Shown piece by piece: positions 1-64,000 of a stretch of DNA of 64,000 nt. A model generated the notes under the pieces. That model did not search any database, was not told the origin of the DNA, and saw nothing but the letters and a program-made list of their open reading frames with translations. The position numbers and the translations under genes are program-made. How positions within the stretch are numbered: the stretch's first letter is position 1; each line of letters begins with the position of its first letter. The DNA lies in assembly GCA_007132495.1 (NCBI GenBank), contig SLOL01000124.1:1-64000 (forward strand), in the 5' to 3' direction. This stretch comes from Balneolales bacterium. GTDB taxonomy: Bacteria > Bacteroidota > Rhodothermia > Balneolales > Natronogracilivirgulaceae.

Positions 1-478
1 AAAGGCCGAAGAAGAGGAAAAGAAGACTCAGGAAGCGTCGAAGAAGGCCGAAGATGACAAGACGGCTGATTCCCGGGATGCCGAAACTGCAGATAGCAAA
101 GAAACCGATAAGAGTGCTGATAAGAAGCCGGAGGAAGGGAAGTCGGAAGCTGCTGCCGTAAAAAATGAGGAAGCGAAAGCGGCCGAACCGGATGATGCGG
201 CCGGTGATAAGAAAGAAGCCGGGACTGAAAAATCTGCTAAAAAAGAGGAAAAAGCGGATAAGTCTAAGGAAAAAGCGGACGAAGCCAAAGAGAAGGATGC
301 GCCGGCTGAGGAAAAAAAATCGGCTCAGCAGGATAAAAAGAAAGAAAAAGAGGCCAAATCCGACAAAAAAGAAGAAAGTAATAAAGAGGCCAAATCCGAC
401 AAAAAAGAAGATGTGGACAAGGCCTCCGGGAAAGCTTCTGAAGAGGAGAAGAAAGCTTCTGAAGATAATAAGAAGTAG
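1..478 (+). CDS. rpsP: C-terminal tail of probable 30S ribosomal protein S16 (partial)
   Basis: The open frame is already running at the window edge (codons begin at base 2) and stops with TAG at 476-478. All that is visible is about 158 residues made almost only of Lys, Glu, Ala, Asp and Ser, with no folded domain. I infer rpsP from synteny: the next genes are rimM, trmD and rplS, the classic S16 operon. Bacteroidota-type S16 proteins are known to carry long Lys/Glu/Ala-rich C-terminal tails beyond the roughly 80-residue core. The tail would be disordered and exposed on the 30S surface. It holds a perfect internal 29-bp direct repeat. The S16 core itself lies outside the window, so the identity is not proven by sequence. 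Confidence 0.65.
   Translation, partial: KAEEEEKKTQEASKKAEDDKTADSRDAETADSKETDKSADKKPEEGKSEAAAVKNEEAKAAEPDDAAGDKKEAGTEKSAKKEEKADKSKEKADEAKEKDAPAEEKKSAQQDKKKEKEAKSDKKEESNKEAKSDKKEDVDKASGKASEEEKKASEDNKK
347..411 (+). repeat. Tandem 29-bp in-frame direct repeat in the S16 tail
   Basis: Bases 347-375 and 383-411 are identical, 36 bp apart from start to start. That is twelve codons, so gain or loss of a unit keeps the frame. The unit encodes a Lys-Glu-Ala-Lys-Ser-Asp-Lys-Lys-Glu-type peptide. Replication slippage is the simplest origin. Confidence 0.8.
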
Positions 479-511
479 TTATCCGGCAGGGTTATATCGA
501 GTTTTCAGACC

Positions 512-1036
512 ATGGCAAATCACTCAGGTTCCGGCCTGCATCCGTTAGGTAATGTTGCCAAAGCACAGGGAACCCGAGGGGGTTTTCTGATGGAAATTCG
601 GGAAACTGTAATCCCGCCGGAACAGATTGATGTGATTTATATACGTTATCCGGAGCAACAATGGGTACCCTACAGAGTAGATGAGTGGAGTGCCCGTGCG
701 GACCGGAAGCGAACATTGTTCTTTGTCAGACTGGAAGAAATTACATCACGCTCGGATGCGGAGATGTTGAGAGGCCACGAAGTCATGACTGATCAACTGC
801 CCGATGAATCCCGATCCGGGATATCGGTAATAGGCTATGACGTGTACAGAGATGACAATTCTCATATGGGTACTGTACAGGATACCATGGAAACACCCGG
901 GTATCAGGTTCTTGTAGTACAGGGCGACGAAAAGCAAATTCTGATACCGGAAGTTGACGAGTTTGTATCCGGTGTAGATCATGAATCGAAGCAGGTACAT
1001 GTACAAAATACAACGGATCTGGAGTCCCTGGAGTAA
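512..1036 (+). CDS. rimM: Ribosome maturation factor RimM
   Basis: RimM binds S19 and assists maturation of the 30S head. The 174-residue protein has the usual length. Residues 12-29 hold the N-terminal beta-barrel signature (LGNVAKAQGTRGG, where most homologues read HGxxGE). A PRC-barrel covers roughly residues 100-170 and includes the typical IPEVDEFV near residue 147. It starts 33 bp after the preceding stop and ends 3 bp before trmD, so it belongs to the rpsP-rimM-trmD-rplS operon. The His to Gln and Glu to Gly changes in the N-terminal motif are mild departures. Synteny and overall pattern make the assignment firm. Confidence 0.9.
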   Translation: MANHSGSGLHPLGNVAKAQGTRGGFLMEIRETVIPPEQIDVIYIRYPEQQWVPYRVDEWSARADRKRTLFFVRLEEITSRSDAEMLRGHEVMTDQLPDESRSGISVIGYDVYRDDNSHMGTVQDTMETPGYQVLVVQGDEKQILIPEVDEFVSGVDHESKQVHVQNTTDLESLE

Positions 1037-1039
1037 TTT

Positions 1040-1732
1040 ATGAGAATAGATATCATTACGGCAGTTCCTGAGTTGCTGGGCGGTCCGCTTGATCACAGTA
1101 TTGTGGGTAGAGCGCGAAAAGCCGGTAAAGTTGTCATCCATATCCATGATCTCAGAAAATATTCGACGGACAAGCACCGTAAAGTAGACGACTATCCGTT
1201 TGGTGGTGGAGCAGGCCTTGTAATGACCCCGCAACCGGTTTTTGATTGCGTCAGCTACCTTAAGGAGCAGCGATCATACGATGCGGTGATCTTTCCGACG
1301 CCGGATGCGCCCGTTTTGAATCAAAAAAGGGTTAATTCATTATCACTGCATCAGAAAATCATGATCATCTGCGGACATTACAAGGGCATCGATCAGCGGA
1401 TACGTGATGAACTCGTTACACTTGAGATCAGTATCGGGGACTTCGTACTTTCGGGTGGTGAGCTTCCGGCCATGATACTGGTGGATGCGATCGTTCGCCT
1501 GCTTCCGGGGGTTCTGGGAGATGCCGAAAGTGCACTTGATGATTCGTTTCAGGATGGATTTCTTTCAGCTCCGGTTTATACACGCCCGGCAAATTTCAGG
1601 GGTCTGAAGATTCCTGAAGTACTCAGATCTGGTAATCATGAACAAATTCGCTTATGGCGGGAAAAAAAAGCGTTGGAACTTACGAAAACAAAGCGCCCTG
1701 ATCTCTACAGAAATTTAATACATAAAAAGTAA
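1040..1732 (+). CDS. trmD: tRNA (guanine-37-N1)-methyltransferase
   Basis: TrmD methylates G37 next to the anticodon using S-adenosylmethionine, which prevents +1 frameshifting. The 230 residues match the family. [10 protein letters not shown] at residues 53-62, CGHYKGID at 111-118 and the knot segment [11 protein letters not shown] near 131-141 form the SPOUT trefoil-knot cofactor site. The Asp-Asp before PFGGG and the later DSFQDGFL region are also as expected. It starts 3 bp after rimM and is followed 17 bp later by rplS, as in most bacteria. Confidence 0.97.
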
Positions 1733-1749
1733 ACAATCGGATTAGAAAA

Positions 1750-2091
1750 ATGGAAAAGCTTAAACTAATTGAACAGACACAGACCAGAGACGATCTCCCT
1801 GACTTTCAACCGGGAGATACGGTGAATGTCCACTATCGCGTACGTGAGGGAGAAAAAGAGCGTATTCAGCAATATGTTGGAGTAGTAATTTCCAGAAGAG
1901 GCAGCGGAGCCAATCAGACATTTGTTGTCCGAAAAATTTCAAGTAATATTGGAGTAGAGCGGATTTTCCCATTGTATTCTCCCTATATTGCCAAAATCGA
2001 GGTTAAGAAAAGAGGGAAAGTCAGAAGATCCAAGCTCTTCTATCTGCGTTCGCTCCGTGGCAAAGCAGCTCGTCTTCGTGAAAAGAAGTAG
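1750..2091 (+). CDS. rplS: 50S ribosomal protein L19
   Basis: L19 lies at the 30S-50S interface of the ribosome. The 113-residue product has the family length and its signatures: the [16 protein letters not shown] barrel start near residues 19-34, [14 protein letters not shown] near 38-51, the [15 protein letters not shown] block, and the basic tail [15 protein letters not shown]. It is the last gene of the operon. The next gene downstream is convergent (mrp), and a perfect palindrome lies between them. Confidence 0.97.
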
Positions 2092-2169
2092 GTAGTACAG
2101 CAGAATACTACTCTGGTCTGCGATCCGGTTTGAACGTTATGACCGGGAAGATTGAGAAAACCGATCAAT

Positions 2170-2193
2170 CAGCCCGGCTGATCAGCCGGGCTG
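2170..2193. terminator. Perfect 24-bp palindrome between convergent rplS and mrp
   Basis: Bases 2170-2193 read the same on both strands (arm CAGCCCGGCTGA). They lie 79 bp after the rplS stop and 23 bp after the mrp stop, so both transcripts end near it. A GC-rich hairpin there suggests a shared bidirectional terminator. No U-tract follows on either strand, so termination would need another factor, or the site has a different role such as mRNA 3'-end protection. Confidence 0.4.
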
Positions 2194-2215
2194 TCCTTCG
2201 GGTTAATATCCCCCA

Positions 2216-3313
2216 CTATCTGTAGAGTATTTCAACCTTTTCGGTAGGTTCACTGGTGGCATTCCGGATGGCGATTTGCTGGGCCGACCGTTTTGCAAGT
2301 TCTGTAAAGGCCAGAGATGATGGCGAAGATGGTTGTTCCACAACAATCGGTTTACCGGAATCACCGCCCTCTCTGAGTTGTTGTTCAATTGGTATTTCTC
2401 CGAGAAAAGGCACACCCATCTTTTCAGCAAGGTTTCTGGCGCCGTTTTTCCCAAAAATATGATATTTTTTATCAGGCATATCGGGTGGTGTAAAGTAGGC
2501 CATATTTTCCACGATCCCCAGTACAGGAACATTCACTTTTCCGAACATGGCAACGCCTTTCCGGGCATCATCAAGGGCCACCGTTTGCGGCGTTGAAACA
2601 ATAATGGCAGCTGTCAATGGAACAGACTGGACAATAGTCAGCTGAATATCGCCGGTACCGGGCGGAAGATCAAGTATCAGATAATCGAGTTCACCCCATT
2701 CGGTTTCACTCAAAAACTGCTTGACGGCACTTGAGACCATCGGTCCACGCCAGACGACCGCTTCATCCTGTTTGACAAGGAAACCCATGGAGAGCAGTTT
2801 GACTCCGTGTTTTTCAAGTGGTATCAGCTTCCGTTGGGTATTAATATTGGGCCTTTCATGAATATCAAACATAGTGGGTATGCTGGGCCCATAGATGTCG
2901 GTGTCGACCAAACCCACTTTTGCACCGGTTTGGGCCAAAGCCACCGCCAAATTGACGGATACCGTGGATTTGCCTACACCGCCTTTACCGGATGCGACCG
3001 CAATGACATTTTTTACATCCTTGAGAAGGTTCTGATCTCCCTGTCCTTCATTTCTGCTGCCCGTTACCCTGGAACTCATATTGGGTTTGACGACAGCCTC
3101 CTGGTCCACAAGATGTTTTACGGCATTGATGCAGGCCCGTTCAATCTCAGCCTTCATCGGACAGGCCGGGGTGGTCAGGTTAACAGTAAAAGAAACCTCC
3201 TTACCATTGATTGAGATATCTTCTATCATGTTCAGGGATACCAGATCTTTTCCCAGGTCAGGATCAATTACATTTCTGAGGGCATCCAGAACGTCTTCAT
3301 TAGTAATGGCCAT
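2216..3313 (-). CDS. mrp: Mrp/NBP35-family iron-sulfur carrier ATPase
   Basis: Mrp/ApbC proteins are P-loop ATPases that carry and deliver Fe-S clusters. Residues 1-80 form a MIP18/DUF59 domain containing the TTPACPM motif. The P-loop GKGGVGKST is at 109-117 and the switch region VDTDIYGPS near 137-145. The 365-residue length is typical of the two-domain form. One feature is odd: the C-terminal CxxC that normally bridges a cluster at the dimer interface is missing. The stretch after VENMAYF reads TPPDMPDKKYHIFG, with no cysteine. Cluster transfer by the usual route is therefore uncertain. It is a single-gene unit with its own promoter and is divergent from gcvT. Confidence 0.92.
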   Translation of the reverse strand: MAITNEDVLDALRNVIDPDLGKDLVSLNMIEDISINGKEVSFTVNLTTPACPMKAEIERACINAVKHLVDQEAVVKPNMSSRVTGSRNEGQGDQNLLKDVKNVIAVASGKGGVGKSTVSVNLAVALAQTGAKVGLVDTDIYGPSIPTMFDIHERPNINTQRKLIPLEKHGVKLLSMGFLVKQDEAVVWRGPMVSSAVKQFLSETEWGELDYLILDLPPGTGDIQLTIVQSVPLTAAIIVSTPQTVALDDARKGVAMFGKVNVPVLGIVENMAYFTPPDMPDKKYHIFGKNGARNLAEKMGVPFLGEIPIEQQLREGGDSGKPIVVEQPSSPSSLAFTELAKRSAQQIAIRNATSEPTEKVEILYR

Positions 3314-3354
3314 AATAGTAAACCGATTTTAAACTTAATAAATTTATGATGTAA

Positions 3355-3387
3355 CGAATATAATCTTTATCTCTTGCCTCTAACAAA
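3355..3387 (-). promoter_or_regulatory. Bacteroidota-type promoter of mrp
   Basis: On the minus strand TTTG (3387-3384) is followed by 21 bases and then TATATTCG (3362-3355). The pattern for the primary sigma factor of Bacteroidota is TTG, 19-21 bases, TAnnTTTG, so the -7 box matches at 7 of 8 positions. Transcription would start about 35 bases upstream of the mrp ATG. Confidence 0.55.
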
Positions 3388-3506
3388 AAAAGATTGGGAT
3401 TATATCCCCCCGAAAAATAAAATATGGTTTAACCGATAAGCGCAATGAAATGCAAAAAAAGCCATGTGATATTTGTATCTTGGAGAAATAACACAAAATA
3501 ATTGCT

Positions 3507-4607
3507 ATGATGAAGAGAACTGCTTTATTCGAGATTCATCGATCTCTAAATGCCAAACTTGTCGATTTTTCCGGTTTTGAAATGCCGGTGCAATATAAAA
3601 GTATCAGAGATGAGCATCTTGCCGTAAGGCACCATGCCGGACTTTTTGATGTTTCTCATATGGGTGAGGTATTATTGAAAGGCGAGCGATCCCGGGAGGT
3701 GCTGCAGGAGCTGACGGTTAATGACGTATGGTCATTGAAGCCGGGGAAAGCACAGTATACCGTCATGTGCAGGGAACATGGCGGTATTGTGGATGATCTC
3801 CTGATCTATTGCCTGTCGGAGATGGAGTTTATGTTGGTCATCAATGCATCCAATATTGAAAAAGATTTTAACTGGATACTTGAGGTCAATGACGGTCGTG
3901 CTGAAATCAGTAATATTTCGGATGAGATAGCACTGATAGCACTTCAGGGTCCACGGTCAACCGAAATACTGAGCAAAATCACTGATGATAAACCGGGTGA
4001 TATACCGGCTTTTGAGTTTCGTTCCATGCAGATTTCCGAGTATGAAAATGTTCTGGTATCGGCTACCGGTTATACCGGCGAAAAAGGGTATGAGTTATAC
4101 TGCAATATTCGTCATATTAATGTCTGCAATTTGTGGGAGAACATCATGGCTGCAGGTGAAGAGTTCGGAATTACTCCCTGTGGACTGGGAGCGCGTGACA
4201 CACTCCGGCTGGAAGCGGGACTGGCACTTTACGGAAATGATATCACCGAGGAGACGACACCATTGGAAGGCCGGCTCGGCTGGCTTGTGAAATGGGATAA
4301 GGGTGATTTCATTGGAAAGGAAAGCCTTTTAAAGCAAAAAAAGGAGGGGGTGAAACGGAAGTTGTTCGGTTTGGAAATGGAAGAAAAAAAACGGATACCA
4401 AGAGCCGGATACCCCATTCTCAATAGTAAAAAGGAAGAAGCAGGAACGGTAACCAGTGGTGGTTTGTCGGTTATTTTGAATAAAGGCATAGCCATGGGAT
4501 ATTTGCCGGCGGATATGAAAGTCGGGGACGAAGTTTTTATTTGTATAAGAGATAAAGCATTTCCATGCAAGATTGTTAAATTGCCATTTTACAACAGAAA
4601 ATCATGA
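3507..4607 (+). CDS. gcvT: Glycine cleavage system aminomethyltransferase (T protein)
   Basis: GcvT transfers the methylene group from aminomethylated H protein to tetrahydrofolate and releases ammonia. The 366 residues have the family length. The N-terminal region (LVDFSGFEMPVQY, then HHAGLFDVSHMGE) and the ATGYTGEKGYEL block are diagnostic, followed by the folate-binding region with GARDTLRLEAGLALYG. The C-terminal barrel runs from about residue 275. The gene begins with two ATG codons (3507 and 3510) and either could be used. It overlaps comB by 4 bp (ATGA), so the two are translationally coupled. The rest of the glycine cleavage system is not in the window. Confidence 0.95.
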   Translation: MMKRTALFEIHRSLNAKLVDFSGFEMPVQYKSIRDEHLAVRHHAGLFDVSHMGEVLLKGERSREVLQELTVNDVWSLKPGKAQYTVMCREHGGIVDDLLIYCLSEMEFMLVINASNIEKDFNWILEVNDGRAEISNISDEIALIALQGPRSTEILSKITDDKPGDIPAFEFRSMQISEYENVLVSATGYTGEKGYELYCNIRHINVCNLWENIMAAGEEFGITPCGLGARDTLRLEAGLALYGNDITEETTPLEGRLGWLVKWDKGDFIGKESLLKQKKEGVKRKLFGLEMEEKKRIPRAGYPILNSKKEEAGTVTSGGLSVILNKGIAMGYLPADMKVGDEVFICIRDKAFPCKIVKLPFYNRKS

Positions 4608-5329
4608 AACGGAGTATTGACGTTTTTGCATCTTCCCAGTCGTTCCGGGAGGAAGATATCCGTGACAAGCTTGTGATTGTCATTGATGTGTTGCGGGCCT
4701 GTTCCACGATACATACGGCTCTGGAAAACGGAGCTGCCGGAATCATACCAGTGGCAGAAGGGGACGATCCCGGTAGGTTTACCCGAAACCTGGATGCCGG
4801 GAGACTGCTTCTGTGTGGTGAAAAGGATGGGAAAAAAGTGGAAGGATTTCATCTGGGCAATTCACCATTGGAATACGGCAAGGATGCCGTGAATCAGAAA
4901 ATCCTGATTTTTAAAACATCCAACGGAACACGAGCCATTACTCGCAGTCATCTTGCGCAGAAAATCATTATCGGCAGTTTCCTGAATTTGACAGTGCTGG
5001 TAAATTTTCTGAAAAAAAATCCCCATCTGAATGTAAAAATGATTTGTTCCGGATGGAAAAACCGACTATCCATTGAGGATCTGTTATGTGCCGGCGCCAT
5101 AACGTATCATTTGTTTGATAAAAAAATACCGCCGGATGCCGCAGATGGGGTTAAAGTGGCTTTTGGTTTGTATGAGAAATTCGGCAGGGATGTATCGGGA
5201 CTTATTCGCTCATCCAACCATGGAAACAGGCTGAGAGAGCTCGGATTTGATGAAGATATCCGGTATTGCAGTCAGGTTGACCTGTTTCAAACCATACCGG
5301 CAATGACAGATGGTGTTATTAAGATATAG
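4604..5329 (+). CDS. comB: ComB-family 2-phosphosulfolactate phosphatase
   Basis: ComB was defined as the phosphatase that makes sulfolactate in coenzyme M synthesis. Bacterial homologues are widespread in organisms without coenzyme M, so the physiological substrate here is not certain. The 241 residues show VIDVLRACSTI at 26-36, CGEKDGKKVEGFHLGNSP around 71-88 and TSNGTRA near 105-111, all characteristic of the family. The start overlaps the gcvT stop by 4 bp. Repeat copy A follows 18 bp after the stop. Confidence 0.87.
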   Translation: MKRSIDVFASSQSFREEDIRDKLVIVIDVLRACSTIHTALENGAAGIIPVAEGDDPGRFTRNLDAGRLLLCGEKDGKKVEGFHLGNSPLEYGKDAVNQKILIFKTSNGTRAITRSHLAQKIIIGSFLNLTVLVNFLKKNPHLNVKMICSGWKNRLSIEDLLCAGAITYHLFDKKIPPDAADGVKVAFGLYEKFGRDVSGLIRSSNHGNRLRELGFDEDIRYCSQVDLFQTIPAMTDGVIKI

Positions 5330-5347
5330 ATATCAAGACGTAAACAG

Positions 5348-5421
5348 ATGCAATGCCCATGACCGGACCGGCGCCCGGACACACAGGCGCATGATAAATT
5401 ACGGTCATGGTATTACAGCTG
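5348..5421 (-). repeat. 74-bp intergenic inverted-repeat element, copy A
   Basis: This is the reverse complement of the element seen at three other places (21068, 37827, 60057). It matches copy B at 62 of 74 positions without a gap. Its ends are imperfect inverted repeats: 5348-5365 begins ATGCAATGCCCATGACCG, and the other end read inward gives CTGTAATACCATGACCG. An inner hairpin has stem CCGGGC/GTCCGG with one G-U pair and loop GCCG. It fills the comB-ftsK gap and lies antisense to the surrounding genes. Confidence 0.85.
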
Positions 5422-5448
5422 AAGTAGTAAATCAGGACATTTAGACGG

Positions 5449-7995
5449 ATGAAAAAAAGCGCAAAAAAAACCGGTGAGCCGTTCTTCTCTTACGAGCGCA
5501 AAATGGAGATGCTGGGTATTGTGATAATGGCTATCGGTATCACACTTGCGGTAAGTATCCTTACCTACAGGGGAGAAGATCTGGCAATAATAAAGAGTGT
5601 CGACTTTCGGACACTTCTTGATTTCGGACAGGGTCCGGCGTTGCGCATTCAGAATGGACTGGGGCCGTTGGGTGCCTATTTATCACACTTTTTTGTGCAC
5701 ATTCTGTTCGGTTACATATCTCTGATACTGGTAGGAGTGTTTATGTTTTACGGCTGGAATATTTTCCGGCATAATGAATTGATGTCACGCCATGTAAGAG
5801 CTTTATCCGCCATTTTCTTCATGATTCTGACAGCTTCCATCATGGGTTGGATCCACAATGAATTTGAGGCGGTACCCGAAATCTGGGCCGGAAATTCGGG
5901 GTTGGCCATAGCCCATTTCATGAGAGCGTTAACCGGACAGTTCGGACCTGTTATCATACTCGGCAGTCTGTGCCTGATCTCTCTGCTTCTATTGATCAAC
6001 AGGGATGTACAGTCGGCCATTGACCGGACCCGATCGGTTATGGCGTGGATGGGAAGTTTTTTTACGTTTAAAAGCATTCGTGATGGTGACCGGACTGCAG
6101 ATCAGAGGGGGGCGGAAAGAGATGAGGAGTGGGAGCGAGAGCGCTCCGGAGCAGAGATGAAAGCGTCTGAACGGTCGCAGAGACAGAGCATGACTCTTCG
6201 TTCTGAAAATGAGGATGAGCGAAAAAAGCAGTGGGAAAAAATGGTCTCGGCATCGCAGGAGAAAGAGGAGACGCGAATGCGGATGGAACGGGAGAATACG
6301 GCGGGAGATCAGCCACCACGGGCTGTGTTGAAAAAAGGATCTGAAGCCGGTGAATCGGCTGCAAAGAGTGACGACAAAGAGGAGGATGCCGGTACGGAAT
6401 CCCCATCCGGCGGTTCTGACCTTGATATAAAAGTTTATAAAGGGACTCCCGAAGAAGAGGCCGGGAAGCGAAAGCTGGAAAAAGAGCGAAAAAAGCAGAT
6501 GGGAAAACCGGAAATAAAATACAAGTTTCCGACACTGGATCTGCTGGATGTGGCTCCAAATGAAGGCAGTGAAGTGGATTATGAGGAGATCAATCGCAAT
6601 AAAATGATCATCCTTGACAAATTGAATCGGCACGGCATCGATATCAAAGCCATTGAAGCGGTGGTGGGTCCCACTGTGACCCTTTATGAGCTGGAACCGG
6701 CACCGGACGTAAAAATCAGTAAAATAGAAAGTTACGCCAATGACCTGAAAATGGCGATGGCTACCAGGGGGCTTCGAATTATCGCCCCGATTCCCGGTAA
6801 ATCGGCGGTGGGTATCGAAGTTCCGAACCGTAATCGGGAAGTGGTTTATATCCGGTCATTGATCAACACCCGCAAATTTGCCGAAACAAAAATGGTGTTA
6901 CCGGTAGCATTCGGACGAACCATTGAAAATGAAGTTTTCATGGTCGACCTGAGTCGATTGCCGCATCTGCTTATGGCGGGGGCAACCGGATCGGGAAAAA
7001 CGGTAGGCATTAATACGATCATCACCTGTCTGCTCTATAAGTGTCATCCTGATGACCTCAAGTTTGTGATGATCGACCCCAAAAAAATCGAACTCTCGCT
7101 GTTCCGGAATATTCAGCAGCACTTTCTGGCCACACTGCCCAATGCTATCGAACCGATTATAACCGATACGAGTGACGTTCTTCAGGTGCTGAACAGTGTC
7201 TGCAAGGAGATGGATAATCGCTACGAACTGCTCAAGATGGCGACCGTGCGCGATATCGCGTCTTATAATACCAAATACAAGAGCGGTACTCTGGAAGAAG
7301 ATCTCGGACATCGTCACATGCCGTATATTGTAGTTGTTATTGATGAACTGGCCGATTTGATGATGACCGCCGGCAAGCAGATAGAAGAACCGATTGCCCG
7401 TCTTGCACAGCTTGCCCGTGCTGTCGGAATTCATCTGGTTGTTGCCACGCAACGTCCGTCCGTCAATGTGATCACCGGTACAATCAAAGCGAACTTTCCG
7501 GCCAGAATTGCCTATCAGGTAGCTTCCAAAATTGATTCCCGGACGATACTTGATACTATGGGTGCCGATCAGCTGGTTGGAAGAGGCGATATGCTTTATA
7601 ATGGTGGTGGTGCCACAATGATCAGGCTTCAGAATGCGTTTGTGTCTACGGAAGAGGTTGAACGAATTAATGCCTATATAGGAAATCAGATCGGCTACAA
7701 TCACCCCTATTATCTGCCCGAGGTGGAAGATCCAAACAATCAGGGCGGATCACTTGACAAAAGCGAAAGGGACGATCTTTTTGAAGAGGCGGCCAGGTTG
7801 CTGGTTATGCATCAGCAGGGATCAGTGTCGCTCTTGCAGCGAAAGCTGAAACTGGGTTACAACCGTGCCGGCCGGCTTATTGATCAGCTTTTTTCAGCGG
7901 GCATTGTCGGTCCCTATCAGGGTAGTACGGCAAGAGAAGTACTGGTCGAATCGGAAGAAGAGCTGGAAGAACTATTACGTGAACTGGATGAGTAA
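5449..7995 (+). CDS. ftsK: DNA translocase FtsK
   Basis: FtsK pumps DNA through the closing septum and activates XerCD at dif. Four membrane segments lie near residues 21-40, 81-103, 118-135 and 165-184. A very acidic and basic linker (roughly 205-365, rich in Arg, Glu and Lys) follows. The motor domain has Walker A ATGSGKT near 513-519 and Walker B VVVIDELADLM near 628-638. A winged-helix gamma domain runs from about 775 to 840 (DDLFEEAARLLVMHQQ onward). At 848 residues it is a mid-sized family member. It is followed by lolA with an 18-bp gap, an arrangement I know from Bacteroidota genomes. Confidence 0.95.
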   Translation: MKKSAKKTGEPFFSYERKMEMLGIVIMAIGITLAVSILTYRGEDLAIIKSVDFRTLLDFGQGPALRIQNGLGPLGAYLSHFFVHILFGYISLILVGVFMFYGWNIFRHNELMSRHVRALSAIFFMILTASIMGWIHNEFEAVPEIWAGNSGLAIAHFMRALTGQFGPVIILGSLCLISLLLLINRDVQSAIDRTRSVMAWMGSFFTFKSIRDGDRTADQRGAERDEEWERERSGAEMKASERSQRQSMTLRSENEDERKKQWEKMVSASQEKEETRMRMERENTAGDQPPRAVLKKGSEAGESAAKSDDKEEDAGTESPSGGSDLDIKVYKGTPEEEAGKRKLEKERKKQMGKPEIKYKFPTLDLLDVAPNEGSEVDYEEINRNKMIILDKLNRHGIDIKAIEAVVGPTVTLYELEPAPDVKISKIESYANDLKMAMATRGLRIIAPIPGKSAVGIEVPNRNREVVYIRSLINTRKFAETKMVLPVAFGRTIENEVFMVDLSRLPHLLMAGATGSGKTVGINTIITCLLYKCHPDDLKFVMIDPKKIELSLFRNIQQHFLATLPNAIEPIITDTSDVLQVLNSVCKEMDNRYELLKMATVRDIASYNTKYKSGTLEEDLGHRHMPYIVVVIDELADLMMTAGKQIEEPIARLAQLARAVGIHLVVATQRPSVNVITGTIKANFPARIAYQVASKIDSRTILDTMGADQLVGRGDMLYNGGGATMIRLQNAFVSTEEVERINAYIGNQIGYNHPYYLPEVEDPNNQGGSLDKSERDDLFEEAARLLVMHQQGSVSLLQRKLKLGYNRAGRLIDQLFSAGIVGPYQGSTAREVLVESEEELEELLRELDE

Positions 7996-8013
7996 TTTCT
8001 CGGGAACAAAAGA

Positions 8014-8661
8014 ATGTTGAATTTAAAATGGTTGGTGCGGTTTCCCATTACCTCCCTGATGGGGGTTTTGACGGTTTTATTTCTGATAACAGGTTCTTCG
8101 CTGTACAGCGAAAAACCTACAGAGCTTGATCAGGTTCGGGATCGGTTTGCCGACGGAAAAGTTCTGCATGCCGGCATGATCCATGAATTTACAGACTCTT
8201 ATACCGGTGAAGTCGAGCTTACCGAAGGGGAGATCTGGATTTCAAAAGCACAATACAAGGTGAGGGCGGATGAGCAGGTGGTCGTGGTAGACGGTTTATT
8301 ATCAAGAGTATATAATGCACAGCAAAACAAACTGGTGATCAGCGAATACGAACCGGAAGAAGATGACTTTGCACCCTCGCGTTTTTTTTCTGAGACAGAT
8401 GAAATATATCAGGTGGCTGAGGTTGTCCGGGATGAGCAAACCACGTCATTCATATTACATTCCGAAGATCCTTTTGAGTTATTCCGTGAGGTGACGATTG
8501 TACTGGATCGCAACCTGGTTCCCCTTGAGATAACGGCAGTTGATCAGATGAGTAATCGCATCAAAACGACCTTTACGGATGCCGGGTATATGGAAGAGGT
8601 TGGAGGAGTCTTTGAGCTGGTGTATCCGGACGATGCCGAGATCATTGATTTGCGTAAATGA
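8014..8661 (+). CDS. lolA: LolA-like outer-membrane lipoprotein carrier
   Basis: LolA is the periplasmic chaperone that carries lipoproteins from the LolCDE transporter to the outer membrane. The 215-residue product begins with a hydrophobic export signal (about residues 8-30). The mature part has the LolA pattern of an open beta-barrel (GEVELTEGEIWISKAQYKV near 68-86, then VVVDGLLSRVYNAQQNKLVISEY). It lies directly behind ftsK and ahead of a UPF0104 membrane protein. A lolE-like permease occurs elsewhere in the window (23395-24627). Similarity is by pattern only, so LolA-like is the safe name. Confidence 0.78.
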   Translation: MLNLKWLVRFPITSLMGVLTVLFLITGSSLYSEKPTELDQVRDRFADGKVLHAGMIHEFTDSYTGEVELTEGEIWISKAQYKVRADEQVVVVDGLLSRVYNAQQNKLVISEYEPEEDDFAPSRFFSETDEIYQVAEVVRDEQTTSFILHSEDPFELFREVTIVLDRNLVPLEITAVDQMSNRIKTTFTDAGYMEEVGGVFELVYPDDAEIIDLRK

Positions 8662-8667
8662 TTCGGT

Positions 8668-9717
8668 ATGATTAAAAAATATTTTCGATTACTGGCCGGC
8701 ATTTTTATTGCCATCCTGTTTTTGTGGCTTGCCCTGAAAGATGTTTCCCTGTATGAGGTACGTCTGACCATGGACAAGATGACCTACTACTGGATCATGC
8801 CTTATTTGCTGGTTTCATTATTCAGCCATTATATACGTGCTGAGCGGTGGAAGCAGCTTATAGAGCGGGATGAAATATCAACAAGCAGGACAACACTGTT
8901 CAGTGGCGTCATGCTCGGATATCTGATCAATTATGCCGTGCCACGACTTGGCGAGGTTTCCCGTTCTGTTTATGTCGGAAATTTGGAGGGAATCAGCCGG
9001 ACCCGTCTCATGGGAACAGTTGTGTTGGAGCGGTTTTTCGATCTTCTGGTGATGCTTCTGCTTATGTTGTTTGTCGCTTTTTATTTTCTCAGGGACTATT
9101 CCCTGATCATTGCGGTTTTGGGGACTGATACGGTTCGCTGGTTGAAAGCTTTATGGAGTCCGGACGGAATGCTTGTTATGGGACTTGCCGTAACAGGAGC
9201 AGTATTGCTTCTTGTCGCGGCCTACTACCTGTTTTTATGGATCAGTAGATGGTTGCCTTCGGTTTTGAACATGATCAATACCCTTAAAGATACGGCTACG
9301 AAATTTTTTCAAGGGTTGATGAGCATCAGGGAGATCAGGAATTGGCCTCTGTTTATTCTGTTCACAGCCGTAATATGGTTATGTTATATACTCATGACCT
9401 ATATTCCATTTACGGCATTTGGGATGCATAATGAATTCGGACTGGGTCTACAGGAAGCGCTGGTTATCACGGTTATCTCGGCATTGGGAGTAGCCCTCCC
9501 GTCACCGGGCGGCATCGGTACGTACCACTGGTTTGTGAGCCGGTCACTACTCCTGCTTTTTGCAGTTCCGGAAGCCGTTGGTATTGCTTATGCAATTGTT
9601 ACACATTTGGTGATGATGATCATTATTTTGACAGCTACACCGGTTATTCTCGCTTTCAACAGATTGATTCGCTCCCGTGATGAAATGACAATCCGGCGTG
9701 ATGGACAAAAAAATTAA
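8668..9717 (+). CDS. UPF0104 / lysylphosphatidylglycerol synthase TM-domain protein
   Basis: The 349-residue protein has about eight membrane helices. It carries the family marks VPRLGEVSRSVYVG near residues 91-104, a conserved VVLERFFDLL near 115-124 and PSPGGIGTYHW near 275-285. The family (PF03706) includes the flippase part of MprF and AglD-like proteins. Stand-alone members lack the aminoacyl-transferase part and probably move a lipid or lipid-linked substrate across the inner membrane. The substrate cannot be told from sequence. It starts 6 bp after lolA, which suggests co-transcription with ftsK-lolA. Confidence 0.85.
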   Translation: MIKKYFRLLAGIFIAILFLWLALKDVSLYEVRLTMDKMTYYWIMPYLLVSLFSHYIRAERWKQLIERDEISTSRTTLFSGVMLGYLINYAVPRLGEVSRSVYVGNLEGISRTRLMGTVVLERFFDLLVMLLLMLFVAFYFLRDYSLIIAVLGTDTVRWLKALWSPDGMLVMGLAVTGAVLLLVAAYYLFLWISRWLPSVLNMINTLKDTATKFFQGLMSIREIRNWPLFILFTAVIWLCYILMTYIPFTAFGMHNEFGLGLQEALVITVISALGVALPSPGGIGTYHWFVSRSLLLLFAVPEAVGIAYAIVTHLVMMIIILTATPVILAFNRLIRSRDEMTIRRDGQKN

Positions 9718-9798
9718 TGAAATTTTAATTAAGCCTGACATTTTTCAGCAACTGATACGTTTACACTCTGTTTCGGCCTCATATTGAAGAAAAACCCA

Positions 9799-11529
9799 AT
9801 GCGTCCCATTTCCTCATTATTCCCCTATTTACTATTTGCGGGTCTTGTAATTGCCGCTCCGGCAATGGCCCAGCAGGATGGTGAACCCGCATCCCTTTTA
9901 CCCGATATTGATCCGCAGGATATTGAAATACGTGGCGATTTTCAGGTGCGTTTTCCGGGCCTGTCACGTCAACCTATCCTGGGTTTCAGTCCCAGGACGC
10001 CGGTATACCGGGTGGATCCAGACCGTATGCCCTATATGGAGTCCGATGAAGAGATCGTGGCGGCGATTCCCATCAGCGACCTGGAGCCGGCACTCAAGCC
10101 GGAGCAACAATTCATTGCATTCGCTGATCAGCGTCAGGTTTTTGCAAGAACCGGCCTGGGGACCTATATGAGCCCGGAGCTGAAATTTATTGCCGAAACG
10201 CCGATTCGGGATAATGAGAGCCTGGCACTGGATATCGGTCACCATTCATCAGAAGGGGATCGTGAATACAGCTCCTTCCGGAACCTGGGTGTGGATTTGC
10301 AGTGGACGAGGCGATCGGGAAATCATCGCTGGGGGTTGGGAGTCACCGGCCGCTCCTCCTTCAACTATTCACCTTTTCCGATGGATACCCTGTCAAATGG
10401 ATCGATCGATCCGGAACAGCTTGTTCCACAGCTTATAAGCCACAGCGCCTTTGGTATTGAGGGTCGCTGGCAGCATCTTGAGCACGCCTACCGGGGATGG
10501 CAGACGGCGGTATCGGTGAATCGATTCGGCAATGAAGGTGAGCGGTATATCGATGAAACCATCACCAGCAACGAAACAAGGTTCGGAATACAGGCCAACC
10601 GGTTTTGGGAAGGCGGTCAGATGGAGCAGGTATTTGGTTTAAGAGCCCGTTCATCAGGAGCCATATATGATACCATGGATGACCATTCCCAATACTGGCT
10701 GACTAATACCATTGGTGGCCGTTACCGTCAACTTTTCGGCCACTCTCATCAGGTTGAAGCGTGGTTGCGCATATATCAATTGTACGATATTGAAAATGAA
10801 TTTGATCTTTTTCTCTATCCCGACATTCAGTACCGATATCAAGGTACCGGAAGGGTATCGGCCGGAATACGGGTGAGAGGATTTGTCAATGATCCATCGC
10901 TGGAGCGCATGAATCGCAAAAACCGTTTTTTGATGCTGCAAGATAATGATCTGGAGCATGAACGGGGTTTGCATATCGGCCTGCATTCCGATATAGAATT
11001 GGGCAGTGACCTCAAAGCATTTACCGGTCTTGACTATTGGCAGTATTATAATCTTGGCTATTTCGGGTTTTCCGAAGATCCCCTCTCACCTTATTACGCC
11101 TTTCACTATACTCAGGAAGCGATACATGTTGAGTGGTACCACGGTGCAACCTATTTTTATCCGGCACTGCGTACATCAGCAACACTTGAGGCGGGGCTGA
11201 ATTTTTCAACAGCAGCTGAAGAGGATATTTCAACCGGTGAAATTCCGTATCTTCCCAGATGGAAAGTGTCTGCTCAATTTATGACCAAGCCGTTGCAACA
11301 GCTTGATATTTCCACATGGTTGGATTACAGAAGTCAGAGAAAAACGGCTACCGGAGAGGATGCCATGGATGGTTATGTACAACTTGGCATGCAAACGGAT
11401 TTTCGCGTTCACCAGAATTTCGGGGTATATGTCAAGGCGCTTAATATTCTTAATCAGGATTACGAAGTGTGGCAAAACTATCAAGAACGGCCCTTCCAGA
11501 TTTATGGGGGTGTAACTTTGCATTGGTGA
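9799..11529 (+). CDS. Outer-membrane beta-barrel protein, TonB-receptor-like, no plug
   Basis: A signal peptide (SLFPYLLFAGLVIAAPAMAQQ region) is followed by about 550 residues dominated by alternating aromatic and polar beta-strands. The protein ends in the typical outer-membrane terminus with a final Trp (IYGGVTLHW). The strand pattern and the ending NILNQDYEVWQNY...RPFQIYGG resemble the C-terminal half of TonB-dependent receptors, but I see no plug domain or TonB box. I chose the ATG at 9799, preceded by GAAGAA, over the TTG at 9784, which would add five residues. ExbB, ExbD and TonB genes follow two genes later, so it may be a client or partner of that system. Specific function unknown. 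Confidence 0.72.
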   Translation: MRPISSLFPYLLFAGLVIAAPAMAQQDGEPASLLPDIDPQDIEIRGDFQVRFPGLSRQPILGFSPRTPVYRVDPDRMPYMESDEEIVAAIPISDLEPALKPEQQFIAFADQRQVFARTGLGTYMSPELKFIAETPIRDNESLALDIGHHSSEGDREYSSFRNLGVDLQWTRRSGNHRWGLGVTGRSSFNYSPFPMDTLSNGSIDPEQLVPQLISHSAFGIEGRWQHLEHAYRGWQTAVSVNRFGNEGERYIDETITSNETRFGIQANRFWEGGQMEQVFGLRARSSGAIYDTMDDHSQYWLTNTIGGRYRQLFGHSHQVEAWLRIYQLYDIENEFDLFLYPDIQYRYQGTGRVSAGIRVRGFVNDPSLERMNRKNRFLMLQDNDLEHERGLHIGLHSDIELGSDLKAFTGLDYWQYYNLGYFGFSEDPLSPYYAFHYTQEAIHVEWYHGATYFYPALRTSATLEAGLNFSTAAEEDISTGEIPYLPRWKVSAQFMTKPLQQLDISTWLDYRSQRKTATGEDAMDGYVQLGMQTDFRVHQNFGVYVKALNILNQDYEVWQNYQERPFQIYGGVTLHW

Positions 11530-11534
11530 ATCAT

Positions 11535-11729
11535 ATGGCACAAAACAATACAGAACGGGAGATTGCAGCGATCATTTCCGGAGCATTGAAACAGCACCGG
11601 GAGGTTACGGTAAGGGGATTCGGCACCTTCACGGTTCATCATAACAGGCAAGAGCATCGACAGGAGAAAGATGGTCGTATTTTAATGGCACCGCCGTCCG
11701 ACGTCATAACTTTTACCCCTGAAAAATGA
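11535..11729 (+). CDS. Short HU/IHF-like DNA-binding protein
   Basis: The 64-residue product keeps the core of HU: a helix (IAAIISGALKQHREV), the GFGTF turn near residues 27-31 and a basic arm region (RQEHRQEKDGRILMAPPSDVITFTP). It is shorter than the usual 90 residues because the first helix and the last helix are missing. I start it at the ATG at 11535, just after the barrel gene stop. A longer frame reaching back to 11469 would overlap the barrel gene and adds no HU sequence. Its stop overlaps the next start (ATGA at 11726). It may bind DNA, or it may pair with the HU domain of its neighbour. Confidence 0.7.
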   Translation: MAQNNTEREIAAIISGALKQHREVTVRGFGTFTVHHNRQEHRQEKDGRILMAPPSDVITFTPEK

Positions 11730-12856
11730 GGAATGGTATGAGAATGTCTCATGATGATCTGGTATTGTTACTCGCCGAAACCCTGAATGCTGAACAGGAA
11801 AAGGCGGAAGAATTTCTGTCAGCCTGGATACAGTCGGTTAAAACGGAGGCTTTGGAGAAAGGTGAATATCATGTTCCCGGGCTCGGGACTTTTAAGGAGG
11901 CTGACGGCAAGCTGGTTTTTTCGCCGGAAGATGAGCTGGCTGTAGAGGTTAACTACAAGTATGCCGGTATGAAACCCATCGAAATCATGTCGGCATTCAG
12001 CAGTAGGCAAATACAGGAGGAAGATCATAAACAGCCGGAGGAGGTTGAACCGGTTTCTCCGCAAAAGAAAGGATTGGATGCCGAAGTGGAGGAGCCCGGG
12101 ACCGAAGAAGAGGAACTGGAAACCGGTAAAAAGGATGAGAGCGGCAAAAGCTTTGAAGATGTGTTTGGTGTGGATTCATCGGAGGAGACCACCCCAGAAA
12201 CACCGGATCCGGTGCCGCCTCCGTTAGCTTACCAAACACCGGAAACAGAGCCTGTTGGCGTATCCGGATCCGGAAGAAAAGAGACTGCAGAAAAAAAAGA
12301 GATGACGGCTACCGCCGGAAAACCCCCAAAGTCCGGCAAGAAACCGGCTTCAGGTGAGAATCAGTCCCGGGTGTGGATGCTACCCATTGCCGCTGCATTT
12401 ATTTTAGCGGTTATGCTCTATTTCCATTTTGAGGGCCATCTGCTTCATCGGCAGTACACCGAAGAAGCGATGGTATCCGATACCCGTTCGGAAGCCCCCG
12501 GGGAGACCGGGATAGGTTCGGAGCCTATGGAACACCGTATTGAGGCTACTCCTGAAGAAGAGGCAGAAGCGGAGGAGCTTCCCTATGGTCTGATGGGTGC
12601 GGAAGAGGAGTTGCTCATCGGATCCTATACGATCGTACTCCACTCCATAGCCAATGAAAACAGAGCGCGGATTGAAATGGAAAATCTGATTGACGAGGGC
12701 TACAAGGCAACCTTTTGGCAAGCACAACTCGGCAATGGCGAACATACCTGGAGGGTAGGTGTGGGACAGTTTGAAACGGTATCGGATGCTGAAAATGCAA
12801 TTTCCCGTTTACCGGAACCCTATCGAAGCAATAATTTTATCATCAGAATTCGTTAA
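11726..12856 (+). CDS. HU-CCDC81 and SPOR domain membrane protein
   Basis: This 376-residue protein joins three parts. The N-terminus (about 5-95) is an HU-like domain of the CCDC81 type (LVLLLAETLN..., GLGTFKEADGKLVF). The middle is a long Glu/Pro-rich cytoplasmic linker, ending in one membrane helix (MLPIAAAFILAVMLYF near 218-233). The C-terminus (about 295-376) is a SPOR domain (YTIVLHSIANENRARIEMEN...). SPOR domains bind denuded septal peptidoglycan. The fusion is known in Bacteroidota; its role is not established. Three in-frame ATG codons (11726, 11738, 11744) could start it. Its place between a barrel gene and the ExbB/ExbD/TonB genes points to envelope or division work. Confidence 0.82.
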   Translation: MRNGMRMSHDDLVLLLAETLNAEQEKAEEFLSAWIQSVKTEALEKGEYHVPGLGTFKEADGKLVFSPEDELAVEVNYKYAGMKPIEIMSAFSSRQIQEEDHKQPEEVEPVSPQKKGLDAEVEEPGTEEEELETGKKDESGKSFEDVFGVDSSEETTPETPDPVPPPLAYQTPETEPVGVSGSGRKETAEKKEMTATAGKPPKSGKKPASGENQSRVWMLPIAAAFILAVMLYFHFEGHLLHRQYTEEAMVSDTRSEAPGETGIGSEPMEHRIEATPEEEAEAEELPYGLMGAEEELLIGSYTIVLHSIANENRARIEMENLIDEGYKATFWQAQLGNGEHTWRVGVGQFETVSDAENAISRLPEPYRSNNFIIRIR

Positions 12857-12890
12857 CCCATAGATAGTAACACTAACCAATCAGGATTTC

Positions 12891-13616
12891 ATGACATCGT
12901 TTTTTTTGTCTCTGCCCGCACTGATTCTTCAGAACGGTGCGCTTGAAGATACCCTTCAGCCCGCCATTTCAGACCCCGACCAGATTTCCTGGCTTCAAAT
13001 GCTGGTTGATGGCGGATTTGTAATGATCCCCATTACCTTGTTGTCACTGCTGGCCATTTATGTGATAGCGGAGCGTTGGCGCGTGTTATCCAACTCCACG
13101 ATGGATAATCAGCGGTTTTTGGACAGCCTTGAGGATATTCTGAAAAGCGGGGATATGAACCGGGCATTGCGATATTGTGACGAGATGAACAAGCCGTTTT
13201 CCCGCATAATGAAACAGGGCATCAAGCGGCTCGGCCGACCCATCCACGATATCGACGATGCCATAAAAAATGCCGGTAAACGTGAAGTCCATTTTCTGGG
13301 AAAAAAGATGGACTGGCTGGCCACCATTGCAGGAGTGGCTCCCCTGCTCGGCTTCCTGGGAACCGTAACCGGTATGATCCAGGCATTTCAGCAGATACAA
13401 ACTCTGGAGGGTAATGTTAATCCCAGTGTTCTGGCGGGGGGAATCTGGGAGGCCTTGATAACTACGGCATCGGGACTGGCCGTCGGTATTATCGCCTACG
13501 GATTTTACAATTACCTGCTTGGGCGAATGAACCGGATGATCTTTGATCTGGAAGATTCCTCCACCCAGTTTATAGACTTGCTTCAGAAACCGGCAAATAA
13601 AAGGCAACAGCAATGA
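12891..13616 (+). CDS. exbB: MotA/TolQ/ExbB proton channel family protein
   Basis: ExbB and TolQ form the pentameric ring of the inner-membrane motor that couples proton flow to outer-membrane work. The 241 residues show a first membrane helix (MIPITLLSLLAIYVI near 45-59), a cytoplasmic loop, and the conserved pair of helices with APLLGFLGTVTGMIQAF near 152-168 and LITTASGLAVGIIAYGFYNYL. It overlaps the exbD start by 4 bp. Sequence alone cannot separate ExbB from TolQ. The TonB-type third gene supports the ExbB name. Confidence 0.85.
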   Translation: MTSFFLSLPALILQNGALEDTLQPAISDPDQISWLQMLVDGGFVMIPITLLSLLAIYVIAERWRVLSNSTMDNQRFLDSLEDILKSGDMNRALRYCDEMNKPFSRIMKQGIKRLGRPIHDIDDAIKNAGKREVHFLGKKMDWLATIAGVAPLLGFLGTVTGMIQAFQQIQTLEGNVNPSVLAGGIWEALITTASGLAVGIIAYGFYNYLLGRMNRMIFDLEDSSTQFIDLLQKPANKRQQQ

Positions 13617-14023
13617 ATTTCAGGTCCGATAGTGAAGTAAAAAAACCCATGCAGATGTTCGCAGCGGCCGGGTTAACCGATATTGTGCTATTGCTGCTCA
13701 TCTTCTTTCTGCTTACTTCCTCGTTTGTGACAAATTTTGGAATAAGAGTGGATATCCCGAGAGCGGAGACGGCAGCAGTGACGGAGCAGCATTTCATAAA
13801 TGTAACGATCACCAATGATGGCAGTTTCTATATCATGGGAGATCTGGTACCGCGGGCCAATGTGGCACAATCCATCCGGGAGCAGAATCGTCAACATCCC
13901 CAAGCCACACTGGTGGTTCGTGCCGACAGAAATGCAATAATTGACGATGCCGTTCACGTTATGAATATTGGAAAGGCTCTGGATTTGAATATGATGATGG
14001 CCACGGAACGCGCCACACGTTGA
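13613..14023 (+). CDS. exbD: ExbD/TolR biopolymer transport protein
   Basis: ExbD is the second motor component, with one membrane helix carrying the proton-path aspartate and a periplasmic domain. The 136-residue product has GLTDIVLLLLIFFLLTSSF with Asp23 in the expected place, followed by a periplasmic ferredoxin-like domain (ITNDGSFYIMGDLVPRANV...). It overlaps exbB by 4 bp and is followed one base later by the tonB-like gene, so the three are translated as a unit. Confidence 0.87.
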   Translation: MNFRSDSEVKKPMQMFAAAGLTDIVLLLLIFFLLTSSFVTNFGIRVDIPRAETAAVTEQHFINVTITNDGSFYIMGDLVPRANVAQSIREQNRQHPQATLVVRADRNAIIDDAVHVMNIGKALDLNMMMATERATR

Positions 14024-14024
14024 T

Positions 14025-14843
14025 ATGACACGCAAACTAACAGGAGAAGAGAAGTTCGGTCTGGCCATTACAGCCGTTATGCACCTGATAATGCTGTTGA
14101 CGGCCCTGTTTATGGTTTCCCGCCCGGGGCCCCAGGAGCGCATGGCGTTTATCGACGTTACGCTGGGAGAGTTTCAGGATGGAACCGTCGCCGAATTTTC
14201 CCGGGAGGAGGAAATACAGCCACAGACCCAGCCCGATCCTGTAGAAACGGAGATAGAAGAGCCGCAGCCCGAACCGGAAGAGGTTCCGCAGCCCGAACCG
14301 CAACCCGAAGAGGCTACCCGGGATGTAGAGTTGCCTGAACAGGAAGAGGAGGTTGATTCGGATGTGGTTACAACACCGGACACCGACGAGATCGACCCGG
14401 CCGAATTGGCGGAGCAGACAAATGAGGTGGAGGAGCATGCACCCCCACCATCTGCCCAGCAGGATGAAGAAGAGATGGAGGGTGAAGAGGAAACCGGCGA
14501 TATCAGAGGAATTCGGGGACGGGCCGAAGTTGACCAGGGAACCGGTACCGACGCGGAAAGATCGGCACCTTACCAGCTGGAATGGGAAGGGGATATAAAC
14601 CGGGCACCGATCGTGCAGCCGATGCCCAACTATGTTTCCGAGACGGAGGCCGTCATTTCTGTGCGTTTTGAGGTACGACCTGACGGTACGGTGGGCAGCA
14701 TCAGACCGTTAAGAAGGGGAAATCCGGAACTGGACCGTGAGGTAATGAGAACCCTGAGGACCTGGCGTTTTTCGCGACTGCCTTCAAATGTTCCTCAGGA
14801 ATCCCAACACGGAACCATCACCTTTCGCTTCATACTGGAGTAG
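14025..14843 (+). CDS. tonB: Energy transducer TonB family protein
   Basis: TonB spans the periplasm and passes energy from ExbB/ExbD to outer-membrane receptors. The 272-residue product has an N-terminal membrane anchor (LAITAVMHLIMLLTALFMV near 10-28). A long Pro/Glu-rich extended linker (about 60-165, with PQPEPEE repeats) follows, and then a C-terminal TonB domain (AVISVRFEVRPDGTVGSIR..., LDREVMRTLRTWRFSRLP) ends it. It begins one base after exbD. Its nearest likely client in the window is the barrel at 9799-11529, but the pairing is only inferred from position. Confidence 0.88.
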   Translation: MTRKLTGEEKFGLAITAVMHLIMLLTALFMVSRPGPQERMAFIDVTLGEFQDGTVAEFSREEEIQPQTQPDPVETEIEEPQPEPEEVPQPEPQPEEATRDVELPEQEEEVDSDVVTTPDTDEIDPAELAEQTNEVEEHAPPPSAQQDEEEMEGEEETGDIRGIRGRAEVDQGTGTDAERSAPYQLEWEGDINRAPIVQPMPNYVSETEAVISVRFEVRPDGTVGSIRPLRRGNPELDREVMRTLRTWRFSRLPSNVPQESQHGTITFRFILE

Positions 14844-14927
14844 ACGGATATCTCTGATATCACGGATCATTTCTGCTGAGCAGTTACAGATGTTCTGGAG
14901 TTGGGGTGGTCGGGTTTGATCAACAAC

Positions 14928-17438
14928 TCAATTCTTTTTTTTCTTTCCTCCATTTGTGGATTCAATGCCAATTTTTTCAGGGTCAATACCCTGGCAGTCC
15001 CAAATTTCTTCACAGTAATTGCTGATGGTCCTGTCCGAGGAAAATTTGCCGATGCGAGCGACATTATGAATGGCTTTTTTGATCCACTCTTCCTGATTTA
15101 TATAGCACTTTTCTACCTCGCGTTGCTGCTCGGCATAGGATTGAAAATCGGCCAGTACCATGAAATAATCACCCTCGTCAAGGAGTGAGCGTATGATCGG
15201 ATGAAACAGTTCGGGTTCATCCGGTTCAAAAAATCCGTCACGGACCTGATTCAGCACTTGCTGGAGTTCGGGAATACGCTCATAGAAATCCCGGGGATTG
15301 TATCCCTCTCTGCGCATTTGTTCCACCTCTTCGTCTGTGAGGCCGAAAATAAAAATATTATCGTCGCCCACCTCTTCCTTGATCTCGATGTTTGCACCAT
15401 CGAGCGTGCCGATGGTCAGTGCTCCGTTCAGGGCAAATTTCATATTACCGGTTCCGGATGCCTCCATGCCGGCGGTGGATGTTTGCTCGGAGAGATCAGC
15501 GGCAGGGATAAGCCGTTCGGCCAGCGAAACACTGTAGTTTTCCAGGAACAGACAGGACAATTTGCCGTTGGTATCCGGATCGTTGTTGATCGTTTCCGCT
15601 ATGGAGTTGATCAACTTGATGTGCAGTTTGGCCGTGGTATAGCCCGGAGCCGCTTTGCCGGCGAACAAAACTGTTCGAGGCACGAAATCGGCATCGGGAT
15701 CGGCTTTGATCCGGTTGTATAGCATGGCGGTGTGCAAAGCAACCAGCAGCTGGCGCTTGTACTCGTGTATCCTTTTAATCTGGATGTCGAACAGAGAGTC
15801 AGGGTTCAGGGTTACGCTGTACTTGTTCTTAATGTAATCTATAAGAGCTTTCTTGTTATTTCGCTTGATGCTCGTGAAGGCTTCACGGAATGTTTTTTTA
15901 TTGGCGTGTTCGTCAATTTTCTTAAGCTGGGAGAGATCGGTGATCCACCCGTCTCCGATTTTGTCGGAGATGAGGTCGGATAATGCCGGATTGCATTGCT
16001 TGAGCCACCGCCTTGGGGTGATCCCGTTGGTCATGTTTACAAATTTATCAGGGTAGAGTTCGTAAAAATCCCTGAAAATGGTTTTTTTGATGAGTTCGGT
16101 ATGGAGACGGGCGACGCCGTTGACCTTGTTGGAACCGACGATGCCCAGTGTTGCCATCTGCACAGCCGGTTTTTCACCTTCGCTGATTATGGACATCCGC
16201 CGTACACGGTTGACGTCATTTCCGAAGGTGTCTCTTACCTTGTTGAGGAACCTTTTGTTGATCTCATAGATAATCTGAAGATGGCGGGGCAGCAACTGGC
16301 GCATCAGGGGGACCGGCCACGTTTCAAGTGCTTCCGGAAGGACGGTATGATTGGTGTAGTTGATGGACCGGCTGGTAATGTCCCAGGCTGTTTCCCAGTC
16401 CAGACCCTCATAGTCGAGCAACACCCGCATCAGTTCCGGGATTGCCAGGTTGGGGTGGGTGTCATTGCACTGGATGGCAACCTTGTCGGGGAATTTTCTC
16501 CAGTCATTGTGAATTTTCTTGAAACGCCGGATGATATCCTGCAATGTGGCACATACCAGGAAGTACTCCTGCTTGAGCCGAAGTTCCTGCCCGACAAATA
16601 CTTTGTCGTTCGGGTACAATACGCGTGAGATATTCTCTTCCAGCTGGGCATCACGCACCGCGTCAATATACTCTCCCTGGCTGAAAGACTGCAGGTCGAT
16701 GGCCTTCGATGAGCTGGCCTTCCACAAGCGGAGATGATTTACGACATTGTTCCTGTATCCGGGAATGGGGGTGTCATAGGCCAGGGCATTAACTTTTTGT
16801 GTATTCACCCATTTGAACCGCAGCTGACCGCTGGAGTCTTTATAGGGAACCGATTCCCCGTAAAATTCGACCGGAAACAGCATTTTAGGTCGGACGATAT
16901 CCCAGGGATTTCCAAACTGAAGCCACATATCGGGTTTTTCAACCTGATGGCCATTTTTTATTTGCTGTTGAAAGATACCGTAATCATACCGGATGCCATA
17001 ACCGTAACCGGGTATTCCAAGCGTAGCCATGGAATCAAGAAAACAGGCGGCAAGCCGGCCTAGTCCGCCATTTCCCAGTCCGGCATCAAATTCGTTCTCC
17101 TTTACCTTGTCATAGTCCATACCCAGTTCATGCAGAGCCTCCTTGACCTCATCAAGGATATCGAGGTTGACCAGCATATTGTCGAGAAGCCGGCCGACCA
17201 GAAACTCCATGGAGATGTAATAAACACGTTTGGCATCCGCCTCATAGTAGTATTCATGGGTGTCTATCCAGCGATCGTGCAGCCGGTCAAGTGCGGTGAG
17301 GACCACACTCCGGAACTTGTCCCATTGTGTCGTAGAATATTTTGATTTGGCCAGTGTAAAGCGCAGGTGACGTTGTATGTCCAATTTCAGAGAATGGGTG
17401 TCCATCGCTTTACTGATATCATCATCAAATCGAATCAT
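14928..17438 (-). CDS. glgP: Glycogen/maltodextrin phosphorylase
   Basis: The enzyme releases glucose-1-phosphate from the non-reducing ends of alpha-1,4-glucans, using pyridoxal phosphate. It is 836 residues long, as in the GT35 family. The cofactor site EASGTGNMKFALNG is present with the Schiff-base lysine near residue 667, followed by GTLDGANIEI. Upstream, the GNGGLGRLAACFLDS and GIRYDYGIFQQ blocks of the active site are intact. The C-terminus ends in a short Lys run. It is the last gene of a minus-strand group after ispE and lies about 7 kb from glgB and malQ, which would work in the same pathway. Confidence 0.96.
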   Translation of the reverse strand: MIRFDDDISKAMDTHSLKLDIQRHLRFTLAKSKYSTTQWDKFRSVVLTALDRLHDRWIDTHEYYYEADAKRVYYISMEFLVGRLLDNMLVNLDILDEVKEALHELGMDYDKVKENEFDAGLGNGGLGRLAACFLDSMATLGIPGYGYGIRYDYGIFQQQIKNGHQVEKPDMWLQFGNPWDIVRPKMLFPVEFYGESVPYKDSSGQLRFKWVNTQKVNALAYDTPIPGYRNNVVNHLRLWKASSSKAIDLQSFSQGEYIDAVRDAQLEENISRVLYPNDKVFVGQELRLKQEYFLVCATLQDIIRRFKKIHNDWRKFPDKVAIQCNDTHPNLAIPELMRVLLDYEGLDWETAWDITSRSINYTNHTVLPEALETWPVPLMRQLLPRHLQIIYEINKRFLNKVRDTFGNDVNRVRRMSIISEGEKPAVQMATLGIVGSNKVNGVARLHTELIKKTIFRDFYELYPDKFVNMTNGITPRRWLKQCNPALSDLISDKIGDGWITDLSQLKKIDEHANKKTFREAFTSIKRNNKKALIDYIKNKYSVTLNPDSLFDIQIKRIHEYKRQLLVALHTAMLYNRIKADPDADFVPRTVLFAGKAAPGYTTAKLHIKLINSIAETINNDPDTNGKLSCLFLENYSVSLAERLIPAADLSEQTSTAGMEASGTGNMKFALNGALTIGTLDGANIEIKEEVGDDNIFIFGLTDEEVEQMRREGYNPRDFYERIPELQQVLNQVRDGFFEPDEPELFHPIIRSLLDEGDYFMVLADFQSYAEQQREVEKCYINQEEWIKKAIHNVARIGKFSSDRTISNYCEEIWDCQGIDPEKIGIESTNGGKKKKN

Positions 17439-17563
17439 GATTCAACAGGTTTGGTAAAAATTTGCGGCTCTCGGCCAATACAAGACAAGTTTTTCAATTA
17501 TTGACAGAGAAAAACCAGGATACGGCTTTTTCGGTTGTTACAGGTACAAAAAGTAAAAAAAAA

Positions 17564-18454
17564 TCAGGAACTGCGGTATATGCCGAAATCCGGCGTAAAT
17601 AAAGGCGGGGTGATATTGGATTGCAGATTCCAGTTATTAAGCTGGTTGTATGCATCTACAGCAACAAATTCCTGGGTGAAGATACCGTAAACAGCTGATC
17701 CACTGCCGCTCATAGCCGCATAATCTGCTCCGAGTTCATAAAACTGATCTTTGATATCACCGATCATCGGGTGTTGATGAATGACCCAGGGTTCCAGGTC
17801 ATTGTTTAGTAAATAACGCCATTCTTCCAGAGGTTCGTTCAGGAGAATGTGCTCCAGTGAGAATTCCCGGGGTTCATTCGGAAGGCAGTTGCGATATGCA
17901 TCAGCGGTGGAGACATGTATATCGGGAAAAACCGTTACTATCCAGGCATCGGGTTGTATGTCGTAAAAGGAGATATCTGTTCCAATGCCTTTGCCGATTC
18001 CCGTATTACCATGAATAAAGAAGGGTATATCAGCTCCGAGACCGATTACAAATCCGGCAATATCTTCGTTGGACATACCGAGTCCGCCCACTTTGTTGAT
18101 CATCTTAAGCATTGTGGCGGCATTACTGCTTCCCCCGCCGAGTCCGGCACCGAGCGGGATCAGTTTGTCGACATATACAGAATATGCATCATCAAAAGGA
18201 ACATAGCGTCGCAGGGTGTGGATGGCCTTCACTATCAGGTTGTTATGATCGACAGGCAACTGGTCGTCCGAGGTTTCAAGCCGGAAAGAGTCGGCTTTAT
18301 GCATTTCGAAGCGATCGTTCCAGTTAATAAAACAGAAACCGGTTTCAATTTCATGATAACCGTTCGGCAACTTACTGATTACCTGTAAGCCGAGATTTAT
18401 CTTGGCGAAAGATCGGGAGACCCAGATGTCGGATTCGGGGGTGTTCGTGGTCAT
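17564..18454 (-). CDS. ispE: 4-diphosphocytidyl-2-C-methyl-D-erythritol kinase
   Basis: IspE phosphorylates CDP-methylerythritol in the non-mevalonate isoprenoid pathway. The 296-residue protein is a GHMP kinase. The ATP loop GAGLGGGSSNAA is at 102-113, the N-terminal SFAKINLGLQV block at 15-25 holds the conserved lysine, and the C-terminal motif AAMSGSGSAVYGIF is present. It starts 9 bp after the CCA-transferase gene and is probably co-transcribed with it. Confidence 0.95.
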   Translation of the reverse strand: MTTNTPESDIWVSRSFAKINLGLQVISKLPNGYHEIETGFCFINWNDRFEMHKADSFRLETSDDQLPVDHNNLIVKAIHTLRRYVPFDDAYSVYVDKLIPLGAGLGGGSSNAATMLKMINKVGGLGMSNEDIAGFVIGLGADIPFFIHGNTGIGKGIGTDISFYDIQPDAWIVTVFPDIHVSTADAYRNCLPNEPREFSLEHILLNEPLEEWRYLLNNDLEPWVIHQHPMIGDIKDQFYELGADYAAMSGSGSAVYGIFTQEFVAVDAYNQLNNWNLQSNITPPLFTPDFGIYRSS

Positions 18455-18463
18455 TTGCCGTTC

Positions 18464-19903
18464 TCATTTTTTGTCCAGTCGGGAGTTGCCGGCCTGAAGA
18501 TAGCGATCCTTGATGGTATTAAGATAGTTGAGGGCGGCTTCCCGCTCGTTGGGAATGGTTCCGTTGAGGATGGCCTCCTCGATGGCTGATTTGATCTGTC
18601 CGACCTCGGGCCCCGGTTTCAAATTACAAATCTGCATGATTTCATTACCATCCACAGGTGGTTTCCAGTTTCGGAGCTTGTCCTTTTTTTCCACTTCGGA
18701 AATGCGTTTTTCCACATGATCGAAATTGGTCAGAAACTGCCGGATTTTCTTATCGTTTTTGCTGGTGATATCGGCGCGGCACAGGGTCATCAGGTCGTCA
18801 ATGTCGTCACCGGCCTCGAAAATGAGCCGGCGTATGGCACTGTCGGTCACAATTTCGTTAACCAGGGCGATGGGGCGCAAGTGCAGCCTGACCAACTTTT
18901 TTACATAGCGCATTCGTTCGTCGAGTGGCAGTCCCAGTCGTCTGAAGACTCTCGGGACCATGTCAGCGCCCAGTGCATCATGACCGTGAAACGTCCAGCC
19001 ATGTTTCGGATGGAACCGTTTGGTTGCGGGTTTGGCGATATCGTGCAGAATAGCCGCCCATCGCAGCCAAAGATCTCCGGATACCAGAGCTACATTGTCG
19101 AGCACTTTCAACGTATGCCAGAAATTATCTTTATGTCGCTGCCCCTGAACCTCTTCAACACCATGAAGGTTGACAAGCTCGGGGAAGAAGCGGGAAAGCA
19201 GCCCCGTCTCGAAAAGGAGAGAAAAACCGTAGGACGGCCGGTCACTCATAACAATCTTGTTGAGTTCGTCAATGATACGCTCTCCGGATATGATATCCAG
19301 CCGCTCCGCCGATTGCTCTATGGCGTTCCGGGTTTCCGGTTCCAGGCTGAAGTGTAATTGTGAGGCAAAGCGAACGGCACGCATCATGCGAAGCGGGTCG
19401 TCCCGAAAGGTGCGGATCGGATCGATCGGGGTGCGGATGATCTGCTGCTTCAGATCCTGCAGCCCGTTGAACGGATCGTTAAGGCGGCCGTAATCCCAGC
19501 GATTCAGTGACCAGGAAAGGGCATTGATGGTAAAGTCACGCCGGAGTTGATCATCTTCAAGGGTACCGTCCTCAACAACCGGTTTACGGGAGTCGGAGCG
19601 ATAACTCTCTTTTCGGGCTCCGACAAATTCCAGAACAAAATGTTTCCAGGCGACCCGGGCGGTGCCGAACCGCCGGTAAGTGGTAATATTTTTTGTTCCG
19701 AGCCGCGAAGCTACCGCGTTGGCGATCGTGATACCGGATCCTACCGTAACCAGGTCGATGTCGTATTTTTCCTGTGAGGTGAGCCGGTTCAGATAGTAAT
19801 CTCTGACCAGACCACCGATGACATATATTTCCTGATTGATTTCCGATGCTGCGGCTGATATCTCTTTAAAGAGTTTTTGGTATGATGGATGAAGATCCTG
19901 CAA
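18464..19903 (-). CDS. CCA tRNA nucleotidyltransferase / poly(A) polymerase family protein
   Basis: The family adds CCA to tRNA 3' ends or adds poly(A) tails. Residues 27-38 (YVIGGLVRDYYL) and the metal-binding pair in YDID (Asp48, Asp50) form the class II nucleotidyltransferase core. RRDFTINALSW and the RFASQLHFSLEP region follow as expected. A C-terminal HD domain (AAILHDIAKPATK near 284-296, then HGHDALGADMV) is present, as in many CCA enzymes with phosphatase or phosphodiesterase activity. At 479 residues the length fits. Whether it is the CCA enzyme or a poly(A) polymerase cannot be told by eye. It is divergent from the CDF transporter gene. Confidence 0.88.
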   Translation of the reverse strand: MQDLHPSYQKLFKEISAAASEINQEIYVIGGLVRDYYLNRLTSQEKYDIDLVTVGSGITIANAVASRLGTKNITTYRRFGTARVAWKHFVLEFVGARKESYRSDSRKPVVEDGTLEDDQLRRDFTINALSWSLNRWDYGRLNDPFNGLQDLKQQIIRTPIDPIRTFRDDPLRMMRAVRFASQLHFSLEPETRNAIEQSAERLDIISGERIIDELNKIVMSDRPSYGFSLLFETGLLSRFFPELVNLHGVEEVQGQRHKDNFWHTLKVLDNVALVSGDLWLRWAAILHDIAKPATKRFHPKHGWTFHGHDALGADMVPRVFRRLGLPLDERMRYVKKLVRLHLRPIALVNEIVTDSAIRRLIFEAGDDIDDLMTLCRADITSKNDKKIRQFLTNFDHVEKRISEVEKKDKLRNWKPPVDGNEIMQICNLKPGPEVGQIKSAIEEAILNGTIPNEREAALNYLNTIKDRYLQAGNSRLDKK

Positions 19904-20030
19904 TGGCTGCCAATAATTGATTTTAGCACAGGAGTGATAATCCTGCCAAATTTATCTTTAAAACACTAAGATAACGATCATTTTGCATTAAGACGGTTAT
20001 ATTCTGTAAATACTGCATATTTTCCAGGCA

Positions 20031-20990
20031 ATGATCAAAGACACTTCTGAAATAACGGAAGAGACCAGCCCTTACGGGGTTTCGGGAAAAGACCGGGTTA
20101 AAAATGCGATAAAGCTTAGCCTGGCGGTATCGACCCTGGTTTTTCTGATTAAATTCACCGGGTACATCTATACCGGGTCTAACAGTGTGCTTTCGGATGC
20201 CGCTGAAAGCTTTGTGCATATTTTTGCTGTCGGGTTTTCGGCATTCGGAATTTACTTCAGTCAAAAACCACCCGATCGCAATCATCCCTACGGCCATGAA
20301 CGCATCGGTTTTTTTTCAGTGGGAGCAGAGGGTATGCTGATTCTGATTGCCGCACTGACGATTTGTTATCAATCCGTTAAAAGTTTATTTATCGGTGCCG
20401 ACATTTTTAACCTGGAGGCAGGGGCGGGTATTATTTTTATCTCCGCTCTGATCAATCTTGTGCTTGGAATCTATCTGGTTCGTATCGGCAGGAAAGAGGA
20501 TAATATGATCCTCATCGGGAACGGGAAACATACACTGACCGATGTTTATACCAGCTCCGGGGTGCTGGTTACCCTGTTACTGATTTCATGGACCGATTTT
20601 CTTTTTTTGGATGCTATTGTAGCTATAGCGGTTGCCGTATATATCTCCGTTGAGGGGTATAGACTGACCCGGTATGCGATCACAGGGCTGATGGATATGA
20701 GCGATGAAAAGACCGATGCCGAAATTCGAAAGATACTTGACCGGGAGACCGGTGGACGTGTCAGGGGATGGCATGACCTTCGGCATCGCAGTACAGGAAA
20801 AACGTTGTGGGTTGAGTTTCATGCACTGTTTGAAGAGGGAATCGATCTTGAAGAAGCCCACAGGGAGGCGACAATTTTGGAGAGGAAGCTGATGGATCAT
20901 CTGAAGGGTGATGTTATTGTTACGGTGCACCTTGAACCGGAAAAAGCGCATATCAGGCACCATATGACACACAGGGATCGTGGTAGTTAA
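20031..20990 (+). CDS. Cation diffusion facilitator family transporter
   Basis: CDF proteins export divalent metals by proton antiport. The 319 residues show about six membrane helices in the first 210 and a cytoplasmic ferredoxin-like domain after (DAEIRKILDRETGGRVRGWHDL...). HPYGHERIGFFSVGAEG near 82-98 and HTLTD near 170-174 (HxxxD, helix 5) fit the family. In helix 2, where zinc transporters have HxxxD or DxxxD, this protein reads SDAAESFVH, that is Glu-x3-His. This altered site hints at a changed metal preference, but the metal cannot be named. Repeat copy B and a stress-protein gene follow on the same strand. Confidence 0.9.
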   Translation: MIKDTSEITEETSPYGVSGKDRVKNAIKLSLAVSTLVFLIKFTGYIYTGSNSVLSDAAESFVHIFAVGFSAFGIYFSQKPPDRNHPYGHERIGFFSVGAEGMLILIAALTICYQSVKSLFIGADIFNLEAGAGIIFISALINLVLGIYLVRIGRKEDNMILIGNGKHTLTDVYTSSGVLVTLLLISWTDFLFLDAIVAIAVAVYISVEGYRLTRYAITGLMDMSDEKTDAEIRKILDRETGGRVRGWHDLRHRSTGKTLWVEFHALFEEGIDLEEAHREATILERKLMDHLKGDVIVTVHLEPEKAHIRHHMTHRDRGS

Positions 20991-21067
20991 AGGGATAAAA
21001 TAAAAAGAAGATAATTTTGTAGATTACTGCAGCAGTGTGGGTTTCAGAATGTTTGGATTTATATCAT

Positions 21068-21141
21068 CAGATGTAATGCCATGACTGTATTTAATCATAC
21101 GCCTGTGTGTCCGGGCGGATGCCCGGTCATGGGCATTTTAT
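21068..21141 (+). repeat. 74-bp intergenic inverted-repeat element, copy B
   Basis: This copy matches copy D at 66 of 74 positions and copy C at 63 of 74, without gaps. The outer arms ATGTAATGCCATGACTG and, read inward from the other end, ATAAAATGCCCATGACCG pair imperfectly. The inner hairpin is CCGGGC-GGAT-GCCCGG. It lies between the CDF gene and the universal stress protein gene, on the same strand as both. A spurious ATG inside it extends the stress-protein frame upstream. Confidence 0.85.
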
Positions 21142-21169
21142 AAAACGATTTTCAACGGAAATTAAAGTA

Positions 21170-21607
21170 TTGAGCAAAGTGAATATACCCCGAATATGGA
21201 TGATTGCAACGGATGGTTCGCATTATGCCGAACTATCAACCCAATATGCATCGAAACTCTTCCGGCTGATGCCGGAAAAGCCGGATGTATGGATAGTAAA
21301 TGTGGTTTCCGATCCCGGAGGAGTTGGAAGGGACGGACTGGCCCGGGAGATTGGTCAGGCGGAAAAGATGCTTGAAAAGATATCCAAAGGGTTTTCAGAT
21401 GACGGATCGCAGCACGAGAATGTCCAAACGCTGGTAGAAGTCGGCGATCCGCGAAAAAAGCTTGTGGAGGTTTTGAAGAGGCTGGATGTGGAGCATCTTT
21501 TTATGGGAGGAGCCGATTTCAGCACGGGTTCGGCTGACCTCACTTCGGGTGGAATCACCAACTACATGCTTCATCACCTCAAGGGGATGGCTACTATCGT
21601 CAAGTAG
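21170..21607 (+). CDS. Universal stress protein family (UspA-like)
   Basis: The product is about 145 residues with the Usp fold. It starts with a beta-strand ending in ATDGS (WMIATDGSHYAE), has the central VEVGDP block, and ends with the nucleotide-binding pattern MGGADFSTGSADLTSGG (G-x2-G-x9-G-S/T type). Such proteins bind ATP and respond to stress; the exact role is rarely known. I start it at TTG 21170, with GTG 21179 as the alternative. The ATG at 21107 lies inside repeat copy B and would add repeat-encoded residues, so I reject it. Confidence 0.8.
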   Translation: MSKVNIPRIWMIATDGSHYAELSTQYASKLFRLMPEKPDVWIVNVVSDPGGVGRDGLAREIGQAEKMLEKISKGFSDDGSQHENVQTLVEVGDPRKKLVEVLKRLDVEHLFMGGADFSTGSADLTSGGITNYMLHHLKGMATIVK

Positions 21608-21714
21608 GGTTCCGTACTACAGAAATAAACAGGTGTCAGGAGGGCGACAGGCAGCCGGGTATACAACCCGCAAAAAATTCCATATGTTATATCGGTTACC
21701 CAAACAGGTTTAAT

Positions 21715-23394
21715 TTGAGTTGGTATTATACGGCCATAGAGATTATTTGCTGGATTTATCTGTTTCTGATGCTCCGCCACGGGATCTATCGGGGACGATA
21801 TCTGCTGCATATGTTCCAGCAAAACGGATACAAGTTGAATGAGTTTTCAAAATGGCTGCTTGACCATTGGAATACCATTCTTATTCCGGTCCCCCATCTT
21901 GCGATGATCCTGGTAACGATTACCGGATACCATTATCTGGAGCATGTTTTGACCGAGACTGCGATAACCGTGATTCTGATCATTTTCGCAATGTTCTGGT
22001 TTGGAGATATCTCCCGTTATGGCCATGAAAAAATAAAAAAACCACTGGTCTACACGGCCAGGATGCTTCGGCTCATTCTGGTTTTCCTTTTTCTGAGTGC
22101 CTGGATCCCCGTTTCGGGCTCGGCGTATGCCTTTCATTCCGGTATCCTTATACCTGACATCTACATTCTGATTTTTGTCTGGGTATTTACCGATATGATA
22201 CTGCCGTATCTGCTTCTTTTAGCGGCCGCTATCATCTATCCGGCAGAAAAGCTGATTCAATACCGGTTCAAGGTGCAGGCCCGTAACAAGCTGAAAAGTA
22301 TGCCGGAACTGAAAGTGGTTGCCATTACCGGCAGTTATGGCAAGACAAGCACCAAATTTATTACACAAGCGATATTGAGCGAGAGGTACCGTGTGTGCGC
22401 GACACCGGGAAGCTACAACACCCCAATGGGCATTTGTAAGGTGATCAATAATGACCTGCAACCGACAGATCAAGTACTAATTCTTGAAATGGGCGCCCGG
22501 TACAGGGGGAATATTGATGAATTGTGCCGTATTGCGACACCGGATATCGCCGTGATCACCAATGTCGGGGTCGCTCACCTGGAAAGCTTCGGATCGGTGG
22601 AAGCGATAGCACAAACCAAGGGAGCGTTGGTACGGCATCTGAAACCGGGAGGGTTTGCCGTGCTTAACGGCGATGACCCGGAAGTGCGGAAAATGAATAA
22701 CCGTGATGATATCAGTGTGCTGTTTGCCGGATTGTCGGAGGAGGAGAACCATATCTTCGGGAAAAACATCAGCTATGATGATCAGGGATGTGCGTTTGAA
22801 ATGCAGGTAAAAGACGAGGTGCCTGCCGGTGGCGGTACGTTTGTCATGATGAAGGAAGAGGAACAGATCAGAATGCCGCTGCTGGGACAGCACAACGTCC
22901 GGAATGCCCTTCTGGCGGCGAGTGCCGGTTTGATCATGAAGCTGAGGCTGCCGACCATCAAAGTGGCCCTCAGAAAAGTGGAGCCGGTCGAACACCGGCT
23001 GGAGCTGAAGAAAAAAGACGGAATAGTAGTCATAGACGATGCCTTCAACTCCAATCCGGTGGGTGCCAGGAACGCCATATCGGTGCTCTCCTCATTTAAA
23101 GCCGGCAGAAAATTTGTGATTACACCGGGAATGATCGAATTGGGTGATCGTCAGGTAACGGAGAACAGGGATTTCGGAATATGGATGGCCAGACATCGTC
23201 CGGATCATGTATTTCTGGTGGGAAAGCAACAGACAAAGCCGGTTTACGAGGGACTCCGTGAGGGTGGATATGACGATGGGAGAATCACGGTCGTCAACAG
23301 TCTGTTTGAGGCGAATGAAAAGATCAGCGAATACCTCAGGGAGGGGGATGTGGTTTTATACGAAAACGATCTGCCTGACAACTATTCGGAGTGA
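21715..23394 (+). CDS. Membrane-anchored MurF-like Mur ligase
   Basis: The C-terminal two thirds are a Mur ligase. The P-loop ITGSYGKTSTK is near residues 203-213, with LEMGARYRGNIDELC, NVGVAHLESFGS and the C-terminal FNSNPVGARNAI and ITPGMIELG blocks. All of these point to the MurF branch, which adds D-Ala-D-Ala to UDP-MurNAc-tripeptide. The N-terminal 190 residues are instead about five or six membrane helices. The UDP-substrate domain of soluble MurF is absent. The start is TTG at 21715, since no earlier in-frame start suits. It could be an amino-acid ligase acting at the membrane on a lipid-linked or different substrate. The stop directly abuts the convergent permease gene. Confidence 0.8.
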   Translation: MSWYYTAIEIICWIYLFLMLRHGIYRGRYLLHMFQQNGYKLNEFSKWLLDHWNTILIPVPHLAMILVTITGYHYLEHVLTETAITVILIIFAMFWFGDISRYGHEKIKKPLVYTARMLRLILVFLFLSAWIPVSGSAYAFHSGILIPDIYILIFVWVFTDMILPYLLLLAAAIIYPAEKLIQYRFKVQARNKLKSMPELKVVAITGSYGKTSTKFITQAILSERYRVCATPGSYNTPMGICKVINNDLQPTDQVLILEMGARYRGNIDELCRIATPDIAVITNVGVAHLESFGSVEAIAQTKGALVRHLKPGGFAVLNGDDPEVRKMNNRDDISVLFAGLSEEENHIFGKNISYDDQGCAFEMQVKDEVPAGGGTFVMMKEEEQIRMPLLGQHNVRNALLAASAGLIMKLRLPTIKVALRKVEPVEHRLELKKKDGIVVIDDAFNSNPVGARNAISVLSSFKAGRKFVITPGMIELGDRQVTENRDFGIWMARHRPDHVFLVGKQQTKPVYEGLREGGYDDGRITVVNSLFEANEKISEYLREGDVVLYENDLPDNYSE

Positions 23395-24627
23395 TTATTC
23401 GTTGCGGACGGCATCGGCCGGTTCAATGGATGCCGCGCGTAAAGCCGGATACCAGCTGGCCATGACACATAACAGCAGGCTGCCCCCCAGAATAAATGCC
23501 ACATCGGGCCACAGCACCTGAACGGGATAAGCGGAGATGATAAAAGATTCGGCTCCGGCAAGTTTAACAAGACCATAGGTGTCCTGCAGCCAGGCAAGCA
23601 ACAGTCCGAGCGATCCTCCAAGGATACATCCGGTAAGACCGATATACCAGCCCTGTCTTAGAAAAACGGACATGACATCCTTCTTCCGAAATCCTATGGA
23701 GCGAAGGAGTCCGATATCCCGCTGTTTTTGAATCACGATCATGGTGAGCGAACCGACAATATTTAGTACGGCAACCAGTACAATGATCATGAGAATGAAG
23801 TAAGCTCCCCATTTTTCGAGATTCATGACATCGTAAAGCGGTTTCTGAAGGTCATACCAGGTCTGAATATGGAATTCGTCTCCCAGCTGCTGTTCAAGCC
23901 GGTTTTTAACCTCTTCTGCCCGGTCGTGATCATGCAGGCTGATATCAATACCGGAGAGGTGGTTTCTCTGGTTGAAAAGTCGTTGGGCGGCATTGATATC
24001 GATATAGATCACCGGATCGTCAATAACCTGCTGTAAACTGTAGATTCCCCGTACTTCAAAACGGCTGACTCTCGGACCTGTGAACTGGGTCAGTGCGCGT
24101 TGCATTCCTGCAGAGCTCAGGAGAGAGACTTCATCTCCGATATTAAGGCGAAGACTGTTGCTAACGGGGTTGGAAATCAGGACACCGGGCCGATGATCCC
24201 GAACCTCCAGATCGAGTCCGCCGGCAGCCAAAAGTGCATCAAGGTCGGCATATCGGGCGAATCGTTCGGGATCAATTCCTTTAACTACGACCACCTGATC
24301 CCGGTTGCCACCATGGGCCACGAGGACCTTGCCTTCGATATATGGGGATTGAATCGCAATTTCCGGGGTTTCTGCAAGGATATTGTCAATATCTTCCCTC
24401 ATTATGAAGGATCGCCCCTCCACCGCTTCTATGCGCAGATCAGGGTCGTTGGAAAGAAGCATTTCCTTGATGACATCAAAAAAACCATTAAAAACCGACA
24501 ATACCACAATCAGCAGGGCTGTTCCAATGGTTACACCGGCGACACTGATCATGGTGAGCGTCGAAACGAGAGAAATGCTCTTCCTGGAAAAAAGATACCT
24601 TCTTGCTATAAGTCGTGTACTGTTCAC
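23395..24627 (-). CDS. lolE: LolC/LolE-like lipoprotein-releasing ABC permease
   Basis: LolC and LolE are the permeases that extract lipoproteins from the inner membrane for delivery to LolA. The 410-residue product has one N-terminal membrane helix (STLTMISVAGVTIGTALLIVVLSVFNG), a large periplasmic MacB-like domain (about 50-270), and three C-terminal helices of the FtsX family (YFILMIIVLVAVLNIVGSL, RSIGFRKKDVMSVFLRQG, and a last pair). The opening RLIARRYLFSRK is typical of LolC/E in this phylum. The ATPase LolD is not next to it. It is divergent from glgB. Confidence 0.87.
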   Translation of the reverse strand: MNSTRLIARRYLFSRKSISLVSTLTMISVAGVTIGTALLIVVLSVFNGFFDVIKEMLLSNDPDLRIEAVEGRSFIMREDIDNILAETPEIAIQSPYIEGKVLVAHGGNRDQVVVVKGIDPERFARYADLDALLAAGGLDLEVRDHRPGVLISNPVSNSLRLNIGDEVSLLSSAGMQRALTQFTGPRVSRFEVRGIYSLQQVIDDPVIYIDINAAQRLFNQRNHLSGIDISLHDHDRAEEVKNRLEQQLGDEFHIQTWYDLQKPLYDVMNLEKWGAYFILMIIVLVAVLNIVGSLTMIVIQKQRDIGLLRSIGFRKKDVMSVFLRQGWYIGLTGCILGGSLGLLLAWLQDTYGLVKLAGAESFIISAYPVQVLWPDVAFILGGSLLLCVMASWYPALRAASIEPADAVRNE

Positions 24628-24770
24628 CCGTAAAAAAATTTAACCTGCATGAATATCTGCACTATGGAAAAAATCAAAACCGGCCATCCGATGATATGGT
24701 AATATTTTTGTGTAATTCTTTGTATTTTATCCGTCAAACTTTCAAATCCTCCCGTGAAATTACAACACCC

Positions 24771-26972
24771 GTGAATACGATTTTTCTGGATCACGAACAT
24801 ATCACAGCGTTGGAACAAGCCGTTCATTCCGACCCATTCTCCGTCCTTGGACCCCACACAGCAGGAAAAGGCAAGAAAAAAGGGGTAGTCATCCGTACTC
24901 TGCAACCTAACGCAGAGAGTGTAAAAATATGGTATGATAATGGAACATCCTATGAAGAGATGAACCGGATCAGCGAAAACGGGGTGTTTGAGTGGATGCT
25001 TGAGGGGCGAGCCGAGCTCCCCTCTTATTACTATGAGATTTTTCCGCATGAGGGGGAAAGTTATACTGTGGTGGATCCCTACGCCTTCGGACCAACCCTG
25101 AGTGATTACGATCTGCAGCTTTGGGGGGAAGGAACATCCCGGCGGGCCTATGAGTTTATGGGCGCACACGCCATCAAGATCGGGGATCATCCCGGAACCC
25201 GGTTTGTGGTTACGGCGCCCAATGCCCTGCGGGTCAGTGTTGTCGGAACATTCAATGACTGGGACGGCCGGCGCCATCCAATGCGGAAATACCATGATCA
25301 GGGCCTTTGGGAGCTCTTCATTCCGGGTATTACGGAAGGAGAGACCTATAAGTACGAAATTGCTGTTGAGGGGTTCGAAATGCCGCTTCTCAAGGCAGAC
25401 CCCTTTGCATTTTGCTCCGAGCTCCGACCCAGAAACGCCTCCGTTGTCAAGGATATCAACTCCTATGAGTGGAAAGACAATGAATGGATGAAAAAACGGA
25501 CCAAGCGATTTGAATCCCCGGTTTCCATCTACGAGGTGCATCTCGGATCCTGGAAAAAAAACGATTTATCTCCGAACGGATTTATGAACTACCGGGAATT
25601 GGCGGATGAACTGGTGGTCTATGTCAAGGAGATGGGATATACGCATATCGAGCTGCTGCCTCTTGCAGAGCATCCTTATGATCCATCCTGGGGATATCAG
25701 ATTACCGGATATTACGCACCGACATCCCGCTTTGGAGCGCCGGAGGATTTTATGTATTTCGTAGATAGTTGTCACCAGGCCGGTATCGGAGTGATCATGG
25801 ACTGGGTGCCCGCCCATTTTGCCAAAGACGAACACGGGTTGCGCCGGTTTGATGGCACGGCACTATACGAACATGAAGATCCCCGTCAGGGAGAGCATCG
25901 GGAATGGGGAACCCATATCTTCAATTACGGACGTTCAGAAGTGCAGAATTTTCTCATATCCAATGCGGTCTACTGGTGCGACATATTTCATATTGACGGT
26001 TTACGCGTTGATGCAGTGGCCTCCATGCTTTATCTGGACTATGACAGGGAGGATGATAAATGGGTTCCAAACAAGTACGGAGGCCGTGAGAATATTGAGG
26101 CCATAGACTTTTTGAAGAAGTTCAACGAAGTATTGAACGAAGAGTTTGACGGAGTCGTAACCATGGCCGAAGAGTCCACATCCTGGCCGATGGTATCCCG
26201 CCCGACCTATATTGGCGGACTCGGGTTTGACTACAAGTGGAATATGGGCTGGATGAATGATACGCTCAAATATTTGGCTATCGATCCGATATTCCGGAAG
26301 TATCATCATAACCAGCTCACGTTCTCCATGATTTACGCCTTTACGGAAAATTTTCTCCTGCCGCTGTCGCACGATGAAGTGGTACACATGAAACGTTCCA
26401 TGATTTCCAAGATGCCGGGTGACGACTGGCAAAAGTTCGCAAATCTCAGATTGCTATATACCTACATGTATGCTCATCCGGGAAAAAAACTGCTTTTCAT
26501 GGGTTCCGATATTGCGCAATGGTCCGAGTGGAACAGTGAAAAGCAGATTGAGTGGGAAGTGCTGGATTATGAGCACCATCAGGGGATTCAGACGCTTGTA
26601 AAGGACCTGAATGCACTGTACCGGGAGCAAAAGCCGCTTCACCAGATAGATTTTGAATGGAGCGGTTTCCAGTGGGTCGATTTTACCGATGCCGATAGTG
26701 GAATAATTGCTTTTATCAGACGGGGAAAAAACGACTATGACAATATTGTCTGTATTTTCAACTTTACACCGCAAGTACATTATGATTATGTTATCGGTGC
26801 GCCGAGAGAGGGAAGATACCGCATTATTTTCAACAGTGATTCCGCGTATTACGGAGGTAGTAATTTTGGCAACAGCGATCTTGTTGCCGAAAAAGGAGAG
26901 TGGCAAAACCAACCGGCCAGTGTAAAGATCAATATCCCTCCACTCGCAGGAATCATCATCAAATCATTGTAA
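24771..26972 (+). CDS. glgB: 1,4-alpha-glucan branching enzyme
   Basis: GlgB makes the alpha-1,6 branches of glycogen. From the GTG at 24771 the protein is 733 residues, the usual size, and begins at the conserved opening (HITALEQAVHSDPFSVLGPH). An N-terminal domain and a CBM48 (VVTAPNALRVSVVGTFNDWDG) precede the GH13 barrel. Catalytic residues are visible in GLRVDAVASM (Asp near 413), MAEESTSWP (Glu near 466) and LPLSHDEVVHMK (Asp near 534). The open frame reaches back to 24615 but would then overlap the divergent lolE start, so I use 24771. malQ follows 14 bp after. Confidence 0.95.
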   Translation: MNTIFLDHEHITALEQAVHSDPFSVLGPHTAGKGKKKGVVIRTLQPNAESVKIWYDNGTSYEEMNRISENGVFEWMLEGRAELPSYYYEIFPHEGESYTVVDPYAFGPTLSDYDLQLWGEGTSRRAYEFMGAHAIKIGDHPGTRFVVTAPNALRVSVVGTFNDWDGRRHPMRKYHDQGLWELFIPGITEGETYKYEIAVEGFEMPLLKADPFAFCSELRPRNASVVKDINSYEWKDNEWMKKRTKRFESPVSIYEVHLGSWKKNDLSPNGFMNYRELADELVVYVKEMGYTHIELLPLAEHPYDPSWGYQITGYYAPTSRFGAPEDFMYFVDSCHQAGIGVIMDWVPAHFAKDEHGLRRFDGTALYEHEDPRQGEHREWGTHIFNYGRSEVQNFLISNAVYWCDIFHIDGLRVDAVASMLYLDYDREDDKWVPNKYGGRENIEAIDFLKKFNEVLNEEFDGVVTMAEESTSWPMVSRPTYIGGLGFDYKWNMGWMNDTLKYLAIDPIFRKYHHNQLTFSMIYAFTENFLLPLSHDEVVHMKRSMISKMPGDDWQKFANLRLLYTYMYAHPGKKLLFMGSDIAQWSEWNSEKQIEWEVLDYEHHQGIQTLVKDLNALYREQKPLHQIDFEWSGFQWVDFTDADSGIIAFIRRGKNDYDNIVCIFNFTPQVHYDYVIGAPREGRYRIIFNSDSAYYGGSNFGNSDLVAEKGEWQNQPASVKINIPPLAGIIIKSL

Positions 26973-26986
26973 CAAGACCGGAATAT

Positions 26987-28531
26987 ATGAACTTTGCACG
27001 ATCTTGCGGTACGCTTGTGCATCCCACCTCTTTTCCTTCAGATTTTGCCATTGGAGACCTGGGTGAGCGGGCATACCGGTTCATCGACTATCTTGAACAT
27101 ACTCACCAGGGAATATGGCAAATTCTGCCCCTGGGTCCGACCGGGTTCGGTAACTCCCCGTATGCCAGCTACTCGGCGTTTGCCGGAAATCCCTATTTGA
27201 TCAGTCCGGATATACTCAAGGACAAGGGGTTGCTCAGTGAAAAAGAAATAGCGCCATTGCGGGTACCCCAAAGCGACAAGGTGGATTACGAGCACGCCTA
27301 CAGCATCAAGGATCAGCTTTTGGCCAAAGCCTGCCGCCGTTTCTACGAACGAAATGATGCTGATGAACAAAAACGTTTTGATGCATTCAAAAAGGAGAAC
27401 GACCGGTGGCTGGATGACTATGTGCACTTCATGGCATGCCTGATTGCCAATGACCGTAAACCGTGGAATCAATGGGACGAAGGATTGGCAAAGCGTGATC
27501 CGGAGGTCCTCGCCTCCAGCAGGAAGCGCATGAACCCGGATATTGAAAAGCAGTATTGGGTGCAATTTGAGTTCTTTAACCAATGGATGAACCTTAGGGA
27601 ATATGCCAATTCCAAGGGTATCAACATTATCGGGGATATTCCCATTTTTGTGGATCATAACAGTTCAGATGTCTGGGCCAACAAGCGTTACTTCGATGTA
27701 GACGAGACAGGGAACCGATTGCTGGTCTCCGGGGTGCCTCCCGACTATTTCAGTGAAACCGGTCAGCTGTGGGGAAATCCGTTATACCGTTGGAAAGAGC
27801 TTGAAAAAGATGGCTATCAATGGTGGATCGACCGGTTTGATCAGATGTTTAAAATGTATGATGCCATCAGGGTGGACCACTTCCGCGGGTTTGATGCCTA
27901 TTGGGAGGTCAAGGCGGATGCCGATACGGCTCAAAACGGCCGTTGGGTAAAAGGTCCCGGAGCAAAGTTGTTTCACGCCATAGAGAAGAAGATGGGCAAG
28001 CTCCCCATCATAGCCGAAGACCTGGGGGTAATTACCCAGAGTGTGGTCGACTTGAGGGACCGGTTTAATTTTCCGGGCATGAAGGTTCTGCAATTTGCAT
28101 TTGACGATCCGGGAAACGGTTTTCTCCCACACAACTACTCCAACACTAATTGCATCGTTTACTCCGGTACACATGATAACGACACCACGATCGGATGGTA
28201 TGAGAAAGCGCCGGAGCAAGAACGGAATTTTTTACGGGAATACACTCAGACTGATGGTTCCGAGGTGAGCTGGCAATTGATTCGAGCCGGAATGTTGTCG
28301 GTTGCCGGTCAGGCTATCTTTCCGTTACAGGATTTTATGGAGCTTGACGGGAAGCACCGAATGAACTTTCCCGGTACAACAGAAAACAACTGGATGTGGC
28401 GATATACGGATGATATGTTGAACAAAGTGGACACCGGGCGCATTCGTCATCTGATTGGAATCAGCAATCGTAATGTCAAAGATGCCAGAGGAGATTCCAA
28501 TATTCAGGATGTTGACACGGAAGAATTCTGA
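26987..28531 (+). CDS. malQ: 4-alpha-glucanotransferase (amylomaltase)
   Basis: MalQ transfers maltosyl and longer units between alpha-1,4-glucans. From the ATG at 26987 it is 514 residues, the usual length for the short GH77 form. LPLGPTGFGNSPYASYSAFAGNPYLIS near 40-66 is diagnostic. The catalytic sites are IRVDHFRGFDAYWE (Asp near 296) and IIAEDLGVIT (Glu near 343), with YSGTHDNDTTIGW after them. A longer frame back to 26900 overlaps glgB and adds nothing conserved. With glgB and glgP it forms a glycogen remodelling set. No glgC or complete glgA is in the window. Confidence 0.96.
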   Translation: MNFARSCGTLVHPTSFPSDFAIGDLGERAYRFIDYLEHTHQGIWQILPLGPTGFGNSPYASYSAFAGNPYLISPDILKDKGLLSEKEIAPLRVPQSDKVDYEHAYSIKDQLLAKACRRFYERNDADEQKRFDAFKKENDRWLDDYVHFMACLIANDRKPWNQWDEGLAKRDPEVLASSRKRMNPDIEKQYWVQFEFFNQWMNLREYANSKGINIIGDIPIFVDHNSSDVWANKRYFDVDETGNRLLVSGVPPDYFSETGQLWGNPLYRWKELEKDGYQWWIDRFDQMFKMYDAIRVDHFRGFDAYWEVKADADTAQNGRWVKGPGAKLFHAIEKKMGKLPIIAEDLGVITQSVVDLRDRFNFPGMKVLQFAFDDPGNGFLPHNYSNTNCIVYSGTHDNDTTIGWYEKAPEQERNFLREYTQTDGSEVSWQLIRAGMLSVAGQAIFPLQDFMELDGKHRMNFPGTTENNWMWRYTDDMLNKVDTGRIRHLIGISNRNVKDARGDSNIQDVDTEEF

Positions 28532-28745
28532 TAGCTTTAGTCTGAAGCCAATATTGCTTATATTAAAAGATTGCAAAATATACGAGTTGTTTTTCAAATC
28601 AACAGGGGACAAGTTGTCTTGCCATCGGGTGATACACGGCCAATGATTCCGGAAGCCGGTATAATAATCCGGTTTCTTCATACGTATTTTTGTGAATTTT
28701 AAACCGGAATGAAAATAACAGTACGGAACAGTGAATTGATAAATT

Positions 28746-29543
28746 ATGAAAATCCTATACGCTGCTGCTGAAATTTCACCTTTTGCGAGGATGACGCATA
28801 CGGCCGATCTCCTTCGCTTTCTGCCGGCCTCTTTACAGGACAAGGGCTTTGAAATACGATTGTTGTTACCCAAATACGGATCGATCAACGATCGTAGAAA
28901 CAGGCTCCATGAGGTGATTCGGCTTGCCGGGATAAAGGTCAGGGTCGGGGACAGCGATGAAAGCATGCGCATCAAGGTTGCCAGCATCCCCAACGCAAAG
29001 CTGCAGGTCTATTTCCTGGACAATGACACCTTCTTCAAGAGAAAAGGTTTGTTCACCGATCCCAAAACATCGAAGTTTTTCCCCGATAATGACCGGCGCC
29101 TTGTATTTTATAATAAGGGGGTTTTGGAAACCGTTAGAAAACTTGGTTGGAAGCCTGATGTAATTCATTGTCATGACTGGGCGTCAGGATTTATACCGGT
29201 ATTTTTAAAGTCGATTTATAAAAATGACGACAATTTTTCGAAGACGAGGGTTGTTTTCAATGTTCACAGTGCAACCAACCACGGGATTTTTGATCCGGAT
29301 ATTCTGGATATAATGGCCTTACCTGAGGATTTTGACAGAGAATCAGTGATTTTCGAAGACGGGAAAGTTGATTTTCTGCGGGCAGGATTGAAATATGCCG
29401 ATCATGTGGTAACCGGAAACGAACTCGGTTCTGAACTCAATGACACTTTTGAGGAACTGGGTGTGAAACCGGATGTGATCCAGGGCTCTCCACAGGATGT
29501 CTCCAGCAAATTTGCCGATTACTATAATAAGATCACGGAATAA
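28746..29543 (+). CDS. Short starch-synthase-like (GT5 N-terminal domain) protein
   Basis: The 265 residues align in outline with only the first Rossmann domain of glycogen/starch synthase (GT5). The start MKILYAAAEISPFA, the block DNDTFFKRKGLF, DVIHCHDWASGFIPV and a later HSATNHG-DPDI region are recognisable. The C-terminal GT domain is absent. The ADP-glucose loop, normally K-T/V-G-G-L, here reads RMTHTADLL, so the key lysine and glycines are lost. It is therefore unlikely to make glycogen. From memory, Bacteroidota often carry such a short protein beside a DUF4270 lipoprotein gene, as here (19 bp downstream). The role is unknown. Confidence 0.78.
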   Translation: MKILYAAAEISPFARMTHTADLLRFLPASLQDKGFEIRLLLPKYGSINDRRNRLHEVIRLAGIKVRVGDSDESMRIKVASIPNAKLQVYFLDNDTFFKRKGLFTDPKTSKFFPDNDRRLVFYNKGVLETVRKLGWKPDVIHCHDWASGFIPVFLKSIYKNDDNFSKTRVVFNVHSATNHGIFDPDILDIMALPEDFDRESVIFEDGKVDFLRAGLKYADHVVTGNELGSELNDTFEELGVKPDVIQGSPQDVSSKFADYYNKITE

Positions 29544-29561
29544 CTACAGGTTTTAATTTCT

Positions 29562-30800
29562 ATGCAAAAGTTTGACGGCATCTTCACCCGTCTGACATTA
29601 CCCATCATTTTGCTGTTAACGGTGTACGGAATATCGTCATGTGATGACAGCGCCGTGGTCGGCAGCAGAGTTTCACCGGACGATGTTACGGTGAGTGCAG
29701 ATACGGTTTTACTTGATGATTTGTCAGTAGTGAGCACCCCTTCTTTCAGTGGTAATGCCAATTATTTTACAGCAGGAGAGGTTGACGATCCGCTGTTCGG
29801 TAATTTCAAGGTCACCGCATTAGTCAGACCTTCGATAACCCGCTCCGCCGAAAACGATTCTCTGGTGGATAATGCCCCCATGGTTATGGCTTTGAATGTA
29901 GATCATATCTATGGCCGGGACGGTCTTTCCGCCGAATATCATGTTGTTGAAGTGGGACGGCGCTGGCGCACCAGTTCATGGCGATATGATTCTATACCGG
30001 ACTTAACCAGCAATATTGTTGGTAATTTTTCGGTAGATGAACCGGATTCGATAACCGTAACCCTTGACGAAGGGTGGACACGCAAATATCGGGATATCTT
30101 GTTGAATGAGTCAGCGGCAGAACGGGACTCGCTGTTTCAGGAGGAACTGCCGGGACTGGCCATCGTTCCGGCCTCCTCGGACGAACAAATGTTTTCAGTG
30201 GAAGGGTCACGCGCATATTTTATTTTTATTGAAGAGCGAGTCGCCGATGAAAACGGTGAAGAGGAAGAGGAAGAAGAAGAAGAGTTTCAACACCATGTAA
30301 AAGGGTTGAACAGCTGGGCGGTCAGCCTGGATTCGGATCTTCACAGTGATGAATCGTTCGAAACAGGAATGGTGGTCAAAAATACGATGAGAAGGATGAT
30401 CGAGATGGATATCCCGTTCACAGAAGATTTTTTGGGTACGAACAATTTTTCCAGGGTCGAACTGGTTCTATATGAAGAACCGCAATCAAGCCCGCCTGCC
30501 GGGTTTCTCAGGCCGCGATCGGAAACCATGAGAATCTTTCATCTGGAACCGGATCAGTTGAATTACGCTGTAAGCGGAGATCCCCGCTTTCAGTCGAATC
30601 AGCGGGAAGAAGATGGATCTTTTCGCTTCAATCTCACAAATCTGGCCAATGAACAAATGCATGGGTCATTGACGAATCAAAAGCTGTATGCCGTAATCGG
30701 GTTCAATGACGGCAGGATACTACCGTCTTTGATCAACGGTCAGGGTAACTCGGGAAGGCAGCCCAAATTACTCATTACAGGTATCTCTAAAGAGCAGTAA
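29562..30800 (+). CDS. DUF4270-like lipoprotein
   Basis: The 412-residue product starts with a lipoprotein signal (LTLPIILLLTVYGISSC, lipid-modified Cys27). After that it is a secreted, mostly beta protein with the patterns seen in the DUF4270 family (VGSRVSPDDVTV..., AGEVDDPLFGNFKV near 68-81, and a late LTNLANEQMHGSLTNQKLYAVIGF). A poly-Glu run near 232-242 is encoded by a GAA/GAG microsatellite. The position after the short starch-synthase-like gene supports the family call. No function is established. It is followed closely by a barrel gene and a TPR gene, suggesting an outer-membrane assembly. Confidence 0.62.
   Translation: MQKFDGIFTRLTLPIILLLTVYGISSCDDSAVVGSRVSPDDVTVSADTVLLDDLSVVSTPSFSGNANYFTAGEVDDPLFGNFKVTALVRPSITRSAENDSLVDNAPMVMALNVDHIYGRDGLSAEYHVVEVGRRWRTSSWRYDSIPDLTSNIVGNFSVDEPDSITVTLDEGWTRKYRDILLNESAAERDSLFQEELPGLAIVPASSDEQMFSVEGSRAYFIFIEERVADENGEEEEEEEEEFQHHVKGLNSWAVSLDSDLHSDESFETGMVVKNTMRRMIEMDIPFTEDFLGTNNFSRVELVLYEEPQSSPPAGFLRPRSETMRIFHLEPDQLNYAVSGDPRFQSNQREEDGSFRFNLTNLANEQMHGSLTNQKLYAVIGFNDGRILPSLINGQGNSGRQPKLLITGISKEQ
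30255..30285 (+). repeat. GAA/GAG microsatellite encoding a poly-Glu run
   Basis: A run of GAA and GAG codons inside the DUF4270-like gene encodes about ten consecutive glutamates. Tracts of this type can change length by slippage in steps of three bases, which alters the loop but not the frame. Confidence 0.6.
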
Positions 30801-30809
30801 TTAAATTTT

Positions 30810-32105
30810 ATGGTACGATTTTACACCGCAATATCAGTTTCTCTCTTGCTTCTGGCGGGAATCGGTCAGCAGGCGGATGCCAATGATATCTGGAGTGGGG
30901 GATCGCCCTATGCGCACTTCGGACTGGGGCTGCCTCATGACTTCAACGCCACGTACGCCGATGGCATGGGGTTATCGGGGGTGGCGATGCATGACAATCG
31001 CATTCCCAGTGTCGCCAACCCGGCAGCCTGGTCGCGGGCCTATTTTTCCAACATCAGCGGCGCATTTGAAATCAACAGTTATGATGCCCGGTTCGGCGAG
31101 GGTCAGAACAGTACCACCCGTTTTCAGACCGGACCGTTTCAGATGGTGCTGCCGGTAAGCAGGGAACGTATCGGGGTATCGTTATCCTTCACACCGCTCA
31201 CTTCGTCACGTTACGCAACGAATAATGAATATGTGTTATCCGAAAGCCAGAATAACACCGGCGAGGAAATGAGGTACGGATTGGAAAACCGGGGTGATGG
31301 AGGGATTAACAGAATAGAACTGGGAGTGGGGATCCGATTGACCAATGCCTTGTCGGTTGGATATGCTCCATCGCTATTACTGGGTTCGGTCAACAGAAAC
31401 CAGAATGTGTTTTTTGATGATCTGGACTACCGGCCGGTCTACCTGACAGAAACTACACATCATTACGGCTTCGGCAACCGGTTTGGCCTTTATTATTCCA
31501 GCCAGGGCCTGTTCCGGTCCCGTGACAGGGCAACCTTCGGGGCTACCGTCTCTCTTCCGGTCAACCTGACATCAGAGCGGAGTCTGGAATCGCGTATCAA
31601 TTCAAGGGATGTGACCATCCGGCCGACGTCTTACTACGGTGACGGCCAGGCAACATTTCCACTTGAAGCGGGCGCAGGTTTTTCCTATAATTTCAATCCG
31701 TACTTATTGGTAGGTGCAGACGTGCTTTTTCAAAACTGGAGTGAGTATACCAATTTTGAGGGGCATTCCGAAGTGTTTTTGAAAGATCGCATGAAAGTCG
31801 GACTGGGAACCCAGTATTTGGCTGCCCGCAGAGGGGGAGCCACCATTTTCTCGCGATTTATTTATAGAATGGGTGTATCTTACGATACCGGCAGTTTACA
31901 ACTGGACGGAAACGATATTGAAACCCTGACACTGCATGCCGGTTTTGGAATACCTTCTTCCGGAACGAATTCATCCATAGATATCAATGCCGAATATGGA
32001 TTTCGCGGAACCGAAGCATCCGGTCTGATATCCGAAAGGATATTTGCCGTCACTGTTTCATTCAATTTATCTGAAATTATGTTCTTCCAACGTCGTCTGC
32101 AATAA
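30810..32105 (+). CDS. Outer-membrane beta-barrel protein (FadL/PorV-like), unknown function
   Basis: A signal peptide (SLLLLAGIGQQADAN region) leads into about 405 residues of amphipathic strands. The early block GLGLPHDFNATYADGMGLSG and SVANPAAWS is like the SxxNPA(A/G)L opening of FadL and PorV/UPF0164-type barrels, and strand patterns (GVGIRLTNALSVGYAPSLLLG, YNFNPYLLVGADVLFQNW) continue to the C-terminus. It is 10 bp behind the DUF4270-like gene and 30 bp ahead of a TPR gene, so the three are likely one transcript. The cargo or partner is unknown. Confidence 0.72.
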   Translation: MVRFYTAISVSLLLLAGIGQQADANDIWSGGSPYAHFGLGLPHDFNATYADGMGLSGVAMHDNRIPSVANPAAWSRAYFSNISGAFEINSYDARFGEGQNSTTRFQTGPFQMVLPVSRERIGVSLSFTPLTSSRYATNNEYVLSESQNNTGEEMRYGLENRGDGGINRIELGVGIRLTNALSVGYAPSLLLGSVNRNQNVFFDDLDYRPVYLTETTHHYGFGNRFGLYYSSQGLFRSRDRATFGATVSLPVNLTSERSLESRINSRDVTIRPTSYYGDGQATFPLEAGAGFSYNFNPYLLVGADVLFQNWSEYTNFEGHSEVFLKDRMKVGLGTQYLAARRGGATIFSRFIYRMGVSYDTGSLQLDGNDIETLTLHAGFGIPSSGTNSSIDINAEYGFRGTEASGLISERIFAVTVSFNLSEIMFFQRRLQ

Positions 32106-32134
32106 GCAGATGGGAAATAAACAACTTAACAATC

Positions 32135-33439
32135 ATGGTTAGAATAGCTCTGTTTTCAATCGCCCTCCTTATTGGGGCCGGGTCCATAAGTGCCCAGCCG
32201 TTTGGCTATACACCGCTTCAGGTGCAATCCCTGTTTTCCGAAGACTACCGGAACGAACAGTATGAACAAGCACTAATTTATGGACGCTGGCTGATTGATG
32301 CGCATCCCAAAGAGATGGAGGATTATCCCGGTAATTATCGGGGAGAACGGAATTTCCGGAGAATGATTGATATTTATGAATATATGGCCCAGCAGCAGAG
32401 TGATCCGGCTCTGAGAGAGGCGTATATCGATTCCTCGCTTCAGATGTACGACCGGATTTTTGCGCTTTTCAATGAGGATGAAATAGATCTTTATCGCTGG
32501 TATTTTAACCGTGGGCGGTTTTTACAGGAGCATTCCGAGTTAGTTGACGGCGGATATCAACAAGCTCTTGAAGATTATGAAACCATATTTCGTATGAATC
32601 CGGAGCGCGCGACACAATCGGGCAACGGATACTATGTAAGGCTTCTGGTGCAGAACTATTCGAGGCAGAATGACCGGGATGCAGTCTTTTCAATTATTAA
32701 TGAAGCCGAACCGTATGCCGATGAACAACTCCTAGATTTCTTTTCACAAACACGGAATGAGCTGATTACCGATCCGGAAGAGCGAATTGAATTGCTTACT
32801 GAGGATCTGGAAGAGGATCCGGAAAACGTGGAGCTGATGATGGAGATCTATGATCTTTATCAGGCTGTTGGTGACAGGGAAAAGGCCGGGGAAATGGCCG
32901 TCCGCATGTACGAGGCGGACCCGACTCCTGAAAATATCATGCGACTTGCCGATATCGCGGAGAATGATGGCAACTATCAGGAAGCCAATCAATATCTGAG
33001 TGAAGCACATGACAACCTGGAGGGCAGAGAACGGGCTGAAGCCTCTTTGCGTATTGCGGATAATCATTTGAATCTCCGTAACTTACAGCAAGCAAGACAG
33101 TATGCCCAACGTGCGGCACGTGAAGATCCAAGTTGGGGAGAACCGCATATTACCATTGCCCAAATTTATGGACAGGCGGTGTCCCGTTGTGCCGGCAGTG
33201 AAATGACCCGCATCGATAAAGCCGTTTACTGGCTGGTTCTGGATTATCTGGACGAAGCGGTTGAACGGAATGGCGGCACTTCCAGCACCGTGAATAGGTT
33301 GTACAGGACATATGAGCCTGTGGCACCAAATGCCGAAGAAAAGTTTTATCAAAGCTGGAATACCGGCGAAACCATTCGTATTAATGGTTCTCTCAAAGAA
33401 TGCTATTCCTGGATTGACGAAGAAACAACCATTCGTTAA
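32135..33439 (+). CDS. Secreted tetratricopeptide-repeat protein
   Basis: The 434-residue product has a signal peptide (IALFSIALLIGAGSISAQ) and then helical repeats. Clear TPR-like units include YEQALIYGRWLIDAHP, AEMAVRMYEADPTPENIMRLADIAENDGNYQEANQYLSEAH and LRIADNHLNLRNLQQARQYAQRAAREDPSWGEPH (about residues 255-345). The C-terminal tail contains two cysteines (AVSRCAGSE and SLKECYSWIDEETTIR), a pattern I associate with periplasmic TPR proteins of this phylum. It probably acts as a periplasmic scaffold with the lipoprotein and barrel encoded just upstream. A short terminator follows its stop. Confidence 0.75.
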   Translation: MVRIALFSIALLIGAGSISAQPFGYTPLQVQSLFSEDYRNEQYEQALIYGRWLIDAHPKEMEDYPGNYRGERNFRRMIDIYEYMAQQQSDPALREAYIDSSLQMYDRIFALFNEDEIDLYRWYFNRGRFLQEHSELVDGGYQQALEDYETIFRMNPERATQSGNGYYVRLLVQNYSRQNDRDAVFSIINEAEPYADEQLLDFFSQTRNELITDPEERIELLTEDLEEDPENVELMMEIYDLYQAVGDREKAGEMAVRMYEADPTPENIMRLADIAENDGNYQEANQYLSEAHDNLEGRERAEASLRIADNHLNLRNLQQARQYAQRAAREDPSWGEPHITIAQIYGQAVSRCAGSEMTRIDKAVYWLVLDYLDEAVERNGGTSSTVNRLYRTYEPVAPNAEEKFYQSWNTGETIRINGSLKECYSWIDEETTIR

Positions 33440-33463
33440 TCAGCTGACCGGCTGAACTTTTTT
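33440..33463 (+). terminator. Intrinsic terminator after the TPR gene
   Basis: Directly after the TAA stop, TCAGC-TGACCG-GCTGA forms a 5-bp stem followed by AC and six T residues (33458-33463). The stem is short but the position and T-run fit an intrinsic terminator, separating the envelope gene group from rho. Confidence 0.5.
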
Positions 33464-33621
33464 GTCCGGGAATATTCCTTTCAAAATGTAAAGCAGATAC
33501 AATTCCGTTTCTGAGGGTGCGGTTTAGCGGAATATAAACCGGAAGTGCGTCCGGCTGACCACTGTTCCTTCTAAATGGAATTTTGTATCGATGCATCTTT
33601 ATATATGACAATCCAAATACT

Positions 33622-34866
33622 ATGAGTAATCCCCAGGATAGAAAATCACGTAACCGGAACAAGCGGAAAAACAAGAAGAACCGGCCCAAAGGTAAACGTC
33701 CCGGCCAGCAGAACAAGCAGGGTGGGATGCCCCATTTTCTGGACAACCAGCATGTGAAACCGGCGGGCACATATTCCGGTATTATCGAACTTACCGAAAA
33801 AGGTGTTGGTTTTCTGCGAAAACTTGATCATGAGTTTAGTGCGACACCCCAGGATCCGTTTGTTGTTCCGGAGATGGTTCGTTTTTTCAACCTGAAGCCA
33901 GGGTTACTGGTCGAAGGCGAAATTGAGCAGGACCAAAGAGGTAACAAACGCCTGATAAGCGTTTCGAAGGTCAATGGTGAACCTTATGAAAACTGGGCCA
34001 AAGCCGTTCGTTTTGATCTTCAAACACCAATAATGCCGATTGAACAGATCAAACTGGCCCGCGAGGCCGACGAGGTAGAACTTCGGGTTATCGACCTGAT
34101 ATCACCGATCGGCAAAGGACAGCGTTCCCTTATCGTAGCGCCCCCGCGTACCGGAAAAACCGTCTTGCTCAAAAACATTGCCAAGTCTATAGATAGCTAT
34201 CACCCGGATATAGAACTGGCCGTATTACTGGTGGATGAACGCCCGGAAGAGGTAACAGACTTTATTAGAACAACCGCCGGCCGTGTTTTTGCATCGTCCA
34301 ATGACCGGTCAACCAAGAGCCATACGCGAATTTCAGAGCTGGCACTGGGTTATGTCAAGAGAAGAGCCGAGATGGGCAAGGACGCCGTGCTGTTGATTGA
34401 TTCCATTACCAGGTTAAGCAGGGCTTATAACGCGGCACAGAGTAGCGGAGGCCGGACCATGTCAGGCGGATTGGACATTCGTGCTCTCGATATACCCAAG
34501 AAAATATTCGGTTCAGCCAGAAAAATCGAGAACGGCGGCTCGTTGTCCATCGTGGCTACCTGTCTGGTGGAAACCAATTCAAGGATGGATGACCTCATTT
34601 TTGAAGAGTTCAAGGGAACCGGAAACATGGAGCTGGTTCTGGATCGTGAAATCGCCAATGACAGAATTTTTCCGGCCATCAATATTGCCGCCTCCGGAAC
34701 ACGCAATGAGGATAAATTTATCGAGGATTCCATGGAAGAGCGTAACATGGTACGCCGGTATTTGCTAAAAAAATCACCCAAGGAATCGATGGCCAGCCTG
34801 CTTCAGGTATTGCAACGGACCCAAAGCAATGAGGAGTTGCTGAATCAGATAGCCGCTTACGTGTAA
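33622..34866 (+). CDS. rho: Transcription termination factor Rho
   Basis: Rho is the RNA-dependent ATPase that ends transcription. From the ATG at 33622 it is 414 residues. The first 40 are strongly basic (Lys, Arg, Asn) and replace the usual helical N-terminal domain. The RNA-binding cold-shock-like domain starts with GTYSGIIELTEKGVGFLR near 43-60. The motor has Walker A APPRTGKTVLL near 173-183, VDERPEEVTDFIR, the DSITRLSRAYN stretch and the R-loop region. The frame extends upstream to a TTG at 33583 without conserved residues. The gene stands alone after a terminator, which fits its own regulation. Confidence 0.95.
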   Translation: MSNPQDRKSRNRNKRKNKKNRPKGKRPGQQNKQGGMPHFLDNQHVKPAGTYSGIIELTEKGVGFLRKLDHEFSATPQDPFVVPEMVRFFNLKPGLLVEGEIEQDQRGNKRLISVSKVNGEPYENWAKAVRFDLQTPIMPIEQIKLAREADEVELRVIDLISPIGKGQRSLIVAPPRTGKTVLLKNIAKSIDSYHPDIELAVLLVDERPEEVTDFIRTTAGRVFASSNDRSTKSHTRISELALGYVKRRAEMGKDAVLLIDSITRLSRAYNAAQSSGGRTMSGGLDIRALDIPKKIFGSARKIENGGSLSIVATCLVETNSRMDDLIFEEFKGTGNMELVLDREIANDRIFPAINIAASGTRNEDKFIEDSMEERNMVRRYLLKKSPKESMASLLQVLQRTQSNEELLNQIAAYV

Positions 34867-34929
34867 AAGCCGGCAGATCCGGATCTTGACTAACCAATGA
34901 TTGGGGCAGCCCGAAAGGCGGGTCCTTAT

Positions 34930-35256
34930 TCAGTAAGTCGGAAGGCTCGGATCGATTTTATGGGCCCATTCAAGTATTCCGCCCCTTAAATTTTTAACAT
35001 CGGTAAAGCCGGTTGACATCAATGTGCGGCAGGCCTCAGCGCTCCGGGCACCGCTGCGACAGTACACAACCACCGGTTTTTCCTTTTGAGAAGAAATCTC
35101 ATCCAGGCGAACTTCGAGTTCTCCCAGAGGTATGAGCTCGCCACCGATGTCAACAAGGTCTTTTTCAAACTGCTCCCGGACATCAATTAAAAAAACCTCC
35201 TGGTCCTCATCCATGAGTTTTTTTAGTTCTTCGACAGTGATTTCAGCTACAGTCAT
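34930..35256 (-). CDS. Rhodanese-like sulfurtransferase
   Basis: This is a single rhodanese domain of 108 residues in the cytoplasm. The DVREQFEKD block near 25-33 and the active-site loop CRSGARSAE near 66-74 with its catalytic cysteine are intact, and the domain ends with NLRGGILEW. Such single-domain proteins move sulfane sulfur; the acceptor is not known. It is the last gene of a minus-strand run, 12 bp behind lptB, with no obvious functional tie to LPS export. Confidence 0.88.
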   Translation of the reverse strand: MTVAEITVEELKKLMDEDQEVFLIDVREQFEKDLVDIGGELIPLGELEVRLDEISSQKEKPVVVYCRSGARSAEACRTLMSTGFTDVKNLRGGILEWAHKIDPSLPTY

Positions 35257-35268
35257 TGTGTATTCTGG

Positions 35269-36027
35269 TTAAATTTCATAATTATAACGGTCGAGCCGGA
35301 ATTGCTCACCAAGATAAAGCTTTCTCGCCTCTTTATCCTCTGCTAAAAAGTCAGAGGATCCTTCCTTGAGAATTCTGCCTTCAAACATCAGGTAAGCCCT
35401 GTCTGTAATAGCCAATGTTTCGTGAACATTGTGATCCGTGATTAGAATTCCAATGTTTTTATTTTTAAGCCTTGAGATAATTTGCTGGATATCTTCTACG
35501 GCAATGGGATCCACTCCGGCAAACGGTTCATCAAGCAGGATGAAATTGGGACTGGTAACCATTGCACGGGCAATCTCGGTTCTGCGACGCTCTCCTCCGG
35601 ATAGATTGAAGCCCTTACTGTTAATAACGGTTTGAAGGTTAAATTCTTCTATCAATTCATCTGCCCGCTCCCTTCGTTCAGCTTTTCTCATGCCGTAAAA
35701 TTCCAGAATGGACTCCAGGTTCTGACGGACCGTAAGATTGCGGAATACACTGGCTTCCTGGGAAAGGTAGCCAATCCCCGCCCGGGCGCGTTTGTACATC
35801 GGCAGGCCGGTGATATCCCGTTCATTCAGATAGATACTGCCTTTTTCAGGACGTATAAGCCCTACCACCATATAAAAGGTGGTGGTTTTACCGGCGCCGT
35901 TCGGTCCCAGCAAACCAACTATCTCCGATTGATTAACAGAAATGGTTACATTATCCACCACGGTTCGCTTTTTGTAGCGTTTGACCAGATCCTTGCATGA
36001 TAGTATTTGCTGGTTTGTTTCCGGCAT
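35269..36027 (-). CDS. lptB: LPS export ABC transporter ATP-binding protein
   Basis: LptB powers extraction of lipopolysaccharide from the inner membrane with LptF and LptG. The 252 residues show Walker [10 protein letters not shown] near 38-46, the Q-loop region [18 protein letters not shown] typical of LptB, the signature [15 protein letters not shown] near 142-156, Walker [14 protein letters not shown] and the H-loop [10 protein letters not shown]. The C-terminal extension ([20 protein letters not shown]) is also LptB-like. It lies 27 bp after an M42 peptidase gene. Confidence 0.92.
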
Positions 36028-36054
36028 TACAAAGGGAGTGTTTGCATATAATGT

Positions 36055-37098
36055 TTAACCTGGAAATGGTCCGGCAAAGGAGTCCAGTGTAGCGACAACT
36101 GATTTCGTCAGTTCAACGGATTGATCGATATCGCTTTTGGAGGCGGTTTCAACGGTACTGTGAACATACCGGGTGGGCACCGAAATGCACGCAACATGAG
36201 CACCAACACCTGTGAGATATTGCATCGCAGGTGTGTCCGTACCACCGGCGGTCAAAACTTCTCTCTGTAACGGTATGTTATCAGATTCTGCAATGGATTC
36301 AATATGTGATACCAGCTGTGGAGAGGATATCACACTTCCGTCCATAATCTTGACAGCAGGCCCCTTGCCCAGTTCCGTTATTTTTTTCTGAGCAGCCACA
36401 CCGGGAATATCATTAGCGATGGTAATATCCAGGGCTATCCCGATAACGGGTTTCAGACGTTCAGCCGCTACCCGGACACCCCGTAATCCAACCTCTTCCT
36501 GTACGGTAAATACGGCATGCAGGGTAATGCCGGAGGGGACTACAGCCTCCCTTATCGTCTCAATAAGTGCATATACAGAAATCCGGTTGTCGAGTGCCTT
36601 CCCGGTAACCATATCACCCATTTCTATACAGCTTCGGTCACGTACAATGGGCGTTCCGACGGGTACGAACTCTTTAACCTTGTCGACCGGAAGACCAACA
36701 TCGACAAACAAATCATCGGGTGATGGAGTTTTCTTTTTTTCCTCATCTGTGAGAACATGTGCGGGTTTGCCACCGATGACGCCGGGAAGATTCTTTTTGC
36801 CGAGTACCGTTACCCGCTGGGCAAACAGGGTTCGGGCGTCAAATCCTCCCAGGGTGTGGAAGCGAATGAAGCCCTGGTCGTCAATATATGTTGCCAGAAG
36901 TCCGATTTCGTCCATGTGCGCCGCAAACATGACACAGGTATCACCGTTTCCCCTGGTGGCAACAAGGTTACCCATGACATCGGTGGTAATACTGTCCACT
37001 CTCCCCGATAGCTCCTGTGTTATCAGGGTCCGGATCTTTTGTTCAAATCCGGGAATACCCGGGGTACCCGCTATTTTTTTGAGAAGTTTAAAATTCAT
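36055..37098 (-). CDS. M42 family metallopeptidase (glutamyl aminopeptidase-like)
   Basis: M42 enzymes are large, two-metal cytoplasmic aminopeptidases that finish peptide breakdown. The 347 residues show metal-binding [10 protein letters not shown] near 59-68, [11 protein letters not shown] near 168-178, the catalytic QEEVGLRG near 200-207, [19 protein letters not shown] near 287-294 and PTRYVHS near 309-315. The start overlaps the purQ stop by 4 bp (ATGA), so the two are translationally coupled even though their functions differ. Confidence 0.92.
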
Positions 37099-37799
37099 GA
37101 ATTCACTGCATAAGACAAATTGTCAATAACGGAGTTGAATAAAAAGCGTCCGTGGTCCGAGCCCAGACGTTTTTCGACGGCCCGTTCGGGGTGAGGCATC
37201 ATCCCCACGACATTTCTGCTTTCGTTACAAATCCCGGCGATATTACCGACCGATCCATTCGGATTTGATTCTGGCGTAATATTTCCGTTTGCGTCACAAT
37301 ACCGGAATACGACCTGATTCCGGTCCAGGAGTTTTTTATACAGTTCATCATCGGCATAGTAATTACCTTCACCGTGAGCCACCGGCATACGGAGAGTTTG
37401 GGTATCAGGGACAGAACCGGTAAACGGGGTGTTCCGCGATTCGCATTTGAGATGAACGAGTTTGCAGGTAAAACGAAGTTGTTCGTTGGCCATCATGGTA
37501 CCAGGCAAAAGCCGGGCTTCCAGCAGAATTTGAAATCCGTTGCAAATACCGAGAACAGGTCCACCGCCGGAAGCAAAATCGGCGACGGCATTCATAACCG
37601 GTGAAAAGCGGGCGATAGCACCGCTTCGAAGATAATCTCCATATGAGAAACCGCCGGGGACGATAATGGCATCTACGCTTCCGATTTCGGTTTCTTTGTG
37701 CCAGATAAAGGTTGTGTCTATTCCATGTATATGTTTCAGTGCATGATATGCATCATGGTCGCAATTGGATCCTGGAAAAACTAATACTCCAAATTTCAT
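37095..37799 (-). CDS. purQ: Phosphoribosylformylglycinamidine synthase subunit PurQ
   Basis: PurQ is the glutaminase subunit of the three-part FGAM synthase (PurL, PurQ, PurS) in purine synthesis. The 234 residues start with [19 protein letters not shown]. The nucleophile elbow [12 protein letters not shown] has the catalytic cysteine near residue 87, and MPHPERAVE near 200 carries the His and Glu of the triad. PurS is encoded upstream on the same strand with repeat copy C between them. PurL is not in the window. Confidence 0.95.
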
Positions 37800-37826
37800 G
37801 TGTTTATAAATTTTGTTTCAAGCGGT

Positions 37827-37900
37827 CACATGTAATGACATGACCGTATTTAATCATACGCCTGTGTGTCCGGGCACATGCCCGGGAATGGATATATCAT
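37827..37900 (+). repeat. 74-bp intergenic inverted-repeat element, copy C
   Basis: This copy matches copy B at 63 of 74 positions without gaps. Its right arm (37884-37900) has drifted, so the outer stem is weak, but the inner hairpin CCGGGC-ACAT-GCCCGG is perfect with a different loop. It lies between purS and purQ, antisense to both. About 26 bases just upstream (37801-37826) also resemble the sequence upstream of copy D (20 of 26, counting the shared CGGTCA). Confidence 0.85.
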
Positions 37901-37924
37901 ACTATGGGAGTGTTTTGCAGGAGT

Positions 37925-38173
37925 TCAGACGTTGTCGGGAAGCCGGATTTCATAATCTTCCATAACCATGTTGGCCAGCAGTTTTTCACAAGCTTGTTCA
38001 GCTGCCCGACGGGCCTGGTCGGGGTCATTGGTATCCACATCAAGCTGTATGAATTTTCCAATTCGGACACCGGTTATATCCTTGAAGCCGAGATTTTCAA
38101 GAGCGTGATGAGAAGCTTTTCCCTTGGGATCCAGTATGGATTCGCGAAGTGTGATTACAATTTCTACCTGCAT
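37925..38173 (-). CDS. purS: Phosphoribosylformylglycinamidine synthase subunit PurS
   Basis: PurS is the small structural subunit that helps pass ammonia from PurQ to PurL. The 82 residues match the family in length and pattern: an opening beta strand (VEIVITLRESILDPKG), the central LGFKDITGVRIGKFIQLDV, and AEQACEKLLANMVMEDYEI near the end. It is followed 125 bp later by purQ. That spacing is wide for such a pair and is filled largely by repeat copy C. Confidence 0.95.
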   Translation of the reverse strand: MQVEIVITLRESILDPKGKASHHALENLGFKDITGVRIGKFIQLDVDTNDPDQARRAAEQACEKLLANMVMEDYEIRLPDNV

Positions 38174-38217
38174 GGATTGTATTTGGGTTAATAGTGGAAA
38201 ACCTAAAGGTAACGCCT

Positions 38218-39195
38218 TTAATGTTCAGCTGCCAGTTGTTCGATCCGGAGAATCAGATCTGCAAGAATCTTTTCTGTCGATTGATCCGATAAGTTGATCC
38301 ATTTGGCACCGGACCAGCGCCGGAACCAGGTCATCTGCCTGCGTGCATAACGGCGGGTATTGGTTTTGATTTTTTCCTGCATCCCGTCATAGTTCAGGGA
38401 GCCATGAATATGGGCCATGCTTTCCCGGTACCCGACGGTCTGCAGAGACTGCATATCCTCCGTGTATCCCATCCCGAGGATATGTTTAACCTCTTCAAGA
38501 AGGCCGTCCCTGAGCATAAGATCCACCCGTTGATTAATTCGCTGGTGCAGTTCATTGCGGTCACGGTAGAGACAGATTAAAAGTGTGTTGTCAGTAAGTG
38601 AAACCGGCCGGTTTTTGTGAAAGCTGCTGAATGGCTTACCGGTTTGCATCCAGACATCAAGCGCGCGATACATGCGGTGGGGGTTGAGACCGTCAAGACG
38701 GCGGGCATATTCCGGGTCCACATCCATCAGCTTGCTATGGATGGCTTCAAGTCCCTCGCTTTCCGCGATAGCGGACAATTCCCGGATGTTGGTGTCGCTT
38801 TTTGGCGGGAGTGGGTCCAGTGGGCGGATCAGGGATTCGATATAGAGGGTACTTCCCCCGACAACCAGGACAGGGACACGAAGCTGCCGTATTTCACGTC
38901 TCCAGTCTTTCGCACATGAAGCAAAATCTGCGGCGGTAAATGATTGATCGGGGTACAGCGTTGAGACGTGGTAATGCGGAATCTCCTTACGTACGGTTTC
39001 CGGCACTTTAGCCGTACCGATATTAAGATATTTGTAACACTGTCTGGAGTCAGCAGAAATAATCGGAGCCTGGAAATACCGCGCCAGTTCCAGCGACAGA
39101 TCGGTCTTGCCTGCAGCTGTCGGGCCTGTGATGATGACGGTTGGCGGTACATTTCCGGCCGGTGTCAAATTATTTTTTCTGTTCTGATGGGTCAA
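38218..39195 (-). CDS. miaA: tRNA dimethylallyltransferase
   Basis: MiaA prenylates A37 of tRNAs that read codons starting with U. The 325 residues show the P-loop GPTAAGKTDLSLELA near 25-39, the acceptor-site block ISADSRQCYKYLNIGTAKV near 46-64, VGGSTLYIESLI, and the C-terminal QTVGYRE and ARRQMTWFRRW motifs. The frame starts with a polar leader (MTHQNRKNNLTPAGN) before the P-loop; this could be slightly shorter in reality. It lies between the PorV-like gene and purS on the same strand. Confidence 0.95.
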   Translation of the reverse strand: MTHQNRKNNLTPAGNVPPTVIITGPTAAGKTDLSLELARYFQAPIISADSRQCYKYLNIGTAKVPETVRKEIPHYHVSTLYPDQSFTAADFASCAKDWRREIRQLRVPVLVVGGSTLYIESLIRPLDPLPPKSDTNIRELSAIAESEGLEAIHSKLMDVDPEYARRLDGLNPHRMYRALDVWMQTGKPFSSFHKNRPVSLTDNTLLICLYRDRNELHQRINQRVDLMLRDGLLEEVKHILGMGYTEDMQSLQTVGYRESMAHIHGSLNYDGMQEKIKTNTRRYARRQMTWFRRWSGAKWINLSDQSTEKILADLILRIEQLAAEH

Positions 39196-39233
39196 AGATG
39201 GGGAAGATGGTTACCGTAAAAATCACAAATTGG

Positions 39234-40319
39234 TTAAAGAGTAATCTGAAGGGAAATGCGGTGGGTGAAACCGAGATCGGATGCAACACCGGCGAAGCTG
39301 GTGAAGCCATAGTCGACCATAATGGCACCGATTTTTAAACCGGTGCCGAGAGTTGGTGAAACAAAGAAAGCGTTACTGTCGTCAAAATGCAGATCAGTAA
39401 CACCGGTACGAATGAAAACAAGGTCCTTGTATCCAAGTTCTGCGCCCACATGAGGTTCAAAACTAACATCTCCTGCATTCAGGTAATAGGTGCGGCGACC
39501 TTCGAATCGTATGTCGGCGTCCAAAGCCGTGGTAAGGGAGAAATCCCCGAAGTCAAATAAACGACTTCCCCCGATTTTGACGGTGGGTCTGACATATTCA
39601 TTAGTGCCTTCCGGCAGTGTTTCGGGTTTTCCGGTCTCGGGATTGATAAAATTTTTGAGTGCCTCAAGTTCATTCTCGTTGACGGACCAGAATTTCATCA
39701 TGGTTGTTATATCCATGAGATTGATACCCAGCTGATATCGTTCGCCAATCATTTGGATTCCGGCATCAAGGCTGTAGCCCCATGCATTTGCAAAAGGCCC
39801 AAGTCGTGAGTGGAGAACTTTGGCCGAAACACCCCAGCGCCAGACATCGGTGAAACGGTCGGCATAAGAGAGGAACAGCGCCATGTCCGCGGCACTGAAT
39901 TCTTTCATATAGTCGGTAGGGTTGGATTTCGGACGGTTTTGTTCGGGATCCCAGGCGTGCAGAGTGTTTTGTATGCCGTCTACACCCTGCCGAAAAAAAC
40001 TGAGTGCCACCACACCGTTGGACCCTTCAATGGGGAGGGCCAGGGCCCCATAATCGTAACCGACAATGCCGGCAAAGCGCTCGGAGTGCATATAGGCGAT
40101 CTCCCAGTTTTGAATCTCTGAAAGACCGGCGGGATTCCAATACCCGGATAGAACATCATTGGTCACGGAAGTGTATGCGCTTCCCATGCCGGGGGGTGGT
40201 GCTCCTCCACCGACAGAAAGAAAATCACCCCCATATTTCGCATTCTCAAAGCCCTGTCCGGATACAGAGCCGGTTGTCAGGAGAATCAATAAAAGCGGCA
40301 ATAGACCACGAAGAATCAT
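39234..40319 (-). CDS. PorV/UPF0164-type outer-membrane barrel protein
   Basis: A signal peptide (LLPLLLILLTTGSVSGQ) is followed by FLSVGGGAPPPGMGSAYTSVTND and then GYWNPAGLSEIQ, the opening typical of PorV, PorQ and UPF0164 proteins. The rest of the 361 residues are beta-strands, ending with FTHRISLQITL. In type 9 secretion, PorV shuttles cargo to the attachment complex. No other type 9 gene is in the window, so the link is only a possibility. It begins a minus-strand run with miaA. Confidence 0.82.
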   Translation of the reverse strand: MILRGLLPLLLILLTTGSVSGQGFENAKYGGDFLSVGGGAPPPGMGSAYTSVTNDVLSGYWNPAGLSEIQNWEIAYMHSERFAGIVGYDYGALALPIEGSNGVVALSFFRQGVDGIQNTLHAWDPEQNRPKSNPTDYMKEFSAADMALFLSYADRFTDVWRWGVSAKVLHSRLGPFANAWGYSLDAGIQMIGERYQLGINLMDITTMMKFWSVNENELEALKNFINPETGKPETLPEGTNEYVRPTVKIGGSRLFDFGDFSLTTALDADIRFEGRRTYYLNAGDVSFEPHVGAELGYKDLVFIRTGVTDLHFDDSNAFFVSPTLGTGLKIGAIMVDYGFTSFAGVASDLGFTHRISLQITL

Positions 40320-40515
40320 AGATGGTGAAAATCAGGATAGAACGCTTTCGCAAGATGAGAAAATAACGATTTATATAAATAAAAAGTCTGGATAAGATAA
40401 AAAAGGTTAGAGATTGAATCAGCGGCTACTATTTCTTAGAATAGAATCCGGATTTTTGTACTTTACGGTTTGTACCAAAGAGGATTTATCAACTTTTCAA
40501 TCATCAGGTAATTCT

Positions 40516-41631
40516 ATGAAATTCAATGTTACTAGCGGCGAGTTGGTGAGTGGTCTCTCAGCCGTTATCGGTGCGGTGCCTAGCAAGGCTACACTTCCAA
40601 TTCTGGAAACGGTTTTATTCGAGACAGAGGAGAACCGGGTAAAACTGAGCGCATCGGATCTGGAAGTGAGCATAATTGAATATGTGCAGGCAGAAGTGGA
40701 TCAGCAGGGGGGTGTAGCCATACCGGCACGCCGGCTTCTGGATACTCTAAGGCAGCTGCCGGATATTCCTGTTACGTTTGAGGTTGACGAGAAGGCCCAG
40801 GTCAGGTTCCGTACAGACAAGGGCACCTATAAGCTGGCCGGAGAGAAGTCGGAGGACTTTCCGGATATGCCGGCACTGGAAGATGGGCAGGAGATCAAAA
40901 TTGATACCGGGGGGCTCAAGGATGCCATCAAAAAGACCAGCTTTGCGGTTTCCAGTGATGATTTACGTCCGGCCATGATGGGAGTGTTTTTTGATATTGG
41001 AGAGGAGGAGAGCCGGATAGTGGCCACTGACGGTCATCGTTTGGTGCGTCTGGTTCGGAGCGATATATCCGCGTCCAGTGCCATCTCCTTTATTGTTCCG
41101 GAAAAAGCATTGACACTTGTTGCCAAAGCGCTTGACGAGGCACAGTGTGATATGGTGGTCACGGGGGATCATGTCAGTTTCCACTCCGGAAACACTATGG
41201 TCATTACCCGGCTGATCAATGAGCAATATCCCAAATATGAATCGGTTATACCGAGGGAAAATGATAAAACCCTCAAAATACATCGTGAGCAGATGCTGGC
41301 GGCTGTCAAACGGGTTTCTGTTTTTTCGAGCTCCACAACCCGGCAAATTCGTCTTCAGATGAAGCCGGACGAAATCATTGTTTCCGCCGAGGACCTGGAT
41401 ATGAGCAGTGAAGCCAAGGAGAATATCGCTTCGGAATACTCGGATGAGCCGATGGAAATCGGCTTCAATGCCCGGTATCTGATGGATGTACTCAATAATA
41501 TTGATGACCCGGAAGTGATGTTTGAGTTTTCGACACCCAACAGGGCGGGTATTGTACGACCTTCGGTTCAGGATGATGACGAAGATATGCTCATGCTCGT
41601 AATGCCTGTGATGCTTAACAGTTATAGCTGA
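40516..41631 (+). CDS. dnaN: DNA polymerase III beta subunit (sliding clamp)
   Basis: DnaN is the ring clamp that holds polymerase III on DNA. From the ATG at 40516 the protein is 371 residues and starts MKFNVTSGELVSGLSAVIGAV, the expected beginning. Three clamp domains follow (ALPILE-like KATLPILETVLFE, the KTSFAVSSDDLRPAMMGVFF linker, and the C-terminal LMLVMPVML). A frame reaching to 40414 adds nothing conserved. No dnaA or origin-like box cluster lies next to it, so this is not evidence for oriC. Confidence 0.96.
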   Translation: MKFNVTSGELVSGLSAVIGAVPSKATLPILETVLFETEENRVKLSASDLEVSIIEYVQAEVDQQGGVAIPARRLLDTLRQLPDIPVTFEVDEKAQVRFRTDKGTYKLAGEKSEDFPDMPALEDGQEIKIDTGGLKDAIKKTSFAVSSDDLRPAMMGVFFDIGEEESRIVATDGHRLVRLVRSDISASSAISFIVPEKALTLVAKALDEAQCDMVVTGDHVSFHSGNTMVITRLINEQYPKYESVIPRENDKTLKIHREQMLAAVKRVSVFSSSTTRQIRLQMKPDEIIVSAEDLDMSSEAKENIASEYSDEPMEIGFNARYLMDVLNNIDDPEVMFEFSTPNRAGIVRPSVQDDDEDMLMLVMPVMLNSYS

Positions 41632-41640
41632 TAACCGGAT

Positions 41641-42456
41641 ATGCCGGATGCTCAACGTATTATAACATTAACAACCGATTTCGGTTATCAGGACTACTAT
41701 GTCAGTGCCCTGAAAGCGGTAATCCTGCGTATTTGTCCGGAAGTGAGACTGGTGGATATTTCTCATGATCTGCCCCCCCAGGATATCATGGCCGGTGCCT
41801 GGGTGTTGAAAAACACGGCTTTTCTCTATCCACCCGAAACCATACATCTCGCCGTGATCGATCCGGGTGTTGGTGGTGAACGGCGCCCGGTTCTGGTCAA
41901 AGCCGGTGGCCACTATTTTGTGGGGCCTGATAACGGTCTCTTTTCTCTGGTAGTCGAAAGCGAGAAGGATAAAGGGGAATACCGGGTGGTGGAACTGACG
42001 AATAGCGGATACTGGAGGGAAGATGTATCATCCACCTTTCATGGAAGGGATATCTTTGCACCGGTAGCCGCTCATTTGTGCAACGGCGTCGACATGTCGA
42101 ATTTGGGCCGGGAACTCTCGGAGTTGACAACCTACCGTTGGGCCAAACCCATCTCCGACGATGAGGGTATTCAGGGGTGGATTGTTCATATTGACCGGTA
42201 TGGCAATCTTGTTACCAATATTCCGGAATCAATTATTGCAAAGCACGAGATAAAAAGCGGATTGAAAATATATGTTGGCAACACGATCCTGAAGAACATA
42301 TCGCACACTTTTTCTGAAGTATCCGATGGCGAGCCGGTAGCCATGATAGGAAGCTCCGGCATGCTCGAAATCGCCATCAACAAAGGCAATGCCGAGCAGA
42401 TGCTGGGTATAGAGAAGGGGGCGCCGGTATCGCTGGTAATTCAGAAAACCGATTGA
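41641..42456 (+). CDS. SAM hydroxide adenosyltransferase (DUF62 family)
   Basis: The family (PF01887) splits S-adenosylmethionine into adenosine and methionine using hydroxide, and is related to fluorinase and chlorinase. The 271 residues show ITLTTDFGYQDYYVSALK near 8-25, VDISHDLPPQDIMAGAWVL, VIDPGVGGERRPV near 77-89, and PDNGLFSLV. The second domain contains HIDRYGNLVTNI. The physiological role of the bacterial enzyme is unclear. It begins 9 bp after dnaN and ends 4 bp from the convergent argS stop. Confidence 0.92.
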   Translation: MPDAQRIITLTTDFGYQDYYVSALKAVILRICPEVRLVDISHDLPPQDIMAGAWVLKNTAFLYPPETIHLAVIDPGVGGERRPVLVKAGGHYFVGPDNGLFSLVVESEKDKGEYRVVELTNSGYWREDVSSTFHGRDIFAPVAAHLCNGVDMSNLGRELSELTTYRWAKPISDDEGIQGWIVHIDRYGNLVTNIPESIIAKHEIKSGLKIYVGNTILKNISHTFSEVSDGEPVAMIGSSGMLEIAINKGNAEQMLGIEKGAPVSLVIQKTD

Positions 42457-42460
42457 ATGG

Positions 42461-44095
42461 TCACATCCGGTCGGGGGCGGTAATACCGAGTATGCCCAGG
42501 CCGTTGGCCAAGACGCGTGCTGTTACGGTCAGCAGTTCGGATCGGGCAAAGGCAAGATCATCCATTTCACCGAGAATCCGGCAATCGTGATAAAATTTGT
42601 GAAATGCGGTTGCCAGATCATTCAGATAGTTGATCAATTTGTGTGGTTCACGCGATGTGGCGGTCAATTCGATAATCTCCTGAAATTCCAGAATGCGCTT
42701 GATCAAGGTGGTTTCAGAGTCGTGAGTCAGCATGCGAAAATCAGGTTCTGTTCCGTTAAAATCGTAGTTTTCCCGGACCTTGCGCATGATGCTCTGAATA
42801 CGGGCATGGGCATACTGCAGGTAGAAAACAGGGTTTTTCTCCCCCGCCTGTTTGGCTTCATTGATGTCGAATTCGAGGTGTGTTCCGGGTGCACGCATAA
42901 GAAAGAAGAAGCGGGTAACATCCGCGCCGACCTCATCCATGAGTTCATCAAGTGTCACGAAGTTGGCCTTCCGGGTGCTCATTTTGAAAGGCTTGCCGTC
43001 TTTAACGATGGTGACAAACTGATAGACCACCACATCGATTTTTTTACTGTCCAAACCGCAGGCTTTGACACCGGAAATCACGTCGGGATAGGTGGCGATA
43101 TGGTCGGCACCGAATATATCGATGACAAGATCAAACCCGCGTTCCAGTTTGTTTATGTGATAAGCGATGTCGGGGAGCCGGTAGGTCGGTTCTCCGGAGC
43201 TTTTAATTAACACCGTGTCCTTGTCCTTCCCGAACCGGGTGGTCTTGAACCAGGTGGCTCCGTCCGTTTCATAGATAAGGTCATTTTCGCGAAGCAGGGT
43301 TATGACTTTGTCAATCGACCCGTCCTCATAGAGCGTGTTTTCATTAAAAAACGAGTCCATGGAGATGTTCATGCGTTCGAGTGTCCGCTTGATATCTTCA
43401 AATATTCCATTCTCGGCCGCTTCACGGAAAACAGGAATGTGTTCTTCTCCCAGGAGCTCGTCGCCATGTTTCCGGCGAACATTTTCGGCAATTTCAGATA
43501 TATAGGCACCTTCGTACCCGCCTTCAGGAAACGAGACATCATGCCCGAGTGCCTGGAGATAACGGGTACGCACGCTTTCGGAGAGCACCCGCATCTGCCT
43601 TCCTGCATTGTTAAAGTAGTATTCCCGTTCCACCCGGGCTCCCGCCCACTCCAGGACCCTGGCCACCGTATCCCCGAGTACGGCATTTCGTCCGTGACCC
43701 ACGGTCAACGGTCCGGTCGGGTTGGCACTTACAAATTCAACCTGAATGCTTTGATTCTCGAAAATCCGGCTGCGTCCGAAGGATACTCCGGAGTGCCGGG
43801 CTTCTGCAAGGCGATCGGTCAACCAGGTATCGGAGAAGCGGAAATTGATAAAGCCGGGACCCGCCACTTCCACCGAAGTAATGTAACCCGAAGAGAGATC
43901 GATGTGATCAGCAATCTCCTGTGCAATGGTCCTCGGGTTGTTTTTCAGCGTGCGTGCAAGGGTGAGTGCCACATTGGTGGCTGCGTCACCGTGATCTGGT
44001 GATCTCGGTTTTTCGATGGTGATTTCCGGCATGTCGAGATCGGGTTGAATCTGCCGGAGTGCTTTCTCTATCTGTTTTTTCAGGTATTCTTGCAT
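42461..44095 (-). CDS. argS: Arginyl-tRNA synthetase
   Basis: ArgS charges tRNA-Arg. The 544 residues hold the N-terminal Add-1 domain (about 1-95), the class I HIGH-equivalent SANPTGPLTVGHGRNAVLGD near 123-142 (first His replaced by Thr), and the KMSKS-equivalent FKMSTRKANFVTLDEL. A C-terminal DALR anticodon domain follows (HDSETTLIKRILEFQEII to the end). It is a single-gene unit between radC and the SAM hydrolase. Confidence 0.95.
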   Translation of the reverse strand: MQEYLKKQIEKALRQIQPDLDMPEITIEKPRSPDHGDAATNVALTLARTLKNNPRTIAQEIADHIDLSSGYITSVEVAGPGFINFRFSDTWLTDRLAEARHSGVSFGRSRIFENQSIQVEFVSANPTGPLTVGHGRNAVLGDTVARVLEWAGARVEREYYFNNAGRQMRVLSESVRTRYLQALGHDVSFPEGGYEGAYISEIAENVRRKHGDELLGEEHIPVFREAAENGIFEDIKRTLERMNISMDSFFNENTLYEDGSIDKVITLLRENDLIYETDGATWFKTTRFGKDKDTVLIKSSGEPTYRLPDIAYHINKLERGFDLVIDIFGADHIATYPDVISGVKACGLDSKKIDVVVYQFVTIVKDGKPFKMSTRKANFVTLDELMDEVGADVTRFFFLMRAPGTHLEFDINEAKQAGEKNPVFYLQYAHARIQSIMRKVRENYDFNGTEPDFRMLTHDSETTLIKRILEFQEIIELTATSREPHKLINYLNDLATAFHKFYHDCRILGEMDDLAFARSELLTVTARVLANGLGILGITAPDRM

Positions 44096-44155
44096 GATCG
44101 GTCATATTTGAAATCCGGGTGCCAATATACGAGCTTTTCAGTAAGGAAGCCTCAT

Positions 44156-44887
44156 CTAACCCATGATTCCTTCCGACCTCATGCTCAGGTAATCGTACCC
44201 GGCGATTATGATGTGATCATCAATCGGGATATCGAGCATCTGGCCGGCCTGCATCAGTTTTTTGGTAATGGCAATGTCGGCCTTTGAGGCGCGCAGGTTT
44301 GCTGAAGGGTGATTATGAACAACGATAACACTGTTCGCCTCGTTCATGATGGCCTGCCGCATTACTTCGGCGGGATCCACAATAGTTGCCGTTTTACCCC
44401 CCTTGCTGATAACCTGGTGACCCATAATGGCCTTGGCGGCATTCATAAATACAACCACAAACTGTTCGGTTTGCAGATCCCGGAGGCGGGGCCCGAAATA
44501 ACCGGCAACGTCATCCGGAGTACGTAAAAAAACGGTTTTACCGTTGCCGCGGGATTGAAGCCGCCGGGAGAGTTCAAAGGCCGCTTCAAGAGTAATAGCC
44601 TTGACATCGGCAACACCCTCGATTACCCGAAGTTCTCTCCAGTTTCGGCGCACCATCTTGTGAAGACCGCCAAAGTGCTGTAACAGTTTACGGCAGGTAT
44701 CAATCACATTCATTTTACGGCTGCCGGTTCGTACAAGGATTGCGAGCAGTTCGGTATCGGTCAGGCTTTCGGCACCAAACCGGATAAAACGCTCGCGGGG
44801 CTGTTCGTCTTCCGCCAGATCCCGGACCATGGGTTTTCGTGCACCGGATCTCGACGGTTGATAGTTATCAGGGGTGGCGTTTTTCAT
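44156..44887 (-). CDS. radC: RadC/JAB-family protein
   Basis: RadC proteins carry a JAMM metalloprotease-like domain; the old DNA-repair role is doubtful. The 243 residues begin with a helix-hairpin-helix region (LLAILVRTGSRKMNVIDTCRKLL and RNWRELRVIEGVADVKA). The JAMM site is VIVVHNHPSANLRASKAD near 187-204, with the His-x-His and Asp ligands in place. It lies between GNAT and argS on the same strand, with a 75-bp gap to the first. Confidence 0.9.
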   Translation of the reverse strand: MKNATPDNYQPSRSGARKPMVRDLAEDEQPRERFIRFGAESLTDTELLAILVRTGSRKMNVIDTCRKLLQHFGGLHKMVRRNWRELRVIEGVADVKAITLEAAFELSRRLQSRGNGKTVFLRTPDDVAGYFGPRLRDLQTEQFVVVFMNAAKAIMGHQVISKGGKTATIVDPAEVMRQAIMNEANSVIVVHNHPSANLRASKADIAITKKLMQAGQMLDIPIDDHIIIAGYDYLSMRSEGIMG

Positions 44888-44962
44888 GATGTGACGTTCG
44901 TATTTGCGCTCAAATTGCTCTCAAAAACCAGACAGGTTTAAGAGCATCCGCTCCCCTGTTTC

Positions 44963-45415
44963 TTACAAAAAAGTTTTCTCCATTTTGTAATGAAGTCCGA
45001 TAGAAGGGATATGAAAGCTCCCGGAAATGACCGTAAAACCGAGTTTGGTGTAGAACGGGACGGCATTTACACGGGCGTTGCACCAGATACGAAAAACGGG
45101 ATGCCTGCTGCGAAGGTCGGATTCCACATAACTCCAGAGTGTGCTGCCCAGGTTTTGTCGCTGTAGCCGTGAATCGGTTGCCATACCTCTAAGCTGCCAG
45201 GTTGGGACGGCAGATTCGGGATTGCGGATCAAGGTAAGGCAACTTGCCGGTCGACCATGCAAAAAGGCACCGTAGTGGATCGTGGTTTTCAGTTCATCTT
45301 CCGGGAACCGGGCGGACTCCCCGGGTTTGCCTTTGCGTAATTCAGCAGCACGAAGTGATATGATCTCTTCGGTTGCAGCGATCCGGCACGTTATCATTTC
45401 AGCAATAGTATTCAT
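44963..45415 (-). CDS. GNAT family N-acetyltransferase
   Basis: The 150 residues have the GNAT fold: ITCRIAATEEIISLRAAELR at the start, a central strand WQLRGMATDSRLQRQNLGSTLWSYVE near 72-97 with the Q/R-x-x-G-x-G/S acetyl-CoA loop (RQNLGS), and FYTKLGFTVISGSFHIPSIGLHY near the end. The acceptor cannot be told; acetyl transfer to a small molecule or protein is the general activity. Confidence 0.82.
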   Translation of the reverse strand: MNTIAEMITCRIAATEEIISLRAAELRKGKPGESARFPEDELKTTIHYGAFLHGRPASCLTLIRNPESAVPTWQLRGMATDSRLQRQNLGSTLWSYVESDLRSRHPVFRIWCNARVNAVPFYTKLGFTVISGSFHIPSIGLHYKMEKTFL

Positions 45416-45540
45416 TGAAAAGCGGGCGTTGTTTGGGCGAGAGATTCAGGTTCTCGGATGAAAATCATGCCTCTGTGTGACGGGTTGCAGTCATGGCCCT
45501 TTCATCAGTTTTGCAGTCATTTTCGTGCCGGAATCAGAAT

Positions 45541-46719
45541 TCAGGAACCGCCGCCCATCAACGGTTCATCCATGGCGCGGATACTTGCATTCGGCAAACC
45601 ACCCGGGAAATGTTTTTTCGAAAGGGCAATTGCCCTGATTACGATATCAAGATGCCGTTCTTTGGAGTTTTGATAGAACGTTTGTGCAGCTTGCCCCAGC
45701 TTCGGTTGTCCGTGCAACGGTTTATCGCTGACACAGAGCAGGGTGGCATTGGGAATCCGGTAGCGGAACCCATTGGTTGCAACGGTAGCCGATTCCATAT
45801 CTATTGCGATGCTTCGGCTGGTGTGAATCTCCTGTACCACTCGCTGTTTCATGAACTCCCAGTTCCGGTTGTCGATGGTGTATACTGTGCCGGTGCGATA
45901 GGTCATGCCCTCCTTGTTCAGCACGGACTGCAGATGGTGGTTGAGCAGGTGGTTCGGAGTTATGGGTACGTTTTTCGGGATGCTGTGGTCGAGGACACCA
46001 TCAGAGCGCATATATCCGGATGCCAGCACAAAATCCCCGATCTCCTGACGGTTGCGAAGTCCGCCGCAGTGTCCCACCATTATCATGGCGTCGGGCCGAA
46101 GGACGGCTATATGATCCGTGATGGTTTTGGCATTGGATGGACCCACTCCGATATTGATCAGCGTAAGACCCAGATTGTCATCCATCTTGTGGTGATAAGC
46201 CGGCATCTGAACTTTTCGTCCGGGGCAGACGCAATCCGGGAATCGCGATTTAAATACCTCCACATGCATGTCATAGTTTGTAAACATAATGTAGCGTTGA
46301 AAATTACGGGCATCGGTACCGGTATAGTGCTCAAGTCGGTCCAGGGACAGATCAATACGCTCGGCAGGAAAAAGGAACAGTTTCTTTTTGGTGAAGTCCC
46401 AGTGATCTTCGTCGAGGGCATCCAGGATTTTGGGATCGTTCAGTGAAACCGTTTTGCGGGAGGGTGAGATGGTGACTTCTGCACCGGAGCGGGACAGCTT
46501 GGCCAGTTCCCGCTGCAGATACCAACGGTATACTTCGGGTTTGGCAAACTCTCCTTCGATAATTGGATTATGCTCCGACCATGAACGATAGACTTTCATT
46601 TTCGGATAGTAACCTTCCGAATATATCCGTGTCATCATATCACAAGCTGCGGAGATATTTTGGGAAAGTGTATCTTGATTGCCGGTGTTTTTTATGGTAA
46701 AGTCTTGGATGTCGGTCAT
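45541..46719 (-). CDS. amn: AMP nucleosidase
   Basis: AMP nucleosidase splits AMP into adenine and ribose-5-phosphate and adjusts adenylate pools. The 392 residues contain an N-terminal domain (to about 165) and a C-terminal nucleoside-phosphorylase fold. The fold has INIGVGPSNAKTITDHIAVLRPDAMIMVGHCGGLRN, EIGDFVLASGYMRSDG and SIAIDMESATVATNGF with the base-binding Glu. It is divergent from the arsR gene across a long intergenic region with palindromes. Confidence 0.92.
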   Translation of the reverse strand: MTDIQDFTIKNTGNQDTLSQNISAACDMMTRIYSEGYYPKMKVYRSWSEHNPIIEGEFAKPEVYRWYLQRELAKLSRSGAEVTISPSRKTVSLNDPKILDALDEDHWDFTKKKLFLFPAERIDLSLDRLEHYTGTDARNFQRYIMFTNYDMHVEVFKSRFPDCVCPGRKVQMPAYHHKMDDNLGLTLINIGVGPSNAKTITDHIAVLRPDAMIMVGHCGGLRNRQEIGDFVLASGYMRSDGVLDHSIPKNVPITPNHLLNHHLQSVLNKEGMTYRTGTVYTIDNRNWEFMKQRVVQEIHTSRSIAIDMESATVATNGFRYRIPNATLLCVSDKPLHGQPKLGQAAQTFYQNSKERHLDIVIRAIALSKKHFPGGLPNASIRAMDEPLMGGGS

Positions 46720-46801
46720 AAAGAAAAGTGATACTCAGGTTGAATAATTATCAGGGTTCCTGTCGACAGCGGTCTTCCCCTGCTGCAATGTATGCAAGAT
46801 A

Positions 46802-46820
46802 TTTGAATACTGCATTCAAA
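46802..46820. promoter_or_regulatory. Inverted repeat TTTGAAT-N5-ATTCAAA
   Basis: Seven-base arms are separated by ACTGC. The core TGAA-N7-TTCA resembles the TGAA-N6-TTCA operators of SmtB/CzrA-type ArsR repressors with one extra base. It lies 83 bp upstream of the amn start and about 270 bp from arsR. Confidence 0.35.
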
Positions 46821-46995
46821 TTAAAAATACAGCGATCGATATTCATGGCGTGTCGTAACGCAGATTTGTAGAACTTGTAATGCTCCGATTCCGTCTTAAT
46901 TTGAGAAAAAGTCCAATGTTCCCATTTTACCCGGCATCAACCGGAACGTAGTATCCCGGTAGAGATGAGATGATATTGGCCATTAATCAAAATTG

Positions 46996-47020
46996 TTAAA
47001 TTAATTTAATAGTACTATTA
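46996..47020. promoter_or_regulatory. Two overlapping perfect 14-bp palindromes upstream of arsR
   Basis: TTAAATTAATTTAA (46996-47009) and TAATAGTACTATTA (47007-47020) are each perfect palindromes and share three bases. They lie 68-92 bp upstream of the arsR ATG. ArsR-family regulators usually bind AT-rich palindromes at their own promoters, so these are the leading operator candidates. The different cores argue that only one, or a composite of both, is the site. Confidence 0.45.
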
Positions 47021-47087
47021 TAACCTGCTTATATCATAAAAGAGCACTAAAAAAACATCACACATTGATTTTGTATCTGTAAGGATT

Positions 47088-47393
47088 ATGAATGATTCAG
47101 GTCTAACAAGTGAACATGACATTTTGGACAGTGTAGCATCCCGGATGAAATTGCTTGCCGAACCCATGAGGCTTCGGTTACTGACCTTATTACGGGAGAA
47201 GGAGCGTTGTGTGAAGGAGTTGGTGGAACATACAGGAGCCGGACAGGCGAATATTTCCAAGCATCTTTCGCTTTTGCATATGAAGGGTGTGATATCCCGC
47301 CGCAAGGAGGGGTTGTTTGTATATTACTACGTTTCAGATCATTCGATTTTCGACGCTGTTGAATGTGTACGAGCTACGCTCGAGAAGAAGTAG
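47088..47393 (+). CDS. ArsR/SmtB-family transcriptional regulator
   Basis: The 101 residues form one winged helix: LLAEPMRLRLLTLLREKERCVKELVEHTGAGQANISKHLSLLHMKGVISRRKEGLFVYYYV. Cys41 sits where metal-binding ArsR proteins have the ELCVCDL motif, but only one cysteine is present there. A second, Cys93, is in the last helix. That spacing recalls the two-cysteine persulfide or oxidant sensors of the SqrR/BigR type more than arsenic sensors. The next gene is a peroxiredoxin (91 bp on), which fits a redox role. This is inference from two residues and one neighbour. Confidence 0.88.
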   Translation: MNDSGLTSEHDILDSVASRMKLLAEPMRLRLLTLLREKERCVKELVEHTGAGQANISKHLSLLHMKGVISRRKEGLFVYYYVSDHSIFDAVECVRATLEKK

Positions 47394-47484
47394 CGGAGAT
47401 TTACGGTAAGGGAACGAAAAGAGAGGTCCGACTCATTTGTATCTATGGTGTTTCTGTTGTCAACAACCACTAAAAAAAGATACC

Positions 47485-47964
47485 ATGATTCAACCCGGGC
47501 AAAAAATCGATACGGACTTTACACTGGAAGTACTGGATGGAGAGGAGATCAGGCGGGTGTCCTTTTCCGAATTGTTGGATAAGCCGGCCGTTGTCTCGGT
47601 ATATATGAAAAACAATACGAGCGGATGCGACAGGCAGAATCAAAGCCTGGCTGAAAAAGCCCCGGAAATCATCAAAGAGGGATATCAGCTCATAGCGATC
47701 AGCAAGGATACCTGCCGGTCACATAAAAATTACGCTGAGAAACTGGGAATTGACTATATTCTTGCCTCTGACCCCGACTACAGATTTGCAAGAGCGACCG
47801 ATTCGCTTGTAGAAAAGAAGATGTACGGTAAAATCTTCCATGGCCCGTCCCGCTCTGCATTTTTTATTGATACGGATGGGACGGTAAGGGCCGTTATCGA
47901 GAAGATAGACACGACGAATCACGCCGACGAAGTTTTGAAGAAGATCAAAGAACTGAATTCCTGA
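47485..47964 (+). CDS. Peroxiredoxin (BCP/PrxQ-like)
   Basis: This thiol peroxidase reduces hydrogen peroxide and organic peroxides. From the ATG at 47485 it is 159 residues. The peroxidatic site NNTSGCDRQNQSL near 48-60 has the Thr-x-x-Cys motif, and the conserved arginine is in RSAFFIDTDGTV. A second cysteine (ISKDTCRSH near 79-87) could be the resolving one. The frame extends upstream to 47437 but includes nothing conserved. It lies between arsR and topA, and co-regulation with arsR is likely. Confidence 0.88.
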   Translation: MIQPGQKIDTDFTLEVLDGEEIRRVSFSELLDKPAVVSVYMKNNTSGCDRQNQSLAEKAPEIIKEGYQLIAISKDTCRSHKNYAEKLGIDYILASDPDYRFARATDSLVEKKMYGKIFHGPSRSAFFIDTDGTVRAVIEKIDTTNHADEVLKKIKELNS

Positions 47965-47988
47965 TAAATACAAAGACGAGTTATCTGC

Positions 47989-50550
47989 ATGAAGTCGCTC
48001 ATTATTGTTGAGTCACCCACCAAAGCCAAAACCATAAAGAAGTTTCTGCCGAAGGATGCTGCGGTGGAATCGTGTAACGGCCACATTCGGGATTTGCCGG
48101 CATCCGCCAAAGAGATCCCGGCAAAATTGAAGAAGAACAAGTGGGCAAACCTGGGCATTGATGTCGACAATAACTATGAGCCGCTCTATGTGATCTCGCC
48201 GCAAAAAAAGAAGACGGTAACCCGCCTCAAAAAGTTGATTAAAGAGGCTGATGAGTTGATACTTGCAACAGATGAAGACCGTGAAGGCGAAGGGATTTCA
48301 TGGCACATCCAGGATGAACTGAAGCCCAAAATACCGGTCAAGCGGATGGTCTTCCATGAGATCACCGAAGAAGCCATCCAGAATGCCCTCCGGGAATTCC
48401 GGGATATCAACATGAATCTGGTGCATGCCCAGGAGGCGCGCCGGATCGTCGATCGCCTTGCCGGTTATACCATATCGCCGCTGCTCTGGAAAAAAATTGG
48501 TCCGGGATTGTCTGCGGGAAGGGTACAGTCGGTTGCTGTTCAATTGCTTGTTGACCGTGAACGTGAGCGGATGCGTTTCCGGAGTGGAAGTTATTGGGAT
48601 CTGAAAGCGGTCCTGAATACCTCCAAAGAGGCTGGTGAAATGAACTTTGAAGCCGGGATGACACATCTCAATGACAAACGGCTTGCGGGTGGTAAAGATT
48701 TTGATGAAACGACAGGTAAGCTGAAAAAACCGGACAAGGTCGTTCTTCTTCAGGAAAAAGAGGCATCCGGTCTGAAAGAAGAACTGAAATCGGCCCTTTG
48801 GAAAGTACAAAGTTTGGAGACCAGGCCGCAAAAAAGGAGTCCGGCTCCCCCTTTCATTACTTCGACGCTCCAGCAGGAATCAAACAGGAAGTTTGGCTAT
48901 TCGGCAAGAGACACCATGCGAATTGCCCAGAAGCTGTACGAAGAGGGATATATCACCTACATGCGGACCGATTCCACGAATCTCTCCAATCAGGCCATTC
49001 AGGCGGCACGCTCTGCGGTGGAGACGATGTACGGCGAAGATTATCTCAGCAAGAAAGTCAGGACGTATGCGGGTAAATCCAAAGGTGCCCAGGAGGCACA
49101 CGAGGCCATTCGTCCTGCGGGAAGCCACTTTAAAAAACCTTCGGACACCAACCTGACCGGTCGCGAAGCCAAACTTTACGATTTGATATGGAAACGGACG
49201 ATGGCTACTCAGATGGCGGAAGCCCGGTTGGAATTTACAAATGCAACCATCAGGGCCGAGTCGGAATCTGCCAACGCACTCTTTAAAGCCACCGGAAAAA
49301 AAGTGCTCTTCCCGGGGTTTTTCCGCGCATATGTGGAAGGCAGTGATGATCCCGAAGCGGTGCTGGAGGACCGGGAAAATATTCTGCCTGAAATGGAGAA
49401 GCATCAGCAAATTATCTGCCGGGATGTCCTTCCGGTCAAGCATGAGACCAAACCGCCGGCCCGGTTTACCGAAGCCAGTCTGGTAAAACAGCTTGAACAC
49501 GACGGTGTCGGTCGACCGAGTACCTATGCCACTATAATCGGTACAATCATGGAGCGCGACTATGTACGAAAGGAGGGAAATGCTCTGGTACCAACTTTTA
49601 CGGCTTTTGCTGTCACCGAACTCCTTGAGAAATATTTTCCGGATCTGGTTGATGAAGATTTTACCTCGCAGATGGAGCAGCGGCTGGATGACATTGCAAC
49701 CGGCAAAGAGGATCGCATCAATTATTTGAAATCCTATTATGAGGGTGAAAAAGGATTGAAAGCGATGGTTGATAAGCAGGAGTCGAAAATCGATCCCCAG
49801 GAAGCCCGTAATATCGAACTGCCTGTCGAGGGACTCAACGGAATGCGGGTGTTCCTGGGAAGGTTTGGTCCCTATGTCCATAAAAAGGAAGAGGGGGGCG
49901 AAGAGGTTATGAGTTCCATCCCGCAGAACCTGTCACCCAGTGATATTACCATTGAAAAGCTTCAGGAGCTTGTCAAGCAGAGTAAAGAGGGACCCGAGTC
50001 GTTGGGAACACATCCGGAAACCGGTGAAGAAATTTATGTACGGACCGGTCGCTACGGTCCGTATGTTCAACTGGGAGAAGCAACCGACAGCAAAAAGAAA
50101 CCCAAGCGGGTCTCATTGCTGAAAGGGATGAATGTTGAAGAGGTGTCTCACGAAACTGCTGTAAAACTGCTCTCTTTGCCCAGAAGTCTGGGCAGTCATC
50201 CCGAGACAGACATGGAAGTAAAGGCCGGTATTGGCCGGTTCGGACCCTACGTCGTTCACGACGGGACGTTTCAGTCTCTGACGGCCGATGACAATGTGCT
50301 TGAGATCGAACTCGACAGGGCGGTTGAATTGCTGAAACAGAAATCACAGAAAAAAAGAGGCAAGAGTTCGTCCGTGATCAAGGATATGGGTGAACACCCC
50401 GAAAACGGGGAGAAAATTCAGATCATGACCGGCCGGTATGGTCCGTATGTAAAATACGGCAAAAAGAATATCAGTATTCCCAAAAACAGGGATGCGGAGT
50501 CAATGGATATGGGAGCGGTGATGGATTTGATTAAGCAAAAAATTGGCTAA
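47989..50550 (+). CDS. topA: DNA topoisomerase I
   Basis: This type IA enzyme relaxes negative supercoils. The TOPRIM domain opens with IIVESPTKAKTIKKFLP, with its acidic set in ATDEDREGEGISWH. The catalytic tyrosine is in EGYITYMRTDSTNLS near residue 324, and VGRPSTYATIIGTIMERDYV follows. Instead of Cys4 zinc fingers the C-terminus has four topoisomerase C-terminal repeats, each with G-R-[FY]-G-P-Y-V near residues 624, 687, 748 and 818. The 853-residue length fits this zinc-free form. An unknown gene starts 10 bp after it. Confidence 0.96.
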   Translation: MKSLIIVESPTKAKTIKKFLPKDAAVESCNGHIRDLPASAKEIPAKLKKNKWANLGIDVDNNYEPLYVISPQKKKTVTRLKKLIKEADELILATDEDREGEGISWHIQDELKPKIPVKRMVFHEITEEAIQNALREFRDINMNLVHAQEARRIVDRLAGYTISPLLWKKIGPGLSAGRVQSVAVQLLVDRERERMRFRSGSYWDLKAVLNTSKEAGEMNFEAGMTHLNDKRLAGGKDFDETTGKLKKPDKVVLLQEKEASGLKEELKSALWKVQSLETRPQKRSPAPPFITSTLQQESNRKFGYSARDTMRIAQKLYEEGYITYMRTDSTNLSNQAIQAARSAVETMYGEDYLSKKVRTYAGKSKGAQEAHEAIRPAGSHFKKPSDTNLTGREAKLYDLIWKRTMATQMAEARLEFTNATIRAESESANALFKATGKKVLFPGFFRAYVEGSDDPEAVLEDRENILPEMEKHQQIICRDVLPVKHETKPPARFTEASLVKQLEHDGVGRPSTYATIIGTIMERDYVRKEGNALVPTFTAFAVTELLEKYFPDLVDEDFTSQMEQRLDDIATGKEDRINYLKSYYEGEKGLKAMVDKQESKIDPQEARNIELPVEGLNGMRVFLGRFGPYVHKKEEGGEEVMSSIPQNLSPSDITIEKLQELVKQSKEGPESLGTHPETGEEIYVRTGRYGPYVQLGEATDSKKKPKRVSLLKGMNVEEVSHETAVKLLSLPRSLGSHPETDMEVKAGIGRFGPYVVHDGTFQSLTADDNVLEIELDRAVELLKQKSQKKRGKSSSVIKDMGEHPENGEKIQIMTGRYGPYVKYGKKNISIPKNRDAESMDMGAVMDLIKQKIG

Positions 50551-50560
50551 CGAGAATCCT

Positions 50561-51130
50561 ATGCAAAAAAAGTCGAATGACTTTTTTGTGTATCCGCCGA
50601 ATCTGCAGATACTTGATTTGGCATCAATGGTGGGAATGTATCGTTCCCGGGGCGAACCGCGTCGCGCACCATCCGGAGAATATTTTGCCTGTACACATAC
50701 CAGGAAGCTGGTTAAGGAGGCCAAATTTTGGTTCGGTTTATATTACAGCCAGGTTGCCTGGGACCGGCTGCTGACCAAAAACTCTTCGGGCTATCCACTC
50801 ACCGACATTGAATTCAACATTCTGGGAATGGCGGTGTATCCCCCCGATGACAACAATCACCGGAGCCATCTCGAATCGTTAACAGGCATTATCCCTCAAC
50901 TATCCTTTCTGATAGTCAATGACCTCTGTCAATTTGGATTCCTTCATGAGTATGACGACGGAATGTTGTCAATAACCGATAACGGTCTGAAAGCCCTGGA
51001 GGGTTTTGCAAAAAGAGCATACGAACGCAAGTTTGTACCAGAAATGCTTTCGGTTTACCGTGGACAACACGCGCGACCGCAGATACAGCAGGCAGAGAAG
51101 AAGGATACCGCACAAACCCGGCTTTTTTAG
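50561..51130 (+). CDS. Conserved-looking protein of unknown function behind topA
   Basis: I do not recognise a family. From the ATG at 50561 the product is 189 residues, soluble, with no signal or membrane segment. The middle (LVKEAKFWFGLYYSQVAWDRLL, PLTDIEFNILGMAVYPPDD) looks helical. Residues near 120-160 (LIVNDLCQFGFLHEYDDGMLSITDNGLKALEGFAKRAY) read like the last helix and wing of a winged-helix domain, with a beta-turn at DDG. A TTG at 50543 could extend it six codons into topA. Its tight spacing to topA suggests co-transcription and perhaps a DNA-related role. Confidence 0.6.
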   Translation: MQKKSNDFFVYPPNLQILDLASMVGMYRSRGEPRRAPSGEYFACTHTRKLVKEAKFWFGLYYSQVAWDRLLTKNSSGYPLTDIEFNILGMAVYPPDDNNHRSHLESLTGIIPQLSFLIVNDLCQFGFLHEYDDGMLSITDNGLKALEGFAKRAYERKFVPEMLSVYRGQHARPQIQQAEKKDTAQTRLF

Positions 51131-51285
51131 GGGAGCCTTTCTGAGTACATTTCCGGGAAGTGCCTGTTATTTGATTGGCATTTAAATTGTTACGATTCAT
51201 AATTACTTAAAATTTTATGTATACCTTCATTCAAGGCATGGGGTGTTAAACATAGTAAAGTTACTAACTGATAATAGATAACATT

Positions 51286-52419
51286 ATGAGTACTATTAGA
51301 ATACTGATTGTGTTCCTGGTTTACGGATGTGTAATGAACATGACAATACCGGCAGATGTACAAGGTCAGGATGATGAAGGTCGCGGCAATGTCAGAGCGG
51401 TGAGTGATAACGTATCCGTACGCCTGGGGGGGACACTGCAGCCCCGTGCCACCTTTGCCTCGGATGACGATACGGATCGTATCGGATTCGGTCTGCGAAG
51501 GATGCGATTCAGAGCTTATACAGATATTGGAGAACGCATCAGTTTATTTCTGCAGATGGAAGGTTCCGGTGCTTCGGCCACCTGGCTTGATATGCGGGGC
51601 AATTTCCGGTTGAATGATGAATGGACCTTGAGCACCGGCCGTTTTATTGGGGCACAGCCACGTTCCTTTGCACGGACTGGTCATGCCAATATTGATGCCA
51701 TTGACCGTCCGGCTATTGCCGAGCGGTGGGCACGGATGACCATAGGAGCGGATGGTCGCGATTATGGTGTCGAGGCAACCTGGAGCAGACCGGAATGGGA
51801 GATTCGAGGTTTCTTGCATAACGGCCATAACCGGGCGGATTTTCGCACCGGCATCAGCAATGATCCGGCCACCGGAGGTATTTCCACTGACGGATTTGCA
51901 TTCAGTGCTTCCGCGACTCACTGGCCGTCAGGTGATCGAAATGAACTGGAGCTTGGTGCTTATGCCGGCCTGAACACATCTCAAAATCCGTTGACGGAGA
52001 TTGGCGGCGTGGGACGCGAGTATTTTTCCTACTCGGCACATGCCTATTGGGGAGCATTGCCCGGTTCCCAGCCCTTCCGTGTGAAAGCCGACGTCATTGG
52101 TATAGGCTACCAGGAAGTAACCCCGTTCGGTGCACATAATTATATGGGTACCTCATTGTTCGGAAGCTTTCTTGCCGCACCGCATGTGGAGCTTTATGCC
52201 AGGGGAGAATTCTGGTATAGTGATGGAGGTGATATGGACGGAATCAATCAGGTGTTCGCCACGGTTGGAGGCTCATACAGCCTGAGTGCTCTTTGGGGGC
52301 GTCCGTTCAGTCAAAACCGGATTATGGTGGCTTACAGCTTGCGAAGTGCGGAAAGCTCCTCCATCGACTTTGACGATCCGGCCCATGTATTCATGGTGCA
52401 AACCCAGTTCTTCTTCTAA
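51286..52419 (+). CDS. Porin-like outer-membrane protein
   Basis: A signal peptide (ILIVFLVYGCVMNMTIPADVQGQ) precedes a 350-residue barrel. The opening strands (VSVRLGGTLQPRATFASDDDTDRIGFGLRRMRFRAYTDIGE, then FLQMEGSG and TLSTGRFIGAQPRSF) have the layout of phosphate-selective porin O/P relatives. It ends in Phe-Phe-Phe, a normal outer-membrane terminus. Substrate unknown. Its stop codon TAA (52417-52419) overlaps the recR stop on the opposite strand. Confidence 0.75.
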   Translation: MSTIRILIVFLVYGCVMNMTIPADVQGQDDEGRGNVRAVSDNVSVRLGGTLQPRATFASDDDTDRIGFGLRRMRFRAYTDIGERISLFLQMEGSGASATWLDMRGNFRLNDEWTLSTGRFIGAQPRSFARTGHANIDAIDRPAIAERWARMTIGADGRDYGVEATWSRPEWEIRGFLHNGHNRADFRTGISNDPATGGISTDGFAFSASATHWPSGDRNELELGAYAGLNTSQNPLTEIGGVGREYFSYSAHAYWGALPGSQPFRVKADVIGIGYQEVTPFGAHNYMGTSLFGSFLAAPHVELYARGEFWYSDGGDMDGINQVFATVGGSYSLSALWGRPFSQNRIMVAYSLRSAESSSIDFDDPAHVFMVQTQFFF

Positions 52420-53018
52420 AAAGTTCGCCTGCCCGCAAATGCGCGGGTCAACGTGGCATCGTCAATAAATTCCAGCTCGGTGCCCATGGGTATGCCGTGG
52501 GCAATCCGGGTTACATTTACTCCAAGGGGCCCGACCAGCTTGTTGATATAATAACCGGTGGCCTCTCCCTCGGCATCAGGATTAAGTGCCAGGATGAGTT
52601 CCGAGATCCCTTCACCGTTACGGATACGCTGTACCAGCTCATTGATGCGTATTTCGTTGGGGCCGACATCCTGTAACGGAGAGATTACCCCTCCAAGCAC
52701 GTGGTAGCGACCGGTAAATTCTTTGGTGCGTTCTATCACATAGACATCTTTGGGCTCTTCGACCACACAGACCACACCCGTATTCCGCTTTGGAGAGCTG
52801 CAGACCGGACAGGGGTCTTTGTCGGTGATATTGAAGCAGGTACTGCAGTATTGAATATTTTTTTTCAGATCTGAAATCGCTTTGGAAAGCCGGAATACCT
52901 GTTCGTTATCCTGTTTCAAAAGGTGCATGGCGATCCGTTGAGCGGATTTCCGTCCCATGCCCGGCAGCCGGGCCAGTTGTTCGACGGCCTGTTCAAGCGT
53001 TTCAGATATAAGCTGCAT
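52416..53018 (-). CDS. recR: Recombination protein RecR
   Basis: RecR works with RecO (and RecF) to load RecA at gaps. The 200 residues have the helix-hairpin-helix LPGMGRKSAQRIA near 18-30, a Cys4 zinc finger (Cys58, Cys61, Cys70, Cys73), and a TOPRIM domain (VVEEPKDVYVIER, ALNPDAEGEAT). It is the third gene of the standard dnaX-ybaB-recR group. Its last codon overlaps the end of the convergent porin gene. Confidence 0.96.
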   Translation of the reverse strand: MQLISETLEQAVEQLARLPGMGRKSAQRIAMHLLKQDNEQVFRLSKAISDLKKNIQYCSTCFNITDKDPCPVCSSPKRNTGVVCVVEEPKDVYVIERTKEFTGRYHVLGGVISPLQDVGPNEIRINELVQRIRNGEGISELILALNPDAEGEATGYYINKLVGPLGVNVTRIAHGIPMGTELEFIDDATLTRAFAGRRTF

Positions 53019-53048
53019 GGTATTTTGCGTGAATGATCGGGAGTCTGT

Positions 53049-53378
53049 CTACTTGAGTCCGAAGTTTCCAAGATCCATGCCGCCGGGAAGCATCCCCTTG
53101 GTAATCTCACCCATTTTCTCCTGACCCGCCTCTTCTGCTTTCTTAAGTGCCTGGTTGACTCCGGCAATGATAAGATCCTCCAGCATTTCAGTATCATTCG
53201 GATCAACGACATCTTTGTCCAGTTTGATGGAGGTTACTTCGCGATTGCCGTTGGCGGTAACCTTGACCATGCCGCCGCCCGCTTCGGCCTCCACCTCCAC
53301 GAGGTGAAGCTGCTCTTTGGCTTCTTCCATCTTTTTTTGGAAATCGGTTAATTTGCCAAACATATCTGCCATATTCAT
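53049..53378 (-). CDS. ybaB: YbaB/EbfC nucleoid-associated protein
   Basis: This is a small dimeric DNA-binding protein of the nucleoid. The 109 residues show the family's pattern: MFGKLTDFQKKMEEAKEQL at the start, VEAEAGGGMVKVTANGNREVTSIKLD in the middle, and DLIIAGVNQALKKAEE toward the end. It sits between dnaX and recR, the normal place for this gene. Confidence 0.94.
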   Translation of the reverse strand: MNMADMFGKLTDFQKKMEEAKEQLHLVEVEAEAGGGMVKVTANGNREVTSIKLDKDVVDPNDTEMLEDLIIAGVNQALKKAEEAGQEKMGEITKGMLPGGMDLGNFGLK

Positions 53379-53463
53379 AATAGACTCCGGGAGTTTCTGT
53401 GGATGTTAATGTGTTGCAATCAGTTGTGGCTCAAATTCGTATGCCGGGCAACTTAAAGTGCTT

Positions 53464-55359
53464 TCAATATTCAAGTTCGGCTCCGAACAGATCCACGATT
53501 TGCCGCAATTTGGGATCTTTCTTTTGTAATTTTAAAAAATGCTCATAGGGATCATGAACGGCATCGGTACGTTTTTGATTTTCTACAAGCCGTGAGGTAA
53601 AACGCAAAGCATACCCGAAATGTTCTCTGAGGGTGTCACACAATTTACGGTTATGCTCACGAATGATATCGGATGTAAAGCTGTCGCTGCACTCCAGTGT
53701 GACGATTCCTTCCGCCAGTTCAACCGGTCTGGTTTTCTGCATCGTAAAATAGAGCATATTACTCGCTGTTTCCTGCAGCTTGTCAAGGTAATCGGACCAT
53801 ATCCCAAGTATATCGTCCAGGCTCTCCGCCTCTTTCATTGAAGGACGTGAGGGCAGCCGGCTTTCTGTGCCCGGGTGGTTTTTTTCCGAAACCGGGCCGG
53901 GTTTGGGAGAAAGGGCCAGGTTTCCGCGAATTTCATTGTTACCTGTGGATGCATTGGTTTTTCCCGGAATAGAAACGGCCTTCAGGTGATTTTGGGATTG
54001 TTTCAGCGTGGGCGTTCCAAATATATTGGAAGTTCCCTGAACGTCTTGATTCCTTTCCGGGGAATCAGGTGAAGGAGCGGCAGGAGCGGATTCGTAACCT
54101 CCACGGGTAGCGGTGTGATCATAAGAAGGCTTTTTCTCTTCCTGTACAGTGGAAGGTGTGGTGTTAGGGGTGCGCTCTTCCGCTTTGACTTTCTTGGAGG
54201 ATTGCGTTTTCCCCAGCGCGTCCGGATTGCCGGAATGTGCCGACAGCTTCTCCTCCAGATCACGAAGTTTGCGGAGCAGGGCATCGAGTCCGTCACTCCG
54301 GGTCATGTGGAAAAGTTTTAAAAGAGTGATTTCCAGATGGATGCGTGGTTGCTGGGCATCGCGAATGGAAAATTGTGCCTCATGCATAATATGCATCATG
54401 CGCATCAGATCGTCTTCGGAAAAGCCTTCAGCCGTTTTTTGGAAACGCTGTTTTGATTCGTCAGTAGCTTCGATGAGGTAAAAGTTCTGGGAGTCTTTTG
54501 CCAGATAGAGGTTCCGGAAATGTTCTGTGAATGCGCTGATAAATTCCTGGATATCGTTTCCGATATACAGCAGATTGTGAAGCAGGGCCATGCCGGCGCG
54601 GGTATCCTTGTGGGTGAGGGCGTCGGTCAGCTCAAACATGCGTTCCAGACTCACGATATTCAATGCCCGGTGAAGCTCTTCATAGGAGATCGTGGTACCG
54701 CAAAAGGCGATGGCCTGGTCCAGTATGCCCAGGGCGTCCCGAAGTGCGCCATCCGCCTTTTTGGCGATGACGTGCAGCGATTCCTTGTCGATGTCGATAT
54801 TCTCTTTTCGGGAGATGTCATCCAGCCGTTCCACAATTTCATCCACAGTGATACGCCTGAAATCGAATCGCTGGCAACGGGAAAGGATTGTAGGGAGGAT
54901 GCGGTGGGGCTCGGTGGTGGCAAAGATAAAAATGACATGCTCGGGTGGTTCTTCGAGCGTTTTCAGCAGGGCATTGAAGGCCGATTTGCTGAGCATGTGG
55001 ATCTCGTCAATGATATAGACTTTGTAGCGTCCGTTTTGCGGCGGAATGCGGACCCTTTCCCGCAGTGTTCGGATATCCTCAACACTGTTGTTGGATGCCG
55101 CATCGATCTCAATAATATTCAGTGTGTTGTTTAAAGCCTCTCCGTCCACATTCTCGTCTACTTCGTTTATGGTCCTGGCCAGAACACGGGCCATGGTGGT
55201 TTTTCCAACTCCACGGGGACCGCAAAACAGATAGGCATGACTTAGCCGGTTCTTTTCAATCGCATTCTTGAGTGTGTTGCTGACATGTTCCTGGGAAACA
55301 ATGTCATCAAAGGTCTGAGGTCGGTAAATGCGGGTTAATGCTTTGTAATTGGTGGACAT
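53464..55359 (-). CDS. dnaX: DNA polymerase III subunit gamma/tau
   Basis: DnaX is the clamp-loader ATPase. The 631 residues show Walker A GPRGVGKTT at 47-55, DAASNNSVEDIR near 86-97, Walker B VYIIDEIHMLS and the sensor block FATTEPHRILPTILSRCQRFDFR. A low-complexity linker (about 355-500) leads to a C-terminal tau part. Unlike most DnaX, the zinc module right after Walker A is gone: between ARTINE and IIEIDAAS there is no cysteine at all, where four are usual. No obvious A-rich slippery heptamer for gamma formation is visible. It leads dnaX-ybaB-recR. Confidence 0.95.
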   Translation of the reverse strand: MSTNYKALTRIYRPQTFDDIVSQEHVSNTLKNAIEKNRLSHAYLFCGPRGVGKTTMARVLARTINEVDENVDGEALNNTLNIIEIDAASNNSVEDIRTLRERVRIPPQNGRYKVYIIDEIHMLSKSAFNALLKTLEEPPEHVIFIFATTEPHRILPTILSRCQRFDFRRITVDEIVERLDDISRKENIDIDKESLHVIAKKADGALRDALGILDQAIAFCGTTISYEELHRALNIVSLERMFELTDALTHKDTRAGMALLHNLLYIGNDIQEFISAFTEHFRNLYLAKDSQNFYLIEATDESKQRFQKTAEGFSEDDLMRMMHIMHEAQFSIRDAQQPRIHLEITLLKLFHMTRSDGLDALLRKLRDLEEKLSAHSGNPDALGKTQSSKKVKAEERTPNTTPSTVQEEKKPSYDHTATRGGYESAPAAPSPDSPERNQDVQGTSNIFGTPTLKQSQNHLKAVSIPGKTNASTGNNEIRGNLALSPKPGPVSEKNHPGTESRLPSRPSMKEAESLDDILGIWSDYLDKLQETASNMLYFTMQKTRPVELAEGIVTLECSDSFTSDIIREHNRKLCDTLREHFGYALRFTSRLVENQKRTDAVHDPYEHFLKLQKKDPKLRQIVDLFGAELEY

Positions 55360-55654
55360 CTCGGTCGGAATATAGGGTGTCTGGCACGGTCAAAAAAGGT
55401 GGCTCGGCAATTCTCCGGCCGTATGGGAATCGGATACGGCAAGGTATCATTTCCCTGCGTTCATTTAACGTTCAATTTAATAAAATGTTTACTTTCTATC
55501 CATGCAGGAACCCGTCTCGATGACCCGTAACCGGTCACATCGGCATATGAATTTTAATTCATGCCATTCGGTGCGTGATTGCTTTCTTTCTGATGATCTG
55601 TGATCGAACTGTCGGTCAAAATTGTTGATTGACAGGGATAGCGCATGAAGAGAG
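55360..55654. other. 295-bp gap between pepP and dnaX with two inverted repeats
   Basis: No gene is supported. An inverted repeat at 55610-55634 (TGTCGGTCAA and TTGATTGACA around AATTG, with two G-U pairs) lies 20 bases after the pepP stop and may be its terminator, though no T-run follows. A second hairpin at 55542-55565 (GGCAT, bulge, GAATT-TT-AATTC, ATGCC) is AT-rich. The rest should hold the dnaX promoter, which I could not pick out. Confidence 0.5.
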
Positions 55655-56980
55655 TCACCAGGCCATCACATGTTCAATTTCATGGCGGGATTTGGGAACC
55701 GTGGTCAGATTTTCAATGCCGTCCTCACGGACTATGACATTGTCTTCGATACGTATGCCGCCAAAGTCGAACAGCTCTTCAAGACGATCGGCATTCAAAT
55801 GACCGGCATACTGCTCATTCCGAAGAGCGGGCTGCAGCAGTGCCGGGACAAAGTAGAGGCCCGGCTCTATGGTGAGTACCATTCCGGCTTCAAAGGTTCT
55901 GCGTGCCCGCAGGAAACGGAGTCCCGGCCGGTCGATCTTGTCGGTTCCTTTGGGGTAGCCGCCGACGTCATGGGTGTCGAGACCAAGGAAATGGCCGAGG
56001 CCATGCGGGAAAAAGAGGGCGAAAACGTTGGCGTCCATGAGTTCATCCACGGTACCGCTGATTAAGCCCAAATCGGACAGACCCTTAACCACGATCCGGG
56101 CAGCCTGCAGGTGAAGCTCTTCCATTTTGTTGCCCGGCCGAATCATGTTGAGGGTTGTGGTCTGTGCTTCGAGGACAATATCGTACAGGTCCGCCTGCAT
56201 CTGTGAGAAGGATCCGTTAACCGGGCAGGTACGGGTGATGTCGGCTGCATACCCTCTGTATTCGGCACCGGCATCCACCAGAAAAAGATCGCCCGGATTG
56301 AGCATTTCCTGATTTCCGGTGTAATGCAGTATGGCCGAGCTGCGTCCGGATGCAAATATCCCGGAATAGGGAGCATGAACAAGACCGTTGCCGGTAGTGT
56401 GGCGTTCAAAAATGGCCTTCATTTCAAATTCCCGGGCTCCCGGATTTACAGACTGCATCACTTCGAGGTGCGCCTGGTTGGTAACCGCTGCCGCCTTTTT
56501 CAACAGTGAGAGTTCCCCATCCGATTTTATGACACGACAGTAGGCGATGGCATCCTGCAGCTCGCCGGTTTCAGGAGAGGCACCGAGCGAACGGATATCC
56601 TCTTCAGCACCGGGGAGACAATGCACCTTCTCCGGCGCCACTTTTTTCAACCAACCGGATACCTCGTCGTCGTAGATTATGTGATCGGGATCGTGGGCTT
56701 TCCGGTAGTCCTGAGGCGACTGCACATATCCCATCCAGACAGCGTACCGGGAACTTCTGCGGGGAATGACCAGTGTATATTCACCGGTGCCGCAATGAAA
56801 GAAGGCGGCCATGTCGGGTTCATCCACACCTGTCAGATAGAGGAAGTTGGACTCCTGGCGGAAGGGGTATTCGTAGTCCGTCCCGTAGCGGTGTGTAACG
56901 GATCCTCCCTTCAAATAAACCAGGCTGTGCTTATCATCGGCTAACAGGGTAAGAAGTCGTTTTTGATGGTTGCGATACAT
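55655..56980 (-). CDS. pepP: Xaa-Pro aminopeptidase (M24 family)
   Basis: The enzyme removes an N-terminal residue before proline. The 441 residues have an aminopeptidase-P N-terminal domain (YEYPFRQESNFLYLTGVDEPD near 33-53). The pita-bread catalytic domain follows, with metal ligands in LVDAGAEYRGYAADITRT (two Asp), HGLGHFLGLDTHD (His), LTIEPGLYF (Glu) and GGIRIEDN (Glu). All five ligands are intact. It is 21 bp downstream of the orphan HsdR-N gene on the same strand. Confidence 0.95.
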   Translation of the reverse strand: MYRNHQKRLLTLLADDKHSLVYLKGGSVTHRYGTDYEYPFRQESNFLYLTGVDEPDMAAFFHCGTGEYTLVIPRRSSRYAVWMGYVQSPQDYRKAHDPDHIIYDDEVSGWLKKVAPEKVHCLPGAEEDIRSLGASPETGELQDAIAYCRVIKSDGELSLLKKAAAVTNQAHLEVMQSVNPGAREFEMKAIFERHTTGNGLVHAPYSGIFASGRSSAILHYTGNQEMLNPGDLFLVDAGAEYRGYAADITRTCPVNGSFSQMQADLYDIVLEAQTTTLNMIRPGNKMEELHLQAARIVVKGLSDLGLISGTVDELMDANVFALFFPHGLGHFLGLDTHDVGGYPKGTDKIDRPGLRFLRARRTFEAGMVLTIEPGLYFVPALLQPALRNEQYAGHLNADRLEELFDFGGIRIEDNVIVREDGIENLTTVPKSRHEIEHVMAW

Positions 56981-57001
56981 ATTGTGTGACTATTTGCAGG
57001 G

Positions 57002-57919
57002 TTAACCGGTTGTCAGAATCGTATCCAGTGATTCAGACAGTCTGTATGGAAACGGATCGTTCATACAGGCTTGCGGCATGTTGTCCGGTTCGTTCCAGAT
57101 TTTTTCGATCTCCAAAATATCCGGAGTAATAATATCGTCATTTCCGGTTTGAAATAATTGCGGGGAATGGAATCCGCCCTTTGCATCCAGCATGATTCTC
57201 AAACATGCGATATTTGATTTTTTCTGATTGGCAATGGCACATAGTGCCGCTTCATTTTTACCGAGAGCGATAACAGAGAGAGCGATAAGCGTATCGGTGC
57301 GCCGGGGTGAGGGTGAAATGAGATAGTAGTGCGATAGAGGCATGCCGTCGTGTGGAAAAGAGAGGGGAATATAGCTGCATGTCTCCGATGATTTGTGAAA
57401 CAACCGGGACAGGTATTGGGAAAAAAGTGTGGCGACAGGTCGTTCCATGTTTTCCGGAAGGAAACCACGTTCCATCCAGTATTTCGGGTCGGTGTTGCAG
57501 AAGCTTGTCACCTGTTGCAGTTCGGAAGGATAGTCTTCGAAGTCAAGAGCCCGGAGCGTTTCAGATACATCAAACAGGGCATCCTGGAGACCGTTTGTCA
57601 ACAGAATATAGGGTGCCTTGACAAACCGGTTATATGTAGCCGACTGGGTAGCGGTATCAGAGCCCAGTGAAACACGTTCCGCCTTGCACTCGATAAGAAG
57701 CCAGGGTTGGAACTGTTTGTTGTAGCACAGCAGATCAGTGCGTCCCCGGGAGAAGCGGGAGGGTATCGGGCTTTCCACGGCAATACGTGATGAAGGGACA
57801 TCACTTTGCAGCAGGAGGTAGTCAAGGAATCGCAGCCGCACCAGTTCTTCCGGCCGAAACTTAAGCGGTTGTTTTTTCACAGGGTTCCATAACATGCGGC
57901 TGCCGTTCCGAAAAACCAT
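57002..57919 (-). CDS. Orphan type I restriction HsdR N-terminal-like protein
   Basis: The product resembles only the N-terminal nuclease domain of HsdR. KFRPEELVRLRFLDYLLLQ, then GRTDLLCYNKQFQPWLLIECKAE with the Asp and Glu-x-Lys of the PD-(D/E)xK fold, and YILLTNGLQDALFDV follow in the usual order. The helicase part of HsdR is absent, and no HsdM or HsdS genes are nearby. Stand-alone copies are common in Bacteroidota and their role is unknown. I start at the ATG at 57919. The frame is open to a TTG at 58009, and a TTG at 57961 is possible, since relatives have some residues before this Met. Confidence 0.72.
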   Translation of the reverse strand: MVFRNGSRMLWNPVKKQPLKFRPEELVRLRFLDYLLLQSDVPSSRIAVESPIPSRFSRGRTDLLCYNKQFQPWLLIECKAERVSLGSDTATQSATYNRFVKAPYILLTNGLQDALFDVSETLRALDFEDYPSELQQVTSFCNTDPKYWMERGFLPENMERPVATLFSQYLSRLFHKSSETCSYIPLSFPHDGMPLSHYYLISPSPRRTDTLIALSVIALGKNEAALCAIANQKKSNIACLRIMLDAKGGFHSPQLFQTGNDDIITPDILEIEKIWNEPDNMPQACMNDPFPYRLSESLDTILTTG

Positions 57920-58284
57920 TCGGGGGAAATGAGGGGTTGCTATGGATCGGATCAGATTCAATATCAGCGGTTTAAGCCACAAAATAGAAAAACCGGAAGT
58001 ACAGTCCAATTTGGGATAATGGACAGTGAACTTCCTGAAAGCTCTTCGAGAAAAAGTTGATGACGGGGATGGGAAATCGGCCAGCGATTTTATTATTCTT
58101 TAGCTTTGCAGAATGCCGATCTGTATCCGTATCTTTAGGCTCGCTTAAGTCAGTATTTGTTTTTTTATTGAAAACCGAATCCGGTCAAGGATTTGCAGAA
58201 ATGGACCATTCGGGTAGAGTTGAGAATTTTCAGATCGTGTGAATTCTGGCCTTGAAGGCTGCTGCGGTCGACGACAGTTTCAAT
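57920..58284. other. Gap between the HsdR-N-like gene and the Na/Pi cotransporter
   Basis: No further gene is supported. Part of it may belong to the 5' end of the HsdR-N-like gene if a TTG start is used. The rest is the divergent promoter region, including the promoter at 58105-58137. Confidence 0.5.
58105..58137 (+). promoter_or_regulatory. Bacteroidota-type promoter of the Na/Pi cotransporter gene
   Basis: TTTG (58105-58108), 21 bases, then TATCTTTA (58130-58137) fits TTG, 19-21 bases, TAnnTTTG with one mismatch. Transcription would start about 140 bases before the ATG, leaving a long leader. Confidence 0.5.
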
Positions 58285-59988
58285 ATGACATACAATTTAT
58301 TTGATTTCCTGCAGTTGATTGGATCCCTTGGGATTTTCATCTACGGGATGAAGATATTCAGTGAAGGGTTGCAGAAAGTGGCAGGCGGCAAGCTGCGAGG
58401 TATTCTTAAGGGGATGACGACCAACCGCCTGACCGGCATCGCCACCGGTTTCAGCGCAACGGCAATCACACAATCGTCAACCACCACAACGGTCATGGTG
58501 GTCAGTTTTGTGAATGCGGGACTGTTAACCTTTCTGGAATCCACCGGCGTTATTATGGGGGCCAATATCGGCACTACAATAACGGCCTGGATGGTCTCCA
58601 TATTCGGGTTCCGATTTCAGATAACGCCGATAGCAGTTAGTTTAATCGGTATTTTTTTCCCCTTTCTGTTTGTCCGGAACACCAAAATGAAGCACGTTGC
58701 GGAAGCGATGATCGGCTTCGGTATTCTTTTTATCGGACTTGAGTTTATTAAGGATGCGGTCCCGGATATTCAGGAAAATCCGCAAATTCTCGCATTCCTG
58801 GATCGGTTTACTGATTTTGGATTCGCTTCTACTGTTTTGTTTGTGGTGGTCGGTACGGTTCTTACGCTGCTTACGCAGTCTTCCAGTGCGGCCATGACGA
58901 TTACCCTTGTGATGCTTGCCCAGGGCTGGATCACATTTCCCATTGCGGCGGCCATGATACTTGGGGAGAATATTGGAACGACCATTACGGCCAACCTCGC
59001 GGCGTTAATCGGTAATGTGCATGCCAAGCGGGCAGCCCGTTTTCACTTTTTCTTTAATATAATCGGGGTCTTATGGATGCTGGCACTGTTGCCTGTATTC
59101 ATGAACTTTGTGGATGCCATGGTTATCAACTTTTCACCGGAGCATCTCTCTGTGCTGGACGATTCTCCGGAAGCCCGCATCAACGCCACACTTGGGCTGT
59201 CCCTGTTCCATACCACATTCAATGTACTGAACGTGCTGGTTCTCTTTGCTTTTGTACCGCTGTTGATCAAACTGGTTACCTGGTTGCAGCCGTCACGCGG
59301 CAAGGAAGATGAGCAGAAGTCGCTGAAATATATCAGCGGCGGATTAATGCCGACTGCCGAGCTTTCTATTGACGAGGCATATAAAGAGGTCGAAATTTTG
59401 GCCCGGGTAACGGAAAAGATCAGTTTCAGCACGTATGGTCTTTTCTTCAAGGGAAAAGAAAAACAGCAGGGATTCCTCGATAAAATCAAGAAACGGGAAG
59501 AGATCACCGACCGGATTGAGCTTGAGGTGTCGCAGTATCTGACCAGTGTCTCGGAATTCAACCTGTCAAAAACCGCATCACGCCGGGTCCGGAGCATGTT
59601 GCGGATGATCAATGATCTGGAACGGATTGCCGATATCTATTATCAAGTTTCCAGAACCTTTGAACGGATGGTCTCGGAGGGGGTTTCCATGCCTGAAAGT
59701 GCCAATACGGAAATTCAGGATATGATGCAGCTGATTCAGGATGCGCTTCAGCTGATGCGGAAAAATATGGAGGGAGAATACGGTGATGTGAATATGCAAG
59801 AGGCGGAACTGATGGAGGCCAAAATAGATTCACTGCGTGACGAGCTCCGGGAGTCACATTATATGCGACTTGAGCGGGGAGACTATGACGCCAAGGCGGG
59901 TATTTTTTATCTTGATTTTATTAACCGGCTTGAAAAAATCGGCGATCACATTCTGAATGTGAACGAAGCTACCGCCGGCCTGAAATAG
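58285..59988 (+). CDS. Na/Pi-cotransporter II family protein
   Basis: This is a membrane phosphate carrier with a regulatory tail. From the ATG at 58285 it is 567 residues. Two inverted repeats contain the QSS motifs: ATAITQSSTTTTVMVVSFVNAG in the first and TLLTQSSSAAMTITLVMLAQG in the second, with GANIGTTITAW and GENIGTTITANLA. After about residue 340 comes a PhoU-like helical domain. The direction of transport is not certain for bacterial members; efflux has been proposed for some. A TTG at 58252 would add eleven residues. The terminator and repeat copy D follow. Confidence 0.92.
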   Translation: MTYNLFDFLQLIGSLGIFIYGMKIFSEGLQKVAGGKLRGILKGMTTNRLTGIATGFSATAITQSSTTTTVMVVSFVNAGLLTFLESTGVIMGANIGTTITAWMVSIFGFRFQITPIAVSLIGIFFPFLFVRNTKMKHVAEAMIGFGILFIGLEFIKDAVPDIQENPQILAFLDRFTDFGFASTVLFVVVGTVLTLLTQSSSAAMTITLVMLAQGWITFPIAAAMILGENIGTTITANLAALIGNVHAKRAARFHFFFNIIGVLWMLALLPVFMNFVDAMVINFSPEHLSVLDDSPEARINATLGLSLFHTTFNVLNVLVLFAFVPLLIKLVTWLQPSRGKEDEQKSLKYISGGLMPTAELSIDEAYKEVEILARVTEKISFSTYGLFFKGKEKQQGFLDKIKKREEITDRIELEVSQYLTSVSEFNLSKTASRRVRSMLRMINDLERIADIYYQVSRTFERMVSEGVSMPESANTEIQDMMQLIQDALQLMRKNMEGEYGDVNMQEAELMEAKIDSLRDELRESHYMRLERGDYDAKAGIFYLDFINRLEKIGDHILNVNEATAGLK

Positions 59989-60019
59989 TTTACCGCCCGG
60001 GAGATACCGGACGGTAAAC
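59988..60019 (+). terminator. Hairpin at the end of the Na/Pi cotransporter gene
   Basis: GTTTACCG-C-CCGG, loop GAGATA, CCGG-A-CGGTAAAC is a 12-bp stem with one mismatch, starting at the last base of the stop codon. It is followed by ACATTTTATC, a weak U-rich tract. It is probably the end of this transcript. Repeat copy D begins 38 bases later. Confidence 0.6.
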
Positions 60020-60056
60020 CACATTTTATCTGTATATAATTTTTGAATCACACGGT

Positions 60057-60130
60057 CAGATGTAATGCTATGACCGTATTTAATCTTACGTTTGTGTGAC
60101 CGGGCGGATGCCCGGTCATGGACATTTCAT
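60057..60130 (+). repeat. 74-bp intergenic inverted-repeat element, copy D
   Basis: This copy matches copy B at 66 of 74 positions. The inner hairpin is longer here, TGACCGGGC-GGAT-GCCCGGTCA, because the base before CCGGGC is A. The outer arms ATGTAATGCTATGACCG and ATGAAATGTCCATGACCG (read inward) pair imperfectly. It lies between the convergent Na/Pi cotransporter and baeRF-like genes. A spurious ATG frame begins inside it, as in copy B. Confidence 0.85.
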
Positions 60131-60134
60131 GCTA

Positions 60135-61265
60135 CTAAAAACGGAACAGGGCGGCCAATTCCGCATGTTCCGGCATCTCGTCTTTGGGCAGTACGTAGAC
60201 ATTGCTGCCGGTCTCAATTCCCTTGATGGAGAGCCAGTTCATCAGATCCACATCTCCGTTTTCAGGTTGGTTTTTAAAATACACTTTGTGATTGTCCGTG
60301 TCATATTTTCCCCAGCGCACAAGGTCTTTGGTAATGAAAATGGTACCGGTTTTACCCATTACCGTTGAGGGTATGATTTCAGATGGATCGGTCGATACCC
60401 GGTCGAGAGAGCTCTCCCGGTAGTTTTCCAGTGATTCAAAAAGATCGTTGAGGAAAAAGTCTTTTATGATACTCCAACCGCGGTCTCGAAGCTGTGTATC
60501 GGAAAGTTCATCGGGGTTATGAGTGATATTGTTATCGAGTACTCGGCCGTAATGATTGACTTTGCGGTATAAAGCGATATTCTCAGAGAGCCCCGCAGGA
60601 AGCATTGGATCCTGAAATTGATTCATGACCCGAGTGGCCGATTTTTCGACCTCGCGGAGATACTCTTCGGCAATCTCTTTCTGATCCTCCTCATTGGCAC
60701 CGTGACCGAAATATATAGCCTTTTCTCCCTCATTGGCGCCCGTATGGAACTGAATCTGCTGCTCGGGCTTTTCTCCAAGCCATTCCCCGAAGTTGGCCGG
60801 GAGTTCTTCGGGGGTGACATCGGTGATGGATGTGCGGCTGCAGTGCAACAGACGTATTTGTTTCAAACTGATGGCCAGGATAAAATAGCTGCCGTCAATG
60901 CTTATCATCGGCAGCAGCGGTGTGATCAGGAAGTCACGGTCGACATAGATCATCTCGGAGGTATCATATGGCAATTTGAAGACCTCAAAGTATCCGGGTG
61001 CAATATAGATTACCATTCCATAACCCATCTCCGACCAGAACAGCGATTGATCAAGCAGTTGTCGCGCGGGTTTTAAAAACGTCTCCACCTCGTCTACCTT
61101 CATTCCCTGTGATTTCAATTTTTCAGCAGCTTTTGTCAACTGATTTTTCAAGCGAATCGGATTTTGACGACGTTCAATCCCGATTTTTTCGGTGGGAAAG
61201 GTAAGTGTTACTTTTGGAGATCCATTTTTTCGGATGAGCTGTTTAATTGTCTTTTCTGTAACCAT
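60135..61265 (-). CDS. baeRF (family 7)-like protein
   Basis: The 376 residues match, from memory, the bacterial archaeo-eukaryotic release-factor-like group (family 7). NPIRLKNQLTKAAEKL near 36-51, LFWSEMGYGMVIYIAPGYFEVF, LKQIRLLHCSR, QIQFHTGA, YFGHGANEEDQKEIAEEYLREV, LSDTQLRDRGW and the ending VYVLPKDEMPEHAELAALFRF are typical of it. Such proteins are proposed to rescue or dissociate ribosomes; no experiment settles it. I start at the ATG at 61265 because AAGAGG lies seven bases upstream. A GTG at 61280 would include that site as codons. Confidence 0.72.
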   Translation of the reverse strand: MVTEKTIKQLIRKNGSPKVTLTFPTEKIGIERRQNPIRLKNQLTKAAEKLKSQGMKVDEVETFLKPARQLLDQSLFWSEMGYGMVIYIAPGYFEVFKLPYDTSEMIYVDRDFLITPLLPMISIDGSYFILAISLKQIRLLHCSRTSITDVTPEELPANFGEWLGEKPEQQIQFHTGANEGEKAIYFGHGANEEDQKEIAEEYLREVEKSATRVMNQFQDPMLPAGLSENIALYRKVNHYGRVLDNNITHNPDELSDTQLRDRGWSIIKDFFLNDLFESLENYRESSLDRVSTDPSEIIPSTVMGKTGTIFITKDLVRWGKYDTDNHKVYFKNQPENGDVDLMNWLSIKGIETGSNVYVLPKDEMPEHAELAALFRF

Positions 61266-61280
61266 TATGCACCTCTTCAC

Positions 61281-61474
61281 TTTGTTAAATAATGGAATGA
61301 AATAAGTAGCAACCCGCCAGATCGAATGAGATTATATGTGGTCTGACAGGCTGTCATTTGACCCGCCTGCCATCATCTCCAATTATCTCTTGCGGGTATT
61401 AATAACAACAACAATAAGAGGCAATACATTCGTGGAAAGGCAGTCATTCGGAACTGATGTGGTAACGGATCCGC
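61281..61474. other. 194-bp gap upstream of the baeRF-like gene with a palindrome
   Basis: A short perfect hairpin TGACA-GGC-TGTCA lies at 61344-61356, and GACAGGC there can alternatively pair with GCCTGCC about ten bases on. It is the leader or the terminator region between two minus-strand genes. No T-run follows and no gene is supported. Confidence 0.4.
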
Positions 61475-63034
61475 TTACTGCCGCAGGTGCGTTTTGAAGG
61501 CTTTTCCAAATCGATTTACGGCTTCAACAACGATATCACCGTTGTTTCGGGCGGCCGGTGCGTAAAACATGTGGTCATTCGGAACGGGATTGACCCAGGT
61601 GCGGCGTTCGGGTTTGTCGGATCCGTCGTGCAGCTTTACGGACAGAGGGTCAGGGCCGGTTTTCCGTTTCATTCGGCCCCGGCGTTCCCCGTTTTCATAC
61701 CAGAATACGTTCCATTCCGGATCCCAGTCCCAAACATTGGCGACAATCTCATCAGCAGCCTCCGGATCGGTACCGTGTTTATAGAGCCGGATTTGATGGT
61801 CGTGGGCTTTGCCGGTGGACTTGTATTGCCATCGCAGTTCACTGCCGCGGACTTCATATACTCCATAGCCGTTGGGAGTTCCATCAAAGCAAATGGGTCC
61901 GCTCCACCAGGCGCCGCAGACCGTGCCGTGAATGTGTTCATGAACTCCCCCCTCGAAGACATGCTCATGTTCATGCGTGTGGCCTGACAGGATATGTGCG
62001 TTATAAGGTTCCAGCAACCGATACAGTTCATGCCGGTTGGTGACCGAAATATGGGTGGATGGGGTACCTTGTCCAAATCTTGCATATTGCTTGCTTTCGG
62101 CCGGAATATGCATGGTAACGATTACGGTTCGGCCGGATTCGACACGAGCCAGGTTCGCTTTAAGCCAGTCAAGTTGATCTCTTCCCAGATAGCCGATATA
62201 TCCGGCACCATGCCAGAATATATTATTCAAAACAATATAGTGTACTTCACCCATATCAAATGAGTAGTGGGAAGGCCCGAAATATTCATGGAATACCTTA
62301 TAGGACTTTTCGGTTGAAGGAACATCAAATACAATGTCATGATTTCCGAGAACCTGGAAAAAAGGGACACCGGACTTTTTTACAGCAACCTCATACTCCG
62401 GAAACAGCTCAAGGTTGTCAAACATAAGGTCGCCGCAACCGAATCCGAATATCGGCTGTCCGTCGCCGAAGCTGCGGATGAGCTGTTGAATATCTGGTAC
62501 GGTTTCGCTGTGAAAGCGCTCTACCTCGTAGTTGTTCTCGGTTTGCGGGTCGGCCAACAATAAAAAACGGTGATGATCTTCGCTGTTGCGCCTCGGTTCC
62601 AGTTGAAATCGGGCAGTCATCTCTCCGTTACTATCCGGTGTAATTTTTTTATAAAAGTGTGCGGTGCCGGTCGGATTGGTCGGGATCCTGTATCCGGATG
62701 GCAGTGACAGATAGACGAAAGGACGCCGCCCGTCTGAAACCAGTTCATACTCTCCTTCATCATTCGTTTGAGTAACGCGAAGACCATCGGTTACCACTAC
62801 ATCCCGGACACCGGAACCATCGGAGATGACATGTCCACGAATCCGAACCATGGAGCCGGCACTGTTGTCCCGACCAGAATGCACTGCGGGGATACCATTA
62901 GTGTCAACCGTACCGGAATGGGAGGTAAGCACTGTTGAGGGAAGGATAAAGCCTGCACCGGTAAGGAGCCCGGCTTTTTTCAGAAAGCTTCTTCGGGAGG
63001 CAAGATACCGGTTCAGGGAATTGTTATCGTTCAT
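61475..63034 (-). CDS. Tat-exported calcineurin-like phosphoesterase
   Basis: From the ATG at 63034 the 519-residue protein starts with a Tat signal (SRRSFLKKAG at 13-22 and the hydrophobic stretch after it). An N-terminal carboxypeptidase-regulatory-like beta domain (about 60-145) follows. The metallophosphoesterase core has LLADPQ, GFGCGDLMFDN, VLGNHD, TMHIPAE and LSGHTHEHEH. A C-terminal domain of calcineurin-like enzymes ends it. It probably acts on phosphate esters or a nucleotide in the periplasm. A longer frame to 63085 lacks the Tat motif in the right place. It is monocistronic, with its own promoter. Confidence 0.88.
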   Translation of the reverse strand: MNDNNSLNRYLASRRSFLKKAGLLTGAGFILPSTVLTSHSGTVDTNGIPAVHSGRDNSAGSMVRIRGHVISDGSGVRDVVVTDGLRVTQTNDEGEYELVSDGRRPFVYLSLPSGYRIPTNPTGTAHFYKKITPDSNGEMTARFQLEPRRNSEDHHRFLLLADPQTENNYEVERFHSETVPDIQQLIRSFGDGQPIFGFGCGDLMFDNLELFPEYEVAVKKSGVPFFQVLGNHDIVFDVPSTEKSYKVFHEYFGPSHYSFDMGEVHYIVLNNIFWHGAGYIGYLGRDQLDWLKANLARVESGRTVIVTMHIPAESKQYARFGQGTPSTHISVTNRHELYRLLEPYNAHILSGHTHEHEHVFEGGVHEHIHGTVCGAWWSGPICFDGTPNGYGVYEVRGSELRWQYKSTGKAHDHQIRLYKHGTDPEAADEIVANVWDWDPEWNVFWYENGERRGRMKRKTGPDPLSVKLHDGSDKPERRTWVNPVPNDHMFYAPAARNNGDIVVEAVNRFGKAFKTHLRQ

Positions 63035-63112
63035 GGGAACACCCAGATTAAAGCGGTGAATGAAGAGATCCTGCTGAATGAACAAAATCAGGATAATGGA
63101 TATGATCTTTTT

Positions 63113-63143
63113 AAAATGTACTTCTCCACAGAGAAGAACTCAA
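63113..63143 (-). promoter_or_regulatory. Bacteroidota-type promoter of the phosphoesterase gene
   Basis: On the minus strand TTG (63143-63141), 20 bases, then TACATTTT (63120-63113) fits TTG, 19-21 bases, TAnnTTTG with one mismatch. The leader to the ATG at 63034 would be about 70 bases. Confidence 0.55.
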
Positions 63144-63313
63144 GTTAATAAGGTGGAGGCTTTCAGCTGGTATCGCCGTATCCTATATTAATCTGTATGG
63201 CATGATTGTAAGCTGACCGGCAGGGAAAGGAATACATTCTGCAGGTTCGATCAACCTGTCACCCGGGCAAGCACAGCCTGACAATAGCTGTTACCCCGGT
63301 CCACATATCAATA

Positions 63314-64000
63314 ATGGAAATGAGTAATTCGGCCATAACGGTTGACCGCCTTTTTGAGGATCTTTCAAATCAGCTGACAGTGCTGAAAAAAAACAAAGAG
63401 GCACTTAAAGCATCACGCGGGATTGTGGAAAAGGCACTTGCGGACGGAAATGCCTATTACGGTATCAATACCGGTTTCGGGGCAATGGCACAAAAACGGA
63501 TCGGGACCCATGAGTTGTCCGGTCTGCAGACCAATCTGTTATTGAGTCATGCTGTTGGTGTAGGGCCGTCTGTTCCGTTTGAAATTTCACGGTTGATGCT
63601 TCAGCTGAAACTGTATACCCTTGGCCTGGGCTACTCCGGCATCTCCCTGCGCACGTTTGAGCGGCTCATGTATTTTGCTGAAAATGATCTGATACCGGTT
63701 GTTCCTTCACGAGGCAGTCTGGGTGCTTCCGGGGATTTGGCACCGTTGGCCCACATGTCACTTCCACTGATTGGTCATGGCCAATTCTGGGATGACAACC
63801 GAAAGGAGCCGGTTTCGGCCGGTGCTATTCTTCAATCCCATCAGCTTGAACCGATTACGCTTCAGGCCAAAGATGGTCTCGCTTTGATCAACGGGACACA
63901 ATTGATGAGTGCATATGGTGCCTGGATTTTCTATCGCAGCAACCACCTGGTTAAAATGGCAGACTTGATTTCAGCGATGAGTCTGGAAGCTCTGCAGGGT
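63314..64000 (+). CDS. hutH: Histidine ammonia-lyase (partial, runs off the window)
   Basis: HutH removes ammonia from histidine to give urocanate, the first step of histidine breakdown. The window holds 229 codons with no stop. YYGINTGFGAMAQKRI near 51-66 and the active-site loop GSLGASGDLAPLAHM are present. Ala138-Ser139-Gly140 would form the MIO prosthetic group, and NGTQLMSAYG follows. Three in-frame choices lie close together (ATG at 63314 and 63320). The C-terminal half and any other hut genes are outside the window. Confidence 0.95.
   Translation, partial: MEMSNSAITVDRLFEDLSNQLTVLKKNKEALKASRGIVEKALADGNAYYGINTGFGAMAQKRIGTHELSGLQTNLLLSHAVGVGPSVPFEISRLMLQLKLYTLGLGYSGISLRTFERLMYFAENDLIPVVPSRGSLGASGDLAPLAHMSLPLIGHGQFWDDNRKEPVSAGAILQSHQLEPITLQAKDGLALINGTQLMSAYGAWIFYRSNHLVKMADLISAMSLEALQG

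Follow-up and report, generated by a model that had tools for sequence, protein, structure and literature searches.

The described systems closest to the repeat considered here are the IS200/IS605 insertion sequences with their non-autonomous derivatives (PATE type) and the REP/BIME/REPIN repeats with RAYT (TnpA-REP); a guide/target layout has been described for both IS200/IS605 and REP (PMC6006769, PMC8266576), and REPs are 21-65 nt long with a GT[AG]G guide (PMC6006769). The element shares with IS200/IS605 and PATE-type sequences a fixed short target at one end, one orientation, small copies without a transposase, a hairpin with a possible guide sequence at its foot and head-to-tail arrays at the target. 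It differs in that no tnpA gene or larger relative with its ends was found, in having one multi-stem structure instead of two separate subterminal hairpins, and in its excess at start codons. Like REP/BIME/REPIN families, it occurs as dozens of small structured copies in the intergenic DNA of each genome, shows mosaic modules and is presumably mobilised in trans; unlike them, it is longer, has no GTAG/GTGG guide, occurs mostly in carriers without RAYT, and has an ATGAA insertion site defined through empty sites. Classical MITEs with terminal inverted repeats and target-site duplications (Correia elements, NEMIS) are likewise small, non-coding, dispersed and intergenic, whereas this element lacks terminal inverted repeats and its edge repeat is a constant pentamer, not the copy of a variable target. 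HEARO/IscB omega-RNA elements insert beside an ATGA-type motif and have a structured RNA at their edge; the present element differs in having no Rfam HEARO match and no TnpB, the IscB search being one without a positive control. Finally, leader RNAs and riboswitches resemble it in standing directly 5' of start codons, with a covarying fold and the start codon in a helix, but not in its unrelated downstream genes, polymorphic presence and empty sites.

The window, meaning the whole 64,000-nucleotide stretch of DNA analysed here, comes from the genome of Balneolales bacterium GCA_007132495.1 (93% complete). The four gap-free 74-bp copies reported in the initial annotation held up, coordinates included, as did the identities counted there (A/B 62, B/C 63 and B/D 66 of 74), to which A/C 57, A/D 58 and C/D 61 can be added. 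The 74-bp length did not: printing the flanks of many copies shows that conservation runs ~33 nt past one end, and the 74-bp boundary falls within a hairpin (in copy A, it is the 5' arm of stem P4, 5416..5421). In full, the unit comprises ~102 bp and a shared ATGAA (ATGAAATG...CA(C/G)-ATGAA), or ~107 bp with both edges, and ends in ATGAA. On the strand opposite to that first read, it runs ATGAAATGnnCATGACCGGGC....GCCCGGaCACACAGGnGnATGATTA....GTCATGnnCATT.CATSTGAC-(variable)-TTTAAACASATGAA. Its 3' edge is ATGAA in 144-145 of the 145 copies with a 3' ATG, and conservation drops after it; the size minus one ATGAA is 95-104 bp in most units and about 90-125 bp across subfamilies. What had been taken for imperfect inverted repeats at the ends are internal stems, the edges themselves being ATGAA pentamers in direct orientation. 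In the window there are four complete or nearly complete copies and a single fragment, with the parts of copy A placed from sequence and model structure unless otherwise indicated:

5348..5454, + strand: copy A, full element, sense (covariance model E 3.4e-10)
5352..5363, + strand: copy A, 5' arm of stem P1 (AATGCCCATGAC)
5363..5378, + strand: copy A, hairpin P2 (CCGGACCGGCGCCCGG)
5379..5398, + strand: copy A, conserved core (ACACACAGGnGnATGATTA type), common to all subfamilies in an alignment of 43 diverse copies
5404..5414, + strand: copy A, 3' arm of stem P1 (GTCATGGTATT)
5416..5421, + strand: copy A, 5' arm of stem P4 (CAGCTG; family CATSTG)
5446..5451, + strand: copy A, 3' arm of stem P4 (CGGATG; family CASATG), which includes the ftsK start codon
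21042..21141, - strand: copy B, away from start codons (model match E 2.8e-9)
37794..37900, - strand: copy C, full element (model match E 6.7e-11)
about 45459..45505, - strand: copy E, decayed 5' fragment of a related unit (ATGAAAGGGCCATGACTGCAACCCGTCACACAGAGGCATGATT; nhmmer positions 1-53, E up to 1e-4)
60024..60130, - strand: copy D, full length (model match E 9.6e-13)

The genes ftsK and purQ have copies A and C, respectively, as their immediate 5' leaders: each copy ends in an ATGAAA that is the start of the gene (ftsK, ORF 5449-7995 on the + strand, with FtsK domains found; purQ, ORF 37095-37799 on the - strand). Both had been described as antisense to transcription, which is true on the strand first read; on the other strand they are sense leaders ending at a start codon. 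Since the argument from orientation against a leader RNA was read on that first strand, it fails for A and C, and 52 of 80 insertions across the family stand at start codons. Copies B and D are at no start and have damaged 3' ends, with the 3' ATGAA lost in both: in copy D, which lies between convergent genes, it has decayed to ATAAA, and in copy B the 3' end (TTTAAACASATGAA) is gone, so the final bases of the model match are loose. The view that all copies are intergenic stands for A, C and D but not for B, which overlaps 35 nt of a universal stress protein family ORF beginning with GTG at 21107; the true start of this ORF is probably further in. Copy E gives a weak covariance model match (E 1.2).

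The number of copies in the host genome (3.37 Mb, 223 contigs) is far above chance: BLAST gave 42 matches and a pattern search two more, at least 44 copies in total, while reversed-pattern controls gave none. The large dispersed family that had been predicted from four copies is present. When one pattern was run over 84,980 species genomes, among which the window's own genome or a very near one may be absent, all 50 matching stretches lay in MAGs of Balneolales/Balneolaceae, the majority from the CSSed and DLM isolate series. The covariance model matched 17 of 20 family genomes, with 3 matches in one carrier and 14 to at least about 30 in the others; outside the family, 9 of 109 genomes of the order had 1-15 matches, and one genome there (G026) has a single copy, at the start codon of an epimerase gene. 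Searches for carriage on phages, plasmids and viral contigs found no match for the element, and Rfam gave no match above gathering score in the window and chance-level matches only in five loci. The element was nowhere described in the literature searched, most subscription papers being outside the reach of these searches.

This is, with high confidence, a mobile element with ATGAA as its target, in agreement with the mobility first proposed for it. Neither of the two outcomes named in the initial annotation as speaking against mobility, a total of just four copies or a lack of empty sites, was seen. Empty sites were found in relatives at seven loci: purQ, aroQ, L072, mdh (L082), L065, L084 and L080. 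The purQ site is occupied by copy C in the window and empty at the orthologous position in L099, and the aroQ site is occupied in L022 and empty in L117; at aroQ, the upstream frame has its stop overlapping the start (ATGA), a stop that is kept by the edge of the element. In genus g9, a search of 11 genomes with joined flanks from nine sites recovered contiguous flanks with best identities of 92% (L072), 91% (mdh, L082), 89% (L065), 81% (L084) and 72% (L080, where the upstream flank is too diverged for a clean alignment). The alignments read flank-ATGAA-gene when empty versus flank-ATGAA-element-ATGAA-gene when occupied, and close species differ in whether the element is present. Neighbouring units within arrays are nearly as unlike as random units (median identity 0.79 vs 0.75, with 2 of 42 neighbours above 0.95), which argues that arrays grow mostly by serial insertion.

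These boundaries do not fit the MITE-like reading of the initial annotation. A MITE with terminal inverted repeats was rejected on the edges, ATGAAATG... and ...TTTAAACAS-ATGAA, which carry ATGAA in direct orientation. Target-site duplication of the MITE type was also rejected: the edge pentamer is nearly invariant, and at L072 the relative's empty site is ATGAC, whereas both occupied edges are ATGAA.

Insertions are concentrated at the starts of genes. With each array taken once and flanks joined in script, 80 insertions could be classified: 52 at a start-like ATG, 22 at other non-coding sites, 5 inside a frame and 1 in another frame, making 6 in coding DNA, the start class following a simple ORF rule instead of annotated starts. 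A further 62 arrays were excluded because they were partial, lay at the edge of a locus or lacked ATGAA. Control ATGAA sites in the same 683 kb, drawn from loci fetched because they bear the element, comprised 198 start, 284 non-coding, 299 in-frame and 1238 other-frame sites. The ratio of start to other non-coding sites (52:22 vs 198:284) corresponds to an odds ratio of 3.4 (p = 4e-6), and that of non-coding to coding insertion to an odds ratio of 20. The genes downstream have unrelated housekeeping functions, such as ftsK, purQ, rmlA, plsX, mdh, dapB and aroQ. An insertion at the start of a gene is in most cases damaging; because the edge of this element reproduces its target, it can land on a start codon with the protein intact. 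The element is a mobile sequence that turns into a leader, and within one genome it can replace the sequence just upstream of the AUG in dozens of genes that are unrelated. Judging from this position, it may affect translation; if so, these genes would be a natural experiment on the effect of a standard leader in a little-studied group.

Covariation supports folding of the element. Among 120 distinct copies, the three-stem structure has changes on both sides in 14 of 20 pairs, cells with both sides changed number 116 vs 44 +/- 5 in shuffles, and pairing cells amount to 92% in the structure vs 25-47% in slid versions, all on an alignment that was fitted to the model and so leans towards the structure, with relatedness inflating such counts. 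The compensatory changes bear out the earlier proposal that structure is kept rather than sequence. Stem P4 encloses the AUG, and its S position (CATSTG/CASATG) is G-C in 51 copies and C-G in 32, vs G-G in 26 and C-C in 9; it is paired (C-G or G-C) in 83 of the 128 copies with a readable 5' arm.

Our best explanation is a non-autonomous ~102-bp element that targets ATGAA, serves as a start leader and moves as a single strand in an IS200/IS605- or REP-like way, a statement to which, taken whole, we give an even chance of being right. The element inserts in one orientation at ATGAA (TTCAT on the other strand), leaving one ATGAA at each edge. Where the target is a start codon followed by AA, the gene retains its start and reading frame, which allows the insertion to be tolerated and kept, and gains a new 5' leader, the element, with a fixed A/T-rich stretch before the AUG (TTTAAACAS-AUG). 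It most likely moves as single-stranded DNA, as IS200/IS605 or REP elements do: on the TTCAT strand, the target pentamer flanks the left end, with a second TTCAT at the right end, and a guide-like CASAT directly 5' of the long hairpin foot could pair with the target pentamer. The enzyme would probably act in trans, and may have been lost from the carrier genomes or gone unrecognised in them. CASAT does pair with TTCATSTG, with covariation at S; the strand asymmetry, however, favours the opposite, gene-sense strand, on which G-U cells number 105 vs 32 A-C (54 vs 28 without one pair), an excess that is mild evidence against the guide/target strand because the model was built on the gene-sense strand. 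One large subfamily also has an A-C mismatch in the guide-target pairing on the TTCAT strand.

In searches for a mobiliser, the host yielded no match to the Y1/RAYT family (PF01797), nor did G007 (98% complete, 20 contigs) or 9 of the 10 genus g9 genomes, all carriers, and no RAYT gene flanked by repeats was found in the host genome (93% complete); the earlier remark that the window has no REP-type transposase thus extends to the host genome. TnpB (PF07282) was found in 0 of 20 genomes, with positive controls that worked. For IscB (PF14239; 0 of 21 genomes) and Y2 of the IS91 type (PF04986; 0 of 20 family genomes), control genomes were equally without a match, so these counts are not evidence of absence. 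Reverse transcriptase (PF00078) occurred in 5 of 20 genomes, the host not among them. Inspection limited to repeats and end sequences at 35 left-end loci revealed no larger autonomous copy bearing these ends, and none appeared as split ends in 1.08 Mb of fetched DNA. Because the element failed the enzyme tests that could be run and the REP guide test, it is not filed as a member of IS200/IS605 or REP. Nearly complete carriers without a recognisable mobiliser offer a concrete search target.

Y1 genes do occur in the family. An IS200-type element in G003 (L137) and G017 (L138), genomes of two family genera, is 98% identical over 559 bp; as a mobiliser it was rejected, being an ordinary IS200 with ends unrelated to the element. 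Three family genomes without the element (G005, G006 and G009) have Y1 transposase genes, which most carriers do not.

The least unlikely alternative keeps the same anatomy and assigns movement to other machinery, for example RNA-mediated target-primed copying of a sense RNA that ends in ...AUGAA, a rolling-circle HUH enzyme or another recombinase. It would suit the apparent folding of the gene-sense strand, the tandem arrays and the carriers without a Y1 enzyme, which are the majority; reverse transcriptase, however, is absent from the host and most carriers, and Y2 (IS91-type) had no match in 20 family genomes in a search without positive control. More broadly, and doubtfully, these could be a class of minimal mobile elements specific for the start-codon sequence itself and moved by machinery beyond the known HUH, TnpB/IscB and reverse-transcriptase systems, each recipient gene being given a standard leader and initiation region.

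Two further readings appear improbable. The repeat could primarily be a selected cis-regulatory leader (a regulon-like RNA), with P4 around the AUG controlling translation and mobility having spread the regulon; the 3.4-fold excess at start codons over other non-coding sites (52 of 80 insertions), a P4 that encloses the AUG and covaries, and the presence of the element at plsX in both G000 and G002 all point this way. Yet the downstream genes serve unrelated housekeeping functions, closely related species differ in having the element, about a quarter of the classified insertions fall in non-coding DNA off starts, and Rfam has no match. Lower still, we place an ordinary REP/REPIN family with a transposase gene that has been lost or left unassembled: many intergenic palindromic copies and mosaic modules are what such a family would show, and other REP families are suspected to lack their tnpA gene (PMC6006769), but the 43 diverse copies aligned have no GT[AG]G at the hairpin foot, and a ~102-bp unit that folds into several stems and inserts at a fixed pentamer is unlike a REP.

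Some copies carry an extra internal module (...CACTTCGTGACCTTCGGTT...), which makes the family mosaic. Short ORFs that overlap at ATGA and form a relay within the element, visible by eye in 107-bp units, were rejected, as the relay is broken in 102-bp units. Mosaic inserts inside the element occur at L187-L193 (G007) and L011-L014 (G000), with modules CACTTCGTGA(C/T)CTTCGGTTCAT and CGCTTACGCGTTTCACTGGGC. G003 also has a 211-bp repeat, 98.6% identical between G003:C4:286986 (L172) and G003:C16:21408 (L185), with the element's left end (TTCATGTGTTTATAA) and a different body. Lastly, TTTAWACASATGAA is found without the remaining element at L171, L177, L183, L186 and L189, more commonly than the reversed-pattern control; these left-end-only sites may be truncated copies or a native initiation context.

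Follow-up and report, generated by a model that had tools for sequence, protein, structure and literature searches.

The gene found at positions 28746-29543 (+) of the window, i.e. of the 64,000-nucleotide stretch of Balneolales DNA that was analysed, encodes the N-terminal domain of a glycogen synthase of family GT5 in which the catalytic parts are lost; it evolves slowly and, as in most of the Bacteroidota sampled, it lies directly in front of bamH, a gene for outer-membrane assembly. These three features point to a non-enzymatic job. We conclude that the protein, called short GT5 below, is a selected pseudoenzyme and probably a cytoplasmic protein with a binding or regulatory role.

The gene is intact, as stated in a preliminary description of this DNA: the ORF encodes 265 aa with zero internal stops and its product starts with MKILYAAAE, without apparent signal peptide. 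It was matched by the Pfam model Glyco_transf_5 (PF08323; 194 bits for a cut-off of 22.7, E = 4e-57) along positions 1-215 of the 239 in the profile. The C-terminal GT domain was absent from the 265-aa protein in the Pfam search, the ORF stopping after the N-domain, and the product is indeed, as described, a GT5 N-terminal domain alone. PRK14098 was the top NCBIfam family, with scores far below the family cut-offs (227 bits for 754 with PRK14098, 160 for 328 with TIGR02095). GlgA (GT5; PRK14098/TIGR02095) is thus the known system that short GT5 resembles, in its N-terminal Rossmann domain, its fold and its best family match, but short GT5 differs from it by the missing C-terminal domain, the lost donor loop and the low scores. 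The alignments place at 28785-28808 (+) a degenerate donor-binding loop, A14-R-M-T-H-T-A-D21, where canonical enzymes have A-K-x-G-G-L-A-D: K15 is replaced by R and G17-G18 by T-H, so that R-M-T-H-T stands for K-x-G-G-L and the reported replacement of the ADP-glucose loop by RMTHTADLL is borne out. H143-D144-W145 and H174 are retained in the window's copy, for which some binding of sugar is therefore conceivable. The second GT5 protein of the host genome is a full-length GlgA, encoded on another contig (C97) by a 484-aa frame in which K-A-G-G, R..EKG and E-P-C-G are all present; the short gene is therefore not the glycogen synthase of the organism.

A few glycogen-related genes were seen around these two loci. 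The intact glgA is directly followed by a glgC-like gene, and a further glycosyltransferase frame (G000:C97:14716-15096; 383 aa, PF00534) was seen some 4 kb away from it. In the window, glgB and malQ adjoin the short GT5 gene upstream (24615-28531); this linkage is local and was not used, since in family f3, which belongs to the same order, the two genes upstream differ in size.

Downstream, short GT5 is followed by a tight run of genes on the same strand, in which the preliminary description had correctly placed a lipoprotein, a barrel and a TPR gene: bamH (29562-30800, +) follows after 18 bp, bamG (30810-32105, +) after another 9 bp, and a TPR protein gene (32135-33439, +; Pfam TPR_19, 7.3e-09), which ends the run, after 29 bp. 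The lipoprotein has an ISSC lipobox whose cysteine, residue 27, is invariant and is followed by DD. Its designation as DUF4270-like holds, with one correction. Pfam's own DUF4270 model (PF14092) missed it, whether searched in its own genome or on the protein, and its membership comes from an HMM seeded with 19 Bacteroidia proteins positive for Pfam DUF4270, which retrieved it as a non-seed on the first pass (E = 9e-12 among 534 frames), and from its fold: the only PDB matches of its model (pLDDT 73.8) under E 0.001 were the three solved BamH chains, from P. gingivalis (1.9e-14), F. johnsoniae (5.3e-13) and B. thetaiotaomicron (9.5e-12). The next gene encodes the FadL-type barrel BamG (NCBIfam NF053685, 250.5 bits for a cut-off of 250; solved BamG 9hiv_F, E = 9.1e-24). 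In the seven other loci of the window's order, too, bamG is followed by a relative of the TPR protein. The two genes that follow short GT5 are thus homologous to those of BamG and BamH, which in the passages concerned are described in 2025 as subunits of the Bacteroidota BAM complex (PMC12611786, PMC12578637); according to the same passages, neither bamG nor bamH can be deleted in F. johnsoniae, where depletion wrecks the outer membrane, and BamH is dispensable in B. thetaiotaomicron.

To describe the distribution of the pair, a panel of 80 genomes (52 family codes, one to several genomes per family) was hand-picked from 296 plus G003, 15 further members of families already present being left out; one genome (G195) had no GT5 match, hence 79 loci were counted. 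The bamH gene was directly 3' of the GT5 gene in 71 of these 79 loci (70 by HMM, and G205 by Pfam coordinates), a count obtained with a BamH HMM built iteratively on the same frames but whose first pass had already found 34 non-seed loci; in 70 of the 79 genomes this HMM gave exactly one match, on the same strand and just downstream. In a second, separate collection of named loci, bamH came after GT5 in 72 out of 80, and one of the eight others (L181) ends 79 bases past the GT5 gene. The linkage is real: the same pairing, which the preliminary description mentioned for other Bacteroidota, is there in both collections, and a lack of conserved linkage, the outcome which that description had set against itself, was given by neither. 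The GT5-bamH gene order is old, being common to most of the phylum sampled, and it is tighter than the linkage to bamG, which is within 5 kb of GT5 in 45 of 77 genomes.

Eight panel loci were unlinked. The two f25 genomes had no BamG match at all, and in G125 the BamG match was at the end of another contig. In G256 and in four genomes of Bacteroidia (G041, G046, G263 and G274; the class of panel genomes was taken from similarity to the named loci and from tree position) the linkage is broken but both genes are still present, the DUF4270 genes of the latter four being located elsewhere in the genome. Synteny alone is not a proof of functional coupling. The surroundings of the pair also vary: in Bacteroidia glmS is often next (a GlmS-motif frame was found in 59 of the 80 named loci) and, in the examples checked, panC and panD are upstream on the opposite strand, while many full-length loci have, between GT5 and bamH, a phosphatase resembling GmhB, which scored below the equivalog cut-offs and above the broad HAD-IIIA ones. 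Instances of such a HAD phosphatase between a full-length synthase and bamH are L080:7971-8573 and L123:7978-8550; in L080, rpiB comes after bamG.

The panel copies fall into two size classes, 50 short (247-288 aa) and 29 full-length (488-507 aa). The K-x-G-G motif was found in no short form, whether among the 50 of the panel or the 80 of the named loci, but in 23 of the 29 full-length linked copies and in all 21 canonical GlgA sampled (20 second matches chosen by hand, and the copy of the window's own genome); the expectation which was to count against the preliminary reading, i.e. an intact K-x-G-G-L in most homologues, is thus contradicted by the short ones. Most of the 23 full-length linked copies with K-x-G-G keep every active-site motif checked. 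In the six without it (families f19, f25, f30 and f40), R..KG and E.CG, two motifs found in full-length copies only, are also altered to varying degree. The loss of the lysine, raised as a possible shared trait, did not prove to be one: K15 is still present in 7 of the 50 short panel forms. It is G17 that is gone nearly everywhere (49/50), most often replaced by S or T (46/50 in the panel, 77/80 among the named short forms).

In a tree built on the N-domain after deletion of the loop columns, canonical GlgA and the locus-linked group are separated (84/95); on this tree the short length requires two changes and K-x-G-G a minimum of five. A single origin of the short form (all short forms held together) was disfavoured, with a p-AU of 0.028 for a group defined by length and a test run after the tree had been seen, the usual caution about long branches applying. 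The simplest account is that an active synthase next to bamH decayed repeatedly and that its C-domain was lost in two separate lineages.

What remains is predicted to fold well. The AlphaFold2 model of short GT5 (pLDDT 90.9) has starch and glycogen synthases as closest structures (6gne_B, Z 31.3 over 253 residues, rmsd 2.2; E. coli glycogen synthase 2qzs, Z 28.6). Residues 1-264 of the model superpose end to end on chain 1-477 of the E. coli glycogen synthase, over 247 residues, which is no more than a suggestion that the C-domain could have been excised from the middle, with the crossover helix kept; in the sequences the signal of this C-terminal helix is weak (at least 0 bits in 22 of 50 real tails versus 44 of 1000 shuffled ones, none reaching 6). 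A helix of the model begins at residue 19, near the substituted G17, and the S or T found at position 17 may perhaps act as its cap.

The remnant is under very strong purifying selection. Among the eight genomes of the window's order its mean pairwise identity is 71.6%, i.e. that of Rho (71.4%), to be compared with 55.6% for canonical GlgA, 39.9% for the TPR protein, 35.2% for BamG and 28.9% for BamH. Its non-synonymous differences amount to 0.06-0.09 per site in three pairs, in which synonymous sites are saturated. The constraint has shifted away from the active site onto a different set of residues. Fourteen positions fixed in both the active linked copies and canonical GlgA are lost in the short forms (K15, G17, G18, D21, V22, Y103, D144, H174, N175, G180, T223, V224, S225 and Y228); by the known anatomy of GlgA, they belong chiefly to the motifs of the catalytic cleft. 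Conversely, L4, R38, G45, R50, H55, R59, L60, Q87 and N115 are kept in the short and active linked forms and are rare in canonical GlgA. Slow evolution, together with drift largely confined to the active site, upholds the earlier proposal of a fold kept without catalysis. In 20 of the 50 short-form genomes (counted by eye) PF08323 matched nothing else above 100 bits, which means that the short form is independent of glycogen synthesis by GT5 enzymes.

As to what the protein does, we lean towards a non-catalytic paralogue, derived from a synthase, that forms part of the bamH(-bamG) locus and serves, likely by binding or regulation, a cytoplasmic step in envelope building. The history is shown by the loci compared. 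At the bamH locus, a full-length synthase in which none of the checked active-site motifs is missing survives in some lineages; elsewhere the copy has lost these motifs and, in two separate lineages, the nucleotide-sugar-binding domain as well, the decayed copy usually staying directly 5' of bamH. Since no signal peptide is apparent, short GT5 would be cytoplasmic and, although presumably made together with BamH, would make no contact with this extracellular protein. It most likely acts on a cytoplasmic step which feeds outer-membrane building, for example the supply of amino-sugar or glycan precursors or the control of an enzyme of that kind. The amino-sugar version is a guess based on the glmS gene of Bacteroidia, and the window is not covered by it: glmS was not among the neighbour genes examined there. 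In a bolder version, which we regard as tentative, short GT5 would be a core regulator of outer-membrane assembly, cytoplasmic and present throughout the phylum; a glycogen-synthase paralogue, it would have come to the bamH-bamG locus when it was an enzyme, have become a pseudoenzyme several times independently, and now couple the status of sugars or envelope precursors to the amount or activity of the BAM machine that contains BamG and BamH.

Other readings were considered. Short GT5 could be a metabolite sensor whose former acceptor cleft still binds a sugar ligand, a glucan or a sugar phosphate. In GT-B enzymes the acceptor side is formed by the N-domain according to a figure legend of PMC11046441, and the window's protein keeps H-D-W and H174; moreover, all 50 short panel forms have H141 and 48 of them have W145. 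However, D144 is changed to G in 32 of the 50, H174 is lost in 38 of the 50 and kept in only 2 of the 80 named forms, and the cleft is precisely the part that drifted, which makes this reading unlikely.

Alg13/Alg14 is a glycosyltransferase in two parts, and by analogy short GT5 might be one half of a split enzyme whose C-terminal domain is made separately. The N-domain is intact and, in the predicted model, folds alone, and in the host genome, which is fragmented, one 209-aa frame is matched by PF00534. Apart from that frame, the search for stand-alone PF00534 domains as candidate partners yielded none in seven closed genomes, where every PF00534 match was in a frame of at least 332 aa; moreover, the N-domain has lost its donor-binding loop. 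We hold such a partnership to be very improbable. The gene could also be a passive relic, retained through ancestral synteny and translational coupling to bamH, with a protein of no importance in itself. Old gene order, common to most of the phylum sampled, and tight spacing would fit, but hardly a protein conserved as well as Rho and with an amino-acid-specific signature, or the persistence of the short form away from bamH (G041, G046, G263 and G274); the chances of this being so are slim indeed. Lastly, a glycogen synthase with full or partial activity, as suggested by the annotation of BT_4307 as a potential glycogen synthase (PMC10797578, in the passage concerned), is already contradicted by a sequence with no nucleotide-sugar domain, no K-x-G-G and no E.CG, the K-X-G-G-L motif being strictly conserved and its Lys15 involved in substrate binding (PMC2576272), and by the separate intact GlgA of the window's genome.

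A conserved GlgA-GT5 fragment in Bacteroidetes is mentioned in one sentence of PMC11046441 and is very likely the same protein family; that passage deals neither with the linkage to bamH nor with an active full-length ancestor at the locus, repeated decay or a reading of function. For B. thetaiotaomicron, a passage of PMC10797578 takes BT_4307, a putative glycogen synthase, as evidence of glycogen storage; BT_4307 is also on the list of a pull-down with a B12 probe, with ratios of 2.61 and 1.05 (PMC8941943). Its tag is consecutive with Bt4306, given as BamH in PMC12578637, as expected of the GT5-bamH pair, the correspondence being by locus tag and not by sequence. No GT5-like subunit is named in the passages concerned of PMC12611786 and PMC12578637, the word 'glycogen' being absent from both main texts, and the main texts of two transposon screens (PMC3547785 and PMC4072883) do not mention glycogen. 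In P. gingivalis a glycogen synthase orthogroup is listed as being under positive selection (PMC10394638), its link to short GT5 being uncertain. We found in the open-licence literature no paper joining the GT5 fragment with BamH or DUF4270.

If our reading is right, an almost universal protein of the Bacteroidota is misnamed glycogen synthase and stands beside newly found, partly essential genes of outer-membrane assembly. There would then be a connection between cytoplasmic metabolism and BAM in a phylum with a surface machinery that matters both in the gut and in the environment, and a clear example of the same enzyme having lost its catalysis again and again at a single locus. In any event, caution is in order when glycogen storage is deduced from annotation, as is done for BT_4307 in the cited passage of PMC10797578.

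Two minor variants deserve mention. In L078 and L095 (G280 and G198) a second, separate lineage of short GT5 was seen, 286-288 aa long and with a partial loop (KTGS and KTSA), which is possibly a younger truncation; there, the short gene is beside a GmhB-like gene, bamH and bamG. In f25 (L086 and L097) the full-length GT5 has a ruined active site, is the sole PF08323 protein and is followed by a GmhB-like gene; as these genomes have no bamG match, the decayed protein can exist without BamG.
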